From Spirogloea muscicola (Eukaryota; Streptophyta; Zygnematophyceae; Spirogloeales; Spirogloeaceae), in assembly GCA_009602725.1 (NCBI GenBank), contig WELB01000020.1, positions 1,059,623 through 1,123,622 of the forward strand: a stretch of 64,000 bases of DNA. Reading direction: 5' to 3'. The notes beneath the pieces were generated by a model. It was given only the letters and a program-made list of their open reading frames with translations. It was not told where the DNA came from and did not search any database. Made by a program: the position numbers and the translations under genes. The number at the start of each line of letters is the position of its first letter. The first letter of the stretch is position 1. This document shows, in pieces, positions 1-64,000 of this stretch.

Positions 1-361
1 GCCCGTCGCTTCCATGGGGAGCCGGTAGACTTTCCTGCAGCCGGGTCGCTGGCGCAAGTGTATCGAATGCGCCTGGCCGTCTCGCTGCAGAGGTCTATGG
101 CCCGGGCGTTGCACCTTCGTGCCGGCAGAGCCCTCGCTGCTGCCTCTGGCTCTGGCCAGGGGACCCACTTCCACGAGCCTAGCATCTCCGACCTGCGGCT
201 GCTTAGCAGAGGTTACTGAGTGATTCGTAGCTGCTTTGTTTCTCTGTGTGCTTGTTTTTCTTAGCGCTTCCCCTGGCCCCTTCTCGTACTCTGTTCATTC
301 TTATTTGGGCTGGCTTTTCCAGCCCCTTTTCTCAATGGGCGAGCACTTTCTTCTTGCTCAG
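1..361 (+). mobile_element. LINE-A 3' end, cut by the window edge
   Basis: The frame open from the left edge ends at TGA 217-219. It carries the C-terminal signature of algal LINE ORF2 proteins: LAQVYRMRLAVSLQRSMA, then RAGRALAAASG and SDLRLLSRGY. A 3' untranslated tail of about 140 bp follows, with CTGGCCCCTTCTCGTACTCTG and the hairpin GGGCTGG-CTTTT-CCAGCCC near 313-332. The same layout recurs at 48.8-49.1 kb. The upstream reverse transcriptase lies outside the window or was lost to 5' truncation. Confidence 0.7.
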
Positions 362-800
362 CAGCAGACACGCACTTCTTTTGAGTGATTGAGATTGTAG
401 GTTGGGGTCTGCTTGCCATTGCCAGTCTGCTTGCCAGTCTGCTTGCCAATGTAAGAAAAGGGCTTGAAAACGTCGCGCTGGCGGAACCCGGAGGCAGCCG
501 CCAAGGCGGCGCGGCCTGCCAGCAGGTGGACGAAAAATGCCGAGGACCGCTGTACGGATATGGCAAGTCGCATTCTGTGCACTTGAGCGAGCGGCCCGAC
601 GGCACCGAAGCCGTGGCTGCTCGCTCGGCTGCCTTAAGCGGCGGGACACAGCCCGCCGAGCAAGCCGCTGGAGTAGGTCGAGCCAGAGGGACTCAAATGT
701 CCCGTGGGCGTCAGCTGCAAGCGCGATACACTCGTCGCCTGCAGGCTGGTCTGCGTGGGCCGCTTGGCGGACAGGCATCAAAAGACGGAGAAGCAGCTCT
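362..800 (-). mobile_element. LINE-A 3' fragment, tail-to-tail with its left neighbour
   Basis: On the minus strand the same C-terminal motifs are readable in more than one frame: LWLDLLQRLARRAVS, then MRLAISVQRS, then LAAASGFRQRDVF. The copy is therefore frameshifted and dead. A short direct repeat built on CAGTCTGCTTGC lies at about 408-450, in the tail. Confidence 0.6.
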
Positions 801-1195
801 GACCACTAAGCCCCAAACCGAACCGGCTTATGCTCCGCGCTGTGTCCCGCAGGCGGGGCGAGCAGGCCAACCTCGATGCCGCTGGCTCGCTAGCGCAAGG
901 TTTTCGCGTGCGCCTGCCCATATCCGTCCAGCGGTCGATGGCCCACACTTTGCTCCTGCGCTAGCGAGCTCTACTGCAGCCTCTGGCTTCCATCACTGCT
1001 TTCCAGCGGCTAGCCTTTGTCACTTGCGGCTGATAAGTCGAGCATGTTACGTGATCATCCTACAGGGTGTTTGCTTGCTCAGGTATTTGAGCGCTTTCTG
1101 CCCTTTGGACCTCGTCGCGTTATTCTGGGCTAGTTTCTCACAGCCCTAGCCCTCGTTGGAGTAGCTCACTTCTTTGGAAAGGGGCGAGGGCTGTG
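800..1195 (+). mobile_element. LINE-A 3' fragment, decayed
   Basis: A third copy on the plus strand. GSLAQGFRVRLPISVQRSMA is readable at about 880-940, followed by broken frames and a tail at 1083-1190. The tail holds a weak form of the conserved hairpin, GGGCTAGTTTCTCACAGCCC. Three LINE ends in the first 1.2 kb make this a nested insertion site. Confidence 0.6.
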
Positions 1196-1320
1196 GATAG
1201 CCAGCCAACTGAAGATGCAACAAGTCTTAAAGATAGAACGAATGTATTCAATGTAAGGCCATGGCTGTGAGAGGCCAGCCCAACGAGAGTGAACAAGCTT
1301 ACAAGAAGGGGACGGAAGGT
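1196..1320 (-). mobile_element. LINE-A tail fragments
   Basis: Two minus-strand copies of the 3' tail without coding sequence. The better one, at about 1258-1300, reads GGCTGTGAGAGGCCAGCCCA on the plus strand, which is the reverse complement of the tail hairpin. Confidence 0.5.
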
Positions 1321-1944
1321 GCAGGTTACCGGTACTTCTCTCGGTGGCTTCTGCGAATGGACGCTCGATGATCTCTAGTCAGCAAATGCAGATCGGACTA
1401 ACTACAGGGCCGAGGAGCATGATCTGAACAATAACCACCAACAAGGGGTGCCTGCTCAGATATCCGCAAACAGGCGGATGGATCTTCACAAACAAGTGCG
1501 GAAGCCCCCAGCTCAGAAGCCAGCACAGGCAACCCAACATGTGTACGGAGCCCACTATGTCACCCACCAGACCCACTCGACCGTCACCTAGGTGACTTTC
1601 GACGTCGAATACGCTAGGTACTACAATAGATACGTGCATTGTTCAGACGAAAACATCTGTTAGTACGTTTCTACGGGCTTGGTACTTACTGTAGTGGCGG
1701 TCAGCTAGCCGTCTTATTGCGGCACGCCAGTGTCTCACCTAGCGCCCTTCGGGGCTGCCAAATTGCCGGCCCTTGGCCACGGCGCGTCCCCGACATGGCT
1801 GCCAGAGTGGCAGCGCCGCGGCACGTTGCCATCACCAGGTGTTATTATACCTGTGTTGCCCCCCCTTTGAAGGCCTCAATTTGGAGAGAATAGAAGCACG
1901 TCTTGAAGAGGCGGTGGCTGCAAAGGCTTGCCCCAAGTGAGATA
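1321..1944. other. Stretch without a recognisable gene
   Basis: Short open frames on both strands are not matched elsewhere in the window. A plus-strand run near 1455-1560 reads like a basic, proline- and glutamine-rich retroelement protein (NRRMDLHKQVRKPPAQKPAQ), but no family could be named. Confidence 0.3.
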
Positions 1945-2245
1945 GACTTTGTCATTAAAAGGCGATGGCCGTGATTGGCAAGACCAGAAAACAAAGTTCC
2001 AAGGGGCCAGAGAAGCGCTAAAGCACAAAGCGACTCGAGTGGCCAAGTGGACAAGTTTCAGGGAGGATGCCAACACAATTGTGCATCCACATGACATAAT
2101 GCAGCGGCTAGTCTGGGTGGCCACGATGGGCCACAGATGGGCCATGTAAGGCTTGTCAACAGGGAGCCTGTCAAAGGCCAGCGCCAAGGAATGGACAAGG
2201 CCTATGGGGAAGCTCTTTGGGAAAATAAAGGCGCCTCCGCTTCGC
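1945..2245 (-). mobile_element. Two LINE-A tail fragments
   Basis: Minus-strand tails at about 1955-2040 (GGCGATGGCCGTGATTGGCA on the plus strand) and 2160-2230 (AAAGGCCAGCGCCAAGGAAT). Both align with the tails at 40.84 kb and 47.5 kb. A frame of 193 codons across the region is chance read-through of repeat DNA. Confidence 0.45.
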
Positions 2246-2334
2246 AGACTCATGTGCTTTGCCCAAAGCTGAGCAACGAGTGATCCCTGCACCATTGTAG
2301 CTGACGGCAGGACGAGAGATGATGTCTTCTGACT

Positions 2335-2475
2335 AGACCAGTGCTGATATTGGTGTGCGCCAAACGACGTCGTAGGTGTCATGGAGTGTCTGGACAGAGC
2401 TGTGCCAACGTCGGTGCACGCCAAGCAACCATCAGTGCCGATGTCGGCGCATGCCAAGCGACCAATACAGGTGTG
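2335..2475. repeat. Minisatellite, unit about 33 bp, roughly 3 copies
   Basis: The unit core GTCGG(T/C)GCA(C/T)GCCAAGC(A/G)ACC occurs at about 2410 and 2443, with a more diverged copy at about 2345 (ATTGGTGTGCGCCAAACGAC). The rest of the stretch to 2850 shows no feature I can name. Confidence 0.5.
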
Positions 2476-2849
2476 GCACGGCTTGCCAGACCTTGACCTG
2501 TCATCTGCCTGCCGTCACAATTTAGTCCGATGCGGGCCGTTTCTGGGTTGGGACGGAGACACTCGCCTGCCGCCGCCCAGGCGCGGCAGGAAACGGCCGG
2601 GTACGAGCACTGCTGCATCTCGACACGCTCCGTTATGCTGACCCGCGACCTGTAACGATGATATCTCAGTCGGGCTTAGAGCATGCGGTTCGAACATAGA
2701 GGATTTCCAGCACGATCCTCCTACCGAGAGAAACGCCAGTGCACACAGCGCACATACGCGCCGACAGCGCAGCGGAAGTCTCTGCCTACGGCACTGCCAG
2801 AAGCCGGGTCTTCTGTGGGTCAGCGGCTTAGAAGCTGTTCCCACATGGG

Positions 2850-3312
2850 GCGTGTTGTGAGAGGTCGATGAGACTCTTGCTCTTGCTAGCTCGTATGACC
2901 TAGATTCTAGGACTGTGTGTGGAGCCGCGCGATACCACCTCAGTTCGCGCCTTATGAGGACCCCACACAGTGGACCGTCGGCGGGGTACTGAGGGGCTCA
3001 GGGTGTATCCCTAAGCTTGGGAGTCCGGTGGTCTCAGCGGTTGGTAGATCGATTGGATATCCACCGTTGGGTTTGGTGCCGACCCGTGAGATCCAGAGCG
3101 TCGGCGCTAGGGCGCGCTGCCGGGCCCAGAGTCTGAGAGGCTGGAGGTGCTGGGCCCCTGGCACTCACTAGGGCGTACGCCGCCGATCCCCGCATCGTCC
3201 AGCTCGCCGCCGCTGCCGCCGTTGCCGTCGAGTTTGGAGTTGCCACGATGGCTGCGCCATCGTCTTCATCACAACATGCTGCCTTCCGGCTGTGTCATCC
3301 TCTGTGCATCTA
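2850..3312 (+). repeat. 5' LTR of the Copia fossil
   Basis: Begins TGTTGTGAGAGG and ends just before the primer binding site. It shares blocks such as CTGAGGGGCTCAGGGT and GATCCAGAGCGTCGGCGCTA with the 3' LTR. Confidence 0.7.
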
Positions 3313-3330
3313 CATGGTATCAGAGGCTTG
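3313..3330 (+). promoter_or_regulatory. Primer binding site of the Copia fossil
   Basis: TGGTATCAGAGGC, one base away from the classic plant and algal Copia site complementary to the 3' end of initiator Met-tRNA. It fixes the end of the 5' LTR. Confidence 0.7.
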
Positions 3331-6300
3331 GTTATCAGAATCGACAAGCGCTTTGAGGGCAAGGACTGGCGGATGTGGCGGTACAAGGCCAAGATGATGC
3401 TCCGCACGCAATGGCTCTGGGGCGGCGTGCTAGGAGAAGGGCCGGCATCCTGATGCGCCGGGGAAAGCCTCTCAGAGACTGGGAGGAGCACGACGCCGTC
3501 GTCATTGCCTTTCTAATGAACAGCCTCGACTCACACCATCTCACCCAGATTGTGCCAGCAGGCAATGCAGCAGAAGCTTGGAGAAAGCTTGTAGCGTTTT
3601 GTGCACCAACAGGCCAGCAGAAGATGCTTGCAGTGCAGCAGAGGCTTCTTAATTTGAAGATGCAGGAGGGAGCAAAGCTGGCAGAGCATCTGACCGACTT
3701 TGAAGCGACTCGTTGATGAGATGAAGGCGATTGGAGCAAGTACGGAGGAAACTTTGAAAAGCTTCGAGGTGGCAATCCTTCTCAACAGCTTGAAGCATTA
3801 TCCCAGGTTGGACACTGTTATTACCCTTCTGGAAAGTGTGGAGGACGAGAAGCGCAGCCTGGATCACGTAAGAAGCAAATTGTTGCAGGAGGAGAACAGG
3901 GCCCAAGAGAGAGGAGATGAGAGCCAGGCCAAGGAGTGGCATTGATCAGACAGACTCATAGAAGCTTTGGTGGCAGGCCAGATACTCAAGAGCAAGGAAG
4001 ACGACAGGTGGTGTTCCCAGAATCCAGGGATTTGTGGAGCTATTGTAGACAGCCCGGGCACTGGAAGGCTCAGTCTTTTGCACCTAAAGAAAAAAGAAGA
4101 TCGACAAGCGGCAATCAGGATCAACTAGTTCCTCTACTTTCTCAGCAGCAGGTGCAGTAAGTCAAGGAGGTCGCGATTACAACACTTGACTAACTGATTC
4201 AGGCGCCAGTGCTCATATGACATGTAGATAAGATTGGTTGCAAGACTTCCAAAAGATTGCAGGCTGTCACATTGTCTTTAACAACAATACTAGTGTTCCG
4301 CTGCGAGACACGGCACGGTAGACATCATCACCAAAGTCAAGGGCAAGGTCAAGAGAATTACGCTAGAAGATGCTTTCTACTTTCCCCAGTTGGCCAGCCA
4401 GACATCTACTCTCAGTGAACTCTCTCAACAATTTGGACATTTAACTCATTCTGCATCCACAGGAGTGCAAGATCCTCTCTAGGACTGGAGAGGTGGTAGC
4501 TGTGGGGAGAGGAGTGGCGGATTGTGCTGGCTTGTAGGTGAGAGCTTGACGTCGGGAAGTCAATGCAACGTGGCGATGGTGGACAAGAACGACAACCTGC
4601 AGCTGTGGCATCGCAGGCTGGGACATCTGCATTGTGGTGCTAATCAAGGAGAGGGTCAAACAACAGCACGTGAGTGGCGCTTGGAGTTGATGGTTAACTT
4701 AATTCTTGTGAAGGGTGTGTGCTTGGAAAGCAGCATTGAAGTTCCTTTCCTGCAGGGGGAGGCAAGAGAGCAAGCAGTCGTTTGGAGTTGGTGCATACGA
4801 ATGTATGGGTCCAGGCGACAAAGATGAAATCTTCAGCCCAGTGCGCTTGCTTGCAGGATCCAACATTCTGTGCCCCTTCGCGTCTGCATCGTACCACACA
4901 AAGATGGCCTTGGTGCTCTTGGGATCCAGTTTGTTACGCGACTCAGATGGGCTTGTGCACATATGCATTACACCCGAAGACTCTCAGATGTGAGATGTCT
5001 GGCTTTCGAACTGTCCACAATTCTTCTGGCCGTTCTCCCCTGCACTGCCCTCGTTGGATATCTTGCTTGCAGATACGCGGCCGTAGACACAGCTTCACCC
5101 CAGGAGCTGTCAGGTCGTCTACTCTCCTGAAGCATACACCTCGCAGCCTCCAGCAAGGTCCTGTTCATGCGCTCAGAAATGCTACATGCTGGGGAGTATG
5201 TGGCACCGTCTGCTCATGCTTGATGCCCTCTCGTGCCAGGAAATTCTCAAACCCGCTGAACACGTACTTCCTACCATTGTCAGAGCGAAGCACCTTCACC
5301 CGTCTTCCCACTTGCTTTTCTACTCCAGCCCGCCATCTCTGGAAACACACTTGAAGGACACTCGACCTTTACTTGAGGATATAGCACCAACATTTTCTGT
5401 GACATATCGCCGATGAAGGTCATAATGTAGTCCCCACCTCTAAGTGATGGAACCGGCGCTGGACCCCATTCATCCGTGTGCAACAACTCCAGTAGACTGC
5501 TTGCTCTCTTGCCTCCCTTCAGACATCTCACATCTGAGAGTCCCGGGCGTAATGCATATGTGCACAAGCCCACCGAGCTGCATAACAAACTGGATTTCAA
5601 GAGCACCAAGGCCATCTTTGTGAGGTACAATGCAGACACTAAGGGGTACAGAATGTTGGATCCTGCAAGCAAGCGCATTGTGCTCAGCAGAGATGTCATC
5701 TTTGATGGAAATCTAGACGTAGAAGTGAGAATGCTGCATCAGAGGAGAGGATCATGTTGCAGTGGGAGCTAAGGCCTGCTATGCTTGACTCTGAAGAGCC
5801 TGTCTTGTGGAGATGAAGATGAAGACTCGGAGGATGTTGATGGGCAAGAGCAGCCACTGATACCGCCACAAGACTCTGAGCAGCAGGAGGAGGCGGAGGC
5901 GCAGCAACAGCAGGCTGGACGGGAAGAAATCCAGTTACAGCAACAGCTAGAAGAAGAGCAGCCGCAGCCTCAGCTGCAGCAGCAGTTGAGAAGAAGTACA
6001 AGAACTAGACAGGTCAGTGAGGATCCTGCATACTTGAATGATTTTGCAGCTGCCTTAGACGGACCCCTGATTATGGCGTAGGCAAGGCAGAGTGAGGATG
6101 CTGCGCAGTAGGATTTAGCTGCTGCTGAAGAGATGCGGTCCATTGCAGAAAACAAGACATGGGAACTTGTCATTTGCCATCAGGGCGGAAGACCACTGGT
6201 TATAAGTAGGTGATCCGGTGGAAGAGAGGTGCGGATGGGGAAGTTGTAAGATGTAAGGCAAGACTGGTGGCGAAGGGATTATCACAGGTCGAAGGAATTG

Positions 6301-7567
6301 ACTACGATGAAACCTTTGCCCCAGTTGCAACCCCAGTTGCAAAATATACCTCCATCCGAGTGTCTTTGAGTCAAGTTGGAACAGGTCCGATGTGCTGAGC
6401 AGGTGCGGCAGCAGTTCTGCATGGAGGGATGCAAGCCGGTGTCAACTCCCATGGACCTAAAGCTGACATTGACGAAGGAGCAGGAGCCACAGTCAGCAGC
6501 AGAGGAGGCCGAGGTGTCCAATGTACCATATCAGCGGGCTGTGGGCAGCCTGATGTATCTAGCGACTGGGACGAGACCAGATCTTGCTGCAGCAGTTGGA
6601 GTATTTAGTCAATTCATGCAACATCCTGCGATGGCCCACTGGCAAGCCGTCACACGAATTTCTGGTAACTTGCTGGGACTACAAGTACGGGGCTTGCGTT
6701 TGGAGGAGAGAATGGAATCCAGCATCGCTCTTCAACGAGTGAAAGAACGCGGGCTCTGAAGTCCTCAAAGGATAGGGGCCCTCCCAGGTTGTCTCCTTCT
6801 ATATCTTCTACTCTGACTGTTGTACAATCAACTTTGGAACGAAACTGGGCTCTGAGTCTGTCACAGGATAGGGGCCCTGGCAGGTTGTCCCGCTCTGCGC
6901 TGTCTGCACAAACTGCTGCCTCGACTACTCTGAAACGAAACTGGGCCCCGAGTCTGTCACAGGATAGGGGCCCTGGCAGGTCGTCCAGCTCTGTGTTGCT
7001 CTCCTTGGCTGCATCAGAAGTTGAGGAACAACTGGGAGACAGTGGCAAGCGTTTGTTAACTCTCTATGGCTATGTTGATGCAGATTAGAGGACCTGCATA
7101 CTCGAAGATCCACCACAGGTTATGTTTTCTTGCTGGGAGGAGCAGGCATATCATGGAGCAGTAAGAGACAGAGATCTGTGGCTTTGTCCACAATGGAAGC
7201 AGAGTACACGGCGGCCATCCAAGCGAGTAAAGAAGCTGTTTGGTTGACCAGACTGCTCGGAGAGTTGGGCTTTCCTCAACGAGCTCCAACCCTAATCTAT
7301 AGTGACAATCAAGGAAGTCTCGAACTCATGAAATCCCCGGTGCATGACAGTAGGAGCAAGCATATTAATATTCAGTGGCATTTCGTGTGGGAGCTCGTTG
7401 AGGCAGGTAGTGTCTGTTCCAATCCTGCCCAACCGATGGCATGGCTGCCGATAGCTTATTCAAAGGGGTAGGCAAGCTAAAGCATCACAAATGCATCCAG
7501 CAGTTTGGTCCAGAGATGACTTAGAGACTTAGAGACTTAGAGACGACTCATGTTTGCTAGAGTGGGA

Positions 7568-8100
7568 GTGTTGAGTATAGAGAGTCTGATGGGAACTCTC
7601 TTTGTGTAGCTCGTATGGTCTAAGTCTAGGTGCTGTGTGTGAAGCCGCGCAGCACCAATTCAATGCGCGCCTTATGAGGCCTACACACAGCAGTGTGTCG
7701 GCGGGGTGCTGAGGGGCTCAGGGTTTATCCCTGAGCTAGGGAGGCCGGTGGTCTCAGCGGCTGGTAGGTCGATAAGATCTCCACCGTCGGTTTGGCGGCG
7801 ACCCGTGAGATCCAGAGCGTCGGCGCTAGGTCGCGCTGCCGGGTCCAGGGTTTGAGAGGCTGGAGAGGCTGGACCCCTGGCACCCGCTAGGGCGTGCGCC
7901 GCCGATCCCCGCCAAGTCCAGCTTGCCGCCGCTGCAGCCGCCGCCGCCGCTGTTGCCATCGTCGTCGCTGTTGTTGTCGCATTTGGACATGCCCACCATG
8001 GCAGAGCCGCCTTCGTCTCATCAGCGTAGATTACCAATCATGGTCCCATCCTCGTCCCAACAGTGTGATGCATCAACGGCGGGGCCATCCGTTGTACATC
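7568..8100 (+). repeat. 3' LTR of the Copia fossil
   Basis: Begins TGTTGAGTATAG and aligns with the 5' LTR through GATCCAGAGCGTCGGCGCTA and the CCGCCGATCCCCGC block. It contains an extra GCC/GTC-rich expansion at about 7925-7980. Its right end is uncertain because similarity fades before 8100. Confidence 0.65.
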
Positions 8101-8915
8101 ATCAAGGGCCTAGCGGACGATGTAACGGTCAATGACCAGAGCCGCGGGTAGAAGGATCTCACCCAAGTTAAGAAGGTGGCTGCGAAAGGCGAGCCCAGAT
8201 AAATGGACAAGGTCCAAAGAGCCGAAACACGCCTGGAGCACACAGCTGTGCATCTGCTCCACTTGGGCCAAGCTGTGCGACGCCCACAATGCATATGTGC
8301 AGTGTTCAAGATAAGTCTTGATTGCTGCGAGCTTGAAAGCAATCAAAGAGGCTAACAAAACGACCAGGAGACTTGGCCCTTGACCTTTGTCGTTGAATTT
8401 TGTGCTACCACCTGTGCGCAGGGCTCTAAGATCAGACATCACTTTTACATTAGAGTTGTGTAACTCCAATGAGCACCAGATTTTGTAGTGTTCAATTGAG
8501 TCCTCAGTGCTGCGAGCGCAAGGTTACCAAAGAGATGCTCGCAAACATCACACTTACAAAAAATCCTGGCTCAATTGTTTAATTGACGATCTCACAAGCT
8601 CTATATCTGATGAATTTACTTGCTAGTCTTAGCAGCAGCACATCGAAAGGGAGGGCGAACTCGGAGGACTTGATGAGGGTGGTACTGAGCAGCCTCAAAG
8701 CTGCAAACGATTCATCCACTGGTGGGAAGGACTTGCATTGAAGCTTAGACATGCAATATGCTCTTGAATGTAGACGAGGGTGGTCTAATAGGCGGGCAAC
8801 ACATTGCCTTTGCCTGACCATCCCATATCTTGAGGGTCTTGTGACTAAGTAGCCATCCCCTATTGGAGGGTCTTGTAAAGCAAGTTTGAATAGCCTTGCT
8901 TCCGCTCGTGTCATG
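8101..8915 (-). repeat. 3' flank of gene 1, shared with genes D and E
   Basis: This non-coding stretch downstream of gene 1 matches the 3' flank of D (41340-42170) and, inverted, that of E (60617-61310). A fourth copy without a gene lies at 51925-52215. Shared landmarks are GACTTGGCCCTTGACCTTTG and TGACGATCTCACAAGCTCT. A LINE-A tail on the minus strand (GCGAAAGGCGAGCCCAGATA) is embedded at about 8180-8240. Confidence 0.7.
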
Positions 8916-11900
8916 TCACTTCCCATGTTCGTCAACGAGGCATTGAGTACCATAACATTGGCCACCGTAGCCATTGATGGCGCAATCGCCAGCCTGGTCA
9001 AAATCGCAGGTTCCTTGCCCATCACAGAAGGCGCAGCAACCATAGGGGCACGGACCACCGCAAGGCGTGTCGATTGGCATGTAGCTGTCAGTCCGGCATA
9101 TGCCCTCACTGCAAAGGCGGCATCACGTCAAGAAAAAAGCTGGAGAGCATTTAGAGAGAAGTGAGAAGCTTTACAGCTCAGCCTTCTAATAAGTATCTAC
9201 GAAATATGCCATCAACTGAAGGAGAGAGCTACATAGGTATGAGTTTTACAATGCTGAGCCCTTCCCACAGGCTGTGGCAGGAGAATGATGGCAAGATGCA
9301 ATGGAAGCAGCTCAACTATATATCTTTCTTTTCACCTGCACTTGCCGTTGACGCAGTCGGGATTGGATGTTGTATTCAAGCGAGTTATGTCGCAAAGAGT
9401 GCCATCTGAAAGGAATTCCAGCGTGCACTTGCCTTTCCTGTAATGTTAAGCACAAGGATAAACTAGTGAAACTCAATTGGGAAGCCCAGGTCTTCATGAG
9501 TGCTGGAGTGTGTTTGCAAGATTGAAAGGATGCCATCTCATGAAGGGCATACTTGTGAAGTCCTGGCTGGGTTACATTCTACAACCTTGTATCTACGGCT
9601 CACACAGGTATGTGGCCTACTTGCACGAAGCAGTAGCACAGCCCTTGTACTCAGCAAAGGGACCTATGTTGTAGTGAATGTCGACTGGAGCATTTAAGGC
9701 TTGTGCGCAATTAGTGCCATCAGGAAGCGGAGAGACCTGAGCACAGGTGCCATTCCTACGTGAAGAAGCACCAGAGGCAAGTAAGAGTAGCACACATGCT
9801 GATGAAGGATGTTAGGCTGAACCAGCCTAACATTAGCACACGTTCACACTAACTGCACAAAGTAATGCCATGATCACACTGCGCATGCATGGGTCATGAA
9901 AGAGCATGTGGCATTGCATGTTCCTTGCGCATCATGCACGGGTTACCTACCTGCACTTCTGGACGCTGCAATAGTCATTCCCAAGGATGTAGTCACATGT
10001 TGTGTTGGCAGTCGCTGAGTCGTCGTACTTGCAATGTCCAACACCACTGCCAAGGATGTCTCACCACTATTAGTGCCCAGCAGAAACGCTCACAGCAACT
10101 CGGGTGCTTGGATGTCAAAAGGTCGTGTGGGTACGATCTTGTTATGCTTCATGAGCCCCTTCAAGAATCTTCAGACACAGATGGTGCCCTACTCGCATGC
10201 TCCCTGTCAGCTCGCACTGGCTAACATGATAGCAGGGGAGCAAGTAGCAGAGAGAAGCAGCAGGATGATGGCTCATGACTGCACATGACCCACGGTGCAT
10301 GATGATGGTAGGCTCACTCGCAAAGGCCATAAAGGTAGCACTGGGGATTATCCTGATCCAGATCTGAGTTGCATGAATAACCAACATTGATGCGCGTCAC
10401 AGCACATGACCCATTTCTGGCGCATGACAGATCACGGAGTCAATATTCGTTTGAGGCCACAATGAGGCCACAACTGAAGTGAGACACATCGAAGCCTGCG
10501 CGGCCAGTGACAGTGACTTGGAGGCAACTGACACCTGCTTTGGAGAGACACGGACTACTGGCAACATCCAGCGGGTATTGCAGCAGCTTTCAGAGGCATG
10601 CTTTTGTAAGCTGCAATTACAGAGGAGACTGTCCAGCTGCAAGGCAAACAGCTTAGACGGATTTGATTGCTCAATTAAAATCCGCTGACCTGCAGCCAAG
10701 AGTCGCACATGGTGGATGTAGTCCTCCAGGCACAGTGGAACACGTCGAGCCATCATCAAAGGCACGTTGTCCACATCTCAAAGTTGAGGCGCTGAAGAGT
10801 TTCAAAGACGGGTATATTAAGAGCACTGCTAAATCTCTTATGAGGTGCTCCTACAGTAGCACAGCATCCACTGCAAGCCAGGGACACTGGACCCAGATCC
10901 CTGTGCAAAAACCTGCAGTTCAATGTCTACCTCTGGCTGGTTGCCAAACGACTGTAACTTACAGCTCTCTTAACATACGTCGGGTACTTACTTGCAGTAT
11001 GCATAGGTACATAGACCCTCAGAGTAGGCCGCAACACTGTCCAGTAGGTCAGGCCGCCAGTTGCTGCAAGTAGTATCTAACATCGGCGAGCAGGCTGCAC
11101 ATGCCCAGCAAGGAGTCAGGATTCCAGCATGAGGGTCAAGGGCAACAGCAAATGCAGGGATGCTGTGCTTTACATCGACCAGCTTCTTTGCCATTAGAAA
11201 AACTCGAGATAATCCACCACAACAACACTTGTGATTTTTCATAGAAGTTCATGCACCTTGGAGAAAGTTCGACTCCAGAATGACTTAAGAAGAGGAAACA
11301 AATATGAGAAGAGAGAGCTGGGGCAGGGGGAGGGCTGATAAAGGGTCAGTAGACCAGAAGAGAGGGGACTGTTAAGTTGGAAACTTAGTCTTTTACCAAT
11401 TCATCCAATCTTCGCTTTAGCAGTAGCTCGACCTCTACCATGGAGGAGGAAGGCTGAGGGTGGGCAAAGGGGGGGGGAGAGGGGAGGTAATGGGGAAAAT
11501 TTGCAGAGGTGGAAGTGATTGGGAAACCCACGTGGTGCAAGTAGTGCCGCGCACTCTGAGGCTGGCCGCTGGAACTTGGCAGGGGCGCTGAAGCAGTTGT
11601 GGCTGTTGTGGATGAGGCACCCCTCTTTTGTGGCGTTAGGTGCTGCACCGTTGAAGTAATTACCGGTGATGTCCACCCAAGCCAAGTTCTGGGTTGACCC
11701 TCCAAACAGGCTCAGAGTGAAGAGCCCCTGGAAATTGTTGTAGGAGAGGTCCCTGCCACATGCAGAGGTTCAGGGCTTTGGGTTAGGATTTAGGATTGAA
11801 GGATTAGGGTTAGGCTTAGGGTTTAGGGTTTGGGATCATTGCCACGAGACATGCCTTTCAGACATCAGCGGCTGGTTCCCCTTACCCATGAGGGCAAGGG

Positions 11901-14900
11901 ACAGCCATTCCTGGTAAGGTAAGACAGCCAACAGCCACTCAGGCGTGAGAGGTAAGGGGAAAGCGGACATTCAAAGGGCTCAGGGTATTGGCCCCTTACA
12001 CTTTCCTCAGTCTTTTTTCTGAGGCTAGCTGAAAGGTTTCGATGTCCCGATTGCCGGAGGAATAATCCTCATTGCCGGTCGCGTCTGGCAGCGCCCCTTC
12101 TAAATGATTCCCTGCCAAGTTTCTGCACGGATACAAGCAGATGTGCACAGGCGTAACAGCACTTCAGGGCTGGGCTGAGTTGCTGACACCAATCTGGTTC
12201 CACTCTGTGTCAGGCCAGTCCTGCTTGTACCACAAGCTTGCCCACTGTTTGCGCACAGTATGTGCACAACACAGGATTGCAAGCCTACAAACTGATTCCG
12301 GGATTGAGTAGTGAAGAGTATGACATGCAAACTTTACGTGCTTTGTCTGCAAGACGAGGTTATCGACTTTGAGTTTGCTCAGGCAGCCAAGAAACTTACA
12401 TGACTGTCAAACTGGAGCAGTAGTAGACAAGCTGTTCAGGATAAAATCCAGTGAGGTTATTATATGACAAATCTCTGAAGAACACAATGCAATGCGAAAT
12501 TGGGTGTCAGAATTCCTCTTGATGACCGTGTTTCTAGCTCGCCACACCCTTGGATCAAAGTAATCCTACAAACGTATGTCTCCGGGCAGCTTGTCTGCAG
12601 CTTTGAACATGCCTACCACAAGCAAGGCGAGACAGAATGGAAGGCAAAAGTGCATGTCATACATGACTTGCAAGTATTCACAGCCACCACCATCCAATGT
12701 TGTGATACGGCCGCTGAGCTTATTGTGCGCAAATTGACTGGAATAGCAAGTCACACCAACTCTTAAGAGTATCTCATCATTCTAAACACAAGAATCTGCT
12801 GGCTAGTTCCAAGGAGCATTAGTCCTTTTGGTTGATGGGCATGTCAACGTCCTTTTTGATGATGCAATGCTCGATGACTGTCATGCTAGTCATTAGCATC
12901 CAGAGCTGCAGCATCGCACAACTTCTTCAAGCAGAGGTTCATACTCACTATTTCTGGAGCACAGTCCAGGAGGCAAGGGTCAGTGGGGCGCCGCTGAGAT
13001 TGTTGTAATCCACAATCCTGTCCAGTGCCAGAGATTCAGTCAAAGTGGCCTAGGGCCAAGTCTAACTAGCAGAAGCACAGGTCGGACTGGGAGCTGATGT
13101 AAGACTATGGTCGAGATGTATGGTGACCACGTACTAGCCGTGTCAGTAGTTGTAGCAAGAATACGCCACTCACAGGATGACGAGCTTCTTCAGTTGTGCG
13201 ATGGTGGTCGGTATGCTGCCCGTGAGATTGTTGCAGCAGATATGGCTGCAAATGGTCCACGCAAGCGTGTGACAGGAGGTGATGGATAAGGCAGGGTGCT
13301 TGGGAGGGCTCAGACTTTGGCATGGGCACAGCTTTCCACAAGTAGCTGCCAATGCAACTACAGGACTTATGTGCTAATGCAAAGGAGAACATGGACGCAG
13401 AAAGAGCATCGTGTGCATTTTTGGAAACGGCTTCTGAATGTGTGCTCCTTTCGGCTATGAAGACAAAGGTGTGCTCCTTGTAGGTTCAAATGGTCATCAT
13501 AGAAGGACTCACAGCAGGGTGAGCTCGGAGAGCTGCCCGATGCTTTGTGGGATGCTCCCCGAAAGGAAGTTGTGGTCAAGATTCCTGCAGGCACCCACAG
13601 TGAGAGGTGCACCTTGCAAAGCCTCACATTTTGCAGGTCTCACAGTACTAGCAGAGAAGAGAGGCACGGGCAACAGCTGCACATTGAGCAAAGCCAGCAG
13701 AGCCTGAGTGCGCACAGAAGGGAGAGTCTGGTGAGATTGCCAATGGTGGAGATGATTGGTCCTGTCAGCCGGTTGCTGTTGAGATACCTGGTGCATCATT
13801 GCACGTCAAGTGGGTGTGGTCAAGGCTAAGGCCACGATTACAAAGATGAGTACATCAGCTTATATCTGGTGGCTGCCGAAGAGGCAGAATAAGAGGACTA
13901 GAGGAGCCACTCACAGATCGAAGAGGTTGGAGAGTCGTGCAATGGTGGTCGGTATGCTGCCCGTGAGGTTGTTGCAGCAGAGATGGCTACAAAAAGCAAC
14001 GCAGATTCCACGACACAAGGTATGTGACCATGGATGAAACAGGGAGCCTGAGAGGCTGAGGCTCTTTGCATGGGCAGCTTCCTGCGCCCAAGTGCCTGAG
14101 CAACCGCAGCAAGTTGCTGTCGGCCTACAAACGGTGCAGCACATGCATCACGAACATATGTGCACAATGTTTTGTTAAGTGTCTTTCAGCTTTCAGGGCA
14201 TGACAACAGCAATTCCTCCTGAAAGGCCACGTCGATCCTCACAGAAGAACTCACAGCAAGTACAGGTTGGAGAGCTGCCCGATGCTTTGTGGAATGCTCC
14301 CCGTCAGCAAGTTGTTGTCGAGGTTCCTGCAGGCACCCAAGTGACCTTGGCACCTTGCATGACCTTGCAATCCTTGGATATTAATCCAATAGCAAAGAAG
14401 AAAACCACAGGCACAGCTGCACACCATGACAGGGGTAGAGCCTGAGTGCGCACAAATTGACGAGCCTGGCGAGGTTGCCGATGGCGGAGGGGATTTGTCC
14501 TGTCAGCCGGTTGTTGTTGAGATACCTGGTGCATCATTGTACTACATAAGTGTGAGTGACAAGCTTGACACACAACCACGACTACTAGCAACACCAGCTT
14601 GTGTGAGGCGGTTGTCAAAAAGCTGCATGAGAGCAAGAAAGCGGCCCTTACAGATCATAAAGACCCAAGAGCTGACTGATGGTGGTCGGAATAATGCCCG
14701 TGAGATTGTTGTAGCAGAATTGGCTGCAGAAGGGAGCACAAAAGGTCCACAGTCAAGCATGTGACTGATCACGAAGTGGACAAGGAGCTTGGGAGGGCTC
14801 AGATCCTAGGCATGGGCACAGCTTTCCACAGTTGAGCTGTCTGAAGTGATCTGTGTGAAAAAAGGAGAACAGAGCTTCAGCACAAGACATTATATGCATC

Positions 14901-16480
14901 TGAGCAGCCTGGTTTCTTGTGCGTGCTGGAGCCATCTGGCCCTGACAACGATGATGGGCTCTAGCAAGCGATCATCACTGAAGAGCTCACATGGAGGACA
15001 GCTGAGGTAGCTGCCCAATGCTCTGTGGGATGCTCCCCGTTAGAAAGTTGTGGTCCAATGACCTGCAGGCTCCATGTGACAATTGCACACTGCATGAGTT
15101 GTGTCCTCAGGTCTTGTGGCACTAGCAGAGGAGAGAAGCACAGGAATAGCCGCACATGGATCAAAGCGAGCAGAGCCTGAGGACACGCACAAAGAAGCGA
15201 GAGTGGTGCAATTGCCAATGGCGGAGGGGATTGGTCCTGTCAGCCGGTTGTTGCTGAGATCCCTGGCGCAGCAATGTGTGACAGTGTGTGAGTCAGGGAG
15301 TGGGTGAGCAACAGGAATGACCGAGAAGATGGTTACCACCAGCTTTCGTGCGGTGGCTGCCACAGATGCGGTATGCAGCAAGGAGCCACTCACAGCTGAA
15401 ATAGCTCAGATAGTTGTGTGATGGTGGTCGGTATGCTGCCGGTCAGGCTGTTGCAGCAGAGTTGGCTGCAGACGAGAGTGCAAAAGGTCCAGAGTCAAGC
15501 ATGTGACTGATCAAGGATTGGACAGGGGACTTGAAGGGTTCAGAATCTTGCATGGGCAGCTTCGGACGACCCTGGCTTCTTGGCCTTGACATCCATTTCG
15601 TGCTCTGGGTGGGGCCCGTTAATCATCAGGGACAAACTCACAGATATTCCAATTTGGAGAGATGCCCGATGCTGTTAGGGATGCTCCCTGTCAGGAGGTT
15701 GTGGTCGAGGTAGCTGCAGGCAACCATGTGACACTTGCAACATGCTGATCTTGCATTTCTCAGCTTCCATACCACTAGCACTAGTCGAGCAAGAGGGACA
15801 AAGCCCAAGGCCACTACCACAAGTGTACAGAGCAGTGGCTTACAGCTCAGAAAGTTCCGTCAGGTTTCCAAGGGAGGGGCTGATGCTCCCGTCGAGGTTG
15901 GCATTTTGCACCACTCTGAGGGTGCACAGAGAGCCCACATCACCCCTTGGTGAGAAAACCAGCCATGCCTGCGGAGCTGGGCATGTGCATCCCCGCCAAC
16001 TGAATAAGCCGTATGCTGACCAAGTGAGGCCATCAGGTAGATGGCCGGCAGCTTGAGGGGCCCGAAAACCCAAAGTGGAGTACTTACAGCCGGGTGACGC
16101 GGGCAGGCTGTTGGGCGGTCTCCGCCTCGCAGGAGATACCATACCAGCCGGCGCAAGGGTCGTCGCCGACCCAGGTCGACAGGATCGGCGGGTTCAGCAC
16201 GGCGGCCTTGAACTGCTGCAGCGCAACAACTGCACCATGCGCTACCGTTAGGCCACCCGTAAGCGCGGCCTCGGGAGCACGCTGTAGCGGGGCTGGGTTA
16301 AGTAGAATGCGGCTGCTGTTATGAAGCGAGCGGCCGTTAGCGCCAGCCATGGCGTTCACGGCAGCTGGGCTGACGAGGCGCACGGTCGGGGTGCGGGGCG
16401 GCGAGCAGCCGGCGGCGGAGGGGGCGCTCCGCGGCGCCGCCGTCAGCGGCCGCGGNGCGGCGCCATCGGGCGGCGGCGGG
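8916..16480 (-). CDS. Gene 1: secreted LRR and Cys-module protein, about 26 exons
   Basis: Predicted extracellular protein. Exons from 5' to 3': leader 16384-~16480 (ends RLLAAPHPD); LRR N-cap 16088-16229 (LVALQQFKAAVLNPPILSTW, then CAGWYGISC); LRR exons 15844-15915, 15642-15713, 15394-15465, 15191-15262, 14991-15062, 14652-14723, 14454-14525, 14255-14326, 13915-13986, 13716-13787, 13513-13584 and 13174-13245, each exactly 72 bp. Four variable LRR exons lie at 12949-13017, 12675-12737, 12400-12474 and 12000-12122, then the C-cap at 11532-11752. Cys-module exons: 10992-11094, 10690-10791, ~10193-10290, 9951-10046, 9621-9755, 9336-9437, and last 8916-9108, ending in TGA. Typical motif: NLDHNFLSGSIPQSI. 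Introns are phase 2. Oddities: no in-frame ATG is visible for the leader (an N at 16456 sits there and LINE tails abut it), one Cys exon (~10193-10290) is shifted by one base and lacks a clear acceptor, and one donor appears to be GC (gcaagt). Ligand and role are unknown. Confidence 0.75.
11765..11840 (-). repeat. Degenerate telomere-type repeat in an intron of gene 1
   Basis: TTAGGGTTAGGCTTAGGGTT and TTTAGGGTTT are visible on the plus strand, just upstream (in gene sense) of the C-cap exon. This resembles the TTTAGGG telomere unit of green plants and many green algae. A related tract lies at 44437-44460 in gene D. Confidence 0.55.
13174..15713 (-). repeat. Tandem ~740-bp unit of three LRR exons inside gene 1
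   Basis: The string TGGTGGTCGG recurs at 13202, 13943, 14680 and 15422, spacings 741, 737 and 742 bp. Each unit carries an NxRLTG exon, an NLDHN exon and an HLCCNN exon with their introns. Paralogs A, B, D and E have one such set each. The array holds 3 full units and part of a fourth. Confidence 0.85.
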
Positions 16481-16489
16481 GGTGTGGGC

Positions 16490-16705
16490 GACTGGCGGGG
16501 CTGCTAAACTGGCTCCACCTTCGCCAATGCCCCGTGCGTAGCTACGGGGTTCGGGCGCCTCTCGGCTCGCTGGACCTTGTCCGTTCCTTTTGAGCTGGCC
16601 CACCTTGTTGAAGTGGGCGAACTTCTTCTTCCCTTCTTTCGAAAGGGAGGCACAACTCGTCGACTGTGAGGCAACTGCGGTGAGAGGCCAGCCCAAGGGA
16701 AAGGC
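16490..16705 (-). mobile_element. LINE-A tails abutting the 5' end of gene 1
   Basis: Minus-strand tail sequence reads GGCGAACTTCTTCTTCCCTT and GGTGAGAGGCCAGCCCAAGG on the plus strand. It lies where the promoter and leader of gene 1 are expected. Confidence 0.55.
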
Positions 16706-16732
16706 GGCCGGAAGAGAGGGGCTTTCTTCTTG

Positions 16733-16925
16733 CTTCTTGCTTCCCCTGGCCCCCTTCTCGTACTCTGTTCGTTCTTTTTCGGGCTGGTTGTTCCAGCCCC
16801 TATTCTCAATGGCCGAGCACTTTCTTCTTTCTTCTTGCTTCCCCTGGCCCCCTTCTCGTCCTTTGTTGATTCTTTTCTGGGCTGGCTTTTCCAGCCCCTA
16901 TTCTCAATGGCCGAGCACTTTCTCT
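16733..16925 (+). mobile_element. Two tandem LINE-A tails
   Basis: Two head-to-tail copies about 105 bp apart. Each has CCCCTGGCCCCCTTCTCGT, then GGGCTGG with CCAGCCCCTATTCTCAATGG, ending GGCCGAGCACTTTCT. The near identity of the two copies points to tandem duplication or repeated insertion at one site. Confidence 0.7.
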
Positions 16926-17404
16926 GCTGTGAATGAAGGGCGACATGACCAAGGGCCGCTGGCTCTACAAGTAGCGGCCCCCCCAAGTTTGGGGCAGAGG
17001 GCCCAAACTGTAGGGGGCCGCCGTGTGGGGTGGGGGCACCGAGATCGCCCGGAAGCTGGGTGGCGGGGGGGGCTCAAAAAGGGAGGGAGGTGGGCGGCGG
17101 CTGGTAACACCAATGATTTGGAGCGGAGGGAGGGCGGGGAAGGGGGGCGCGCAGGCTGCCGGCCAGGACTTCCCGGGCCGCCGGCGGGTGTCCCGCAGGC
17201 GGCACCTGCCGCTGAGCAGGCAGCCACGTGTCCTCCGCCCAGATCGCCGTTACCCGCGAGATATCAGGTTGTGGCCCGGCTATTGAGTGCCTGCTGCGGC
17301 CGGGCCCATGATCTTTCCGCCGGCTAGCTACTCAGACTTGCATCTCCTGACTAGAACTTACTGAGCGTTCCCTGGCTGATGTCTTAGTCCTAGTCCTACG
17401 ATCG
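16926..17404 (+). mobile_element. GC-rich block ending in a LINE-A 3' end
   Basis: A purine-rich, high-GC stretch shares GGAGGGAGGGCGGGGAAGGGG with 48615-48645. At about 17330-17375 ACTTGCATCTCCTGACTAGA and TTACTGAGCGTTCCCTGGCT match the LINE-A end inserted in gene E at 59.6 kb (protein end SDLHLLTRGY). Confidence 0.5.
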
Positions 17405-17449
17405 CAAGCGGCAAGCGCGGCCAGATTGACTGGTGGCTGGGAGAGCCCA
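17405..17449 (-). mobile_element. LINE-A tail interrupted by an LTR element
   Basis: GCGCGGCCAGATTGACTGGT then GGCTGGGAGAGCCCA is the reverse complement of the terminal tail seen at 59770-59795. It stops where the TGTCACGAG repeat begins. Confidence 0.5.
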
Positions 17450-17965
17450 TGTCACGAGATATCTCGTCGATGGCTCATTGATGCCGATCTGACAAGGCAT
17501 GAGAGGTGGCTCTACAAACGAAGGACATCTGAGGCACGTCACCTATGAAGCAGAAATCATTAACTCAGTACCTTCAGGTCAGCTCCGGTCGAGTAAGTTT
17601 GGATTTGCCTTTGGAGCTGTCGATTCGTATCCTCAGGCCATCTGAGGGACATCCTCAACCCATGTGACGGTCGATGGCCGTTGTTCCGGCGTAGGCCTTA
17701 TACCTCTTGCTTTCTGCACGTTACATTGGTGGAGACGCCGGGTATAGTCATAGGTATAGCCGGATGTAGCGAGGTCGATGCCCGGACTTGCAGGGTGGGG
17801 ACATAGGGGGGGCAGAGGCCCGACGGCTGGCCCGACGGGGCCGCCGCGCCTTAGACTGAGCCCACTCCTTCGGGCTGGCCGATCCCAGCCACTGCTGTCA
17901 ACTCGGACGATGTCATGCGCGAGGGCATCTATGCGAGATGGCGTCGATTGGTTGATATAGAGACA
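17450..17965 (+). mobile_element. Possible Ty3-type LTR and leader, fossil
   Basis: A putative LTR of about 276 bp runs from TGTCACGAGATATC (17450) to CACGTTACA (17725). It is followed at once by TTGGTGGAGACGCCGGG, which has the form of a primer binding site, and by the start of a Gag-like frame. No second LTR was found, so the element is broken. A plus-strand LINE-A tail (GGGCTGGCCGATCCCAGCCA) is embedded at about 17865-17905. Confidence 0.35.
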
Positions 17966-18129
17966 AATGCTGACGTATACGAGCTATGTGATACACAAAC
18001 CAAACAAAAAAGTGGTTGCGCTGGCCATGCCAACAAGAAGGCAGTCCGTCAGGAGGCCATCGCCACCAATCGTTCATCTCACGCTATGTCAACAAGGAAA
18101 AATTAGAGGTCCAAATTTGAACCTGTGAT

Positions 18130-18705
18130 TCGTGTGTACGTATGATGCGAGGGCGTTTGGTTTTCTATTCTGTCGGCTGCTGGGAAGCTCCGGTCGTTGG
18201 AGTATCTGCAGCAGCAGAAGGTTCGGGTAACACAAGAGTAGATCGATTAGTATCAGGCAGATCTGTGTTAATTGACTCGTCCAGATTGACGAGTTTCCCG
18301 GACCGCAATCTCATACAATGTTGTCTCAACAAAGAAGATTCAGCCAATCAGAAATAATAGAGCTGATGCGTTAGCCTCAGAAGCAAAGCACTTCAAGAAG
18401 TCACAGAGGAAGATCACTCGAGTATAGCAAGATGAGTAGCAGTCCGCTCCCGTTCTTAGCTCGGAATTGAGCTGGAAGTTTCTCAGGAATCTTTTTCCAG
18501 CACTGTTCATCACTATGACCCAACCTTCCACAAAAACCACATGTGGAGTCCGCTCGGCAAGCGAAGCTGTATGTAAAGAAATCGGTCTTGCAACTCGGGC
18601 TCGAGTTTTGTAACAGATAGTCCGAACCGCGGCTTTGTGACTTTTAGTCCGAACCGCGGCTTTTGTGACCCAATGCAAAAATGCAAGCATGAAAGGATAT
18701 ACACG
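18130..18705 (-). mobile_element. LTR-retrotransposon Gag remnant with zinc knuckle, fossil
   Basis: The minus strand codes a nucleocapsid zinc knuckle of CX2CX4HX4C form (CGFCGRLGHSDEQC) at about 18500-18545. Further on is MRLRSGKLVNL, a phrase common in Ty3-type polyproteins. Only a Gag fragment is left and it is broken. A tandem pair of TAGTCCGAACCGCGGCTTT lies at about 18618-18665. Confidence 0.5.
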
Positions 18706-18830
18706 CAGGCACTAAGTGCAGCACCTTGCCTCAATATAAGGATATGGCAAGATTAAGAAGACACTGCTGACTGCAGTGTCATGGAGACTTCTCGCAGTCG
18801 TACGCGGGTCCAGGCTAAGGTACACTAGCT

Positions 18831-18960
18831 GCCGTCTGCCGTATGCTCTACGCGCTACGCTCTCTGAGTGCAGGCGTGGACGCAGGCGCGGGGCCGTCTG
18901 CCGTATGCTCTACGCGCTACGCTCTGGGGCGCAGGCGCGGACACCGGCGCGGGTGGCGCA
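18831..18960. repeat. 62-bp tandem duplication
   Basis: GCCGTCTGCCGTATGCTCTA plus the next 13 bases occurs at 18831 and again at 18893. GCAGGCGCGG-type GC-rich spacers follow each copy. Confidence 0.75.
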
Positions 18961-20063
18961 GGCGTGGGCAAGAGTGTGAAGCTTGCCGAGGGACTGCTCG
19001 GCTTGGGCTGCCCGCTTTGGCTCGGGCCGGGCGCTGCGGCGGCCGCTGGCCCTGGCCGGCCGGGCACTGTGAAGATCCGAGCGTTGCCTAATAGGCCAGG
19101 TTTGGCTGTAGCGACGCTGGTTGGCTAAGCTGGACGACGGACTTGGTGTGGGCCCACCACATGACCCAGGGGGCGATCAGTCCCCGGGTGCTGACCTCCA
19201 GCCGTCCGTTCCACAATCGGATGGTTGTCGTCGCGCGTTGTGGGCGCGCGTGGGCCGTCGCGTTTTTGTTGTCGCTCCGTCACGTTGTCGTTGTCACTCC
19301 GTCGCGTCGGTGTCGCGTCGTCGTTGTTGGGGTTGAGTTGGTTGAGCGGGTGGCCTTGACTTCATTCAGGCTGGAAGAGGTTTCCCATCCCCGACTCGTC
19401 TCACATCTGGAGCGCGTGACTCAGCCGTGTTCCTCCCCTGTTTTACCATTGCATCCTCAGGCCCCTTTGTAGCTGCTCACCGCACTTAGGCCCCTCTGAA
19501 CCTTTGTGAATTCTTTTTGGGCTGGCTTTTCGCAGCCCTTGCCCCCATTGGGAGTGCCACTTCTTCTTCTAGCGTAGAGCACACGTGTCAAGCCAGGTCA
19601 ACTGTCCCAGTCAGATCGACGCAAGTAAGGCAGCCGACGGGATAGCGCACGACATGCCACGGCCGCGGCGGCACTCTCGACGAGATATGAATATGAATGG
19701 ACGTTCGCCAGACGGTTCGTCCGATCGTTCGCCAGACGGTTCGTCCGACCAGCTCGCCAGATGCCTCGGTGGCGCGCTCAGAGAGGCTCATCGATGGCGT
19801 GCCGCGCGGGCCGGCAGCCGACGCGGCGGTCCCGTTGGACCCCCGGCTACCATCCGCCCTCGTCCATGCCGTCCGGGACACCCTTTCAACTTGACGTTCA
19901 CTTCGATTGGGCTTACGCCGGAAGTGCCGTTCCACTTCCCTTCCCGTTGGAATGAGCTTATCTTTCGAAGCGGGTGTGTCATTCCCGCTCGTCAGATCGA
20001 GCCATCGTTGCCTTCCGCCACCACCACCGCCGCCGTCTCCCTCCCACCAAAGCCGCCGCCGCC
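18961..20063 (+). other. Upstream region of gene A
   Basis: No gene is visible. The region holds a GTCGT-rich tract at 19250-19330 and a plus-strand LINE-A tail at about 19480-19575 (GGGCTGGCTTTTCGCAGCCC). A block TCAAGCCAGGTCAACTG at about 19588 is also found upstream of gene E (~54275). A perfect-but-one 24-bp tandem pair (GTTCGCCAGACGGTTCGTCC...) lies at 19703-19750. A 182-codon open frame crosses the area but has no family feature. Confidence 0.4.
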
Positions 20064-23041
20064 ATGGCGCTGCCGCTGGCGCTCGCCGCCGCTCTCGCCG
20101 CCACTCTCGCCGTCGCCGCCGTCGCTGGGGTGACGGTGGACGCCATCGACGCCGATAGCCCGGGGCGCCGTCTGCTTAACGCGCCGCCGCCGCTGCCGCC
20201 GCACCCCATTGTCATGCCCTCCCCCACCTCCCAATACACACTCCACTTCCTCCTCATTGGCTGGCTTGGGGATGCGCTTACCCATTCGTGGTAGCGGCTA
20301 GCTTAGCTGCGTGCTATATTAAATAGTGGGTTCCTGTGGAACGCTGGCCATCTCTTTTGGGCTCCTTTGGGCGCTCCTAGCCCTTGCCCACTTGGAAGAA
20401 CCTCTTCTCCTCCACAGCAGCAGTGGGCTTTCCACCGCTCCAGCTCGCTGTGAGTGCACAGCTGTACAAACTTTCTCTACTGCTGAAGAATGCACCGGAG
20501 TTCCACGGCCCCAGCAAGTCAGCAGCGAGCCTGATGGCTGGTCGCGGGCCCCTCGCAGTCAATGCCGCTGTCATAATCTCGCTCCTGGTCCACCATGTCA
20601 AGCTCGTCACGCCTCGTCTTGTTGATGTGCACAATGGCCCATGTTGCCTGTGGCTGAGCCTGCGCTTCTCCAGAGTGGTCATCAATGCCAACCTCAGTGG
20701 CACTATTTCGCCCATGATTGGCAATCTGACAAGCCTGACATGCTTGTAAGCTGCTCTACTCCACTCATCTCAGGTTGCATGAAGAGGGAGGTATCGTCTA
20801 AGAGTCGCTGCTTCCAATCAGTTGCAGATTGTGCTCAGCTTTTGCCTGCTTGAAAGCAGATCTGTCCACCAATGTAAACAATTTACATCCTCCGAAACAT
20901 TGAGTACACTATCTTCCACTTGCATGTTGACGCGTCAGGTATCTCTATGGCAACCGGCTGACAGGAAGCATCCCTTCCACCATTGGCAACCTTGCCCAAC
21001 TTTGAAGGTGCATATTAGGAAGGCAAGATAACCGAGGGCCCTTGTTACGAAATGCCTGCAGGAATCTGGACCACAACTTTCTGACTGGGAGCATCCCAAG
21101 CACCATTGGGCAGCTTTCAGTGCCGGAGCTGCTGTAAATACATGGCTTTCATTCTACTTTTTCTCACTTAGTGCAATTTCAAGGTGGAATACGTCTGTCC
21201 ACGCCTAGAAGGTATGCGCTAGGATGGGTGGGGCGAGCCAAAAGTCGTCTGCGGCTGGTTCGCCAGCTAGGCAACCAGCCCTATCGCAAACAGCTAACAC
21301 GGCATTCTTAGATCAGAATCATGAAAGATGTCACAGAGGAGCTCGACGTGCTGGCAATCTGTTGACAGGATCTTTTGTTTTTGCCCTCATGCAGGCATCT
21401 CTGCTGCAACAACCTCACCGGCAGCATACCCTCGACAGCCATCTCCAAGCTCAGCAAACTTGTCATTCTGTGAGTGTTGGGCATCATTCTTACATAGCTT
21501 GCGTAATCCTGAATTTGAGGCAGTTCGCACTGCCTCAAAACAATGTTCCCACTTGTCTTGGACACTGAAGTGTCCATCAGAACGCTCTTACTTACAATCC
21601 TCTGCTGCACTTCTGTAGGGCATTGGACTACAATGGCTTCACCGGAACATTTCCTTCAAACATACTGGGTTTATCCAGTCCATTCTTCGATGCAATTCAG
21701 AAATTGTAAGTTCAAGCATGCTACATGATGAGGTTGCCTGGCGGCTAGCAACCATGGAGTTCTTCATACTTCTTCTTGATCATCAATACTTTTCTCCAGA
21801 TAAGCATTGCCTTTGTAGCATGGGAAATGATGACAACAACGACAAGATCTGTCACTTACAACTCCAGCTGATGAGAGTGGCGAAATTTGCGAAGTGCAGT
21901 CAAGTGTCACACAACAAATTGACAGGTTCCCGATGATTATGGGCAAACCAGCCCCCTTACTACTCTGTGAGTCCAGAACACCCCTTCTTGTGCATTCTCA
22001 CAAGCTTCTAGCTTGCATGGGAGACATCTTCCACGACCTGCCCAGCACAAGCTAGGTGGAAGCTGTGTGCTCGTCCAAACAGTGACAGAACATGTGTGAG
22101 AAACTCGGGTGTTGCATTACCATGCACAGGGACTTTTCTTACAACAACTTCATTGGCTACCTTCCTCATCATAGCTTTGAGAGTGAAAGCCGACTGCAGG
22201 TCCTGTAAGGCCCCTGCCGAGTTTCTGTGATTATAGCCTGTTCAGGTGATGCCAGATATGACAAGTACTGAATGTGGTCTGGCATGGTTGTCGCAAGATC
22301 GCCCTTCCGCGGAAGGAGGGCGTATCATCTGCCGTGAAGGGGGGCACTCTTCAGTATTTCTTGTTTGAGAGGCACAATCCGTGGAGGGGCTAGCTTGAAC
22401 TGCAGGCAGACTGGGTGAAGAGTATGCATGAGAACTTCACTGACAGCAGCAGGTAATTGAAGTCCATGTGGCATGTTCACTGTGTTGAGAAATCTTGCAG
22501 GGAACAATCTACAAGGGATGCTGTATCCCGAGTTCGTCTCGACAAGTCTGAGGAAACTGTAAGCAATCTTGCCTCATAAAGACCACCCTTCCTGAAACTA
22601 GACCACCCTGCCTGCTCACATGTGGATTTGGCGAACAACATAGGCTGAGCTTGCATTCTTAGATCCTGAAGCTTGGTAATAGATAGTGACACCCAATCCC
22701 TGTTCCAGCCGGTCTCCTGTCCGCTGCTTTTGTGACAAGGCCTCTCAAAATGCATGTCAGAACCTGTCGCCTCTGATGGACATTGAAGTACGTGCTGTGG
22801 TTCTGGTGTTGCAATTGGCTCAGTGATGTTTCCTACAACAAATCCGAGGGCGTGTTCCCCTTGGACTTGCTTCAAGGCAAGCCGGATCTGGTGTGGGTGG
22901 ATGTCACTGGTAACTACTTGGTTGGTTCAGCCCCAAATGCCACATTCCAAGGGCAAGCGCTCCACCTAAGCAATAACTGCTTCAGGCCACCTGCAAAGTT
23001 CCAGAGGCCGGCCTCAACATGTGCAGCATCACCTGCACCAT

Positions 23042-23403
23042 GTAGGTGCATGGTCGTGCTCCCCCTCTCCCCGCCCCACCCCCCCCTNCTCGCGCTCTCT
23101 CTCCCCTCCGCTTCCTTCCACCTACCCCCACCTCACTCCCACCTTCCCTCGCACTCTCCCCCCGCCTCTTCCCCAGGCTACACTCACTCTCCGCTTCCTT
23201 TCCTTACTCCCCAGTACTTTTTTCTCTCATTCCTCTCCTCCCCCATCTCTCTTCATCCCTCCTTCCGATGACACCCCCTTCCAGATGCACAGACGTTCCA
23301 AAGTTTGTGAAGCCAGTCTGCAAAGCACGGCAGGAATGTTTTTAGCACAGTATGCTTGCTCTTGTTTCAACCTGTCAAGACGACCCGTTCTGTGTTTGTG
23401 CAG
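23042..23403 (+). other. Pyrimidine-rich intron of gene A
   Basis: A C/T tract over 200 bp long lies directly after the C-cap exon. Matching introns in genes 1 (11400-11530), B (27830-28230) and E (58160-58260) are also C/T-rich on the coding strand. An N at 23088 marks an unread base inside a run of C. Confidence 0.6.
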
Positions 23404-24196
23404 CTTGCTATAGCCAAGGCCCTCCAAATAACTGCAGATACTCCGTGCCAGATATTGACCGACAATGTGTCACCAAGATGTGCAAGTAGGTGAGCAACTG
23501 CTGTCCAGCTCATTCCTGTGCTGGTCTTGGAGCAAAAGTATGCTGCACCCTGAGCCCAAGTTCCTAGATCCTTTATGGAGAAGGTCTAGATACTGTTGAC
23601 TCAGGTGTAGCACCTGATATGTCGGTTTTCCTGGGCTTGACCTCTTGCGACCCTACAGCCGCACAGCCGTGACTCCACGATGCACGATCCAGGTCCACAA
23701 AAAAGACAACACTCCCTGCAACTATGTCACCGGAGCTGATTACGTGACCCAATGTGCCAATCTTACCTGCCGGTGAGTGCTTGGTCAAAAGTAACAAATT
23801 TCCCATCTTCCGTCGGTTGCCTGCGAGCCCATCTTCTCTATGAGCACCTTGCCAAGTCAACAGGCTATGTATGGCTCACACCTGCTCACGAATCTTGTAT
23901 GCAGGGCCAGCATCTGCACTTACAGGGGTCCTTTGTGTGTTGATCAACACTGCTATCAATACCCACCTGGATCTACTATTGACGAATATCCTTGGGATGC
24001 GCCATGTTTTGAGGTGCGGTGCAATAGGTAGGTATTTTCATAGGGAATAAAATTCGTTGTCCAAAGACAAGATTAAGGCATGTATCCTGCATTGGGGTGC
24101 CAAAAATTAGGGCTGAGGTTGAGGTATACGATTGAGCTCAGGTGTTCTGAGATTCTAAAGTTCTTCTCTCGCAGCAACGGATTGTCGATCTTCCAC

Positions 24197-24250
24197 AACT
24201 TCTACGGCACTTTCGAAGACTGCAACTTCTACGGCACTTTCGAAGACTGC
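24197..24250 (+). repeat. Exact 27-bp in-frame tandem duplication
   Basis: AACTTCTACGGCACTTTCGA plus AGACTGC occurs twice without a mismatch, doubling NFYGTFEDC near the end of gene A. The lack of differences suggests a recent event. Confidence 0.9.
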
Positions 24251-24280
24251 AGGCCGCAAAACATGGGGAAGGCATATTAA

Positions 24281-25067
24281 AGCCAATCTCATGATATCTC
24301 CAGAGAATGAGCGTGCGTGATGGCAATGCACCTTCTTCAGCAGACTTACCAATGAGGCATTACCATCCTATGTCAGTAAAGCTTTGACGCTGTGCCTGGC
24401 GCTGTGTCTCTGTGTGAAACAAGACAAGCAAAATACGTCCACGCAAGCCTGCCCTTGCTTAAATGCCAATGTCTTTCATAGACCTGCCAGGTATAAAGGC
24501 CACTCCTTCCAATGTAAGGCAATGGCGGACCAATTGTTGGACATATGTCTCACAATGGAGGCAAACCTTTGCCTACAATCTTCCAATCGTACTTTGCATG
24601 CACCCTCAGCGGCCTCGTGTGGAGCTACCAAGGCATAGCAGGTGGGGAATCATTGCATCAAAGCTGAACTAGCAAGTGACATTTGCCATCATCGAGCATT
24701 GGCTATCTGCTTCAGTGGCACAGATGGAGTTTCGATTGATGACTACTTCATTGCCTAGATTACCTGAGTCCCACGTGAACAGGGATTGCTGATGATGGCC
24801 AGCGTCTGCAAGAAAGCCTACAGAACACTCGCTTGGCAACAGATCACCTACCCACACAGCAAGCTGGTGTCCAAATTCAAGGCCACCCCCATCAAATTTT
24901 TCTCCAGCAGCAGCTTCCCGGAGTTCACCACGAGGAGCCCACGGCCAGGGCCTGTCCTAGTGGCCTCTACAGCGGCTTTACTAACGCTCACCAGCCGCAC
25001 TCGTCAGTGACGCTACCCAGTGGCTTTACAAGCCGCTCCTCTAACGTTCACCAGCCGCGCACTTCAG
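24281..25067. other. Region between genes A and B
   Basis: No RNA gene, mobile element or signal-peptide exon was recognised. Near 24960-25067 an open frame carries an imperfect repeat (SGFTNAHQPHSSVTLP, then SGFTSRSSNVHQPRTSVAP). It runs into the N-cap exon of B, but the paralogous acceptor lies at 25067, so it is probably not translated as part of B. Confidence 0.4.
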
Positions 25068-28000
25068 TGGCGCCGCTGCAGGCCTTCAAGGCCGCAGTGG
25101 GCGACGCCGCCATCCTTTCCAGTTGGGTCGGCGTCAACCCCTGCGCCGGCTGCAACGCCACCGGAGGCGACTGCGCCTGGTACGGCATTGGCTGCAACGT
25201 CACCACCGACCGAGTCAGCACGCTGTGAGCTCGCTCCCACGGACTCGAGGCCCATCAAAGTCTGCGCAGGCTCCGAGCTCCGTGGAGTCAGAGGGCCCCA
25301 GGTTACTCTGGTCCTGGCTATTGCCCCACCGATGTCCTTGACGGTAGTTTCACAATAGTGCAATCAAGCACCCCGTCCCACAAGCACACCACTATTCTGA
25401 CTCATTGGTGATCGGTCGTCTGGGGCTCATGGGTGAACCATTCTGTATCTGCCAGAGTGGTTGTGAATGCCAACCTCAACGGAACTATCACTCCCGCCAT
25501 TGGCAACCTGACGTGCTTGACAGCACTGTATGTCACCTCCAAATGTCCCTCTGAGCTGCACTAGGGAGTATGCCGTGGCAGGCAACATGCTCATGCTGGT
25601 CCCTCGTGCTTGTCATTCTGTTCCTGTAACTGGTACTGCTGGTGCTTGATCCCCTTTGCTTTCGTGGCAACCTGCCAGGTATCTCTTCGGCAACCGGCTC
25701 ACTGGGACGGTTCCGGACACCATTGGCAACCTGGCCCAGCTTGACCTGCTGTGCGTCTCCCTCACTTGGGGCTTCAATCCTCTCTAGATTTTCTGATGCT
25801 TCTGGACGTTTGACCGAGGAGCCTGTCCCTGACGATGCTACCAAGAAACTGGCGGGCCCTACATGCTGTCAAGCGTGCAGGAACCTTGACCACAACTTCC
25901 TCACTGGGAGCATCCCAGATACGATCTGGAAGCTCACCAAGCTGACCTTGCTGTGAGTGATTAAGTCTTACGTACTCACTCTGGATTAGGGCTTGCCTGT
26001 GAAAATGTGCACATTGTCCGGCCTCAGAAGCATGCATGAAACATTGGGTTTCATTTGTGAAGCAAGAGCTGCATTGCCTCCTCCTTGGCATCATCAGTTA
26101 AGTTGGAGTCGAACCTGCTGGGTGCCTGGCGTCTCTAGCCGGCATCTGAAGTACATTCTGATCCAAGCACTTCTCAAGCATCACCCTATGTGGTCCTCTA
26201 CTTTGTTGCACACCTGATTGCACATTGTGCCTTGTCCATGCCAGGCATCTTTGCCGCAACAACATCACCGGCAGCATACCTACCAGCCTCACACAACTCA
26301 CTGGACTTGTCATCCTGTAAGTCGCTCCTCCATGTATACAAAATTTCAAGATTGCATATATTGGTACAAGTCGTGATTAGTCCATGCTCCAAGTTGTGCC
26401 GTCTTTTGAAGACCTCGGACCCTTCATCTGCTGATTTGACCTCAAGTCGGTGTTAATTATGTACCTGATCAGGAAATTAGATTACAATGGCCTAAGCGGC
26501 GTCGTACCATACGACATACTGGACAAGATCAACTTGCAGAAATTGTGAGAGATGACAGCTGTGCATTAGTAGTAGCCTGAAAGCTCTAGAAGACCATGAC
26601 ATGTGCTACTCTGTCCCCTTAAAGCATGTCTGTGAAGTAGTCTTCACCACATCTTGAGAATTTTCCACAGCTCCTTGGCATCTGTAGAGCATCTGAGATG
26701 CGTTGGTTGAGACGACTCAAGCAGACATATAGCTCATGCACATGCTTCTGCATTTGCAGCCAAGTGGCACACAATAAGCTGATCAGCCCAGCTCCAATGT
26801 CACGTCAAGAGACTACCATCCAGTCGCGATTGACACACATGTATGTATTACCATGCCCTTACTCCTCATCTGCATAAATCTCTACATTGCGCAAGTATAA
26901 TGTTGCAGACACTACCTGTTCATCTCAACCCAGCTAGTCTGTGGGGCTACATGATTCCACTGCTAGCTGCACCCATGGTCATCAAAATCAACCATCACCA
27001 GAAAGTAATGTGTTGTTGCCACCTGCAGCGACTTGGCTTACAACAACTTCACGGAGCTTTTCCCAAACTATGTGGCAGCATACAGAAACTTGAAGCTTCT
27101 GTGAGCACCTCCGCTTTCGAGCATGCATACATGTCCATAATCTTGAGAGAGGCCAGGGTCTTCACACAAGAAATTGCTGAATCAACATGAGAGGATGTAG
27201 GTCTGTGGCCAGTTTCATACAAGCATATCAGCCACTGGATGCCATGCCCTACCTATGGCATGCTACAAGTCAGGTTATAGGCCAAATTATCTAAGTGTCA
27301 AACATGACAAGGTGACATTCAGACCTTTCAGCTGGGCTGCTGATTGTATGCATCCCTGCCCATGTTGCGCAGCAATCTTGCAGGCAACCAGTTTGAAGGA
27401 ACAGTGAATCCAACACTTATTTCCACAACTATGAACAAATTGTGAGTAAACTCTTCTTGAGCTCACACGGACACTCGCTAAGCAGACTTTACGTTCATAT
27501 CTGTGTCGCTTCTGCTGCTAATCATTTTCCTGCGCTCATTGCAAAAATGCGGTGCTCTAAGACTAATTGGATCCAGTGCACGTCCTGTGTGCACTTGTGG
27601 CAGTGATGTCTCCTACAAGCTGCAAGGAGTCCTCCCATCATATCTCAGTTCTAGCCACTTTACATTACCTGTGTGGATAGACGTCACAGGTAACTACTTT
27701 GTCGGTAAAGCACCAAACGCGACAGAGTTGGGGGTTCTTGTACACTCCAACCAAAACTGCCTCGACCCCCCTGCCAAGTTCCAGAACACAGCTGCAGTGT
27801 GCGCAGCACAGCCAGCGCCGCGTAAGTGCTTTAGAACGAATTTCCAAGCTCCCCCCTAATGCATTTCTCTACCTCCCAAAAAGCCCCCTGAAAGTTAACA
27901 CAGCTGTTTTCCTCTCCTCTTCCTGCACGTGTAGTGGATATGTACCCCACCTCACTTCTCACTCGTCCCTCCCTCGTCATAGGTATATTCATATCTACAA

Positions 28001-30475
28001 CAAAAATGGTAATCACAGTCATGATCATGATTGTCTTCCGCTTCCTGCCCCATCCTTTTCCATACTCACCTTCCCCCTCTGTCTTCCCTCCCTCCTCCTC
28101 TGCACTTCCCTCACCTTCTCTCTGTCCCCTCCTGTCTCTCCCTTCCTCCCCACAAGAACTATCTCTCTTCAGCCAGCCCCTCTCTGTGTCATTGGCTCCA
28201 GCCCCTCATCTCTCTCATGCCCCTCAACTATGAATCCTAAAACCTAAGTCGTACCCCTTAAACCTAACCGTGAACTGTGAACTCCAGACTATGAAGCCCA
28301 TCTCTTTCATGGGACTATCAAGGCTGTATCTGCACTGTAACCTGCAACATGCTTTGTATAGCAATTCACCTCACACGACTCAGCAGAGAGTGTCTTGGTA
28401 TGCTTGCGCAGGCTGCTTGCCCGGCTCTGAAGTGGCCACTTGCCCTCTTTGGCAGCCAGACATACTTTACTACAACACTGATGCTGGCAGTCCTTACCAA
28501 TGTGTCTTCAAGTATTGCAAGTGAGCGAACAACTCACTGACCCAGGGGTTGTCAATCAGGGCACTACTCTACGGCTTTGCCAGGCCCATGACTACCCATA
28601 TGTGCGCCTGCTCTTCATTACGCTGTACGAGTCCCATTGGCTGACAAGACAATATACACGTGAGTGAGTGTCCGGGAATTGAATTGCACAGTCCACTTAC
28701 GCTGTTGTTTTTCTCATGTTACACCAGCTCCACGACCTCACAATGTGCTCGTGGTAACATGGCGGATGGCAAAGATTGCTCCCCTCCGCCTGGTTATGAC
28801 GACTGTGCTCTCATCCGTAAATGCCGGTTAGTGTTCTACGATCAGCCTACAAATTAAGCTTCTTGCAGATTCTTGTATGCTCCTTTCCTGCATGTGCAAC
28901 TTGTCAGTGCATGCCTGACTTGGGAGCTGGCAGTTCACTCCCACTGAATTTGTCTCTTAAAGTTAGTGGATTTGACTGCCTTATCATAAGACCAGGTGTC
29001 AATCAGATCCAACTGCATGCCTTTAGAGAATTCGACATGAAACACAGCATGCCGCATGTGAATAACATCAACTGCCAAACTATCATACCCTACAGGAATG
29101 GCTCTTGTGTAGCAACTAGCCTCCAGAGACCTGGTACAGAGTGCAGATACCACAGGCCCGATGATCGGTACCCTTACGATTGCGCGCTGATCGGGGCTTG
29201 CAAGTGAGGCTCTGAAGCGCCGTTCCCACAGAGATTGCCGTGTAATGTGAAGTATGTATGTATGTGGAGCGTCTAAATACCAACACTCTTGCGATCAGCA
29301 TAGCACCTGTTAAGCTTTGACGCTCATGTCATCCTTGGCAGTGCTACCGGGGTTTGCCTCTACCATTTGAATTCAAACGCCAACAAATCCTGTAACTACA
29401 TACCTGGCAATGACTTTTGCAGCGTCCAAAAGTGCAGGTAGGTTGTCATTTGAGAATATGCTTATGTCTTTAGCTAGACTACATTGGCAGCCCGGATGCG
29501 TCTGCTGACTAGTGCAAGGTCCCTATTCATAACAATGTGAAATCTACACACTTCGCAGTCCTTGACCAGATGAAGTTTTGAGCATGCTTCTTGAGGATAC
29601 ACTGATGTACTGCTAGTTGTGCCTGTTAATCAGGAATGTCACGTGTGCTCAGATTTCTCCGCTACCGAATGCACAGACTGTGCGCGCACCATGGACCCTG
29701 GCTACCCATTTGCTGCCTACAAGGGCTGTGCCACAGCTTCCTGCATGTAGGCAACAACTTGCATGCTTTTTAGTTGAGCTTGGATCAAATAAATGAATTT
29801 ATCTCAGCCATACTAGTGTATCTGCATAGGGGTTACCTCGTGCAAAGCATCTGCCCGGTATCTTGCCAAATTGCTTCTTCAGTGTCAAGGAACTTCTGTC
29901 AAGGAAGTACCTGGAAGCTTGACACTGTCTCAGCACAGCTTCTTGGACATGGTACAATGTCGTCAATGTCACAGGAATGGCACATGTGTGCTCACGCTCT
30001 TGGCAAACGGCACCTCTTGCAACACCCCCGGATATTCCCCAGAGTGCTCCACCAGCAGCTGCAGGTGAAGTTTTGGCCCATGTGTAGGACCCCCCTTGTT
30101 GTGGAGAAATGTGCATGACACCTAGCTGACCTCAATCTACAACAGTTGAGGGCTTTTGCAATGCATTTGCACAAACGAAGTGCGTACTGGCCATTAAATT
30201 TAGCTTCAGCACTGCTTGACATTGGCAAGTTGCTACGTTGCAGCAATGGGATGTGCCGGCTTGACAGCTTCATGCCGGACGAAACAACACATTGCGGAGG
30301 TCAACGTGCCCCTGAGTGCAACTTGCAATGCTATGGGGGCAAATGCCCTGAATTTGTGGATGAGCCTTGCTGGACACAAGATCCTAGGTTCCCCGGTTGT
30401 TCTGGTACCTGCCGAGGTGCCATTTGCGTTACTGAGCCTGGATGTTACGGAGAAGGCTATAATTATGGCCCTTGA
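25068..30475 (+). CDS. Gene B: secreted LRR and Cys-module protein, near intact
   Basis: Exons: LRR N-cap 25068-25224 (APLQAFKAAVGDAAILSSWV, CAGCNATGGDCAWYGIGC); LRR 25456-25527, 25679-25750, 25881-25952, 26245-26316, 26473-26544, 26760-26840, 27029-27100 and 27373-27441; C-cap 27604-27821 (WIDVTGNYFVGKAPNATELG); Cys modules 28412-28520, 28728-28826, 29096-29203, 29342-29437, 29634-29746 and 29975-30064; last exon 30244-30475, ending in TGA. The LRR consensus is the plant-specific type, e.g. NLDHNFLTGSIPDTI. All introns keep phase 2. The signal-peptide exon expected upstream was not found, so the 5' end is open. Exon 29634-29746 appears to lack one base compared with its paralogs (NVTCAQISPLPN reads in one frame, PFAAYKGCATASC in another). 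This is either a real frameshift or a sequence error. A perfect 14-bp hairpin follows the stop directly. Confidence 0.75.
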
Positions 30476-30510
30476 ACCAGCTATTGAGCACTTTGAGCTC
30501 AATAGCTGGT
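30476..30510 (+). other. Perfect 14-bp inverted repeat right after the stop of gene B
   Basis: ACCAGCTATTGAGC, a 7-base loop (ACTTTGA), then GCTCAATAGCTGGT. The stem begins at the first base after TGA 30473-30475. It would form a stable RNA hairpin at the start of the 3' UTR. I saw no such structure after the stops of the other members. Confidence 0.85.
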
Positions 30511-31542
30511 GCGAACAATCGTTTGAATATGTAGTCTGATGCTACTATGGACAGTGATATCCATGCACAAACTGTAGACTGCAAAGTAGCTGCCCCTGGC
30601 AGTCAGAGTAAGCGCTCAGATTCTGATGACAAGTAGCCAGCCGGGCTTGAGGCGCATGAGTCGCCAGACTGGCACCTTGTGGACTCTGGAATAGGTGTCA
30701 TGCCACAGGGCATTATACAACATAACCAGAGTAGATCGGCACGAGAATGCGGAATGTACCAGAATCCACGTGGCCGGTACAGTCACTACTTACATATTAT
30801 CTATGAAAAGCAAGACTGCGGAGAAAATCGGACAGCTTGCTCCAAGATTGTATAAGCATGACAATACGACAATGAAGCAATGCGGGTCATCTTCGCGAGC
30901 CTTATGATATACGTATTCCGTTTTTCGATACAATCGACGAGCAGCGTATATACCAGCAACACTAAGGTCAGAACAAGGTCGTTATTCTGTTGGTATGAAC
31001 CAGATGAGCCTCGTTTTGTATGCAATGTCTTCTTTTCAAGTTCTGCAGTCCATCCCCCGTGCCTATGGTAAGACCTTATTCTTTGGCGCTTGCATTGCAC
31101 ATTGCCACTAATAAAGTTTATTACTGTTGTGAAGCATGCGAAAACAATAAGGTGGATGCATCTGGGAACGGGGGGGAGATGGCTACTTCTTGTTCCTATC
31201 ACGTGTCTCCTGTGCTTCCTTTTGCTATCTGGTCGATAAAGGCTTTAATCAGTCAAAAGCACAAGCCGACTGCAGCCCAACCAGTACAAGAACGTGATAA
31301 CAATCTAGCATATCAGAAGCTTGCCATCTCATCAATACATAGTAGAATGAAATGCTGAAAAAGTGTGCATCTCAGCTCGTACCTGTCTAAAACGCCTTGT
31401 GCAAGGTACAGTGCAATGGCAATACGTGTGTTACGTGTGCTCTACTATAAGAATCTCTAGTAAGTGCACTGTGCTGAGAATTCAATCTGGTTGAGCACAA
31501 TCCATGCTGCAGTGATGTGTGCGGCATTCAACACATGGCTTC
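30511..31542. other. Intergenic region between convergent genes B and C
   Basis: Only short open frames without family features. The region serves as the 3' flank of both genes. I see no mobile element here. Confidence 0.4.
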
Positions 31543-34500
31543 TCAGACATTATAATTGCAGAGGCCACAACGCCAACTGCAGTCAATGTAGTCGCAAGTG
31601 TAATCGCTATCGCAAATGTAGTAGCCTGTGCACCCATTGCACATCGTGCAGCTCTCGCCGTCGCTCCTGGAGTCAGTGCAGCTGCCCTTGCCACCGCAGG
31701 CCGGGCAGCTCTGGAACAGCCGGGAAAACCCACATGTGTACTGTGACCCACAGAATGTGCCCTTGGTAAAGTAGCTCTTTCCAACGCAGCAGCCACCGCT
31801 GCAGAGCTGTAACAACCACACAAGTCAACATTGTCCCTTATAGTATTTGAAAAGCTGTTGTTACCATCGACTGGCGAGGTCAGGGACAAGGCTATGTGCT
31901 CTTGCAGCAATAGCAGTCGATGGTTCATGCTAACGGATTTAGCCAGCTTTAGCCATGAGCTACTGTCATGAGCCTCCATGGATGCTGGTAGTAAGTCCAC
32001 TTAGTAGCATCCTAATCCACTGACACACTGGAACTCGTAAAGCCCTCCCTGGCTGTGAGGGTAGTTGGGGCCAAGCAGGTCGGAAGGAACGTCCGACTCG
32101 TAGGTCTGGGTTGGCGTGTGGTCAGTCCTGTTCAGCAAGCCAGTGCAAGCTCCGCTCCTGGACATCGATACGGGTGTCACACATTGATGAGCACATGAGA
32201 CATAAATCACCAACTTGCAGAGGGAAGTCGGCATCCAAGAAATATCCTGTTTGCTTGATGGAAAATACTTTTTGAGTCAGAAGAAGACATGTTCGTGAGA
32301 ATAAAGACACCCTGCTCTTTGCAATGGCATCAGTCCCATGTCCTTTTAACCAGATGGTGCAGGTCCACAGTGCAAGTTCACGGACTTGCGGGTATTTTGT
32401 AGGCACTCCCGAATATTTGAGCCTGTTGTGCAAATGGTACCATCAGGCTTGTTGACAAGGGCCGTTCCACAGATGCCATCGACTCCACTGCGTCATGGAG
32501 GCGGATATCTTGTACGTCAGAGCTTCTTGTCTGCTCTTAGGCTTACACGAACCCAACAGTCAAAACCTGGGCTCAAATGAATTTTGTTTATTGAGTAATC
32601 TGTCGGACCTTGACAGTGCTTCAAGAAAGGTCCAACTTGCACCTGCAGTGGCTGATCTTGCAGTCTGGGTATGTGACGCCGGGATCTTGGCAGATAGTGC
32701 TGCTGTTGGAGAATGTGATCTGTGTGCAATATCCAGTGCTGCAATCGCCACATTCATGTCAGCTGATGCTGTGAATCAGATCTGAGGAATAACATTGGGA
32801 GGAGCATCTACGTAGATACTGGAGTGTACTAAGCCTGCAGGACCTTTAGGAGAACCTAGATATCAGATACTGCCCACTAACTGAAGGGTTCACCAGTTGG
32901 CTAATGAGGGTGAGCCTCAGATCGGGGTTGTAAGCGACAGCATCAACAGGTGCCCGGTCGAGGAGATGTCAGATTGCGCACCTGCTGCAGCTGGCCTGAT
33001 AGCATGCCTCATTCCAGGCAGGCTTGATTGAGCTCGTATTTGCCGTGCAGGCTTTGCCAGGGGCGTTCTTCCGCATGAAGACGCCGCCCCTGCCCCATGA
33101 AAGCCAGCAGCAGATGGCGTGCTATTGCTTCACTGAAGTATATCATGCGAGGCCCCTCATGACCAACAATTTACTACTGACCAGAGCAGGCCCATTCGCT
33201 TGAGACTTCAGCTACAATGGGCAGTACTTCGCTATATCGATGTGCTCCCGCCACTTTCCAGGGGCCGCTGATCTTCACCACTAGCAAGCCTTGAGCATCC
33301 TTGTGACCCAGTCTGTCGCCTCAGCTCTACTGAGCAGCAGTTGTGAGTGAGCTAGCCGTACTTAAGGTGCCTTGACCGGCCAGGTAATTGTGTGGTGACA
33401 CTCTGTTCCACTTACTGGCAGTTATTGTTATGGCAAGGGTTGGGGTCCGTGCTGAGGCACGGCTTCCCGTCCTTGACCGGCAGATACTGGCACAGGCCAC
33501 TGCCAGCTCACAAACATAGCAGATTTCTTGGCCATCATTACAATAACATCACTACTTATTATCACGCATCTAACATAGTCAGTCAAGTCATGCATAACTT
33601 CAGCAATGCTCTCATCTTGGGCCTACGCAGGTGAAGTAATGACAAGCTATTATACACACATGGAATAAGATGGAGCGGCTTCGTACTCTTTGCAGCCGGC
33701 TCGGATGCAGCCCTGACTGGCTGGGTCGTTCTCAATTGTACCTTGTATGGGGTTGCGACATTTGATCTTCAGCCCGAGGAAGGCAAAATCGCACTGTCGG
33801 TGACTGTGTGACGAGCACACAGTCAGTCCAGTTGATCTTAAGAGCAGGCCTGAGGTCGAAACAGGGGGCGGAGAGCACCACAATCCACCTTACACTGCTC
33901 CACAACTAAGAACTTCACAGTGTGATTGATGTTGTGGGCCACCTGCATTGCGTCTATGTCTTTGTGCCTTCCCAACACGGAACCATGGTTGCAACAAGCA
34001 GATCCGAACCAGGTTCGTGCATTGACATGTTCATGCCTCCGGACAAAGGTCCCCTTGATCAAGTGATTCCACAGGCAGCCTCCTCGATCTTCATAGGGAG
34101 GAATCACTTACTTGCAGTACAGTGTTGCACACTCCGGAAACTTTTAGTATGGCTGCTCCATTGCCCAGTCGTAGCACTCGTAGGGTGCACCAAACGGTTC
34201 GCAAGGGGCTGTCTTGGGCGCAGTATCAAAAAGCTTGTCATACTCGAGGCTCAGCAACATTGCGGCTCGATCTGGAAAAAAGTGAACGCCATGGAGTGAT
34301 GAGACACATGTCACCATCAAGGTGCCTTCAACTGTCATGTGTTTGCTAAGTGCAGTTAATCTGCTCAATTAGCAGTTCTAGAGCCACTAACTCTTACGTG
34401 GCGGTGGAGGTGGGGGCGGCGACGGCGGCAGTGGTGCGTTGTGCGTGTAGAAGTAGGTGCATGCAGCAGTGCTGCGCTGGTTGCTTGCGTGTTGGAGCCA

Positions 34501-36214
34501 AAGCTGCTTACAATTTCTGGAGGTTTGCCAGCGTGGGGATGTACGGTGGGGATGGCCCACTCAGCTGGTTCCCCTGGATGTCCCTGAAGGAGGGGAACAA
34601 GATGCACATCTGAAGACAAAATAAGAATTAGTCAGGTCTGTCTTCACACATGGATCGATATTATCGACGGATGCCAAAGCGCAACATGCAAGGGGTTGTG
34701 AAGGCTTCAGTGATTGCGAAGTCAACCAGGTTGTGGCCAGGCATGTAGCCTTACAAGACCGTTTTAGAATTGCCAGCTTGCCAATAGACGACGAGAGGAC
34801 CGTTATCCTGTTGTACCCAATCACACTGTAGGAGACACAGTATGAGTCAGCTCAGCAGCAAGCACAGGCAAAGAGGCGTACAATTGACATGGGGACTGAG
34901 CAGTCCATCTATTACATACATGCAACAGTGTAGGCTAGCAAAATTGGACGCACAACTTCTGCAACGCCACCAGCCTGTTGAGGGTACTTGGCACCGAGCC
35001 CGTGAAGTTGTTGTTGTTCACAATGCTGCAGCCATGCAGAGGGCATCGACTGTGCTCATAGAATGTTACTGATTTTGGGAATGATTAAGAAACAATATGG
35101 GAGCTCTTGATAGACCAAGGCTGATACAGAAAAAGGCCTCACAAAGAAAGTATCACAAGCATGCTGCCAGAGCAGGGCACTTGCAGTAAAGGATCACGCC
35201 TTTCTAATATGGCTCCGGTTATCGGTAATGAGGTCTGACGTGCCGCAGGCAGAATCCAAGTGCAGGAGCCTGGCTCTAATGCAACACTTACAAGATGACA
35301 AGCTTTTGTATTGCGGTCAGCCCTGACGGGATGGAACCGCTCAGCTTGTTGTGAGCCAGATGGCTGGCAGACACAGAGCAGCGCCCAGCGCAGAAGACAG
35401 TAGAGTTGGCTTAGTCGTCAGTTCCTAGGTTCCAGAACACATCAAGCTCAGTGGCCCCTTGGCAAGCAGGACTCTTTGATGATATCTTACATTTGTTTCC
35501 CCAAACAGCAACTTCACTGGAGATAAATAGTCTTGTAAGCCCTCATCCAAATGTGACTGAAAATTTAGGCTCTGAGCACGTACTTGGTTCACCACCAAAG
35601 AGGGGTGGTGATCGAGTCCTCCACAATCTGCAGCGCTGCTGCTGGCCTTGCAGAGCTGAGGACTTGTGGTTGGCTGATAGATTGTACGCTAAGAGGCTCT
35701 GTCTTGTCTTAAGGGCAGAGAGCCTTGCTCACAGCAGTGTCAGGTTGGTGAGTTTGGCAATTGATGAGGGCATGGCCCCTGTGAAGGTGTTGTTGTCCAT
35801 ATTCCTGCTTGCAGTTGCAGTAGCTCGATCAATCAGGGCAGCAAAGTGATATTGAGCGTACTGACACAAGTGGCAGAAACGGCGGCCGGATGCACGCACA
35901 CAGGAGGTTGAGGGGGCACACAGGAGGTCGAGGCTTGCAATCTCGCCAATAGAGTAGGGAACTGCGCCGCCGAGCTTGTTGTTGTATAAGTGGCTTCCTT
36001 TTACGCAATCAAAGGAAGTAGGTAAGATGCAGATTGGCGACACTTCAAAAGATAGAGTGGACTTTCTTAGCCCTGACCATACACCAATGTCGCTCTGGTG
36101 CGAAGCAAACAATTAGCAGCGGAACAACTGGGCTGAGGTCTCACAGCGTCCTGAGGAAGGTCAGCTGGCCAAGGGTGCTGGGCAGCGTGCCTTGGAGGCC
36201 GGCATCAGAATGAT
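31543..36214 (-). pseudogene. Gene C: diverged LRR paralog with a proline-rich hinge
   Basis: Exons from 5' to 3': LRR 36145-36214, 35922-35993, 35733-35804, 35292-35363, 34954-35025, 34755-34826 and 34512-34583 (e.g. NMDNNTFTGAMPSSIAKL), most of them 72 bp. Then an exon at 34398-34476 ending in THNAPLPPSPPPPPPP, which takes the place of the usual LRR C-cap. Cys-type exons: 34112-34271, ~33690-33803, 33416-33486, 32982-33089, 32643-32762, 32386-32487 and ~32001-32157; last exon 31543-31798 with 16 or more Cys (CPACGGKGSC, CTMCNGCTGYYIC). No signal peptide or N-cap exon is visible; a LINE-like tail lies upstream at ~36405-36450. The first Cys exon has an in-frame TAA nine codons before its donor, and exon 32001-32157 ends in TAA just before a weak donor. 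The gene is therefore either decayed or spliced differently from its paralogs. The PPSPPPPPPP hinge recalls algal cell-wall glycoproteins. Confidence 0.6.
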
Positions 36215-36559
36215 GCTGCGGGTGCACATGCCGGTGAGCCTTCAATCAGCTTTGGGACTGGCCCAACAACACATGCAACAGCCTGTCCTGCACCTGATTG
36301 CTGCAGCCGCTTCAGAGTGGCAAGTGGGCTCAGTCTGGCAAAGGAATGGGAGGACATGGGTCGTGACACATTTTCTACGTGTTTTTGTCTTGATTCCTTC
36401 ATTCAGAGGGCGATGGCCAGCAGCCATCGCTCTCTACTGGTCGAGAAGGAGAGGAAGAGACAAGTCAGAGCAACAGGCAGGTGAATAGTGCTGGGCTACA
36501 AAAACACGGGTGTCGTGAAGGAGGAGGGAAGACGATTTGCAGCAGCAGGCAGATAGACA
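36215..36559. other. Upstream region of gene C
   Basis: No leader exon was found. GGGCGATGGCCAGCAGCCAT at ~36409 is a short minus-strand LINE-A-like tail. Otherwise nothing recognised. Confidence 0.35.
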
Positions 36560-37475
36560 ATGCTGGGATAAAGGGATTGTAATCGGTCCAACACCTCCTT
36601 GAGGCCTCCACCGCTGAAACCATCCTTCGTGAGGTCTTTAAAAGGCTCTGTGCAAATAATACCTATGATAGTCACATGTTTGGCAATCTACAAGTAGGTT
36701 GTATTTCTCATTTCCTCACGAGCCACCACCAATCCACCTTGTCATCGTTTCTAGGTGATGTATCATATAATTGACCGACAAGCCAGCTCCGCTGGCACGA
36801 CGCCCTAAGTGACATTCCATTAATGCCATTCTCTTATCTTTCGTGAGCCTACCATCGTGTTGTTAAGTGAGGCAAAGGAGGGACAGGAAGTAGGAGAACA
36901 AGAGGTGCAAGTAGCAGAGGAGAAGCTACAAGTGAAAGGATGGAATCTGAGGGCCTGACTACTGAGAGCGGGGTGTCTTAGGCCAGATGCAGCTGACAAA
37001 TGGCTAGCTAGGGTGAAGCCACTGAGAGACAGCGAGAGGCTCTTGAAGAGTGGGTAGACGGTAAGTAACACAGAAATGAGGGTTGCTCTCTTAGTTGGCC
37101 ATTTGTGACCGAGTCCTTAGACATGGGTTAGCAGGGTACAAGCCAGGGGAGTTGCAATCCTCCTGCTCTGGCTGCTCCCAATGTTGCTCTTGTCCGTTGT
37201 GGTAACCGTATTAGCTCCTTCTCTTCTGCACTCAGAGTCCTCATTGAGCGTTCCGCTCTTCTCCGGAGGACCAGCAGACTGACGTCGTCTCAACGGTACA
37301 GACGCAGATCTGCTCATGGTAACATACAGACTTCAATCTAGTAGCACACGAAGTTCTGGTCTGGTAGCAAACAATGTCCAGATTAGCGCAAAAGCTCTAC
37401 CTGGCCGCACACAGAGGGCGGACTAGCGCAGGTTCCGCCTGACCGCATGATACAGGTGCCGGACTGACACAGGTC
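36560..37475 (-). repeat. Element X, left copy (outer part of the inverted duplication)
   Basis: The reverse complement aligns with 61900-62830. On the minus strand a frame starts at 37317 with MSRSASVPLRRRQSAGPPEK, after a leader with repeated AGTCCGGC and GCGGCCAGG motifs. The same start is seen at 62089 (MSTSASV) and 50973 (MSASASV). This looks like the 5' end and first ORF of a retroelement, but no enzyme is visible. Confidence 0.6.
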
Positions 37476-38385
37476 CTTTGTCTTTTGTTTTATGTGTTGC
37501 TTTTTCTTTCCCTTACATTATCAATCAGATCTGGTCTCTTTTGATTCCCTGCTGCTATTGCACAAATAGAAGGATATAAATTCTTTGTTCTTGCGCAGCA
37601 GCGTATTTGATCTTTTCTTTTTAATTACTTATTTGTGTTTTTGTTCATATGATTTGGTCTTTCTTATATCAATTTCATCAAACAAAAAATAGTGATTTCT
37701 TACAAATTCAATTTCAACCAAGCATTTATATATATCTTGTGTTTATTTTACGAGTTTGCTTGATTTCCTGCATATGATCTCAAATACCTGTGACTCTCAT
37801 AGCCTTAGTAAATCACATATTCTTTTTATGCAATATCTTGCTCATAATCGGAGTAAGATGTTACCTCTTCTTCTTCTCATAGCAGCCTTAATAACACCGC
37901 CCGTTTTAATGTGTCAACTGCTTATTTTTTGTCCTTATTGTTTTCTTATTAGAAGGTACTATCTTTTATGGTATTTTCCTGGGAAGGAATCAACGAAGCA
38001 CAAAGGGAATTCGTACGCTCTGAGGCTCATTCAATCAAATAGCATGTAGGGTTTTTCAGTTGATTTCACAGTGGTTGGGCTTTATCCGAGGAATTTGTAG
38101 AATCTTTTATGTGATTATTTTTCCATTTTCTTGATCTCGAAAAGGGTTTTCTGTGTCGATAGGCAAGACCAAATTCTGGAATAGAGACTACTTGACCATC
38201 TACACACAGGCTTTTTTGACACATCCATTGTCTTGCTGTGAAAATAGAATCGCAAAATAAGATACGAACAAGCAAAACATCTAATCTTTTCTCCAAATTA
38301 GAAAGTAAACTCTTTTTTTTAATTTAAATAAGTAAAAGTTCTCTTTTGTTGCATTTTAAAAATTGGTAGTCAACCATATAAAGGA
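37476..38385. other. Nuclear insertion of mitochondrial DNA (NUMT)
   Basis: Base composition changes abruptly to AT-rich (T runs, TATATATA) between element X and a LINE-B tail. The minus strand holds the C-terminal half of mitochondrial-type ribosomal protein S4. A plus-strand frame at about 37840-37990 codes a hydrophobic stretch (MLPLLLLIAALITPPVLMCQ) that I cannot name. No other block of the window has this composition. Confidence 0.75.
38066..38325 (-). pseudogene. rps4: Mitochondrial ribosomal protein S4, partial nuclear copy
   Basis: Minus-strand frame with RLDVLLVRILFCDSIFTARQ, then SLCVDGQVVSIPEF and RHRKPFSR, ending in a stop at 38066. The S4 RNA-binding fold in plant and algal mitochondria has the pattern EKRLDVxLxRxxFCxSIFxARQ...xxxCVNxxxVxIP. 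The plastid S4 differs (RLDNIxFRxGMxxTIPGARQ). The frame closes upstream at an in-frame TAA near 38325 and the N-terminal part is missing, so it is a fragment. In the nucleus it has no mitochondrial expression signals and is almost certainly inert. Confidence 0.75.
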
Positions 38386-39590
38386 AAGAATTCTGTGTAT
38401 AAGAAACAAATGTAGGCCAAATGGCCAAGTACGAAGGCAAGTACATCTAAAGATCTACGTAACCTACAGCAGATTGACCCGCTCAATAACCACAGGTCAA
38501 AACAGAAAGGTCACTAATCGATGCGTGAATACTAGATGCCAGAAACGGAGCCCTTCTGCCACCAACCAGAGCTCGCCCAGCTTTCTGGTGCAAGGCACTA
38601 GCCTGAGCACGCTGCAAACAGGCCGAAACTCGTCGTAATAGCGACAGATATGCAGCTGGCAAGCCCATCTCAGCCGGAAAAACATCTGCACGTCGAGTGT
38701 AGCCTAGATTGGCAATGTTTTGAAGGAGGGTGTGGAAACGAGGACCCAGACAGCCAAAGATGTCAATTGCCGCTGGCAGGAGCTGATCGCGTTGGGGGGA
38801 ATCGGAGTAGTGCCGCTGTTTTCTTTGTTCTGCACCGCCCACTGCGTGCCCAGCGATGTGTGTCGATGCTGGGCCTTTATATGCCTCCGTAACAACAACG
38901 TCGACCAGGGCCCGTGGTCCTCCACCAGGTTGCACGCGCCACAATGGCAAGTGTGCGGCGATGATGACGTCCCTGGGCGTCCGTGGTGATAGGCATGATA
39001 TTGTTGACTTCCACAACCGCACGGTAGCCGGCGTCGCGCATCAAGCCCGCCAGGGCATTGCAAAAGAGGTTGTGAATGCCCACCACTTCTGCTCCAGTGG
39101 GGCATCTCGGCATGTGAGTGGCGAGCTCAGCACCCTGTGCACGGATGCCGCACTCGTACTGGCGCACCCCAATCAGGCAGTTCGGTGGGAGGCCGAGGAA
39201 GAGTTGAAGCGACGTCCGAAAGGCCTCGGAGCTGATGCTGAAGGCGTTGGCGACGGGGGGAGAGGTGATCCAGTCAGTGGCACCAGGTGTGGCCAGAGAA
39301 GTAAGTCTTGCCAAGCTCCTTGGATTGTTCTGAATCTCTGGCAGCCTCCTCAACCTCCTGCGGCGTTCGTCTTCCACTGCCGTAATCAGTCTGGATTGTG
39401 CACCTCTAGAAGCTTGAGCGAGGGTGGAAAGGGGATAGTTTCTTCTTTCTTTGTAATCGCTTTGCAAAATCTGATTAATTTTTACGATTTTGATTTTGAA
39501 GTTTCGACCGCCCGGCCACACACAGAGCCGCATCCAAGGTGGGTGGCAGCCATAGCTATAGCGCACAGAGCAGCGCGATCGCCCCAAGAA
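38385..39590 (-). mobile_element. LINE-B 3' half, 5'-truncated
   Basis: Minus-strand frames give the C-terminal region found after the reverse transcriptase in many algal LINEs. Motifs in order: SSEAFRTSLQLFLGLPPNC; a zinc-knuckle-like CGI...H...C with HMPRCPTGAEVVGIHN; NALAGLMRDAGYRAVVEVNN; GGGPRALVDVVVTEAYKGP; PAAIDIFGCLGPRFHTLLQN; LSLLRRVSACLQRAQASALH. One frameshift separates two long frames near 38.9-39.0 kb. The 3' tail carries GTACTTGGCCATTTGGCCTA and ends at ~38385, touching the NUMT. Confidence 0.75.
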
Positions 39591-39840
39591 TCAGATACTT
39601 AGCCCGATGTGCCGGGGCATCCCTTTACCCACTTCGTTGATCTTTTCTCTGGGCAGGGAGGACCGGCACAGCTGTAATGCATCCCACCGTTTTGGGCGCC
39701 AACCAGTGCTCTTAGCGGTCACATGGTTGGAAAAGTTGCGGGCAAGTTCCACCGAAATTGCCTAACTTTGAGGCCGTCAGCTTCGAGACGCACGAAACAT
39801 TCCTGTGCCGTTCCGGCAGCCGTCCCCTCATCGTCCTTGA
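39591..39840 (-). repeat. Block shared with 61617-61900 (element X, inner part)
   Basis: The reverse complement begins with GCCGGAACGGCACAGGA and aligns through GCCCGGCACAT-type sequence to ATGGCTGCCACCCAC. On the right arm this block runs straight into the X leader. Here LINE-B and the NUMT separate the two. Confidence 0.6.
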
Positions 39841-40613
39841 GCGACCTGGCTTAGCCAGGTGACCCCTAATTTGCTGCCACTCACATGCCGAGATGCCCCA
39901 CTAGACCAGAAGTGGTGGGCATTCACAACCTCCTTCGCAATGCCCTGGCGGGCTTGATGCGCGACGCCGGCTACTGTGCGGTCGTGGAAGTCAACAACAT
40001 CATGCCTATCACCACGGACGCCCAGGGACGTCATCATCGCCGCGCACTTGACATTGTGGGCGTGCAACCCGGTGGAGGACCACGGGCCCTGGTTGACGTT
40101 GTTGTTACGGAGGCATATAAAGACCCAGCATCGACACACATCGCTGGGCACGCAGTGAGAGGTGCAGAAAACTGCGGCACTACTCCGATTACCCCCAATG
40201 CGATCAGCTCCTGCCAGCGGCAATCGACAGCTTCGGCTGTCTGGGTCCTCCTTTCCACACCCTCCATCAAAACATTGCCAATCTAGGCTACACTCGACGT
40301 GCAGATGTGTTTCCGGCTGAGATGGGCTTGTCAGCTGCATATCTGTCGCTCTTGCGACGACGAGTTTCGGCCTGTTTGCAGCGTGCTCAGGCTAGTGCCT
40401 TGCACCAGAAAGCTGGGCGAGCTCTAGTTGGTGGCAGAAGGGCTCCGTTTCTGGCATCTAGTATTCATGCATCGATCAGTGACCTTTGTCTTTTGACCGT
40501 GCTTATTGAGCGGGTCAATCTGCTGTAGACTATGTAGATCTTCAGATGTGCTTGCCTTTGTACTTGGCCATTTGGCCTACATTTGTTTCTAATACACGGA
40601 ATTCTATCCTAGA
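39841..40613 (+). mobile_element. LINE-B 3' half, second copy, head-to-head with the first
   Basis: Plus-strand frames: MPRCPTRPEVVGIHNLLRNA, GGGPRALVDVVVTEAYKDP and LSLLRRRVSACLQRAQASAL. A frameshift lies between the two long frames (near 40.2-40.3 kb). The tail GTACTTGGCCATTTGGCCTA ends at about 40613. The two LINE-B copies are close relatives with 5' ends facing, so one may be an inverted duplicate of the other. Confidence 0.75.
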
Positions 40614-41340
40614 AGGTCCGCACATGAGGGCCCAGGTGGTTCTCTATTACCTCTGGATTGCAGGTCTTCCCGTGGCCCTGACGGGACCTGATGGCGGCAG
40701 AGGCGCTGTCCCTAGCAACTTGGCACAGGCGCTTGTCGTACTACATTCTTGTGGCGGGGTGCCCCTGAAGAGCGGCTGGCACGGAGAAGCACTGGAAAGA
40801 CAATAAAACTTTAAGAGGGGAAAACAACCACAATACAGGGCGATGGCTGTGATCGGCTAGCCCAGGAGAAAGGGAATATATACAATTCAAGGGACCAGAA
40901 TGCGCTGAAGGAAAAGAAGCTAAAGCGCACAGCGAGTGTGTGGTCCGCTGGGTGCTCAAGATGCCCTGTTGAGCAGCCGAAAATCGGGAAACCAGTCTCC
41001 CGGGAAGGACTCCGAATGTAAACCCTGTAAGGATCGGGCCGGGACCCGGCTGAGGGAGCCCGGAACGGTGAAGCCCAGAAAATCGGTGAAGCCCAGAGAG
41101 GCGCGCAGTAACGGCAGTGGCTGGCCCTTGGTGGGCTAGCTGCCGGCTGGTGCCCAGGAGGTGGAGACGCTGCCTAACAGAAGCGCCACGGGGCACAGTC
41201 TTCCACGCCGCCAACAAGCGAGTGCTTCCTTGGACGGGGTTGGCTCCTAAACCCCCTACAGCCGAGTCTGAGAAGGATAACTCACCCCTGACTGTGTTTG
41301 TGAGGGCAGGTTGTCACACCTTTGGACAGTACCCTGTAGA
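40614..41340. other. Outer flank of gene D, with LINE-A tail
   Basis: A minus-strand LINE-A tail lies at ~40835-40945 (GGCGATGGCTGTGATCGGCT). From ~41220 the sequence matches the right arm (inverse of 61340-61556). No gene recognised. Confidence 0.45.
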
Positions 41341-42170
41341 CTCAGGTCATTGTTATGCCGCTTTCAAGTGAAGCAAGCTGTAAAGCTCATCCAAGAAGGG
41401 GCCTTGTCGTCGAAGTGTATGCTCCCACCGGTGCAATGCTTTGGGACAGATATGCACTTACTTGGAGAGAAGAAGAGCTTCAGTGGTGAAGAAAAATGTG
41501 TGTAGTGATCAAGACAAGTCTTGCTGCGAGCTTGAAGCAACCGAAAGAGAATGACAACATTCACAAAGATCGAGAGACTTGGCCCTCGACCTTTCGTAAT
41601 GAGATTCGTGCTCGCATCTGTGCGCAAGGCTCTGGCTCAGACATCACTTGAGAATAACGAGTACCGGAAGTCCAATAAGCAATGTATGTTGGATTGAGGC
41701 AGTGTTATTTCGATGAGCAAGTTTTGTAGTGGTCAAGACGAGATTCCAATACTGCGAGCTCGAGATGACCTAAGTGATGCTCACATACATTACAAACGTA
41801 AAGAATCTTGACTCGTAAGTTTGATTGACAATCTCACAAGCTCTCTGCTTTAAGGTCTGCATCTTCTCGCTTGTCATAGCAGCAGCATGTTAAAAAGGAG
41901 GGCGAATTTGGAGGACTTGACAAGGGTGTCCTTGAGCAGCCTCAAGGCTGCAAAGGGTTAGTCCAGAGGTATATATGACTTGCATTAAGGCTTATACATG
42001 CGAAGTCCTCTTGGTCTGAAAAAGAGGGTGATCTAAGAGGTGGGCAACACATCGCCTTAGCCTGAGATTGCCATTCCAAATCTCGAGGCTTTTGTGAAGT
42101 GAGTAGCCGTCCCAAAGTCGAGGGTCTTGTAGAGCAAGTGTAGACAGCTGTGTCTTCCGCTCGTGTGATG
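41341..42170 (-). repeat. 3' flank of gene D, matched in genes 1 and E
   Basis: The reverse complement aligns with 60617-61330, and the direct sequence with 8270-8915. Landmarks: GACTTGGCCCTCGACCTTTC and TTGACAATCTCACAAGCTCT. Non-coding as far as can be seen. Confidence 0.7.
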
Positions 42171-45100
42171 TCAATCCCCTCCGTCAAAGATGCAGCGAGT
42201 ACCTAAGCATTGGCCACTGTGGCCATTATAGTAGCAAGAGCCAGCGTTGTCAAAGAGGCAGGTTCCTTGGTCATCACAGAAGGCGCAGCAACCATAGGGG
42301 CACGGACCACCGCAAGGCGTGTCGACCGGCTTGTAGCTATCAGTCTGGCATATTCCCCCACTGCAAAGGCGGCATCACGTCAAGTAAAGCTGGACAGCAT
42401 TTCAAGAAAATTTAGCAGCTAGACAGCTCAGCCTTGCAGTCATCCATGGGAAAGGCTATCAACCCAAGACTGAGCTATTTAAGTAATAACTCAGCAATGC
42501 TGAGGCCCTGTCACACAGGCTGTGACAGGAAAATGACAAGATACAATGGAAGCAGCTCAAACTCGTCTCTTCGCTTTACCTGCACTTGCCACTGACACAG
42601 TCGGGGTAGGATGTTGTATTCAAGCCAGTTATGTTGCAAGGAGTGCCATCTGAGAGGAAGTTCAGCGTGCACTTGCCATTCCTGTAAAATTTAGAACAAG
42701 GATGAAAGAGTGAAAGTCAACAGGAAAGCCCAGGTCCTCACGAGGGCTAGAAGATGATTGCAAGATTGAAAGAGATGCAAACTGATAAGTGGGCGTACTT
42801 TTGAAGTCCTTGCTGGGTTTCAGTCTACAACCATGTTTACATGGCTCACACGGGTATGTGGCCTACATGCACGAAGCGGTAGCACAGCCCTTGTACTCAG
42901 CAAAGGGACCTGGGACGTAATTTATGACGTCAAAGGCCTTTGCGCAATCAGTGCCATCTGGAAGCGGAGAGACCTGAGCACAGGTGCCATTCCTACATGA
43001 AGAAGCACAGAGGCAAATTAGTACTAGTACACATGCTGATGAAGGATGTCAGGCTAAACATTGTCACATGTACCACACTATCTGCACAAGGGAAACGTCG
43101 TGGTCACACTGCGCATGCATGGGTCGTAGATTGTGCCATTGCATGATCCTCGCGCATCATGGACGGGTTATTACCTGCACTTTTGGACGCTGCAGAAGTC
43201 ATTCCCAGGGATGTAGTCACATGTTGTGTTGGCAGTTGCAGCGTAGTTGTACTTGCAGTGTCCAACACCACTGTCAGTGATGTGTCACCAGTGTTAGTGC
43301 CCAGCAGAAATGCTCACGGGTGCTTGGATATGAAGAAGACATGTCTGTACAATCTCCTTAATGCTTTGCGAGCCCCTCCAGAAATATTAAGTTACAGATG
43401 GTGCCTTACTCGCATGCTCCCTGCAGCCTGCACTGGACATTGTTAGAGTCGGGGAGAAAGTAGCAGGAAGAACCAGCGGTATAATAGCTCCTGACTGCAC
43501 AAGACCCGTTCCTGTAGAGGCCGACCACCAAGCCAGCAGCTGCCTTGTGAGTCCATTGCTGCAGAAACGATCAGGTCATCCTTGCATGCCCAATGTCATG
43601 AAGGCTGTGAACAGCTGCAGATTGGCACAGGGTGCCGATCTGCTCAACTACTCAACAATAAGGAGCACATTGCTTGGCAAGAATGTTGGAGCACTGACCA
43701 GCAGCTGAAACTGGCGCAAGAGGAGTCAACTCCAGCAACAGAAGGACAATATCCATCACTGAAGTTAGCCCGCGTGCACCGTAAGGTCGTAGAGCTGGAG
43801 AAGGGCAGAAACAACCAAAAACGTGAGGATGCAATACTAGCAACGCCATATTCCTGTGATGGAACATTCTTATATCAGGAGGCATGCAGTGTCACTTAGC
43901 AAGAAAAAGGTGCTGAAAGAAGACTCTTGTTCTCTGATGTCTCCAGCTGACAGATAAAGAAGCAGCTGCGCTCAACAGCCGCTCAAGGTCTGCAGTCAGC
44001 ACTTACTTGCAATCCGCATACGCACAATCGTTTTGGATGCTAGCCAGGTCCTGGCCAAGCAAACCTGGCTGCCAGTTCTGGCAACTGAGGCCGTAGTTGT
44101 CCACCAAGCAGGCTGCACATGCCCAGCGGAGAGACACTTTAACACGAAACAGCAATCTTCTGTCACATATACACAATGTTTGTGGAGCAAGCTGCATGGA
44201 CTGGTCGATATTCATAGCACTCCTGGAGACTCAATGCAATTGCTGTTCGAGTATCCAGAAATAAAGGGCGCTTCATGCGCTTCACGAGGGTTCACGAAAA
44301 ACCAGTGGAGCTGGGCCTACGGGCAGGGCACAGGGAGGAGGAAGTGACCCCTAAGCAAGGCGTGTTGATAGAGCACGCGGGCAGGATGAGGCTGTTCAAG
44401 ATGAAGATTTACATTCAGGATTCAGGTTCAAAACTTCAGGGTTTAGGGTTTAGGGTTTAAGGAGTCGGAACAAGGATAAGGGGAGCATCTATGGTACCCA
44501 CGTGGTGCAGGTAGGGCCGCACAGACTGAAGCTGGCCTCTGCCACTTTGTAGGGCGGCTAAAGCAGTTGAGGCTCATGTGAACAGGAATTACCTCCTCTG
44601 TGACGTTGTTGGGTGCTGGCCCACTGAAGTAGTTATCAGTGATATCCAGCCATGTCAAGTTCGTGGTTGAGGAGAAGAAACTCAGACTGAACACGCCCTG
44701 GAACTTGTTACGGCAAATGTCTCTGCCACAAAAACGATGATGGCCAAGATATATGACTTTGGAAAGGATCACCTGTCTATGATGGACATCCTTAAGTGGC
44801 ATCATATGCTTCAACACATCTTGTCCCTTACAATTTCCTCAAATTCCAAAGATTGGAAAAGGGCTTTGCTATCAGATTCGGGTCCGGCAGCGCCCCTCCA
44901 AATTGATTCCCTGCAATGTTGCTGCAAGAACAGGGCACACACACATACAATTCAGTAGCAGCTAGGTGCCAGATCTTGTTGCGGACTGTACTTTTCGCAC
45001 ATCTGGAGGCCGCCTTGTCCTACTGTGACTCAAGCACTCATGCACACCTGGTGCCTAACGTGCTTGTTTACTCTCAAGATTTACAAACTACCCGCCATTG

Positions 45101-47985
45101 TCACGCTGAGCTACATTTGGTGCTTATCTAACTTCCTAGAAGCGTCCATTACAACTGCTGTGCTGCTCAGGCACTGGGAAATCTTACAGGACTCGGAGAT
45201 AAGCTTTGGTAGAGTCTAACAGATTGACCGGAAATGTTCCAGTGAAGTTGTTGTATGATAAATCCCTGGATGGGGCAATGCAACAAAGAATGTGCTGATC
45301 AGTTGTGCTTCTAAGACCATGTCAGCAGCTCATCAGACCCCAGAGCAAGGAGCCTGCTTCATCAATTTGTCTGTGGGCAGCTTATGGACTTGAACAACTT
45401 CATGCCTGCAACTCAGAAGCTCATGCAAGGCAGAGGGGTATAATGAATGGCGAGTCATACACGATTTGGAGGCCGATATTCAAGGTGTACACTTCCGGTA
45501 CATTGATGGGGCCAGTCAACCGATTGTGAGCCACTTGACTGCATTGGCAGAAGTACACCACTCATGCGCTTTAGCTGGTGATTTAGCAGTGCACGTGCCA
45601 ACAGCTACATCTTGGATTCGATCTGTAGAAGCTTGATATAAAAGTTTCGTACTACATGAAGAGTTGAATTGATCTCAGCATATGTGCTGGTGGCTGGGAC
45701 GTATGAGTCATGAGTGGACAGGGCTCAAGAGAATGGAAAGCTTTGCAAGTAAATGCTTGGTTCTCACACTTTCTGAAGCGCTCCCATGTTTTGTATATTG
45801 GGGATTCCACCAGTGAGGCCGTTGTAATCCAAAATGCTGTAGAGATGGAAAATCAGCACTGATGCTGTACAGATGAATGTAAAGGTCACAATGAAGTATG
45901 AAGGCCTAGGCTCAAGGCTAACAAGCTGGAGCACCGGCAGCGTGCGAAATAACTGTGGAGGATGGGGAAAGATCATCTGCAAGATCTACAGCACCAATCA
46001 ATTCCTGTAGGGCGAGAGAGAAACTAGCCACACACAAGATGACGAGACGAGAGAGTTGTGTGATGGTGGTAGGTATGCTGCCTGTGAGATTGTTACAGCA
46101 GAGATGGCTGAAACATTGAGCAACAGAAGTTCACAGTTGAGTGTTTGTCAAAATCAGGACAAGGATCTGGGAAGGCTACAAAATACGTCTCATAACACTG
46201 CACATCATGCTGTGCACCTGCCCCCTAAATCAGCTTGCGTAGGCAGCTGCAGGACCAGCTTTAACTTGTGATACCAATACAAAGCAGAGATGATGCAGCA
46301 GAAGCTCATAGAACTCCACAAATTCGATAGCGTACCTGCTTCTTCTGTATCTGCTTTTAAGGTCAGGACAACACATATTTGCACCTGGTTGGTAGCTATG
46401 ATGCACATTGAGGTGCTTAAGACAAGAACTCACAGCAGGGTCAGCACGGATAGCTGCCCGATGCTGTCTGGAATGCTCCCACTTAAGTAGTTGTGGTCAA
46501 GGTTCCTGCAGGCGAACATGTAACATGAAGCACAGTGACCTTGCTTGATCTTCATCTGGCCACTCAAAAGCGCAGCAAGAACAGCAGAGAAGCTCATGCT
46601 GCAAGGTGAGCAGAGTTTGAGTTGCGCACAGAAGTTCGAGCTGGGTGAGAGCACCGACAGTTGGGGGGATGTTTCCTGAGAGCCGATTGCCATATAGGTA
46701 CCTTGCACAGCATGGACCACAGAATCAAGGTCAGGGTCTCAGTGACACTGGTGTGCAATCAGTTGACAAGCACGAGAAGCACCAGCTTGTACATGGCTGC
46801 TGCCAAGAGGTTTCTGCTGCGAGTACTGCAAGCAGGAAATTGTGGAGAGCAGGTCTCGCAAGCACGTCAGGCCCGTCAGATTGCCAATGGAGGCGGGGAT
46901 GCTCCTGTTGAGGTTGGCGTTCACGACCACTCTGCAATGCACACCCTTCGCCGCACTCGGATCAACCCATGTCGACAGACCAGAACGGTCTGCATAGCTC
47001 TGGCATTTGCACTTGTATGAATGACCTAAGAGAAGCTGTGCTTGCTTATTGCCACCAGAGTCCTGGTGGTGACGTTGGACACAGTGCGAGCCCCATCGTG
47101 AAAGGCGTGCAGCCCGCCACCAACCTGGGGCTCGGGCGTCTTGCCCATCCGAGCGCCTTCAAGGACCGGTATTGGTCTCATACTGCATACTGCATACTCA
47201 TAGCGAGCTGACGCAGTTGGTGCTCACGTTGCACTGGATGCCGTACCAGGCGCAGGCGCCACCCGTGGTGTGGCAGCCGGCGCAGGGGTCGAGCCCCACC
47301 CAGCTCGCCAGTATTGGTGGATGAAGCACGGCGGCCTGGAAGTCCTGCAGGGCCGCCACTGCACAAAGGAAAGCGCTCTTGGCGGCGCAGCCTCAGCGGA
47401 GCACACTGGACTAGGACAGCAGACAAGGTCTTGCAAACGGGCCCATGGCTGCAAAGCGCCAGGTCAAGGGGGAAGGACGAGAGGTAGGCCCTTTCAGTGG
47501 AGGGCGATGGCTGTGATATGGCGAGCTTAGAAGAAGTTCTGACGAGTAAAATTCGAAGGGACCAGCAAAGCGCTGCAGCACACAGCTACTCAAGTCCGGA
47601 GAGAAACAGCTCTCCCAATATAAGGAAGTGGCTATGGAAGGCCAGCTCAAAGGATAAGCCCAAAGGAATGTACAAGGTCCGTAAAGGCCGGATGACGCCA
47701 AAAGCAGGATATTCTTCTCCACGGAGTCAGCGAGTGGACAGGGATCGAACGTCTGGAGGACCGATGGCATGGCTGCGAATCGCCGGGCTGAGAGGGAAGC
47801 ACGCGGGCCTAACGGCGCCTGACGAGGCTAACGGGGCGCTCACGGCCGGGGTGCGGCGCGCCGGCCGGCAAGAGCCGCCGCGCAGGGAGCTCCGTGCCGT
47901 CAGCCGCGCCGTAACCCGCGGCGGCGAGGAGGGCGACGACGACGACGGTGGCGGCGCGCAGCAGCAGCGGCGGCGGCGGTGCCAT
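42171..47985 (-). CDS. Gene D: secreted LRR and Cys-module protein, best-preserved start
   Basis: Exon 1 at 47844-47985 starts with the signal peptide MAPPPPLLLRAATVVVVALL and continues to ARRLLPAGAPHPG. N-cap exon 47202-47358 (LAALQDFQAAVLHPPILASW). LRR exons 46860-46931, 46630-46701, 46434-46505, 46036-46107, 45768-45836, 45463-45538, 45188-45265 and 44832-44921; C-cap 44502-44722. Cys exons 44007-44112, 43699-43794, 43410-43511, 43175-43270, 42867-42992, 42580-42681; last 42171-42360, ending in TGA, with CGGPCPYGCCAFCDDQGTC. Reading frames are open in every exon. Two donors are changed: AT instead of GT after the N-cap exon (47201), and GC after the first LRR exon (46859). GC donors often work, an AT donor of this form should not, so the gene may be newly crippled. 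A 5'-truncated LINE-A stands about 45 bp upstream of the ATG, where the promoter should be. Confidence 0.75.
44437..44460 (-). repeat. Interstitial TTTAGGG-type repeat in gene D intron
   Basis: AGGGTTTAGGGTTTAGGGTTTA is seen on the plus strand, in the intron just after the C-cap exon. Gene 1 has a weaker tract on the other side of its C-cap exon. Confidence 0.75.
47480..47700 (-). mobile_element. Two LINE-A tails in intron 1 of gene D
   Basis: GGCGATGGCTGTGATATGGC (about 47503) and GTGGCTATGGAAGGCCAGCT (about 47628) on the plus strand. Intron 1 of gene E has the same two tails in the same order and orientation relative to the gene (54740-54905), so they are older than the D/E duplication. 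Confidence 0.65.
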
Positions 47986-48029
47986 GGCGGGGGGTTGGCT
48001 GGCGGGGGGCGCTCCATCTGCCGGACGAA

Positions 48030-48485
48030 GGGCCCCATTACTTCTGAGACCGGCTACGCTGCGAAGGTAGCCGAACGGAAGAAGCTGCACAAGTACAAGG
48101 ACCACCCGGCGGGTGATACCTTTTACCCCCTGGCCATGGACATCCATGGGTGTTACGGGGGTCGGTGGTCCTCGTTACTTTCGCTGCTGGCCTCTCAAGC
48201 TGACCAGCGGCGCCGGGAGCAGGGTGCTGCCCTTCCCGGTGGCTCGGTGCCTTTGGGTCTGGTGTCCTGCTACCGTATGCGACTGTCTATGTCCCTGCAG
48301 CGCTCCCAAGCGCTTGCTTTGCACCGCCGCGCTGGTCGCGCCCTTGCAGCAGCCTCTGGCTTGCGCAGCGGGGTTGCTCTTCCTCCCCTCAGCTCATCTG
48401 ACTTCTTACTGCTGACACGGGGGTATTGAGGGCGCCCTGTCTGCCTAGCCTTTGGCTCCGTCATGAACACCTGTATGCATCTGGC
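48030..48485 (+). mobile_element. LINE-A, 5'-truncated, next to the start of gene D
   Basis: One open frame runs to TGA at 48427-48429 with AAKVAERKKLHKYKDH, FYPLAMDIHGCYGGRWSSLL, YRMRLSMSLQRSQALALHRR and AGRALAAASG. These match the C-terminal end of LINE ORF2 proteins. The tail has CTGGCTGGCATTTCACAGCC. The copy is young enough to keep an open frame of more than 120 codons. Confidence 0.75.
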
Positions 48486-48785
48486 TGGCATTTCACAGCC
48501 GATTCTTTCATATCAGCAGCCGCTTTCTCTTATCTGCGGCTCTGAGTTGGGGGGGTCGGGGGTTCGACTCCCGGCGGCCGCGGGGGAGGGGGGTGGGGGG
48601 GCCTGGTAACAGCTGTGGGCTGCGGAGGAGGGAGGGCGGGGAAGGGGCGGGGGCCGGCCCGGCTTGTCGCGTGGGTGGTGCTGCCCGTGCGCCGAGCGCC
48701 GCCCTGGCTTTCCGGCTGCTGTCGCCCGCTTGCCTCCAACGGATACGTGCCACTCATGCCACACGAGGAGCAGACTGGTCGGTCC
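48486..48785 (+). other. GC-rich block with a tRNA-like B box
   Basis: GGGTTCGACTCCCGG at about 48563-48577 contains the Pol III B-box core GGTTCGANTCC. It is preceded by a possible stem AGCCGC...GCGGCT at about 48520-48542. The T-stem is imperfect and no A box was found, so this is at best a tRNA-derived fragment. The GGAGGGAGGGCGGGGAAGGGG block is shared with 17.1 kb. Confidence 0.35.
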
Positions 48786-49145
48786 CTTTGGGCGGGGAGT
48801 CGCGCTTTCTCGCGATTTGGGGCGTACTCAGTGGCTCGACCTCCTGCAGCGCCTTGCGCGTCGTACAGTGTCCTGCTGCCAAGGACAGCAGATTGAGCAA
48901 CCCGGCTTCAATGTAGCCGGGTCGCTGGCTCAAGTGTTCCGAATGTGCCTGGCACTATCCAGGAGCCAAGCTTCTCTGACCTGAGGCTGCTTAGCATGGG
49001 TTACTGAGTGCTTCGTAGCTGCTTAGTTTCTTGTTGTGCTTGTTTTACTTAGTGCTTCCCCTGGCCCCTTCTCGTACTTTGTTCATTCGTTTTTGGGCTG
49101 GCTTGTCTCAGCCTCCATCCTCAGTGGGCGAGCCCTTTTCAATAT
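48786..49145 (+). mobile_element. LINE-A 3' end, close relative of the copy at 1-361
   Basis: WLDLLQRLARRTVSCC-type sequence, then GSLAQVFRMCLALSRSQAS, LRLLSMGY and a stop near 49009. The tail has CCTGGCCCCTTCTCGTACTT and GGGCTGGCTTGTCTCAGCC. Part of the coding region is deleted relative to the copy at 1-361. Confidence 0.65.
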
Positions 49146-49450
49146 CCCTGCAGAGGTCCCTGCCATTGCCGTCCACTCAAATTGGAACCGCTGTTCTATG
49201 CCGGTGTCACGTGCGTGCAGGCCGCCCCTTGGCTGCTGCCTCCCGGTTCCGTCAGGGCGACGCTTTTCCGCCCTATGGTTATTCCGACTTGCACGTACTG
49301 ATGACTACAGGTTACTGAGAGCCTACTTGCTGACGTCTTCAAGACTAGTATCCTGCTCCTCAACCCATCCGGCCCTCTCAGGCCTTGTCCATTCCTTTGG
49401 GCTGGCCTCTCAATCTACTGCTGTCAGTCTGGAAGAGCTGTCCCTCATCG
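49146..49450 (+). mobile_element. LINE-A 3' end, nested behind the previous one
   Basis: RAGRPLAAASRFRQGDAFPP and YSDLHVLMTTGY end at TGA 49316-49318. A tail with CCTTGTCCATTCCTTTGGGC and GGCTGGCCTCTCAATC follows, ending at about 49440. Confidence 0.65.
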
Positions 49451-50086
49451 TCAAGACTCATGAAGGCGGCTGACGCGGCAGGGACAGCTGGGTACTTCAA
49501 TGGTGCTGGCAGTGAGTGGCGTGGTACGGTGCTTGCAAGCCTGCATGACTTTGATCGTATTCTGATCGCACGCGTACGGCCGACCGGCGACGCATTCCCG
49601 AACGGCCGGCGCGGCGCCGAAGGCGAGCCGGCAGCTTCCCCCCTCCTCGCCCGGGTTCAGGGTCCGACGGCCCGGCGCCCTGCGCCCCACCCCCCGCGGG
49701 CACATTACCCCACGGATACGATTCTCCGGTGGTCATGAGTATGAACACCCTCTGCATACACCTGGCTGGCGTTCACAGCCGCCAGTTGGTTATCACCTGC
49801 AGCGGCAATAGATTTCATTTCTTTCTACGGACTCGATGCCGGGCCGCGGCGACGCATTGCCCCCACGTTGCGTCTCATCATCTTCTCCCTCCGGAACGGC
49901 TGCGGGTCTAACGGCTGTGGGTTGTGCAGCCGGAGCCAAGGCAGCACTAATGCAGCAGTGGAATGGATTGGGCGTCTGCCAAGAGCTGTCTGATACAAGG
50001 GTGGAGCTCGCTATGGGAGAGCCCCTGCCGGCAGATGTCCCACAGCTAAGCAGCCAGCTGGTCGTGACAGTGCCACCTGCCTGAGC
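49451..50086. other. Spacer between divergent genes D and E, unassigned
   Basis: Contains GC-rich sequence and a LINE-A-like tail at about 49765-49785 (GGCTGGCGTTCACAGCCGCC). An 82-codon plus-strand frame ends at 50084 (ALMQQWNGLGVCQELSDTRV). It has no relative in the window and no recognised domain. Confidence 0.3.
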
Positions 50087-50175
50087 CACGTGTCAGTAAT
50101 GGACACGTGGACCACTACGTGCCGCCACGTGGATCATGACGAGTCTACACGTGGCGCCTTTGCATGTGCTACGTG
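50087..50175. promoter_or_regulatory. Cluster of G-box motifs (CACGTG)
   Basis: CACGTG lies at 50087, 50104, 50126 and 50148, and the core ACGTG also at 50117 and 50171: six cores in 89 bp. G-boxes bind bZIP and bHLH factors in plants and algae. The cluster sits between the divergent starts of D and E, but the distances (2.1 and 4.4 kb) are long for a promoter. Confidence 0.55.
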
Positions 50176-50439
50176 ACACTCAACTTATCATCCAACTGTC
50201 CTGCAAGCCAGGTGCCTTGTCAATACTATCACTATAACTGTCAGCCCATTACGCTGACTGATGCCGCTAAATGACGCAACCGTCACACCTCCCACTCCTC
50301 TAGCAGCTCTAGAAGCGGCACAGGTCGAGTCAACATGGCCCCCAGCGGCACGGCTCCCCTCACTTTGTGGCATCTCCAGCCCTCCTTTCCCCCACCCGCC
50401 ATTCTTCCTGCCACTGCTGCTGCCTCTCACTCCTCCATG

Positions 50440-50530
50440 TGCTGACTCGTGGTTATTGAGCGGGTCAGCTTAGCAGCAGGTGATGAATAGTCATCAATGT
50501 GCTTACCTTTGTACTTGGCAACACAGGCCC
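50440..50530 (+). mobile_element. LINE-B tail
   Basis: GTGGTTATTGAGCGGGTCAG then TTTGTACTTGGC, matching the LINE-B tails at 38.4-38.5 kb and 40.5-40.6 kb. The coding part is not visible upstream. Confidence 0.6.
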
Positions 50531-50719
50531 TCCATCACTTTCACACTCCTTCCTTTGCCCACTGGAAGACGGGACGCTGGCTTCACGGCTCCTTCAGACT
50601 ATTGAATATGGTAATATGGTTCATCAGCGGGTCGGGTGTTGAATGTGGTAATATGGTGAATCAGTGGGCCGGGCTGGGTGACTATCTCGTCCGTCTCATT
50701 GAAAGAAAGCGTGGCATAT

Positions 50720-50845
50720 TGACTGGTGGCTGGGAAAGGCCAGCCCAAAGGAACGGACAAGGTCTGAAGGAGCCGGAGTGCATTGGGCTGTGAAAGTCTC
50801 CCTTGGACTTGGGCACCCATCCAAGAAAAAAAAAAAAAAAACCCC
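50720..50845 (-). mobile_element. LINE-A tail, followed by a poly(A) run
   Basis: GGCTGGGAAAGGCCAGCCCA (about 50733) is the reverse complement of the tail hairpin. A run of 17 or more A begins at about 50825. It is the longest homopolymer I noticed in the window and may mark another retroposed end. Confidence 0.5.
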
Positions 50846-50864
50846 ATCGGGTTCACTCTGCACA

Positions 50865-51125
50865 TCTGAGGCCACGCGGTGATCCCGTACGCCCTAGCCA
50901 TGGATGCCACCCACCTTGGGTGACGGCGGAGCCTGGCTGTCTGTCATGACTGACTGTCTGAGATCTGAATCCATGAGCGCATCTGCATCTGTGCTGCCGC
51001 GACGAGGGTGGTCTGCTGGGCTCGTGGACTAGGGCAAATGTCCGATGGATGACTCCGAATGGAGAGGCAGAATCTGAGAATGATGAAGATAGCAGACAGG
51101 AGCAGGTACAGGAGCGGCCACAGCA
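50865..51125 (+). repeat. Element X, third copy (dispersed)
   Basis: CGCGGTGATCCCGTACGCC and ATGGATGCCACCCACCTTGG align with 61850-61910. The frame from 50973 starts MSASASVLPRRGWSAG. It shows that X is a mobile repeat and not only part of the D/E duplication. Confidence 0.55.
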
Positions 51126-51129
51126 AGAA

Positions 51130-51205
51130 ATCCAACACAAACCTTGTCCATTCTTTTGGGCTGGCCTCTCACAGCCACAGTCAACTTGGAAGCGCTGATG
51201 TGTTG
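51130..51205 (+). mobile_element. LINE-A tail attached to element X
   Basis: CCTTGTCCATTCTTTTGGGC then TGGCCTCTCACAGCCACAGT. It follows the X fragment with no LINE coding sequence between. Confidence 0.6.
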
Positions 51206-51834
51206 CTCAGTGCCTTTTGTCTTGGACATTGTCCATCGTGTAGAGAGTTGGCTGCTAAACGCCCTGCAGCCTTACCCAACAAGGACAACTCACCTGTGCA
51301 ATGGCAGGTTGTTGCAGGCAAGATCCTTCTGGGCTATACTTCAGTGCTCAATAGTTTCGGATACGATTGCGCATTCAAGATCGTACTCATCTGTGCGCCT
51401 CGAGATTGTTTTGGTGCACCAGCATGATGTCGCAATCGTAACCACACTGCTCAGCGACTTTGGCGTGTGCTGTCAACCTGAACATTCCTATTTTGTTGCA
51501 TGATCACAGTGACACTTTGTCAGAAGGTAGGCTGCCTTCAAGCGATGCAAATCAAGTCCGTTGCTGCCACAGCACTGTCAGTATCAAGGAGTCGTTTTCC
51601 TAGATGGCTAGCGCTCAACTTCGTCAAGCATTCAATCCTACCTAACGCTAGACAGCTGTACAACCGACGAAGAAGGTCGTACCTTGGCATATGGGATGCG
51701 AGTGAAGTCGCAGACCACAGAGGCCCCCATTGTACCGCGTGCACGACAACCTGATTTTCTGTTCGTGGACCAAACCGCGTCCAGTCCCATCGGATCAAGC
51801 ATTGACGATTCACATAAAGTCACTAATTAGATTT

Positions 51835-52215
51835 ACCACGCTGTGATCTCGTTCTTGCCTTGGTACTTGGCCGCTTTGGCCCGCCGTCGCCCAGCTCACG
51901 CAGCCCTCTACCTCGCAGCCGCGTCTGCCACTCCGTCTGCCTCTGCTGCAATTGGGCCAAGATGTGCAACGCCCACAATGCAGCGATATCTGCAGTGTTC
52001 AAGACATTTTTTGTATGCTGCGAGCTTGAAAGCAACCAAAGTGACGAACGACAAGGTACAAAGATCAAGAGACTTGGCCCTCGACCTTTGTTATTGAGTT
52101 CTGTGCTACCACCTGTGCGCACGGCTTTAGGTCAGACATCGCATTTTGATTAGAGAAATGTAAGTCCGATGAGCACTAATTTCTGTAGTGTTCAATAAGT
52201 CTTTATGTAACATTC
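51835..52215 (+). repeat. LINE-B-like tail and orphan copy of the gene 3' flank
   Basis: CCTTGGTACTTGGCCGCTTT at about 51858 resembles the LINE-B tail. From 51925 the sequence aligns with the 3' flanks of genes 1 and D (GACTTGGCCCTCGACCTTTG, TCAGACATCGCATTTTGATT) but no gene exons follow. Confidence 0.6.
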
Positions 52216-52279
52216 AGGTTTGTGAGCGTCAAACAGTGTTTTTTAATCTGTCATGGTGTTTGAATAATCGTGTCCCGGA

Positions 52280-52490
52280 ACTTACCTAGGTATTTTGATT
52301 AGCCCGTGCCGGATGGCACGAACTGTCAGAATATAGGCATTGCCTCCTTTGGATTTCCTTCATATTGACCAAGTGTCCCACTTTGGGAAGCGCCTGTCGC
52401 TTCCAGGGGCGGCTTGCCCGGACCATCAGGGTGAGCCGTAAGCAGATCACACGTGTGAGATTGGGCCTCACACCTGTGCCCCACACCCTG
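52280..52490 (-). repeat. Inverted relative of 54105-54200
   Basis: The reverse complement contains GGTCCGGGCAAGCCGCCCCT and GGAAGCGACAGGCGCTTCCC, matched at 54150-54200 on the plus strand. Family unknown. It also contains the palindrome GTGCCGGATGGCAC. Confidence 0.5.
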
Positions 52491-52497
52491 ACCGGCT

Positions 52498-52565
52498 AGC
52501 TTAACGGACACCTTTGGGCTGGCTTGTCCAGCCCCTATCCTCAATGGGCGAGCCCTTTCTTCTTT
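52498..52565 (+). mobile_element. LINE-A tail
   Basis: TTTGGGCTGGCTTGTCCAGC then CCCTATCCTCAATGGGCGAG, the full hairpin and the conserved CAATGGGCGAGC end. Confidence 0.65.
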
Positions 52566-52822
52566 TCTTTGGGCCGGCTCTGCAGCCGGCCTCCTTCGGG
52601 CCCCCAGTGGGCTGACCTGCCAAGACCAGCTGTGCTCCGTCTTATTGGTAATTCTTTCTATTAGTAAAGGGGGTGGGTCAGTGGGCATAAGCTCACACTG
52701 CTAACAGGAGCCACCGAGCTCCTTTCACCCCCACCGCTCCTCCTTGCTTGCCAGCGCCCACGCCACCTGCCTTGAGTCGCTGCCGGCCTGCTTCCTGCCG
52801 GACCCTGCCGCCATCACCCGCC

Positions 52823-53260
52823 ATGGGCAAGAAAGCTGTCTTTGCCGTGGACAAGAAGGCGAGGAAGGAGCGCGGCGCTCCCATCAAGAGCACCGCGTCC
52901 TCATCGCCTGAGCCTCGAGCTTCTTCGTCGCCTGAGCCCCAAACGAGTGATGGTGAGACTCTGGGTCCTGGGCATTCAGTTAGCCCTGATACGGCACTAA
53001 CGAACAGCCCAGCTTTACACGAACCGCCCTGGCACTCGTGCTGTTGTCGTTTTGTCCAGGCTCGTCCGGGTCGCCTCGCATGCTTCCGGCATGCTCGGCC
53101 CAGACATGCTCGGCGGTATGCGTTGGCCGAATGCCCCCGGCGGCATGCTCGGCCGCGGCTATGCTCGGCAGTGCCCGGCCTCGGCTGTGCCTGGCGGCAA
53201 GCTCTGCCGCGGCCATGCTCGGCGCCATGGCGCCTGCTGGAGACAGCTCGTATTTCCTAG
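52823..53260 (+). CDS. Unassigned ORF, possibly ORF1 or Gag of a retroelement
   Basis: The frame starts MGKKAVFAVDKKARKERGAP. It has a lysine-rich head, then a Ser/Pro repeat (SSSPEPRASSSPEPQ), then a Cys/Arg/His-rich part. The third part covers DNA with five copies of ATGCTCGGC (53093-53225), so the later protein sequence may not be real. The basic, Ser/Pro-rich start directly after a short leader is typical of LINE ORF1 or Gag proteins, but no domain confirms this. It is surrounded by LINE-A tails. Confidence 0.3.
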   Translation: MGKKAVFAVDKKARKERGAPIKSTASSSPEPRASSSPEPQTSDGETLGPGHSVSPDTALTNSPALHEPPWHSCCCRFVQARPGRLACFRHARPRHARRYALAECPRRHARPRLCSAVPGLGCAWRQALPRPCSAPWRLLETARIS

Positions 53261-53319
53261 TCAGGCACGTTCCTCGCGGGCGAGCCTTGGGACGACCTCT
53301 GAACGCCCTGGAAGGCGAG

Positions 53320-53820
53320 TGGCACGGAGAAGCACGAGAGTAAGAAGTAGAGAGAGACCCGACGCGAGGCCGGGGACTCAGTGAAGCTCTGAGAAGCGCA
53401 GCTCTGCGGCTGCCCTTTACTGTAGACCGCTGCCCCAGGCGGCTCGTTGCTAGCTCGATTTGGAGACCTTGGTGGCGTCCCGCGGGAGGTAAGTCTGCAG
53501 AGGGTGCCCGAGGGCGGAGCTGCTGCTTAGCGGCAGCACCACAGGGCGAGTTTTCCGCTGTGTCGGAGTGATTTCTCGTGGCGGTTGGTTGTCCCTAGAT
53601 CCCCAAGCACTCAATCCTAGTACGGACGCATTCAACTCTAACCATGCAAGCTAGGGACCCAACGCTACATCGCCGGTCCAAAGTGCTGCCGGGTCTCAGC
53701 CCGAGGCTCGTAGTGCTTCCGCCGTGCCACCCCCCCTCCCGGGGTGTGAGCAGGTCGCCCCGTGGCCTGCCTCGCGGCGGGCCAGAGATCCCCCCTTGAC
53801 CGGGTGAACCTTGGCGAGGG
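53320..53820. other. No recognised feature
   Basis: GC-rich sequence with short frames only. No match to other parts of the window was noticed. Confidence 0.3.
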
Positions 53821-53824
53821 TTAC

Positions 53825-53905
53825 TTCTGGCCCCCTTCTCGTACTCTGTTCATTCCTTTTTGGGCTCGCTTTTCCAGCCCCTATTCTCAATGGGCAAGCA
53901 CTTCC
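53825..53905 (+). mobile_element. LINE-A tail
   Basis: CTGGCCCCCTTCTCGTACTC then GGGCTCGCTTTTCCAGCCCC and CTCAATGGGCAAGCACTT. Very close to the tails at 16.7-16.9 kb. Confidence 0.65.
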
Positions 53906-54264
53906 CCTCTACTTACGAACGAACGGGGCCCGTTGCTAGGCAAGCCGCCCGCCCGCCACCTGGGCGGATCACTTGTCCGTCAAACGGTTAGCAGTCATGC
54001 AACGCTGGAAAGCACCGTGTGGCTCAAGCAAACGTGGTCGTGGTCCCGGCGGGAAGTACCTTGACGGACCACAAGGAGGCCGTCAAGCTAGTGAACCCCC
54101 ACGTGGGAGCTTCGGACTCACAGGTGTGATCTGCCACCGTGTCAACCCAATGGTCCGGGCAAGCCGCCCTTGGAAGCGACAGGCGCTTCCCGATCCCAAT
54201 CTGGAGACGGTTTCCCAATCTTTCGCTCGAATCACACCCAGATCTGTACGTCTCAGCCGCACGA

Positions 54265-54330
54265 ATGCACGTATCAAGCCAGGTCAGCTGAGCCCGACAA
54301 GTCAGCTCAGATCGGACACAGATTAGCCGT
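54265..54330 (+). promoter_or_regulatory. Block shared by the upstream regions of genes E and A
   Basis: ATCAAGCCAGGTCAGCTG here and GTCAAGCCAGGTCAACTG at about 19587, each followed by a CAG-rich, TCAGATCG-containing stretch. It lies about 220 bp (E) and 475 bp (A) before the leader exons. It could be a conserved promoter element or an old shared repeat. Confidence 0.35.
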
Positions 54331-54739
54331 CGACGTGATAATTGCACAACACCCCCGGTACTGCCAAGCTCGTGCATGAGTCCGCCGGAGGTGAAATGGG
54401 CGACGGGCAGCTGGAGAGCCACCGGCCCACCCGAAAGGCCGAGGGCCGGCAGCCGGCCGCCCGCCCCGTCCCCGCCCCCCCCTCCTCCNGGCGCGGCTGA
54501 CGGCGCGGAGCTCCCTGCGCGGCGGCGCCTGCCCGCCGGCGCGCCGCACCCCGACCGTGAGCGCCCCCCCGTTAGGCTCGCCAGGCGCCATTAGGCCCGC
54601 ATGCCTCCTCCCCAGCCCGGAGGAGCTTCGCAGCCATGCCTTCGGTCCTCCAGTCCTCCATTCCTTTCCACTAGCTAACGTCCTGGCGAACTGTACTCTG
54701 CTTCATGCGCCATCCGGCCTTCGCCATCTCGGACCCTGA

Positions 54740-54905
54740 GCATCCCTTTGGGCTGTGCCTTTGGGCTGGCCTTCCATAGCCACTGCCTTATATTGGATTA
54801 GCTGTTTCGTTCGGAATTCGAGAAGCTGTGTGCTGTAGTGCTTTTCTGGCTCATGCCAACTTTGTTCGTCATCTATTCTGGGCTGGCCAATCCGGCCATC
54901 GCCAG
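54740..54905 (+). mobile_element. Two LINE-A tails in intron 1 of gene E
   Basis: TTTGGGCTGGCCTTCCATAG (about 54764) and TCTGGGCTGGCCAATCCGGC (about 54878). Same sites as the pair in intron 1 of gene D, so they were copied with the gene. Confidence 0.65.
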
Positions 54906-57900
54906 CTCCTGGAAGGGTCTCCCTTTCGTCCTTCACCCTCAGCCTGGCGCTTCGCAGCCATGGGCCCCTTTGCAAGACCTTCTCTGCTGTCCTAGTCTAG
55001 TGTGCTGCCGCCGCTTGCTCCTGAGGCTGCGCCGCCGAGAGCGCTTTCCTTTGTGCAGTAGCGGCCCTGCGGGACTTCCAGGCCGCCGTGTTTCACCCGC
55101 CTGTACTGGCGAGCTGGGTGGGGCTCAACCCCTGCGCCGGCTGCAACACCACGGGTGGCGCCTGCCCCTGGTACGGCATCCAGTGCAACGTGAGCACCAA
55201 CCGCGTCAGCTCGCTGTGAGTATATGAAGCCCCAAATCCCAGCCCTTGAAGGTGCTCGAATGGGCGAGACACCCAAGCCCCGTTCTGGTGGCGGGCTGCA
55301 ATTCAAGATGGGGCTGGCAGTGTCTCCATCGTCATCACCAGGACTCTGGTGGCAAGAAGCAAGCACGGCCTCTCTTAAGTCTCTCCACAAGTGCACATGC
55401 CAAGCTCCGCAGATGATTGTGGTCTGTGGATATGGGTTGATACGACTGCGGTCAAGCCTGTGCATTGCAGAGTGGTCGTGAACGCTAACCTCAACGGGAG
55501 CATCCCCGCCTCCATTGGCAACCTGACGGGCTTTACGTGCTTGTGAGACCTGCTCTTCCTGCTCGCAGGACTTACAGCAGAATCCTCTTCGCAGCAGCCA
55601 TGTACGAGCTGGTGCTTCTCGTGCTTGTCAACTGGTTGCACACCAGTGTCACTGAGACTCTGACATTATATCTGTTGTGCATGCTGTGCAAGGTATCTTC
55701 ATGGCAATTGGCTCTCAGAAAACAATCCCCCGACTGTCGGTGCTCTCACCCAACTCGACCTTCGGTGAGCAACTCGAGCACGGCTCACCTTGCAGCATGA
55801 GCTTCTCAGTGATATGAAGTCTTCTCGAGTCAAAAAACCCTTAGCTGCTTCATTAGACAGTTCTCCATTTTTTGCACAAACAATGCACAAACAAACACGC
55901 TTTACGTGGACAACAAGCGTATGCCTTTCTAGAACAATTCGTAACACTTTTGTCTTTTCATGACTATCCTACGAATATTTCTGAAAACACAATTCTTATT
56001 ACTCTCTCTCGAGATGTATTGCGATTGTTTCCGGAGATACAGAAATGCTTTACTCAATGCGCTTTTGAGTGGCCAGATAAACACAAGCAAGGTCACTGTG
56101 TGCTTCATGTCACATGTTCGCCTGCAGGAACCTTGACCACAACATCTTAAGTGGAAGCATTCCATCGAGCATCGGGCAGCTATCCCTGCTGACCCTGCTG
56201 TGAGTTCTTATCTTAAGTACCTCAATGTGCATCATAGCTATCAACCAGGTGCAAAAAGTTGTTGTCCAGACCTTAAGCAGAGACAGTAGAAGCAGGTACA
56301 GTATCGCATTTGCAGCTCATAGCCATAGCAGAGGTTATGAGCTTCTGCTGCATAACCCCTGCTTTTTATTGGTATCACAAGTGAAAGCTGATCCTGCAGA
56401 TGCCTACGCAAGCTGATTTAGGGGGTAGTTGCACAGCATGATGTGCAGTGTTTCGAGTCAAAGTTTGTAGCCTTACCAGATCCTTGTCCTGTAATTCACA
56501 AATGCTCGACTGTGACCTTTTGATGCTGAATGTTACAGCCATCCCTGCTGCAACAATCTCACGGGCAGCATACCTACCACCATCACACATCTCTCTAGTC
56601 TCGTCATCTTGTGCGTGGCTACTTTCTTTCACATCTTACTTGAATTGATTGGTGCTGTAGATCTTGCAGATGATCATTTGCCGTCCTCCACAATATTTCG
56701 CACGTTACCTGTGCTCCAGCTTGTTAGCCTTAAGCCTAGGCCTTCATACTTTGCTGTGACCTTTACCTCCATCTCAACAGCATCAGCAGTTTTTCCATTC
56801 GTACAGCATTCTGGATTACAACAGCCTCAGCGGTGGAATGCCCAGCATATCAAAAAAGGGAGCGCTTCTGAAAGTGTGAGAGCCGAGCATTTGCATTCAG
56901 AGCTTGCCTTTTTCTTGAGCTCTGTCGACTCGTGACTCATACGTTCCTGCCACCATGCCCTAAACGCCGGCACTTCGTGTAGTAGCAAATGCTTGTACCA
57001 AGATCCAACAGATCGAACCCTAGTTGCAGCTGTCGAGCACGTGAAAGTCTTCTGATTCACCAGCTTGCGCGCATGAGTGGTGTACTTTTGCCATTGCAGT
57101 CAAGTGGGGCACAATCGGTTGACTGGCCCCATCTACTTACCGGAGGTGTACAGATACTATGGTGTCTACCGCCTCGAATGTCGTGTATGACTCACCATTC
57201 ATCCTTCCATCTGCCTTGTATAAGCTTTTGGATGCGAAGCATGAAGTTTTTCATATCCATGAGCTGCCCACAAACACAAGATGAAGCAGGCTCCTTGTTC
57301 TGGGATCTGACGAGCTGCTGACATGGTCTTGGAAGCACAACTGACAAGCAGGTTCTTCGTTGCATTGCCCCATCCAGAAATCTATCGTTCAACAACTTCA
57401 CTGGAACACTCCCACGCAACCTTTTAGACCATTAAAAATCTAATCTCAAAGTCCTGTAAGTTCTCCTAGTGTCTGAGCGGCAAGCTTCTGTCAAACAGAT
57501 CCCGTACGCTTCTAGGAAGTCAGATAAGCAACAAGTGTAGTACAGCGTGACAATGGCAGGTAGAGTGTATTCTTAGATAACAAGCACATTAGGCACCAGA
57601 CGTGCGTGAGTCCTTGAGTCACAGGAGGACAAGGTGGCTCCAGGCGTGCAAAAAGTGGGCAACAAGATCTGGCTCCTAGCTGCTACTAATTTGTATGTGT
57701 GTGTGTGCTTGTGTATCCCCTGTTCTTGCAGCAACATTGCAGGGAATCACTTCGGAGGGGCGCTGCCAGACGTGTCGATGCTAGAAAACCCTTTAACAAC
57801 CTTCGGCAGCTGAGAAAATTGTAAGGGACAGTTGTTTTGAAGCATATGATGCCAATCAGGCATGCCACTCCTCTCCCATCACAGAAGGAGAATCCGGTTT

Positions 57901-59640
57901 CCAAGTCACACATCTTGCCCGTTATCGGCTTTGTGGCAGGGACATTTCCCTCAACAAATTTCAGGGCCTTTTCAGTCTGAGTGTCTTTCGGTCGACCCAG
58001 AACTTGACGTGGCTGGATATCACAGATAATACTTCACTGGATTAGCACCCAACAATGTCACAATTCAGGGGCGTCCTGTTCACGTGAGCCTCAACTGCTT
58101 CGACCGCCCACAAAAATGGCAGAGGCCAGCTTCAGTCTACGCGGCCCTACCTGCGCCACGTGGGTGCCATAGATGCTCCCCCCTCTCCTCATCGTACCCC
58201 ATGCTCCTTACCTCCCTCTACCCTGCCCTGCCCCCTTGTCCCGGCTCTTCTGGTTCCTCGTAGGCCCTCGTGAAGCGCATGAAGCGCCCTGGATTTCTGC
58301 AAAATCAATATGTCAGGTACATTGAGACTGCAAAAGTTGCTAGTAAGATCGATCAGTTCATGCAGGATGCTTGGAATGTATGTGACAGATGTATTGCTAT
58401 TTCGTATTGAAAGTGTCTCTCTACTGGGCATGAGCAGCCTGCTCGGTGGACGCAGACAGCCTCGTTGCGTGAACTGGCAGCCAGGCTTGGTTAGCCGATC
58501 CCTACACAGTCGTGTGTGTCAGCGTCTTGCAAGTAAGTGCTGACTGCAGACCTTGAGAGGCTGTTGAGCGCAGCTGCTTGGTCATCTGTCAGCTGGAGAC
58601 ATCAGAAAACAGGACTCTTATTTCAGCATCTCTGGCTTGCTAGTATACCGCATGCCTCCTGATATTAGAACATTCCATCACAGTGATAGGGCGTTGCAAG
58701 TATTGCATCCTCAAGTTTTCACTTGTTTTTGCCACTCTCCAGCTTTACGACCTTACGGTGCACGCGGGCTAATGACGATGATGATCGACGTTGTAACTTT
58801 GTTGCTGGAGATGACTCCTCTTGCGCCGATTTCGGCTGCCGGTCAGTGCTTTGACCTTCTTGCCAAGCAATGTGCTCCTTCTTGTTGAGTTGTTGAGCAG
58901 ATCGGCGCCCTATTTCTACAACAGCGTGCTGGGCGAAAGATCCACTGGAAATGGAGTTATCTCAAGTTGGAACCTGTGCTAAACAGCCTTGAAGATTTTG
59001 GGCATGCAAGGCTGACCTGATCGTATTTGGAGCAATGTACTCACAAGTCAGCTGCTGGCTTGGTGATCGTACTGTACAGGAATGGGTCATGTGCAGTCAT
59101 GGGATATGATTTTGCTGGATATACCTGCCATACATACGACATCAACATATCCTCAGTGCGAGCTGCGTGGAGCATGCGAGTGAGGCACCGTCTGTTTCTA
59201 AGGATTTCTGGAGGGGCTCGCAAAGTATCAGTGAGATTGTAGAAAGACGTCTTCTGAACATCCAAGCACCCGAGTTAGATGTGAGCAATTCTGCTGGGCA
59301 CTAACACTGGTGAGACATCGTTGGCAGTGGCGTCGGACATTGCCTGTATGACTATGGTCCGACCGCCAACACAACATGTGATATCCCTGGGAGTGACTTC
59401 TGTAGCGTCCAGAAGTGCATGTAGATTATCCGTGCATGATGCGCGAGGATCATGCAATGGCACATGCCCTTTCATGACCCATGCATGCGGACTGTGACCA
59501 CGGCATCACCTTATGCAGATAGTGTGATACATGTGCCAATGTTTAACCTGACATCCTTCATCAGCATGTGTGCTAGTCTTATTTGCCTCTGGTACTTCTT
59601 CACGCAGGAATGGTACCTGTGCTCAGCTCTCTCCACTTCT

Positions 59641-59799
59641 CTAGCCACTCGGACTTGCATCTCCTGACTAGAGGTTACTGAGCGTTCCCTGGCTGATGTC
59701 TTAGTCCTAGTCGTTCGCACTCAGGCTCCCTCAGACCTTGTCCATTCCTTTGGGCTGGCCTTTCCCAGCCACCAGTCAATCTGGCCGCGCTTCTTATTT
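59641..59799 (+). mobile_element. Severely 5'-truncated LINE-A inserted in an exon of gene E
   Basis: The insert keeps only the last ten codons of the LINE ORF (SDLHLLTRGY, stop ~59680) and the 3' tail with TTTGGGCTGGCCTTTCCCAG. It interrupts the NGTCAQxSPLPDGTNC exon. The flanks CTCCACTTCT (59631) and CTTCACTTCC (59800) look like a target-site duplication of about 10 bp with two mismatches. Gene D has no insert here. Confidence 0.8.
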
Positions 59800-60616
59800 C
59801 TTCACTTCCAGATGGCACCAACTGCGCGAAAGTTTTGACGCTATAAACTACGTCCCAGGTCCCTTTGCTGAGTACAAGGGCTGTGCTACTGCTTCGCGCA
59901 TGTAGGCCACATACCTGTGTGAGCCATATAAATATGGCTGTAGGATGATACCCAGTCAGGACATCACAGGTATGCCCACTTATCGAATGGCAGCCTTTCA
60001 ATCCTGCAAACACATTTCTAGCACTCACGAGGACCTGGGGTTTCCACTAGAGTTTGACTGTGTCATCCTTGTGCTAAACAATACAGTAATGACAAGTGCA
60101 AGCTGAACCTCCTCTCAGATGGTACTCGTTGCAACATAACTGGCTTGAAGACAACATCCTCTCCCGACTGTGGAAAGTGCAGGTTAAGCGAAGACATATA
60201 TCTGAGCTGCTTTCATCGAATCTTGCCATCAGTCTCCTGCCACGCCTGTGTGAAGGGGCGAGCTCAGCATTGCAGAATAAATACTTAAGTAGCGCTCTCC
60301 GTGAGTTGACAGCATCTTCCATGGATAACTGCTAGGCTGAGCTGTAAAGCTCTTCAGTTCTCTTGGGATCATTTCTCTTGAGCTTCCTCCTCTCCAGCTT
60401 GACTTGACGTTATGCCGTCTTTGCAGTGAGGGCATCTGCCAGACTGTCAGCTACAAGCCAGTCGACACGCATTGCGGTGGTCCCTGCTCCTATGGTTGCT
60501 GCGCCACCTGTGATGAACAAGGAACCTGCATCTTTCACGATGGTGACAACTGCCACATTGGTAATTTTTTGGGCACATATGAAGGTACTCGCCGCGTTAT
60601 AGATATTTGTTGTTAG

Positions 60617-61560
60617 CAATATTGCACGAGCGGAAGAGGCAGCTTTCAACACTTGCTTCACGAGACCCTCGAATAAGGAATGGCTACTCAATTTCCAAGA
60701 CCCTCAAAATATGGGATGGCAATATCAGGCAAAGGCAATGTGTTGCCCACCTCTCAGACCACCATCGTCTTTATATCAAGAGGATTTGCAAGTCTAAGCT
60801 TCAGCTTGCAAGTCATGGACACCATTGGACGAGACCTCAGCAGCTGTAAGGCTGCTCAGTACAACCCTCGTCAAGTCCTCCAAATTCTCCCTCCTTTTTG
60901 ACAAGCTGCTGCTAAGACTAGCAAGAAGATGCAGGCCTTAAGCATAGAGCTTGTGAGATTGTCATTAGAACCTTAGAGCCAAGATCCTTAACACTTGAAA
61001 TTCTTGTGAGCATCGCATTGACAATTTCAGCTCGCAGCATTGAAGACTCATCTTGACCATTACAGAACTTTCTCATTGGACTTACACTATCTCATTCCAT
61101 CAAACATTGCTCATCGGACTTACAGTACTCGTGATTTTCATTGGTGTCTGACCCAGAATCTTGCGCACAGATGGGAGCACGAATCTCGAGGGCTGAGGGC
61201 TGAGTCTCTTGATCTTTGTGAATGTTGTCATTCTCGTTTGGTTGCTTCAAGCTCGCAGCCTTCAAGACTTGTCTTGATCACTACACACATTTTTCTTGCA
61301 CACTGAAGCTCTTTTCCTCTCCAAGTAAGTGATGGTCTGCCCCAAAGCATTGCACCGGTGGGAGCACACACTTGGATGACAAGAGCCCTCCTTGAGCGGG
61401 CTTCACAACCTGCTTCCATTAAAGAGGTCATCTCAATGACCTGAGTCGCATACTGTCCAGGTGCAACAACTTGCCCCTCCTCACACAGGCAGGGATGAGT
61501 TGTCCTTCTCAAGTTCGGCCGTAAAGGGGTTTAGAAGCCAACCCCGTCCAATGAAGCGAC
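60617..61560 (+). repeat. 3' flank of gene E, inverse of the gene D flank
   Basis: Aligns with the reverse complement of 41220-42170 up to CCAACCCCGTCCAA at about 61540-61556. No coding sequence recognised. Confidence 0.7.
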
Positions 61561-61599
61561 CTGCTTTAGAGTGTCTCAAAGCTCTCAAAGCTCTCAAAG

Positions 61600-62830
61600 G
61601 ACGATAACGGGACGGGTGCCGGAACGGCACAGGAGCATACCGTGCGTCTCGAGGCTAACGGCCGCAGAATTTGGGTGGTTATGGTGGAATTTGCCCGCAA
61701 ATTCCCCACACATGCAACCGCTAACAGCACTGATTGGCCCCACAAACGGTGGGAGCGTTACAGCTCTGCCGGTGCTCCCTGCCTAGAGAAAAGAATCAAC
61801 AAAATGGTAAAGGGGTGGCCCGGCACATGGGGCTAAGTTGCCGATTCCAGGGGCGATCGCGTTGCTCGCTATCTCGCTAGCTATGGCTGCCACCCACGAA
61901 GGGTGCGGCTCTGTACGCGGCCAGGTGGAGCCTGTGCTAGTCCGGCATCTGTAATTGTGCGCCCAGGCGAAGTCTTGGGTAGTCCGGCCTCTGTGTGCGG
62001 CCAGGCAGAGCTTTTGTGCTACTCTGGACTTTGTTTGCTACCAACTAGGACTGTGTGCTAACAGACGAGAGTCTGTGTATTACCATGAGCACATCTGCGT
62101 CTGTACAGCCGACACGAGGGCGGCCTGCTGGTCCTCCGGAGAAGGGCAACACTTCTCATGGAAGACTCTGAGTGGAGTAGAGGAGGTAAGACGATTGACC
62201 ACAACAGATAAGAGCAACATACGGAGCAGCCAGAGCAGGAAGATCTTCAACACCTCCGCCCCCCCCCTTCCCCCCCAAACACCCCCGCTTTGACCCTCCT
62301 ACCCATCTCTTGCGACTCGGTCACAATGGCCAGCTAAGAAGAAAGTGCTCGCCCATTGAGGATAGGGGCTGGAGCTAAGAGCGCCCCTCGTCTCTATGAC
62401 CTTTGCGGTCTACTCACACTTTGAGAACTTCTCTTTTTGCTCTCTCTGAGTGTCTTCACACCAGCTAGCCATCCGTCAACTGCATGTGATTTAAGTACCA
62501 CCCCGCTCTCAGTCAGTCAGGCCCTCAAAATCATGACCCTTTGCTTGCAGCTTCTCCCCTGCTACTTGCACCTCTTGTTCTCCTACTTTCTTGTCCCTCC
62601 TTCCTTTGCCTCACTTACAACACACATGTAGGCTCACGAAAGATATCCATGGAGAATGCCATTCATGAAATGTCATTCAGGGCGTCGTGCCAGCGGAGCT
62701 GGCTTATTGGTCAACCCATATGGTACTTCACCTACTACCTACTGACAACGTGGATTGGTGGTGGCTTGTGAGGACATGAGAAATACAACCTACTTGTAGA
62801 GATTGCCAGTCATGTGAGCTATCGTACATT
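61600..62830 (+). repeat. Element X, right copy (outer part of the inverted duplication)
   Basis: Starts near the palindrome GTGCCGGAACGGCAC (61617). A 64-codon frame with VEFARKFPTHATANSTDWPH is partly conserved in the left copy. A leader with repeated AGTCCGGCxTCTG and GCGGCCAGGC motifs follows, then the MSTSASV frame from 62089 and a long non-coding part matching 36560-37090. A minus-strand LINE-A tail (AGTGCTCGCCCATTGAGGAT) interrupts it at 62340-62380. Confidence 0.6.
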
Positions 62831-63607
62831 TTGCTTGCACAGAGCCACTTCAAGACCTCACCATTGATGGTTTCAGTGGTGGAGGCCACAAGGAGGTGTT
62901 GGACCAACTGCGTTCTTGCCAACGGCTGACTCAACTCAGAATTCAAGGCACCCACACTATACTATTACTGAAAATCGACCAACAAAGCTGCCATGCACAA
63001 GACAGCACTGATGCTATACAAATGCAGTGACATATGGTGACCCAAATACTCGACCTAGATAGCACCTTAGTCGAGCTCCTGGACAGATATTTTCAATGCA
63101 CCACAGAAAGAGATTCTTCTTGTAGTAATACAGTAGAGCTGAGGAATAAAGCAAGCACTATAACATCACCATCACATGTAGGTGCTGCCGGCTTTGGCAT
63201 GAGGACTTGTTGGATAGGGCAAGGACCTGCAAGGACAGACTCCAATACGTAGTCCTAGACGTGTTGAATGACTTCCATTCCAGCAGTCCTACAAGACTAT
63301 CTTCCTTCGCACAGAGAACTGTAAATTATTTTGATTGATAGCATATCATGCAGAGATATCACGCAAAGTCGAAAGATCAACTTGATAGAGCGGTCGTACT
63401 TTCTTGGGAGTCATGCAATATGCTTGCTGAAGTTTAGGTTTCATGAGGAGGAGATTGCATCGCTTCAGAGTCAAGCAAGCCCCAAATGGGGTGAGCCCCT
63501 TTCCTCCTTATGTCAAGAACAAGCTTGAAGGACGCTCAAATCAGCATACCCTAGTACGTCCATACGTTGACTGAGGGCTTGTTTGCCATTTGGTGACAAT
63601 GACCACA
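62831..63607. other. No recognised feature
   Basis: Moderately AT-rich, short frames only, no match noticed elsewhere in the window. It is the 3' flank of the partial gene at the right edge. Confidence 0.35.
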
Positions 63608-63900
63608 TCAATTTTTGATGGCCTTCTTTTTAGGGGGTGGGGGGTTTGGCTTCTTCTTCCCCTTCTTGGTGGACGTGTGCTTCTTACCCTTCTTGGTCGG
63701 TGGTGTGTGCATGCCCTTTGTGGTCGAAGGCTTGGTTGCGGGCTTGGTTGCAGGCTTGACAATGATGACGCCGTTCATGGTGTATAGGAATACACAGTCC
63801 TGGTAATAGTATGTGCCGGCCTGCGCAAAATGCAGAGCACATTCAGGGGCATAGCCATCATCAGAATTGCCTTACACCATTGTAGAAGCAGAGGGTAACT
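63608..63900 (-). CDS. Gene F: possible last exons of another Cys-module protein, partial
   Basis: The minus-strand frame reads YAPECALHFAQAGTYYYQDC, then a tail rich in Lys, Thr and Pro (VKPATKPATKPSTTKG, TPPTKKGKKHTSTKKGKKK, NPPPPKKKAIKN) and a stop at 63608. The first part has the Cys spacing of the modules in genes 1 and B. LCFYNG is readable just upstream in another frame, so a short intron or a frameshift lies near 63877. The basic, proline-rich end is unlike the other members and could bind acidic wall polymers. The rest of the gene is outside the window. Confidence 0.4.
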
Positions 63901-64000
63901 ATTGGAAAACAGGAACCTAGGCAACAACTATGCGAACGGCTGCATGTGGGTCAGCACTACCACAGTCACGATAAAATTGTAGGCAGGTCAGTACGTGCGA

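Follow-up and report, generated by a model that had tools for sequence, protein, structure and literature searches.

The window analysed here is a 64,000-nucleotide stretch of DNA, C20:1059623-1123622, C20 being the contig that holds it in the 153-Mb, 471-contig assembly. It contains six copies of one gene type: A, C and D on the minus strand, and B1, B2 and F on the plus strand. In gene A, every exon that could be placed is open. D and B2 are nearly complete with one defect or more each, B1 and C are incomplete, and F is a pseudogene. LRR exons with the pattern xLxxNxLTGxIP, most of them exactly 72 bp long and bounded by AG and GT, were tallied in every copy (16 in A, 7 each in B2 and D, 6 each in B1 and F, 4 in C). 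They are followed by a 222-225-bp exon that joins the last LRR to a Cys cap (in A, B1, B2 and D), the first Cys exon M0, at most five four-Cys exons and a terminal exon that is rich in Cys and contains the stop. The placed features are:

8916-16236, minus strand: gene A, with an N-cap exon (upper end approximate), 16 LRR exons, an LRR-cap exon, six Cys exons and a terminal Cys exon with its stop at 8916
13174-15713, minus strand: LRR unit L1-L2-L3 of A, four copies with a period of about 740 bp, the first without L1
11528-11752, minus strand: LRR-cap exon of A, with the last LRR and an LRX-like NC...QRPASEC cap; weak donor
9336-11162, minus strand: Cys exons of A (M0 10992-11162, M1 10690-10791, M2 10318-10416, M3 9951-10046, M4 9621-9755, M5 9336-9437)
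8916-9108, minus strand: terminal exon M6 of A, with ten Cys, ending in a stop; no membrane anchor seen
20064-24027, plus strand: gene B1, with a signal-peptide-like start (ATG at 20064), LRR exons, a cap exon (22824-23045) and Cys exons up to 24027
25067-30475, plus strand: gene B2, with an N-cap exon, LRR exons, a cap (27604-27825), Cys exons and a terminal exon with its stop at 30475
31543-36197, minus strand: gene C, divergent, with LRR exons (34512-35804), Cys exons (32386-33803) and a tentative terminal Cys frame (31543-31803)
42171-47985, minus strand: gene D, with a signal-peptide exon (47844-47985), an N-cap exon, 7 LRR exons tallied, a cap (44498-44722), Cys exons and its stop at 42171
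55058-60616, plus strand: F, a decayed D-type copy with its terminal stop at 60616

The outer limits that an earlier, sequence-only reading gave to this family coincide exactly with the stops of A and F. That reading described six genes of strict architecture. Six copies of one type are present, but F is a pseudogene, D and B2 carry defects, B1 is incomplete, C is divergent and the first intron of D is in phase 1.

Structure of the individual copies

The frame of gene A and most of its splice sites recur in a paralog, L055, which has the same exon order. The M0 acceptor of A is absent from L055, so that exon boundary is uncertain. The copies of the L1-L2-L3 unit in A are spaced by 742/736/651, 741/737/742 and 738/737 bp, and they extend beyond the exons into introns. 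When A is compared with L055, the four longest off-diagonal matches are 68-71% identical and the diagonal is 84% identical, which indicates that the duplication of this unit predates the split between the two genes. It had been proposed that any exon could be copied without losing the frame. The copies in A do keep the frame, but the copied unit is a three-exon segment of about 740 bp and not a single shuffled exon.

Gene D recurs in two paralogs, L056 and L057. Its hydrophobic start, MAPPPPLLLRAATVVVVALLAAAG, is followed by a phase-1 intron and then leads in frame into the N-cap exon, which matches Pfam LRRNT_2 (24.6 bits, cut-off 20.7). The donor after the N-cap exon is AT in place of GT, and the one after the first LRR exon is GC; in L056 and L057 these sites are GT. 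In B1, a phase-2 donor is missing at two LRR exons, and none of the placed exons is a terminal one. The frame of B2 is broken in an M4-like exon (29635-29744). Four LRR and five module exons were counted in C. A minus-strand frame at 31482-32000, with the hydrophobic stretch MGAQATTFAIAITLATTLTAVG, overlaps the tentative terminal Cys frame of C in another frame. The defects of F are an in-frame stop in the exon at 57378-57455, frame breaks in the cap and M2, and an insertion in M4. The insertion, at about 59640-59795, shares 94% identity with a segment of L056 that lies about 1.9 kb past the 3' end of the D-like gene there, and appears to be a recent repeat copy. The window contains three N, at about 16.4 kb, 23.1 kb and 54.5 kb. 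Two of them fall in G/C-rich stretches where signal-peptide exons are expected, and the starts of A and F are therefore not cleanly readable.

Other elements are found between and beside these genes. A Copia-type retroelement at 3357-7471 contains gag (PF14223, E 5.6e-12); more of its frames resemble copia reverse transcriptase and RNase H by eye, but two tested gave no such Pfam match. At 38483-40528, a repeat is present in two inverted copies with long open frames (by eye). It looks like part of a retroelement, and Pfam was blank for two of its frames tested. A similar frame is located at 47488-48429 upstream of D, and another in L032 on contig C242.

Exon model and comparison with paralogs

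The internal exons tallied with a guided exon model number 78: 46 LRR, 4 LRR-cap, 4 M0 and 24 four-Cys-type exons. Acceptors are AG in 78/78 and donors are GT in 77/78, with GC in one; these splice sites and the phase symmetry of the tally are largely by construction, because the exon finder demanded phase 2-2 and AG/GT. At five exon ends, a manual choice overrides the finder (A 13513, D 46860, F 55471, 59328 and 60087). Two finder exons were left out of the tally (C 35862-35993 and D 45491-45538), and five anchors gave no exon. The expected single 72-bp exon per LRR is found exactly in 32 of the 46 cases, and the others measure 69-123 bp. M0 exons are 135-171 bp long. The four-Cys-type exons measure 84-135 bp, in agreement with the proposal that each Cys module occupies one exon of roughly 90-130 bp. 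Phase-2 introns had been read nearly throughout. The recurrence of frames and most splice sites in L055, L056 and L057 favors this, but the signal-peptide intron of D is in phase 1.

Longer matches to the three paralogs are 80-89% identical. Pooled dN and dS are 0.115 and 0.232 for A and L055 (4010/4720 intron positions identical), 0.051 and 0.137 for D and L056 (2853/3272), and 0.105 and 0.279 for D and L057 (2731/3336). Across the three pairs, intron identity is 82-87% and dN is at most half of dS. These pooled values contain three faults (N-cap exons read in the wrong frame, the LRR exon at 15642 misaligned, and M0 of L057 shifted), and the misread exons probably push dN up. Replacement change is held down and introns drift approximately like silent sites, which is the pattern expected of coding exons. 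Together with the frames and most splice sites common to all three paralogs, it indicates that the exons are real.

These comparisons also bear on the possibility that the genes are decaying remnants without function. The broken F, the two unusual donors of D and the frame break in one Cys exon of B2 would fit such a state. However, dN is at most half of dS over whole genes and A is open through all its placed exons, and we consider this explanation very improbable.

Distribution, Cys modules and likeness to LRX proteins

The genome setting agrees with the source of the DNA. LHCII of the genome matches chlorophyll a-b binding chains, and a brown algal origin was rejected on this ground. GRAS, which marks land plants and Zygnematophyceae, gave sets of matches of similar score on different contigs, which fits a triplicated genome. 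Triplication has been reported for Spirogloea (PMC7994812). Malectin_like domains gave 15 matches. A radial-spoke search of the genome found no match, and its control was also silent.

With the cap exon of A as query, 52 genome matches were obtained at E up to 1, corresponding to 51 places since F is split. C20 alone has 12 of these matches (11 places). The weaker cap matches may belong to other LRR genes. A search with the Cys array of A gave 67 genome matches. Each of them lies on the same strand as a cap match and no more than 5 kb downstream of it, and the zone so defined covers about 0.08% of the genome. The matches fall into 17 loci, with 6 on C20, another 6 on C99 and single ones on C453, C274, C100, C24 and C3. 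The other 34 cap places have no module match with the A query. This number of loci is a lower bound, because the query also misses the modules of B1 and C, and those 34 places may still carry modules. Among the 140 LRR_8 matches listed (150/705 candidates scored), none is on C20 or C99 and many are in open frames longer than 200 aa. This suggests that one exon per LRR may be a hallmark of the family within this genome.

Similar exons exist elsewhere. Vertebrate gonadotropin receptors, which are membrane receptors, have LRR exons alike in size and phase, but their tail is unrelated. Phase-2 LRR exons of similar size in these receptors, and one LRR per 72-bp phase-2 exon in brown algal ROCO genes, are described in PMC11378527. 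The brown algal LRR-ROCO genes thus share the exon style, but they encode a ROC-COR GTPase, none of which was found in the seven pieces scanned here against Pfam. The family described here is also probably secreted, belongs to a different lineage and shows duplication of a three-exon unit. The sequence-only reading suggested an undescribed class; its exon style is already known from brown algae, and those of its Cys modules that were scanned are without a family match. In the titles and abstract openings of mostly non-subscription literature, no published description was found of LRR proteins with Cys arrays as a zygnematophyte family, or of green-algal LRR exon shuffling.

Hydrophobic, signal-peptide-like starts are found in D and B1, judged by hydropathy alone, and the family proteins are probably secreted, as had been proposed. 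Terminal exons end in stops in A, B2, D, F, L055, L056 and L057. No kinase family was found in the seven pieces scanned against Pfam, and no transmembrane or GPI-like tail was seen by eye at the C-terminal ends, in line with the proposed absence of kinase and anchor. The LRRs are of plant type, as expected: besides the LRRNT_2 match, the LRR block matches LRR_8 (Pfam, E 1e-42), and the best PDB matches of the LRR part are plant receptor ectodomains, FLS2 first, then GSO1, PEPR1 and others. Repeats of the LxxLxLxxNxLTGxIP type are shared with these receptor kinases and with PGIP. PGIP is a secreted LRR protein with Cys caps and little else, without the module array; here a long Cys array follows the LRR. 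The receptor kinases continue into transmembrane and kinase regions, neither of which was seen before the terminal stop here. Given that the LRRs resemble those of receptor kinases, the genes could encode receptor ectodomains whose membrane and kinase exons were overlooked further downstream. What argues against this is that A, B2, D and the paralogs of A and D share a homologous terminal exon in which the frame ends at a stop, and we give the idea hardly any credence.

The Cys modules were said to match no nameable domain, and this holds for those scanned. Pfam to E 10 gave no family for the Cys pieces scanned from A (M1-M6), B2 and C, NCBIfam gave none for those of A and B2, and a phmmer search of the PDB gave no match for those of A. 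Cys gaps of 9-11, 7-22 and 4-5 are found in 20 of 22 aligned modules. The two outliers come from F, where the last gap is 2, and from C, where the first gap is 12 and the fourth Cys is missing. Structure prediction did not reveal how the Cys pair: the single-module model has a pLDDT of 64 and a pTM of 0.23, and that of the terminal exon M6 of A has a pLDDT of 72 and a best PDB fold match at E 3.5, which is not convincing.

In contrast to the modules, the LRR cap resembles that of LRX cell-wall proteins. The profile A5, built from the cap only of 11 members, was searched against 177,635 PDB sequences at E up to 10 and matched LRX2 alone (E 0.017, domain E 0.32). Against Cys-fixed shuffles, LRX2 beats 1000/1000 and PEX1 998/1000. 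With the longer profile A2, only the best stretch of LRX2 spans to the second cap Cys (among 60/61 matches listed), and with A4 (54 rows) only those of LRX2 and PEX1 get there. When the cap exon of A alone is the query, LRX2 ranks twelfth and its best stretch lies in the LRRs, outside the cap. The likeness is faint, since the LRX2 tail as query finds nothing in this genome, not even the family caps. The cap may also be shared more widely, because the PDB holds few plant LRR families.

The relation of the modules to the LRX hinge is weaker than that of the caps, and is a lead only. Module profiles A1 (20 rows, some with junction residues) and A6 (22 rows) were used. A1 has one PDB match, the Cys tail of LRX2 (E 2.1), and A6 has none. 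The LRX2 hinge beats 1000/1000 Cys-fixed shuffles with A1 and 978/1000 with A6, and the PEX1 hinge is equalled by 411/1000 and 423/1000, respectively. Cys spacing is 12-9-4 in both hinges and mostly 9-11, 7-12 and 4-5 in the modules. The four-Cys module might be an LRX-type Cys hinge amplified in tandem. The family would then be an algal sister of the LRX lineage, with a rod of disulfide modules tethering the wall as extensin does in land plants. We regard this as unlikely.

LRX proteins consist of an NT, an LRR, a Cys-rich hinge and an extensin region; the hinge is folded back, with disulfides, onto the LRR, and the extensin tail appears to anchor the protein in the wall (PMC7357788). Like LRX/PEX, the family is probably secreted, shows no kinase and has plant-type LRRs. 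Its Cys cap, NC...Q(R/K)...EC, and the Cys-rich region right after the LRR may correspond to the cap and hinge of LRX. The number of repeats differs: LRX has 11, and here LRR exons number 7 in D and B2 and 16 in A, to which the cap exon adds one repeat. Instead of an extensin Ser-Pro tail, many four-Cys modules are present, with one LRR per exon. An extensin Ser-Pro3-5 domain was looked for by eye in the tail of A and the terminal exons of B2 and D and is absent, so the family is not a member of LRX. RALF (PF05498), a partner of LRX, gave no match in the genome, and the control was also silent. Penium is a zygnematophyte. An LRX1-like protein is reported from the secretome of this charophycean alga (PMC6027541), and one survey lists LRX as absent from four algae, including Klebsormidium (PMC4769139).

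Selection on the LRR face and possible roles

Selection on the LRR concave face was analyzed in 18 exon pairs from four comparisons (9 from A-L055, and 3 each from D-L056, D-L057 and L056-L057). D-B2 (3 exons) was kept separate, and the misread exons of the pooled values were not used. Residues are changed at 13/90 concave positions (0.144) and at 25/324 others (0.077), most often at position 21 (7/18 pairs). Silent change is higher on the concave face too (dS 0.373 and 0.156), so omega there (0.28) is close to that elsewhere (0.25), with small counts and low power. Among D, L056 and L057, 0/27 beta-strand cells are replaced. No diversifying selection was observed on the concave face, in a test of low power.

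These results concern the possibility that the proteins are apoplastic recognition or decoy proteins, similar to PGIP or RLP ectodomains, which diversify by exon copying to follow pathogens. Clustered copies on C20, the pseudogene F, the varying LRR number and the more frequent change of concave residues are consistent with it, and brown algal analogues have been called candidate immune receptors (PMC11378527). On the other side are dN values that exceed half of dS in none of the three paralog pairs, the similar omega on the two parts of the LRR and the unreplaced beta-strand cells, although the power is weak. Selection thus lends no support to the recognition role that the sequence-only reading had raised. 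We consider diversifying recognition possible but rather unlikely, and less likely than an LRX-like role in the matrix.

The 36 Cys after the LRR cap in A could also mean that the proteins are structural components of wall or mucilage, cross-linked through their Cys arrays, with the LRR a mere spacer. Modules found with the A query are always near an LRR cap. Against this, the LRR frames are under purifying selection and the cap is conserved, and we consider this role distinctly unlikely.

The explanation that we favor, with about even confidence and from sequence comparison, is that the genes are a tandemly expanded family of secreted, LRX-like extracellular-matrix LRR proteins, in which a disulfide-rich array would replace the extensin tail. 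They may work like LRX proteins. The LRR solenoid would bind a conserved extracellular partner, such as a peptide, a receptor ectodomain or a glycan. The Cys array, located where LRX has its hinge and extensin, would form disulfides and stiffen the protein, and may hold it in the wall or mucilage. The absence of extensin repeats counts against this explanation.

The family provides a green-lineage instance of LRRs that each occupy a phase-2 exon of their own, together with duplication of several exons at once. In land plants, LRX proteins connect the wall with receptor kinases and peptide signals, and how they arose among algae is unclear. Algal genes that combine an LRX-like cap with a different tail could reveal which part arose first.
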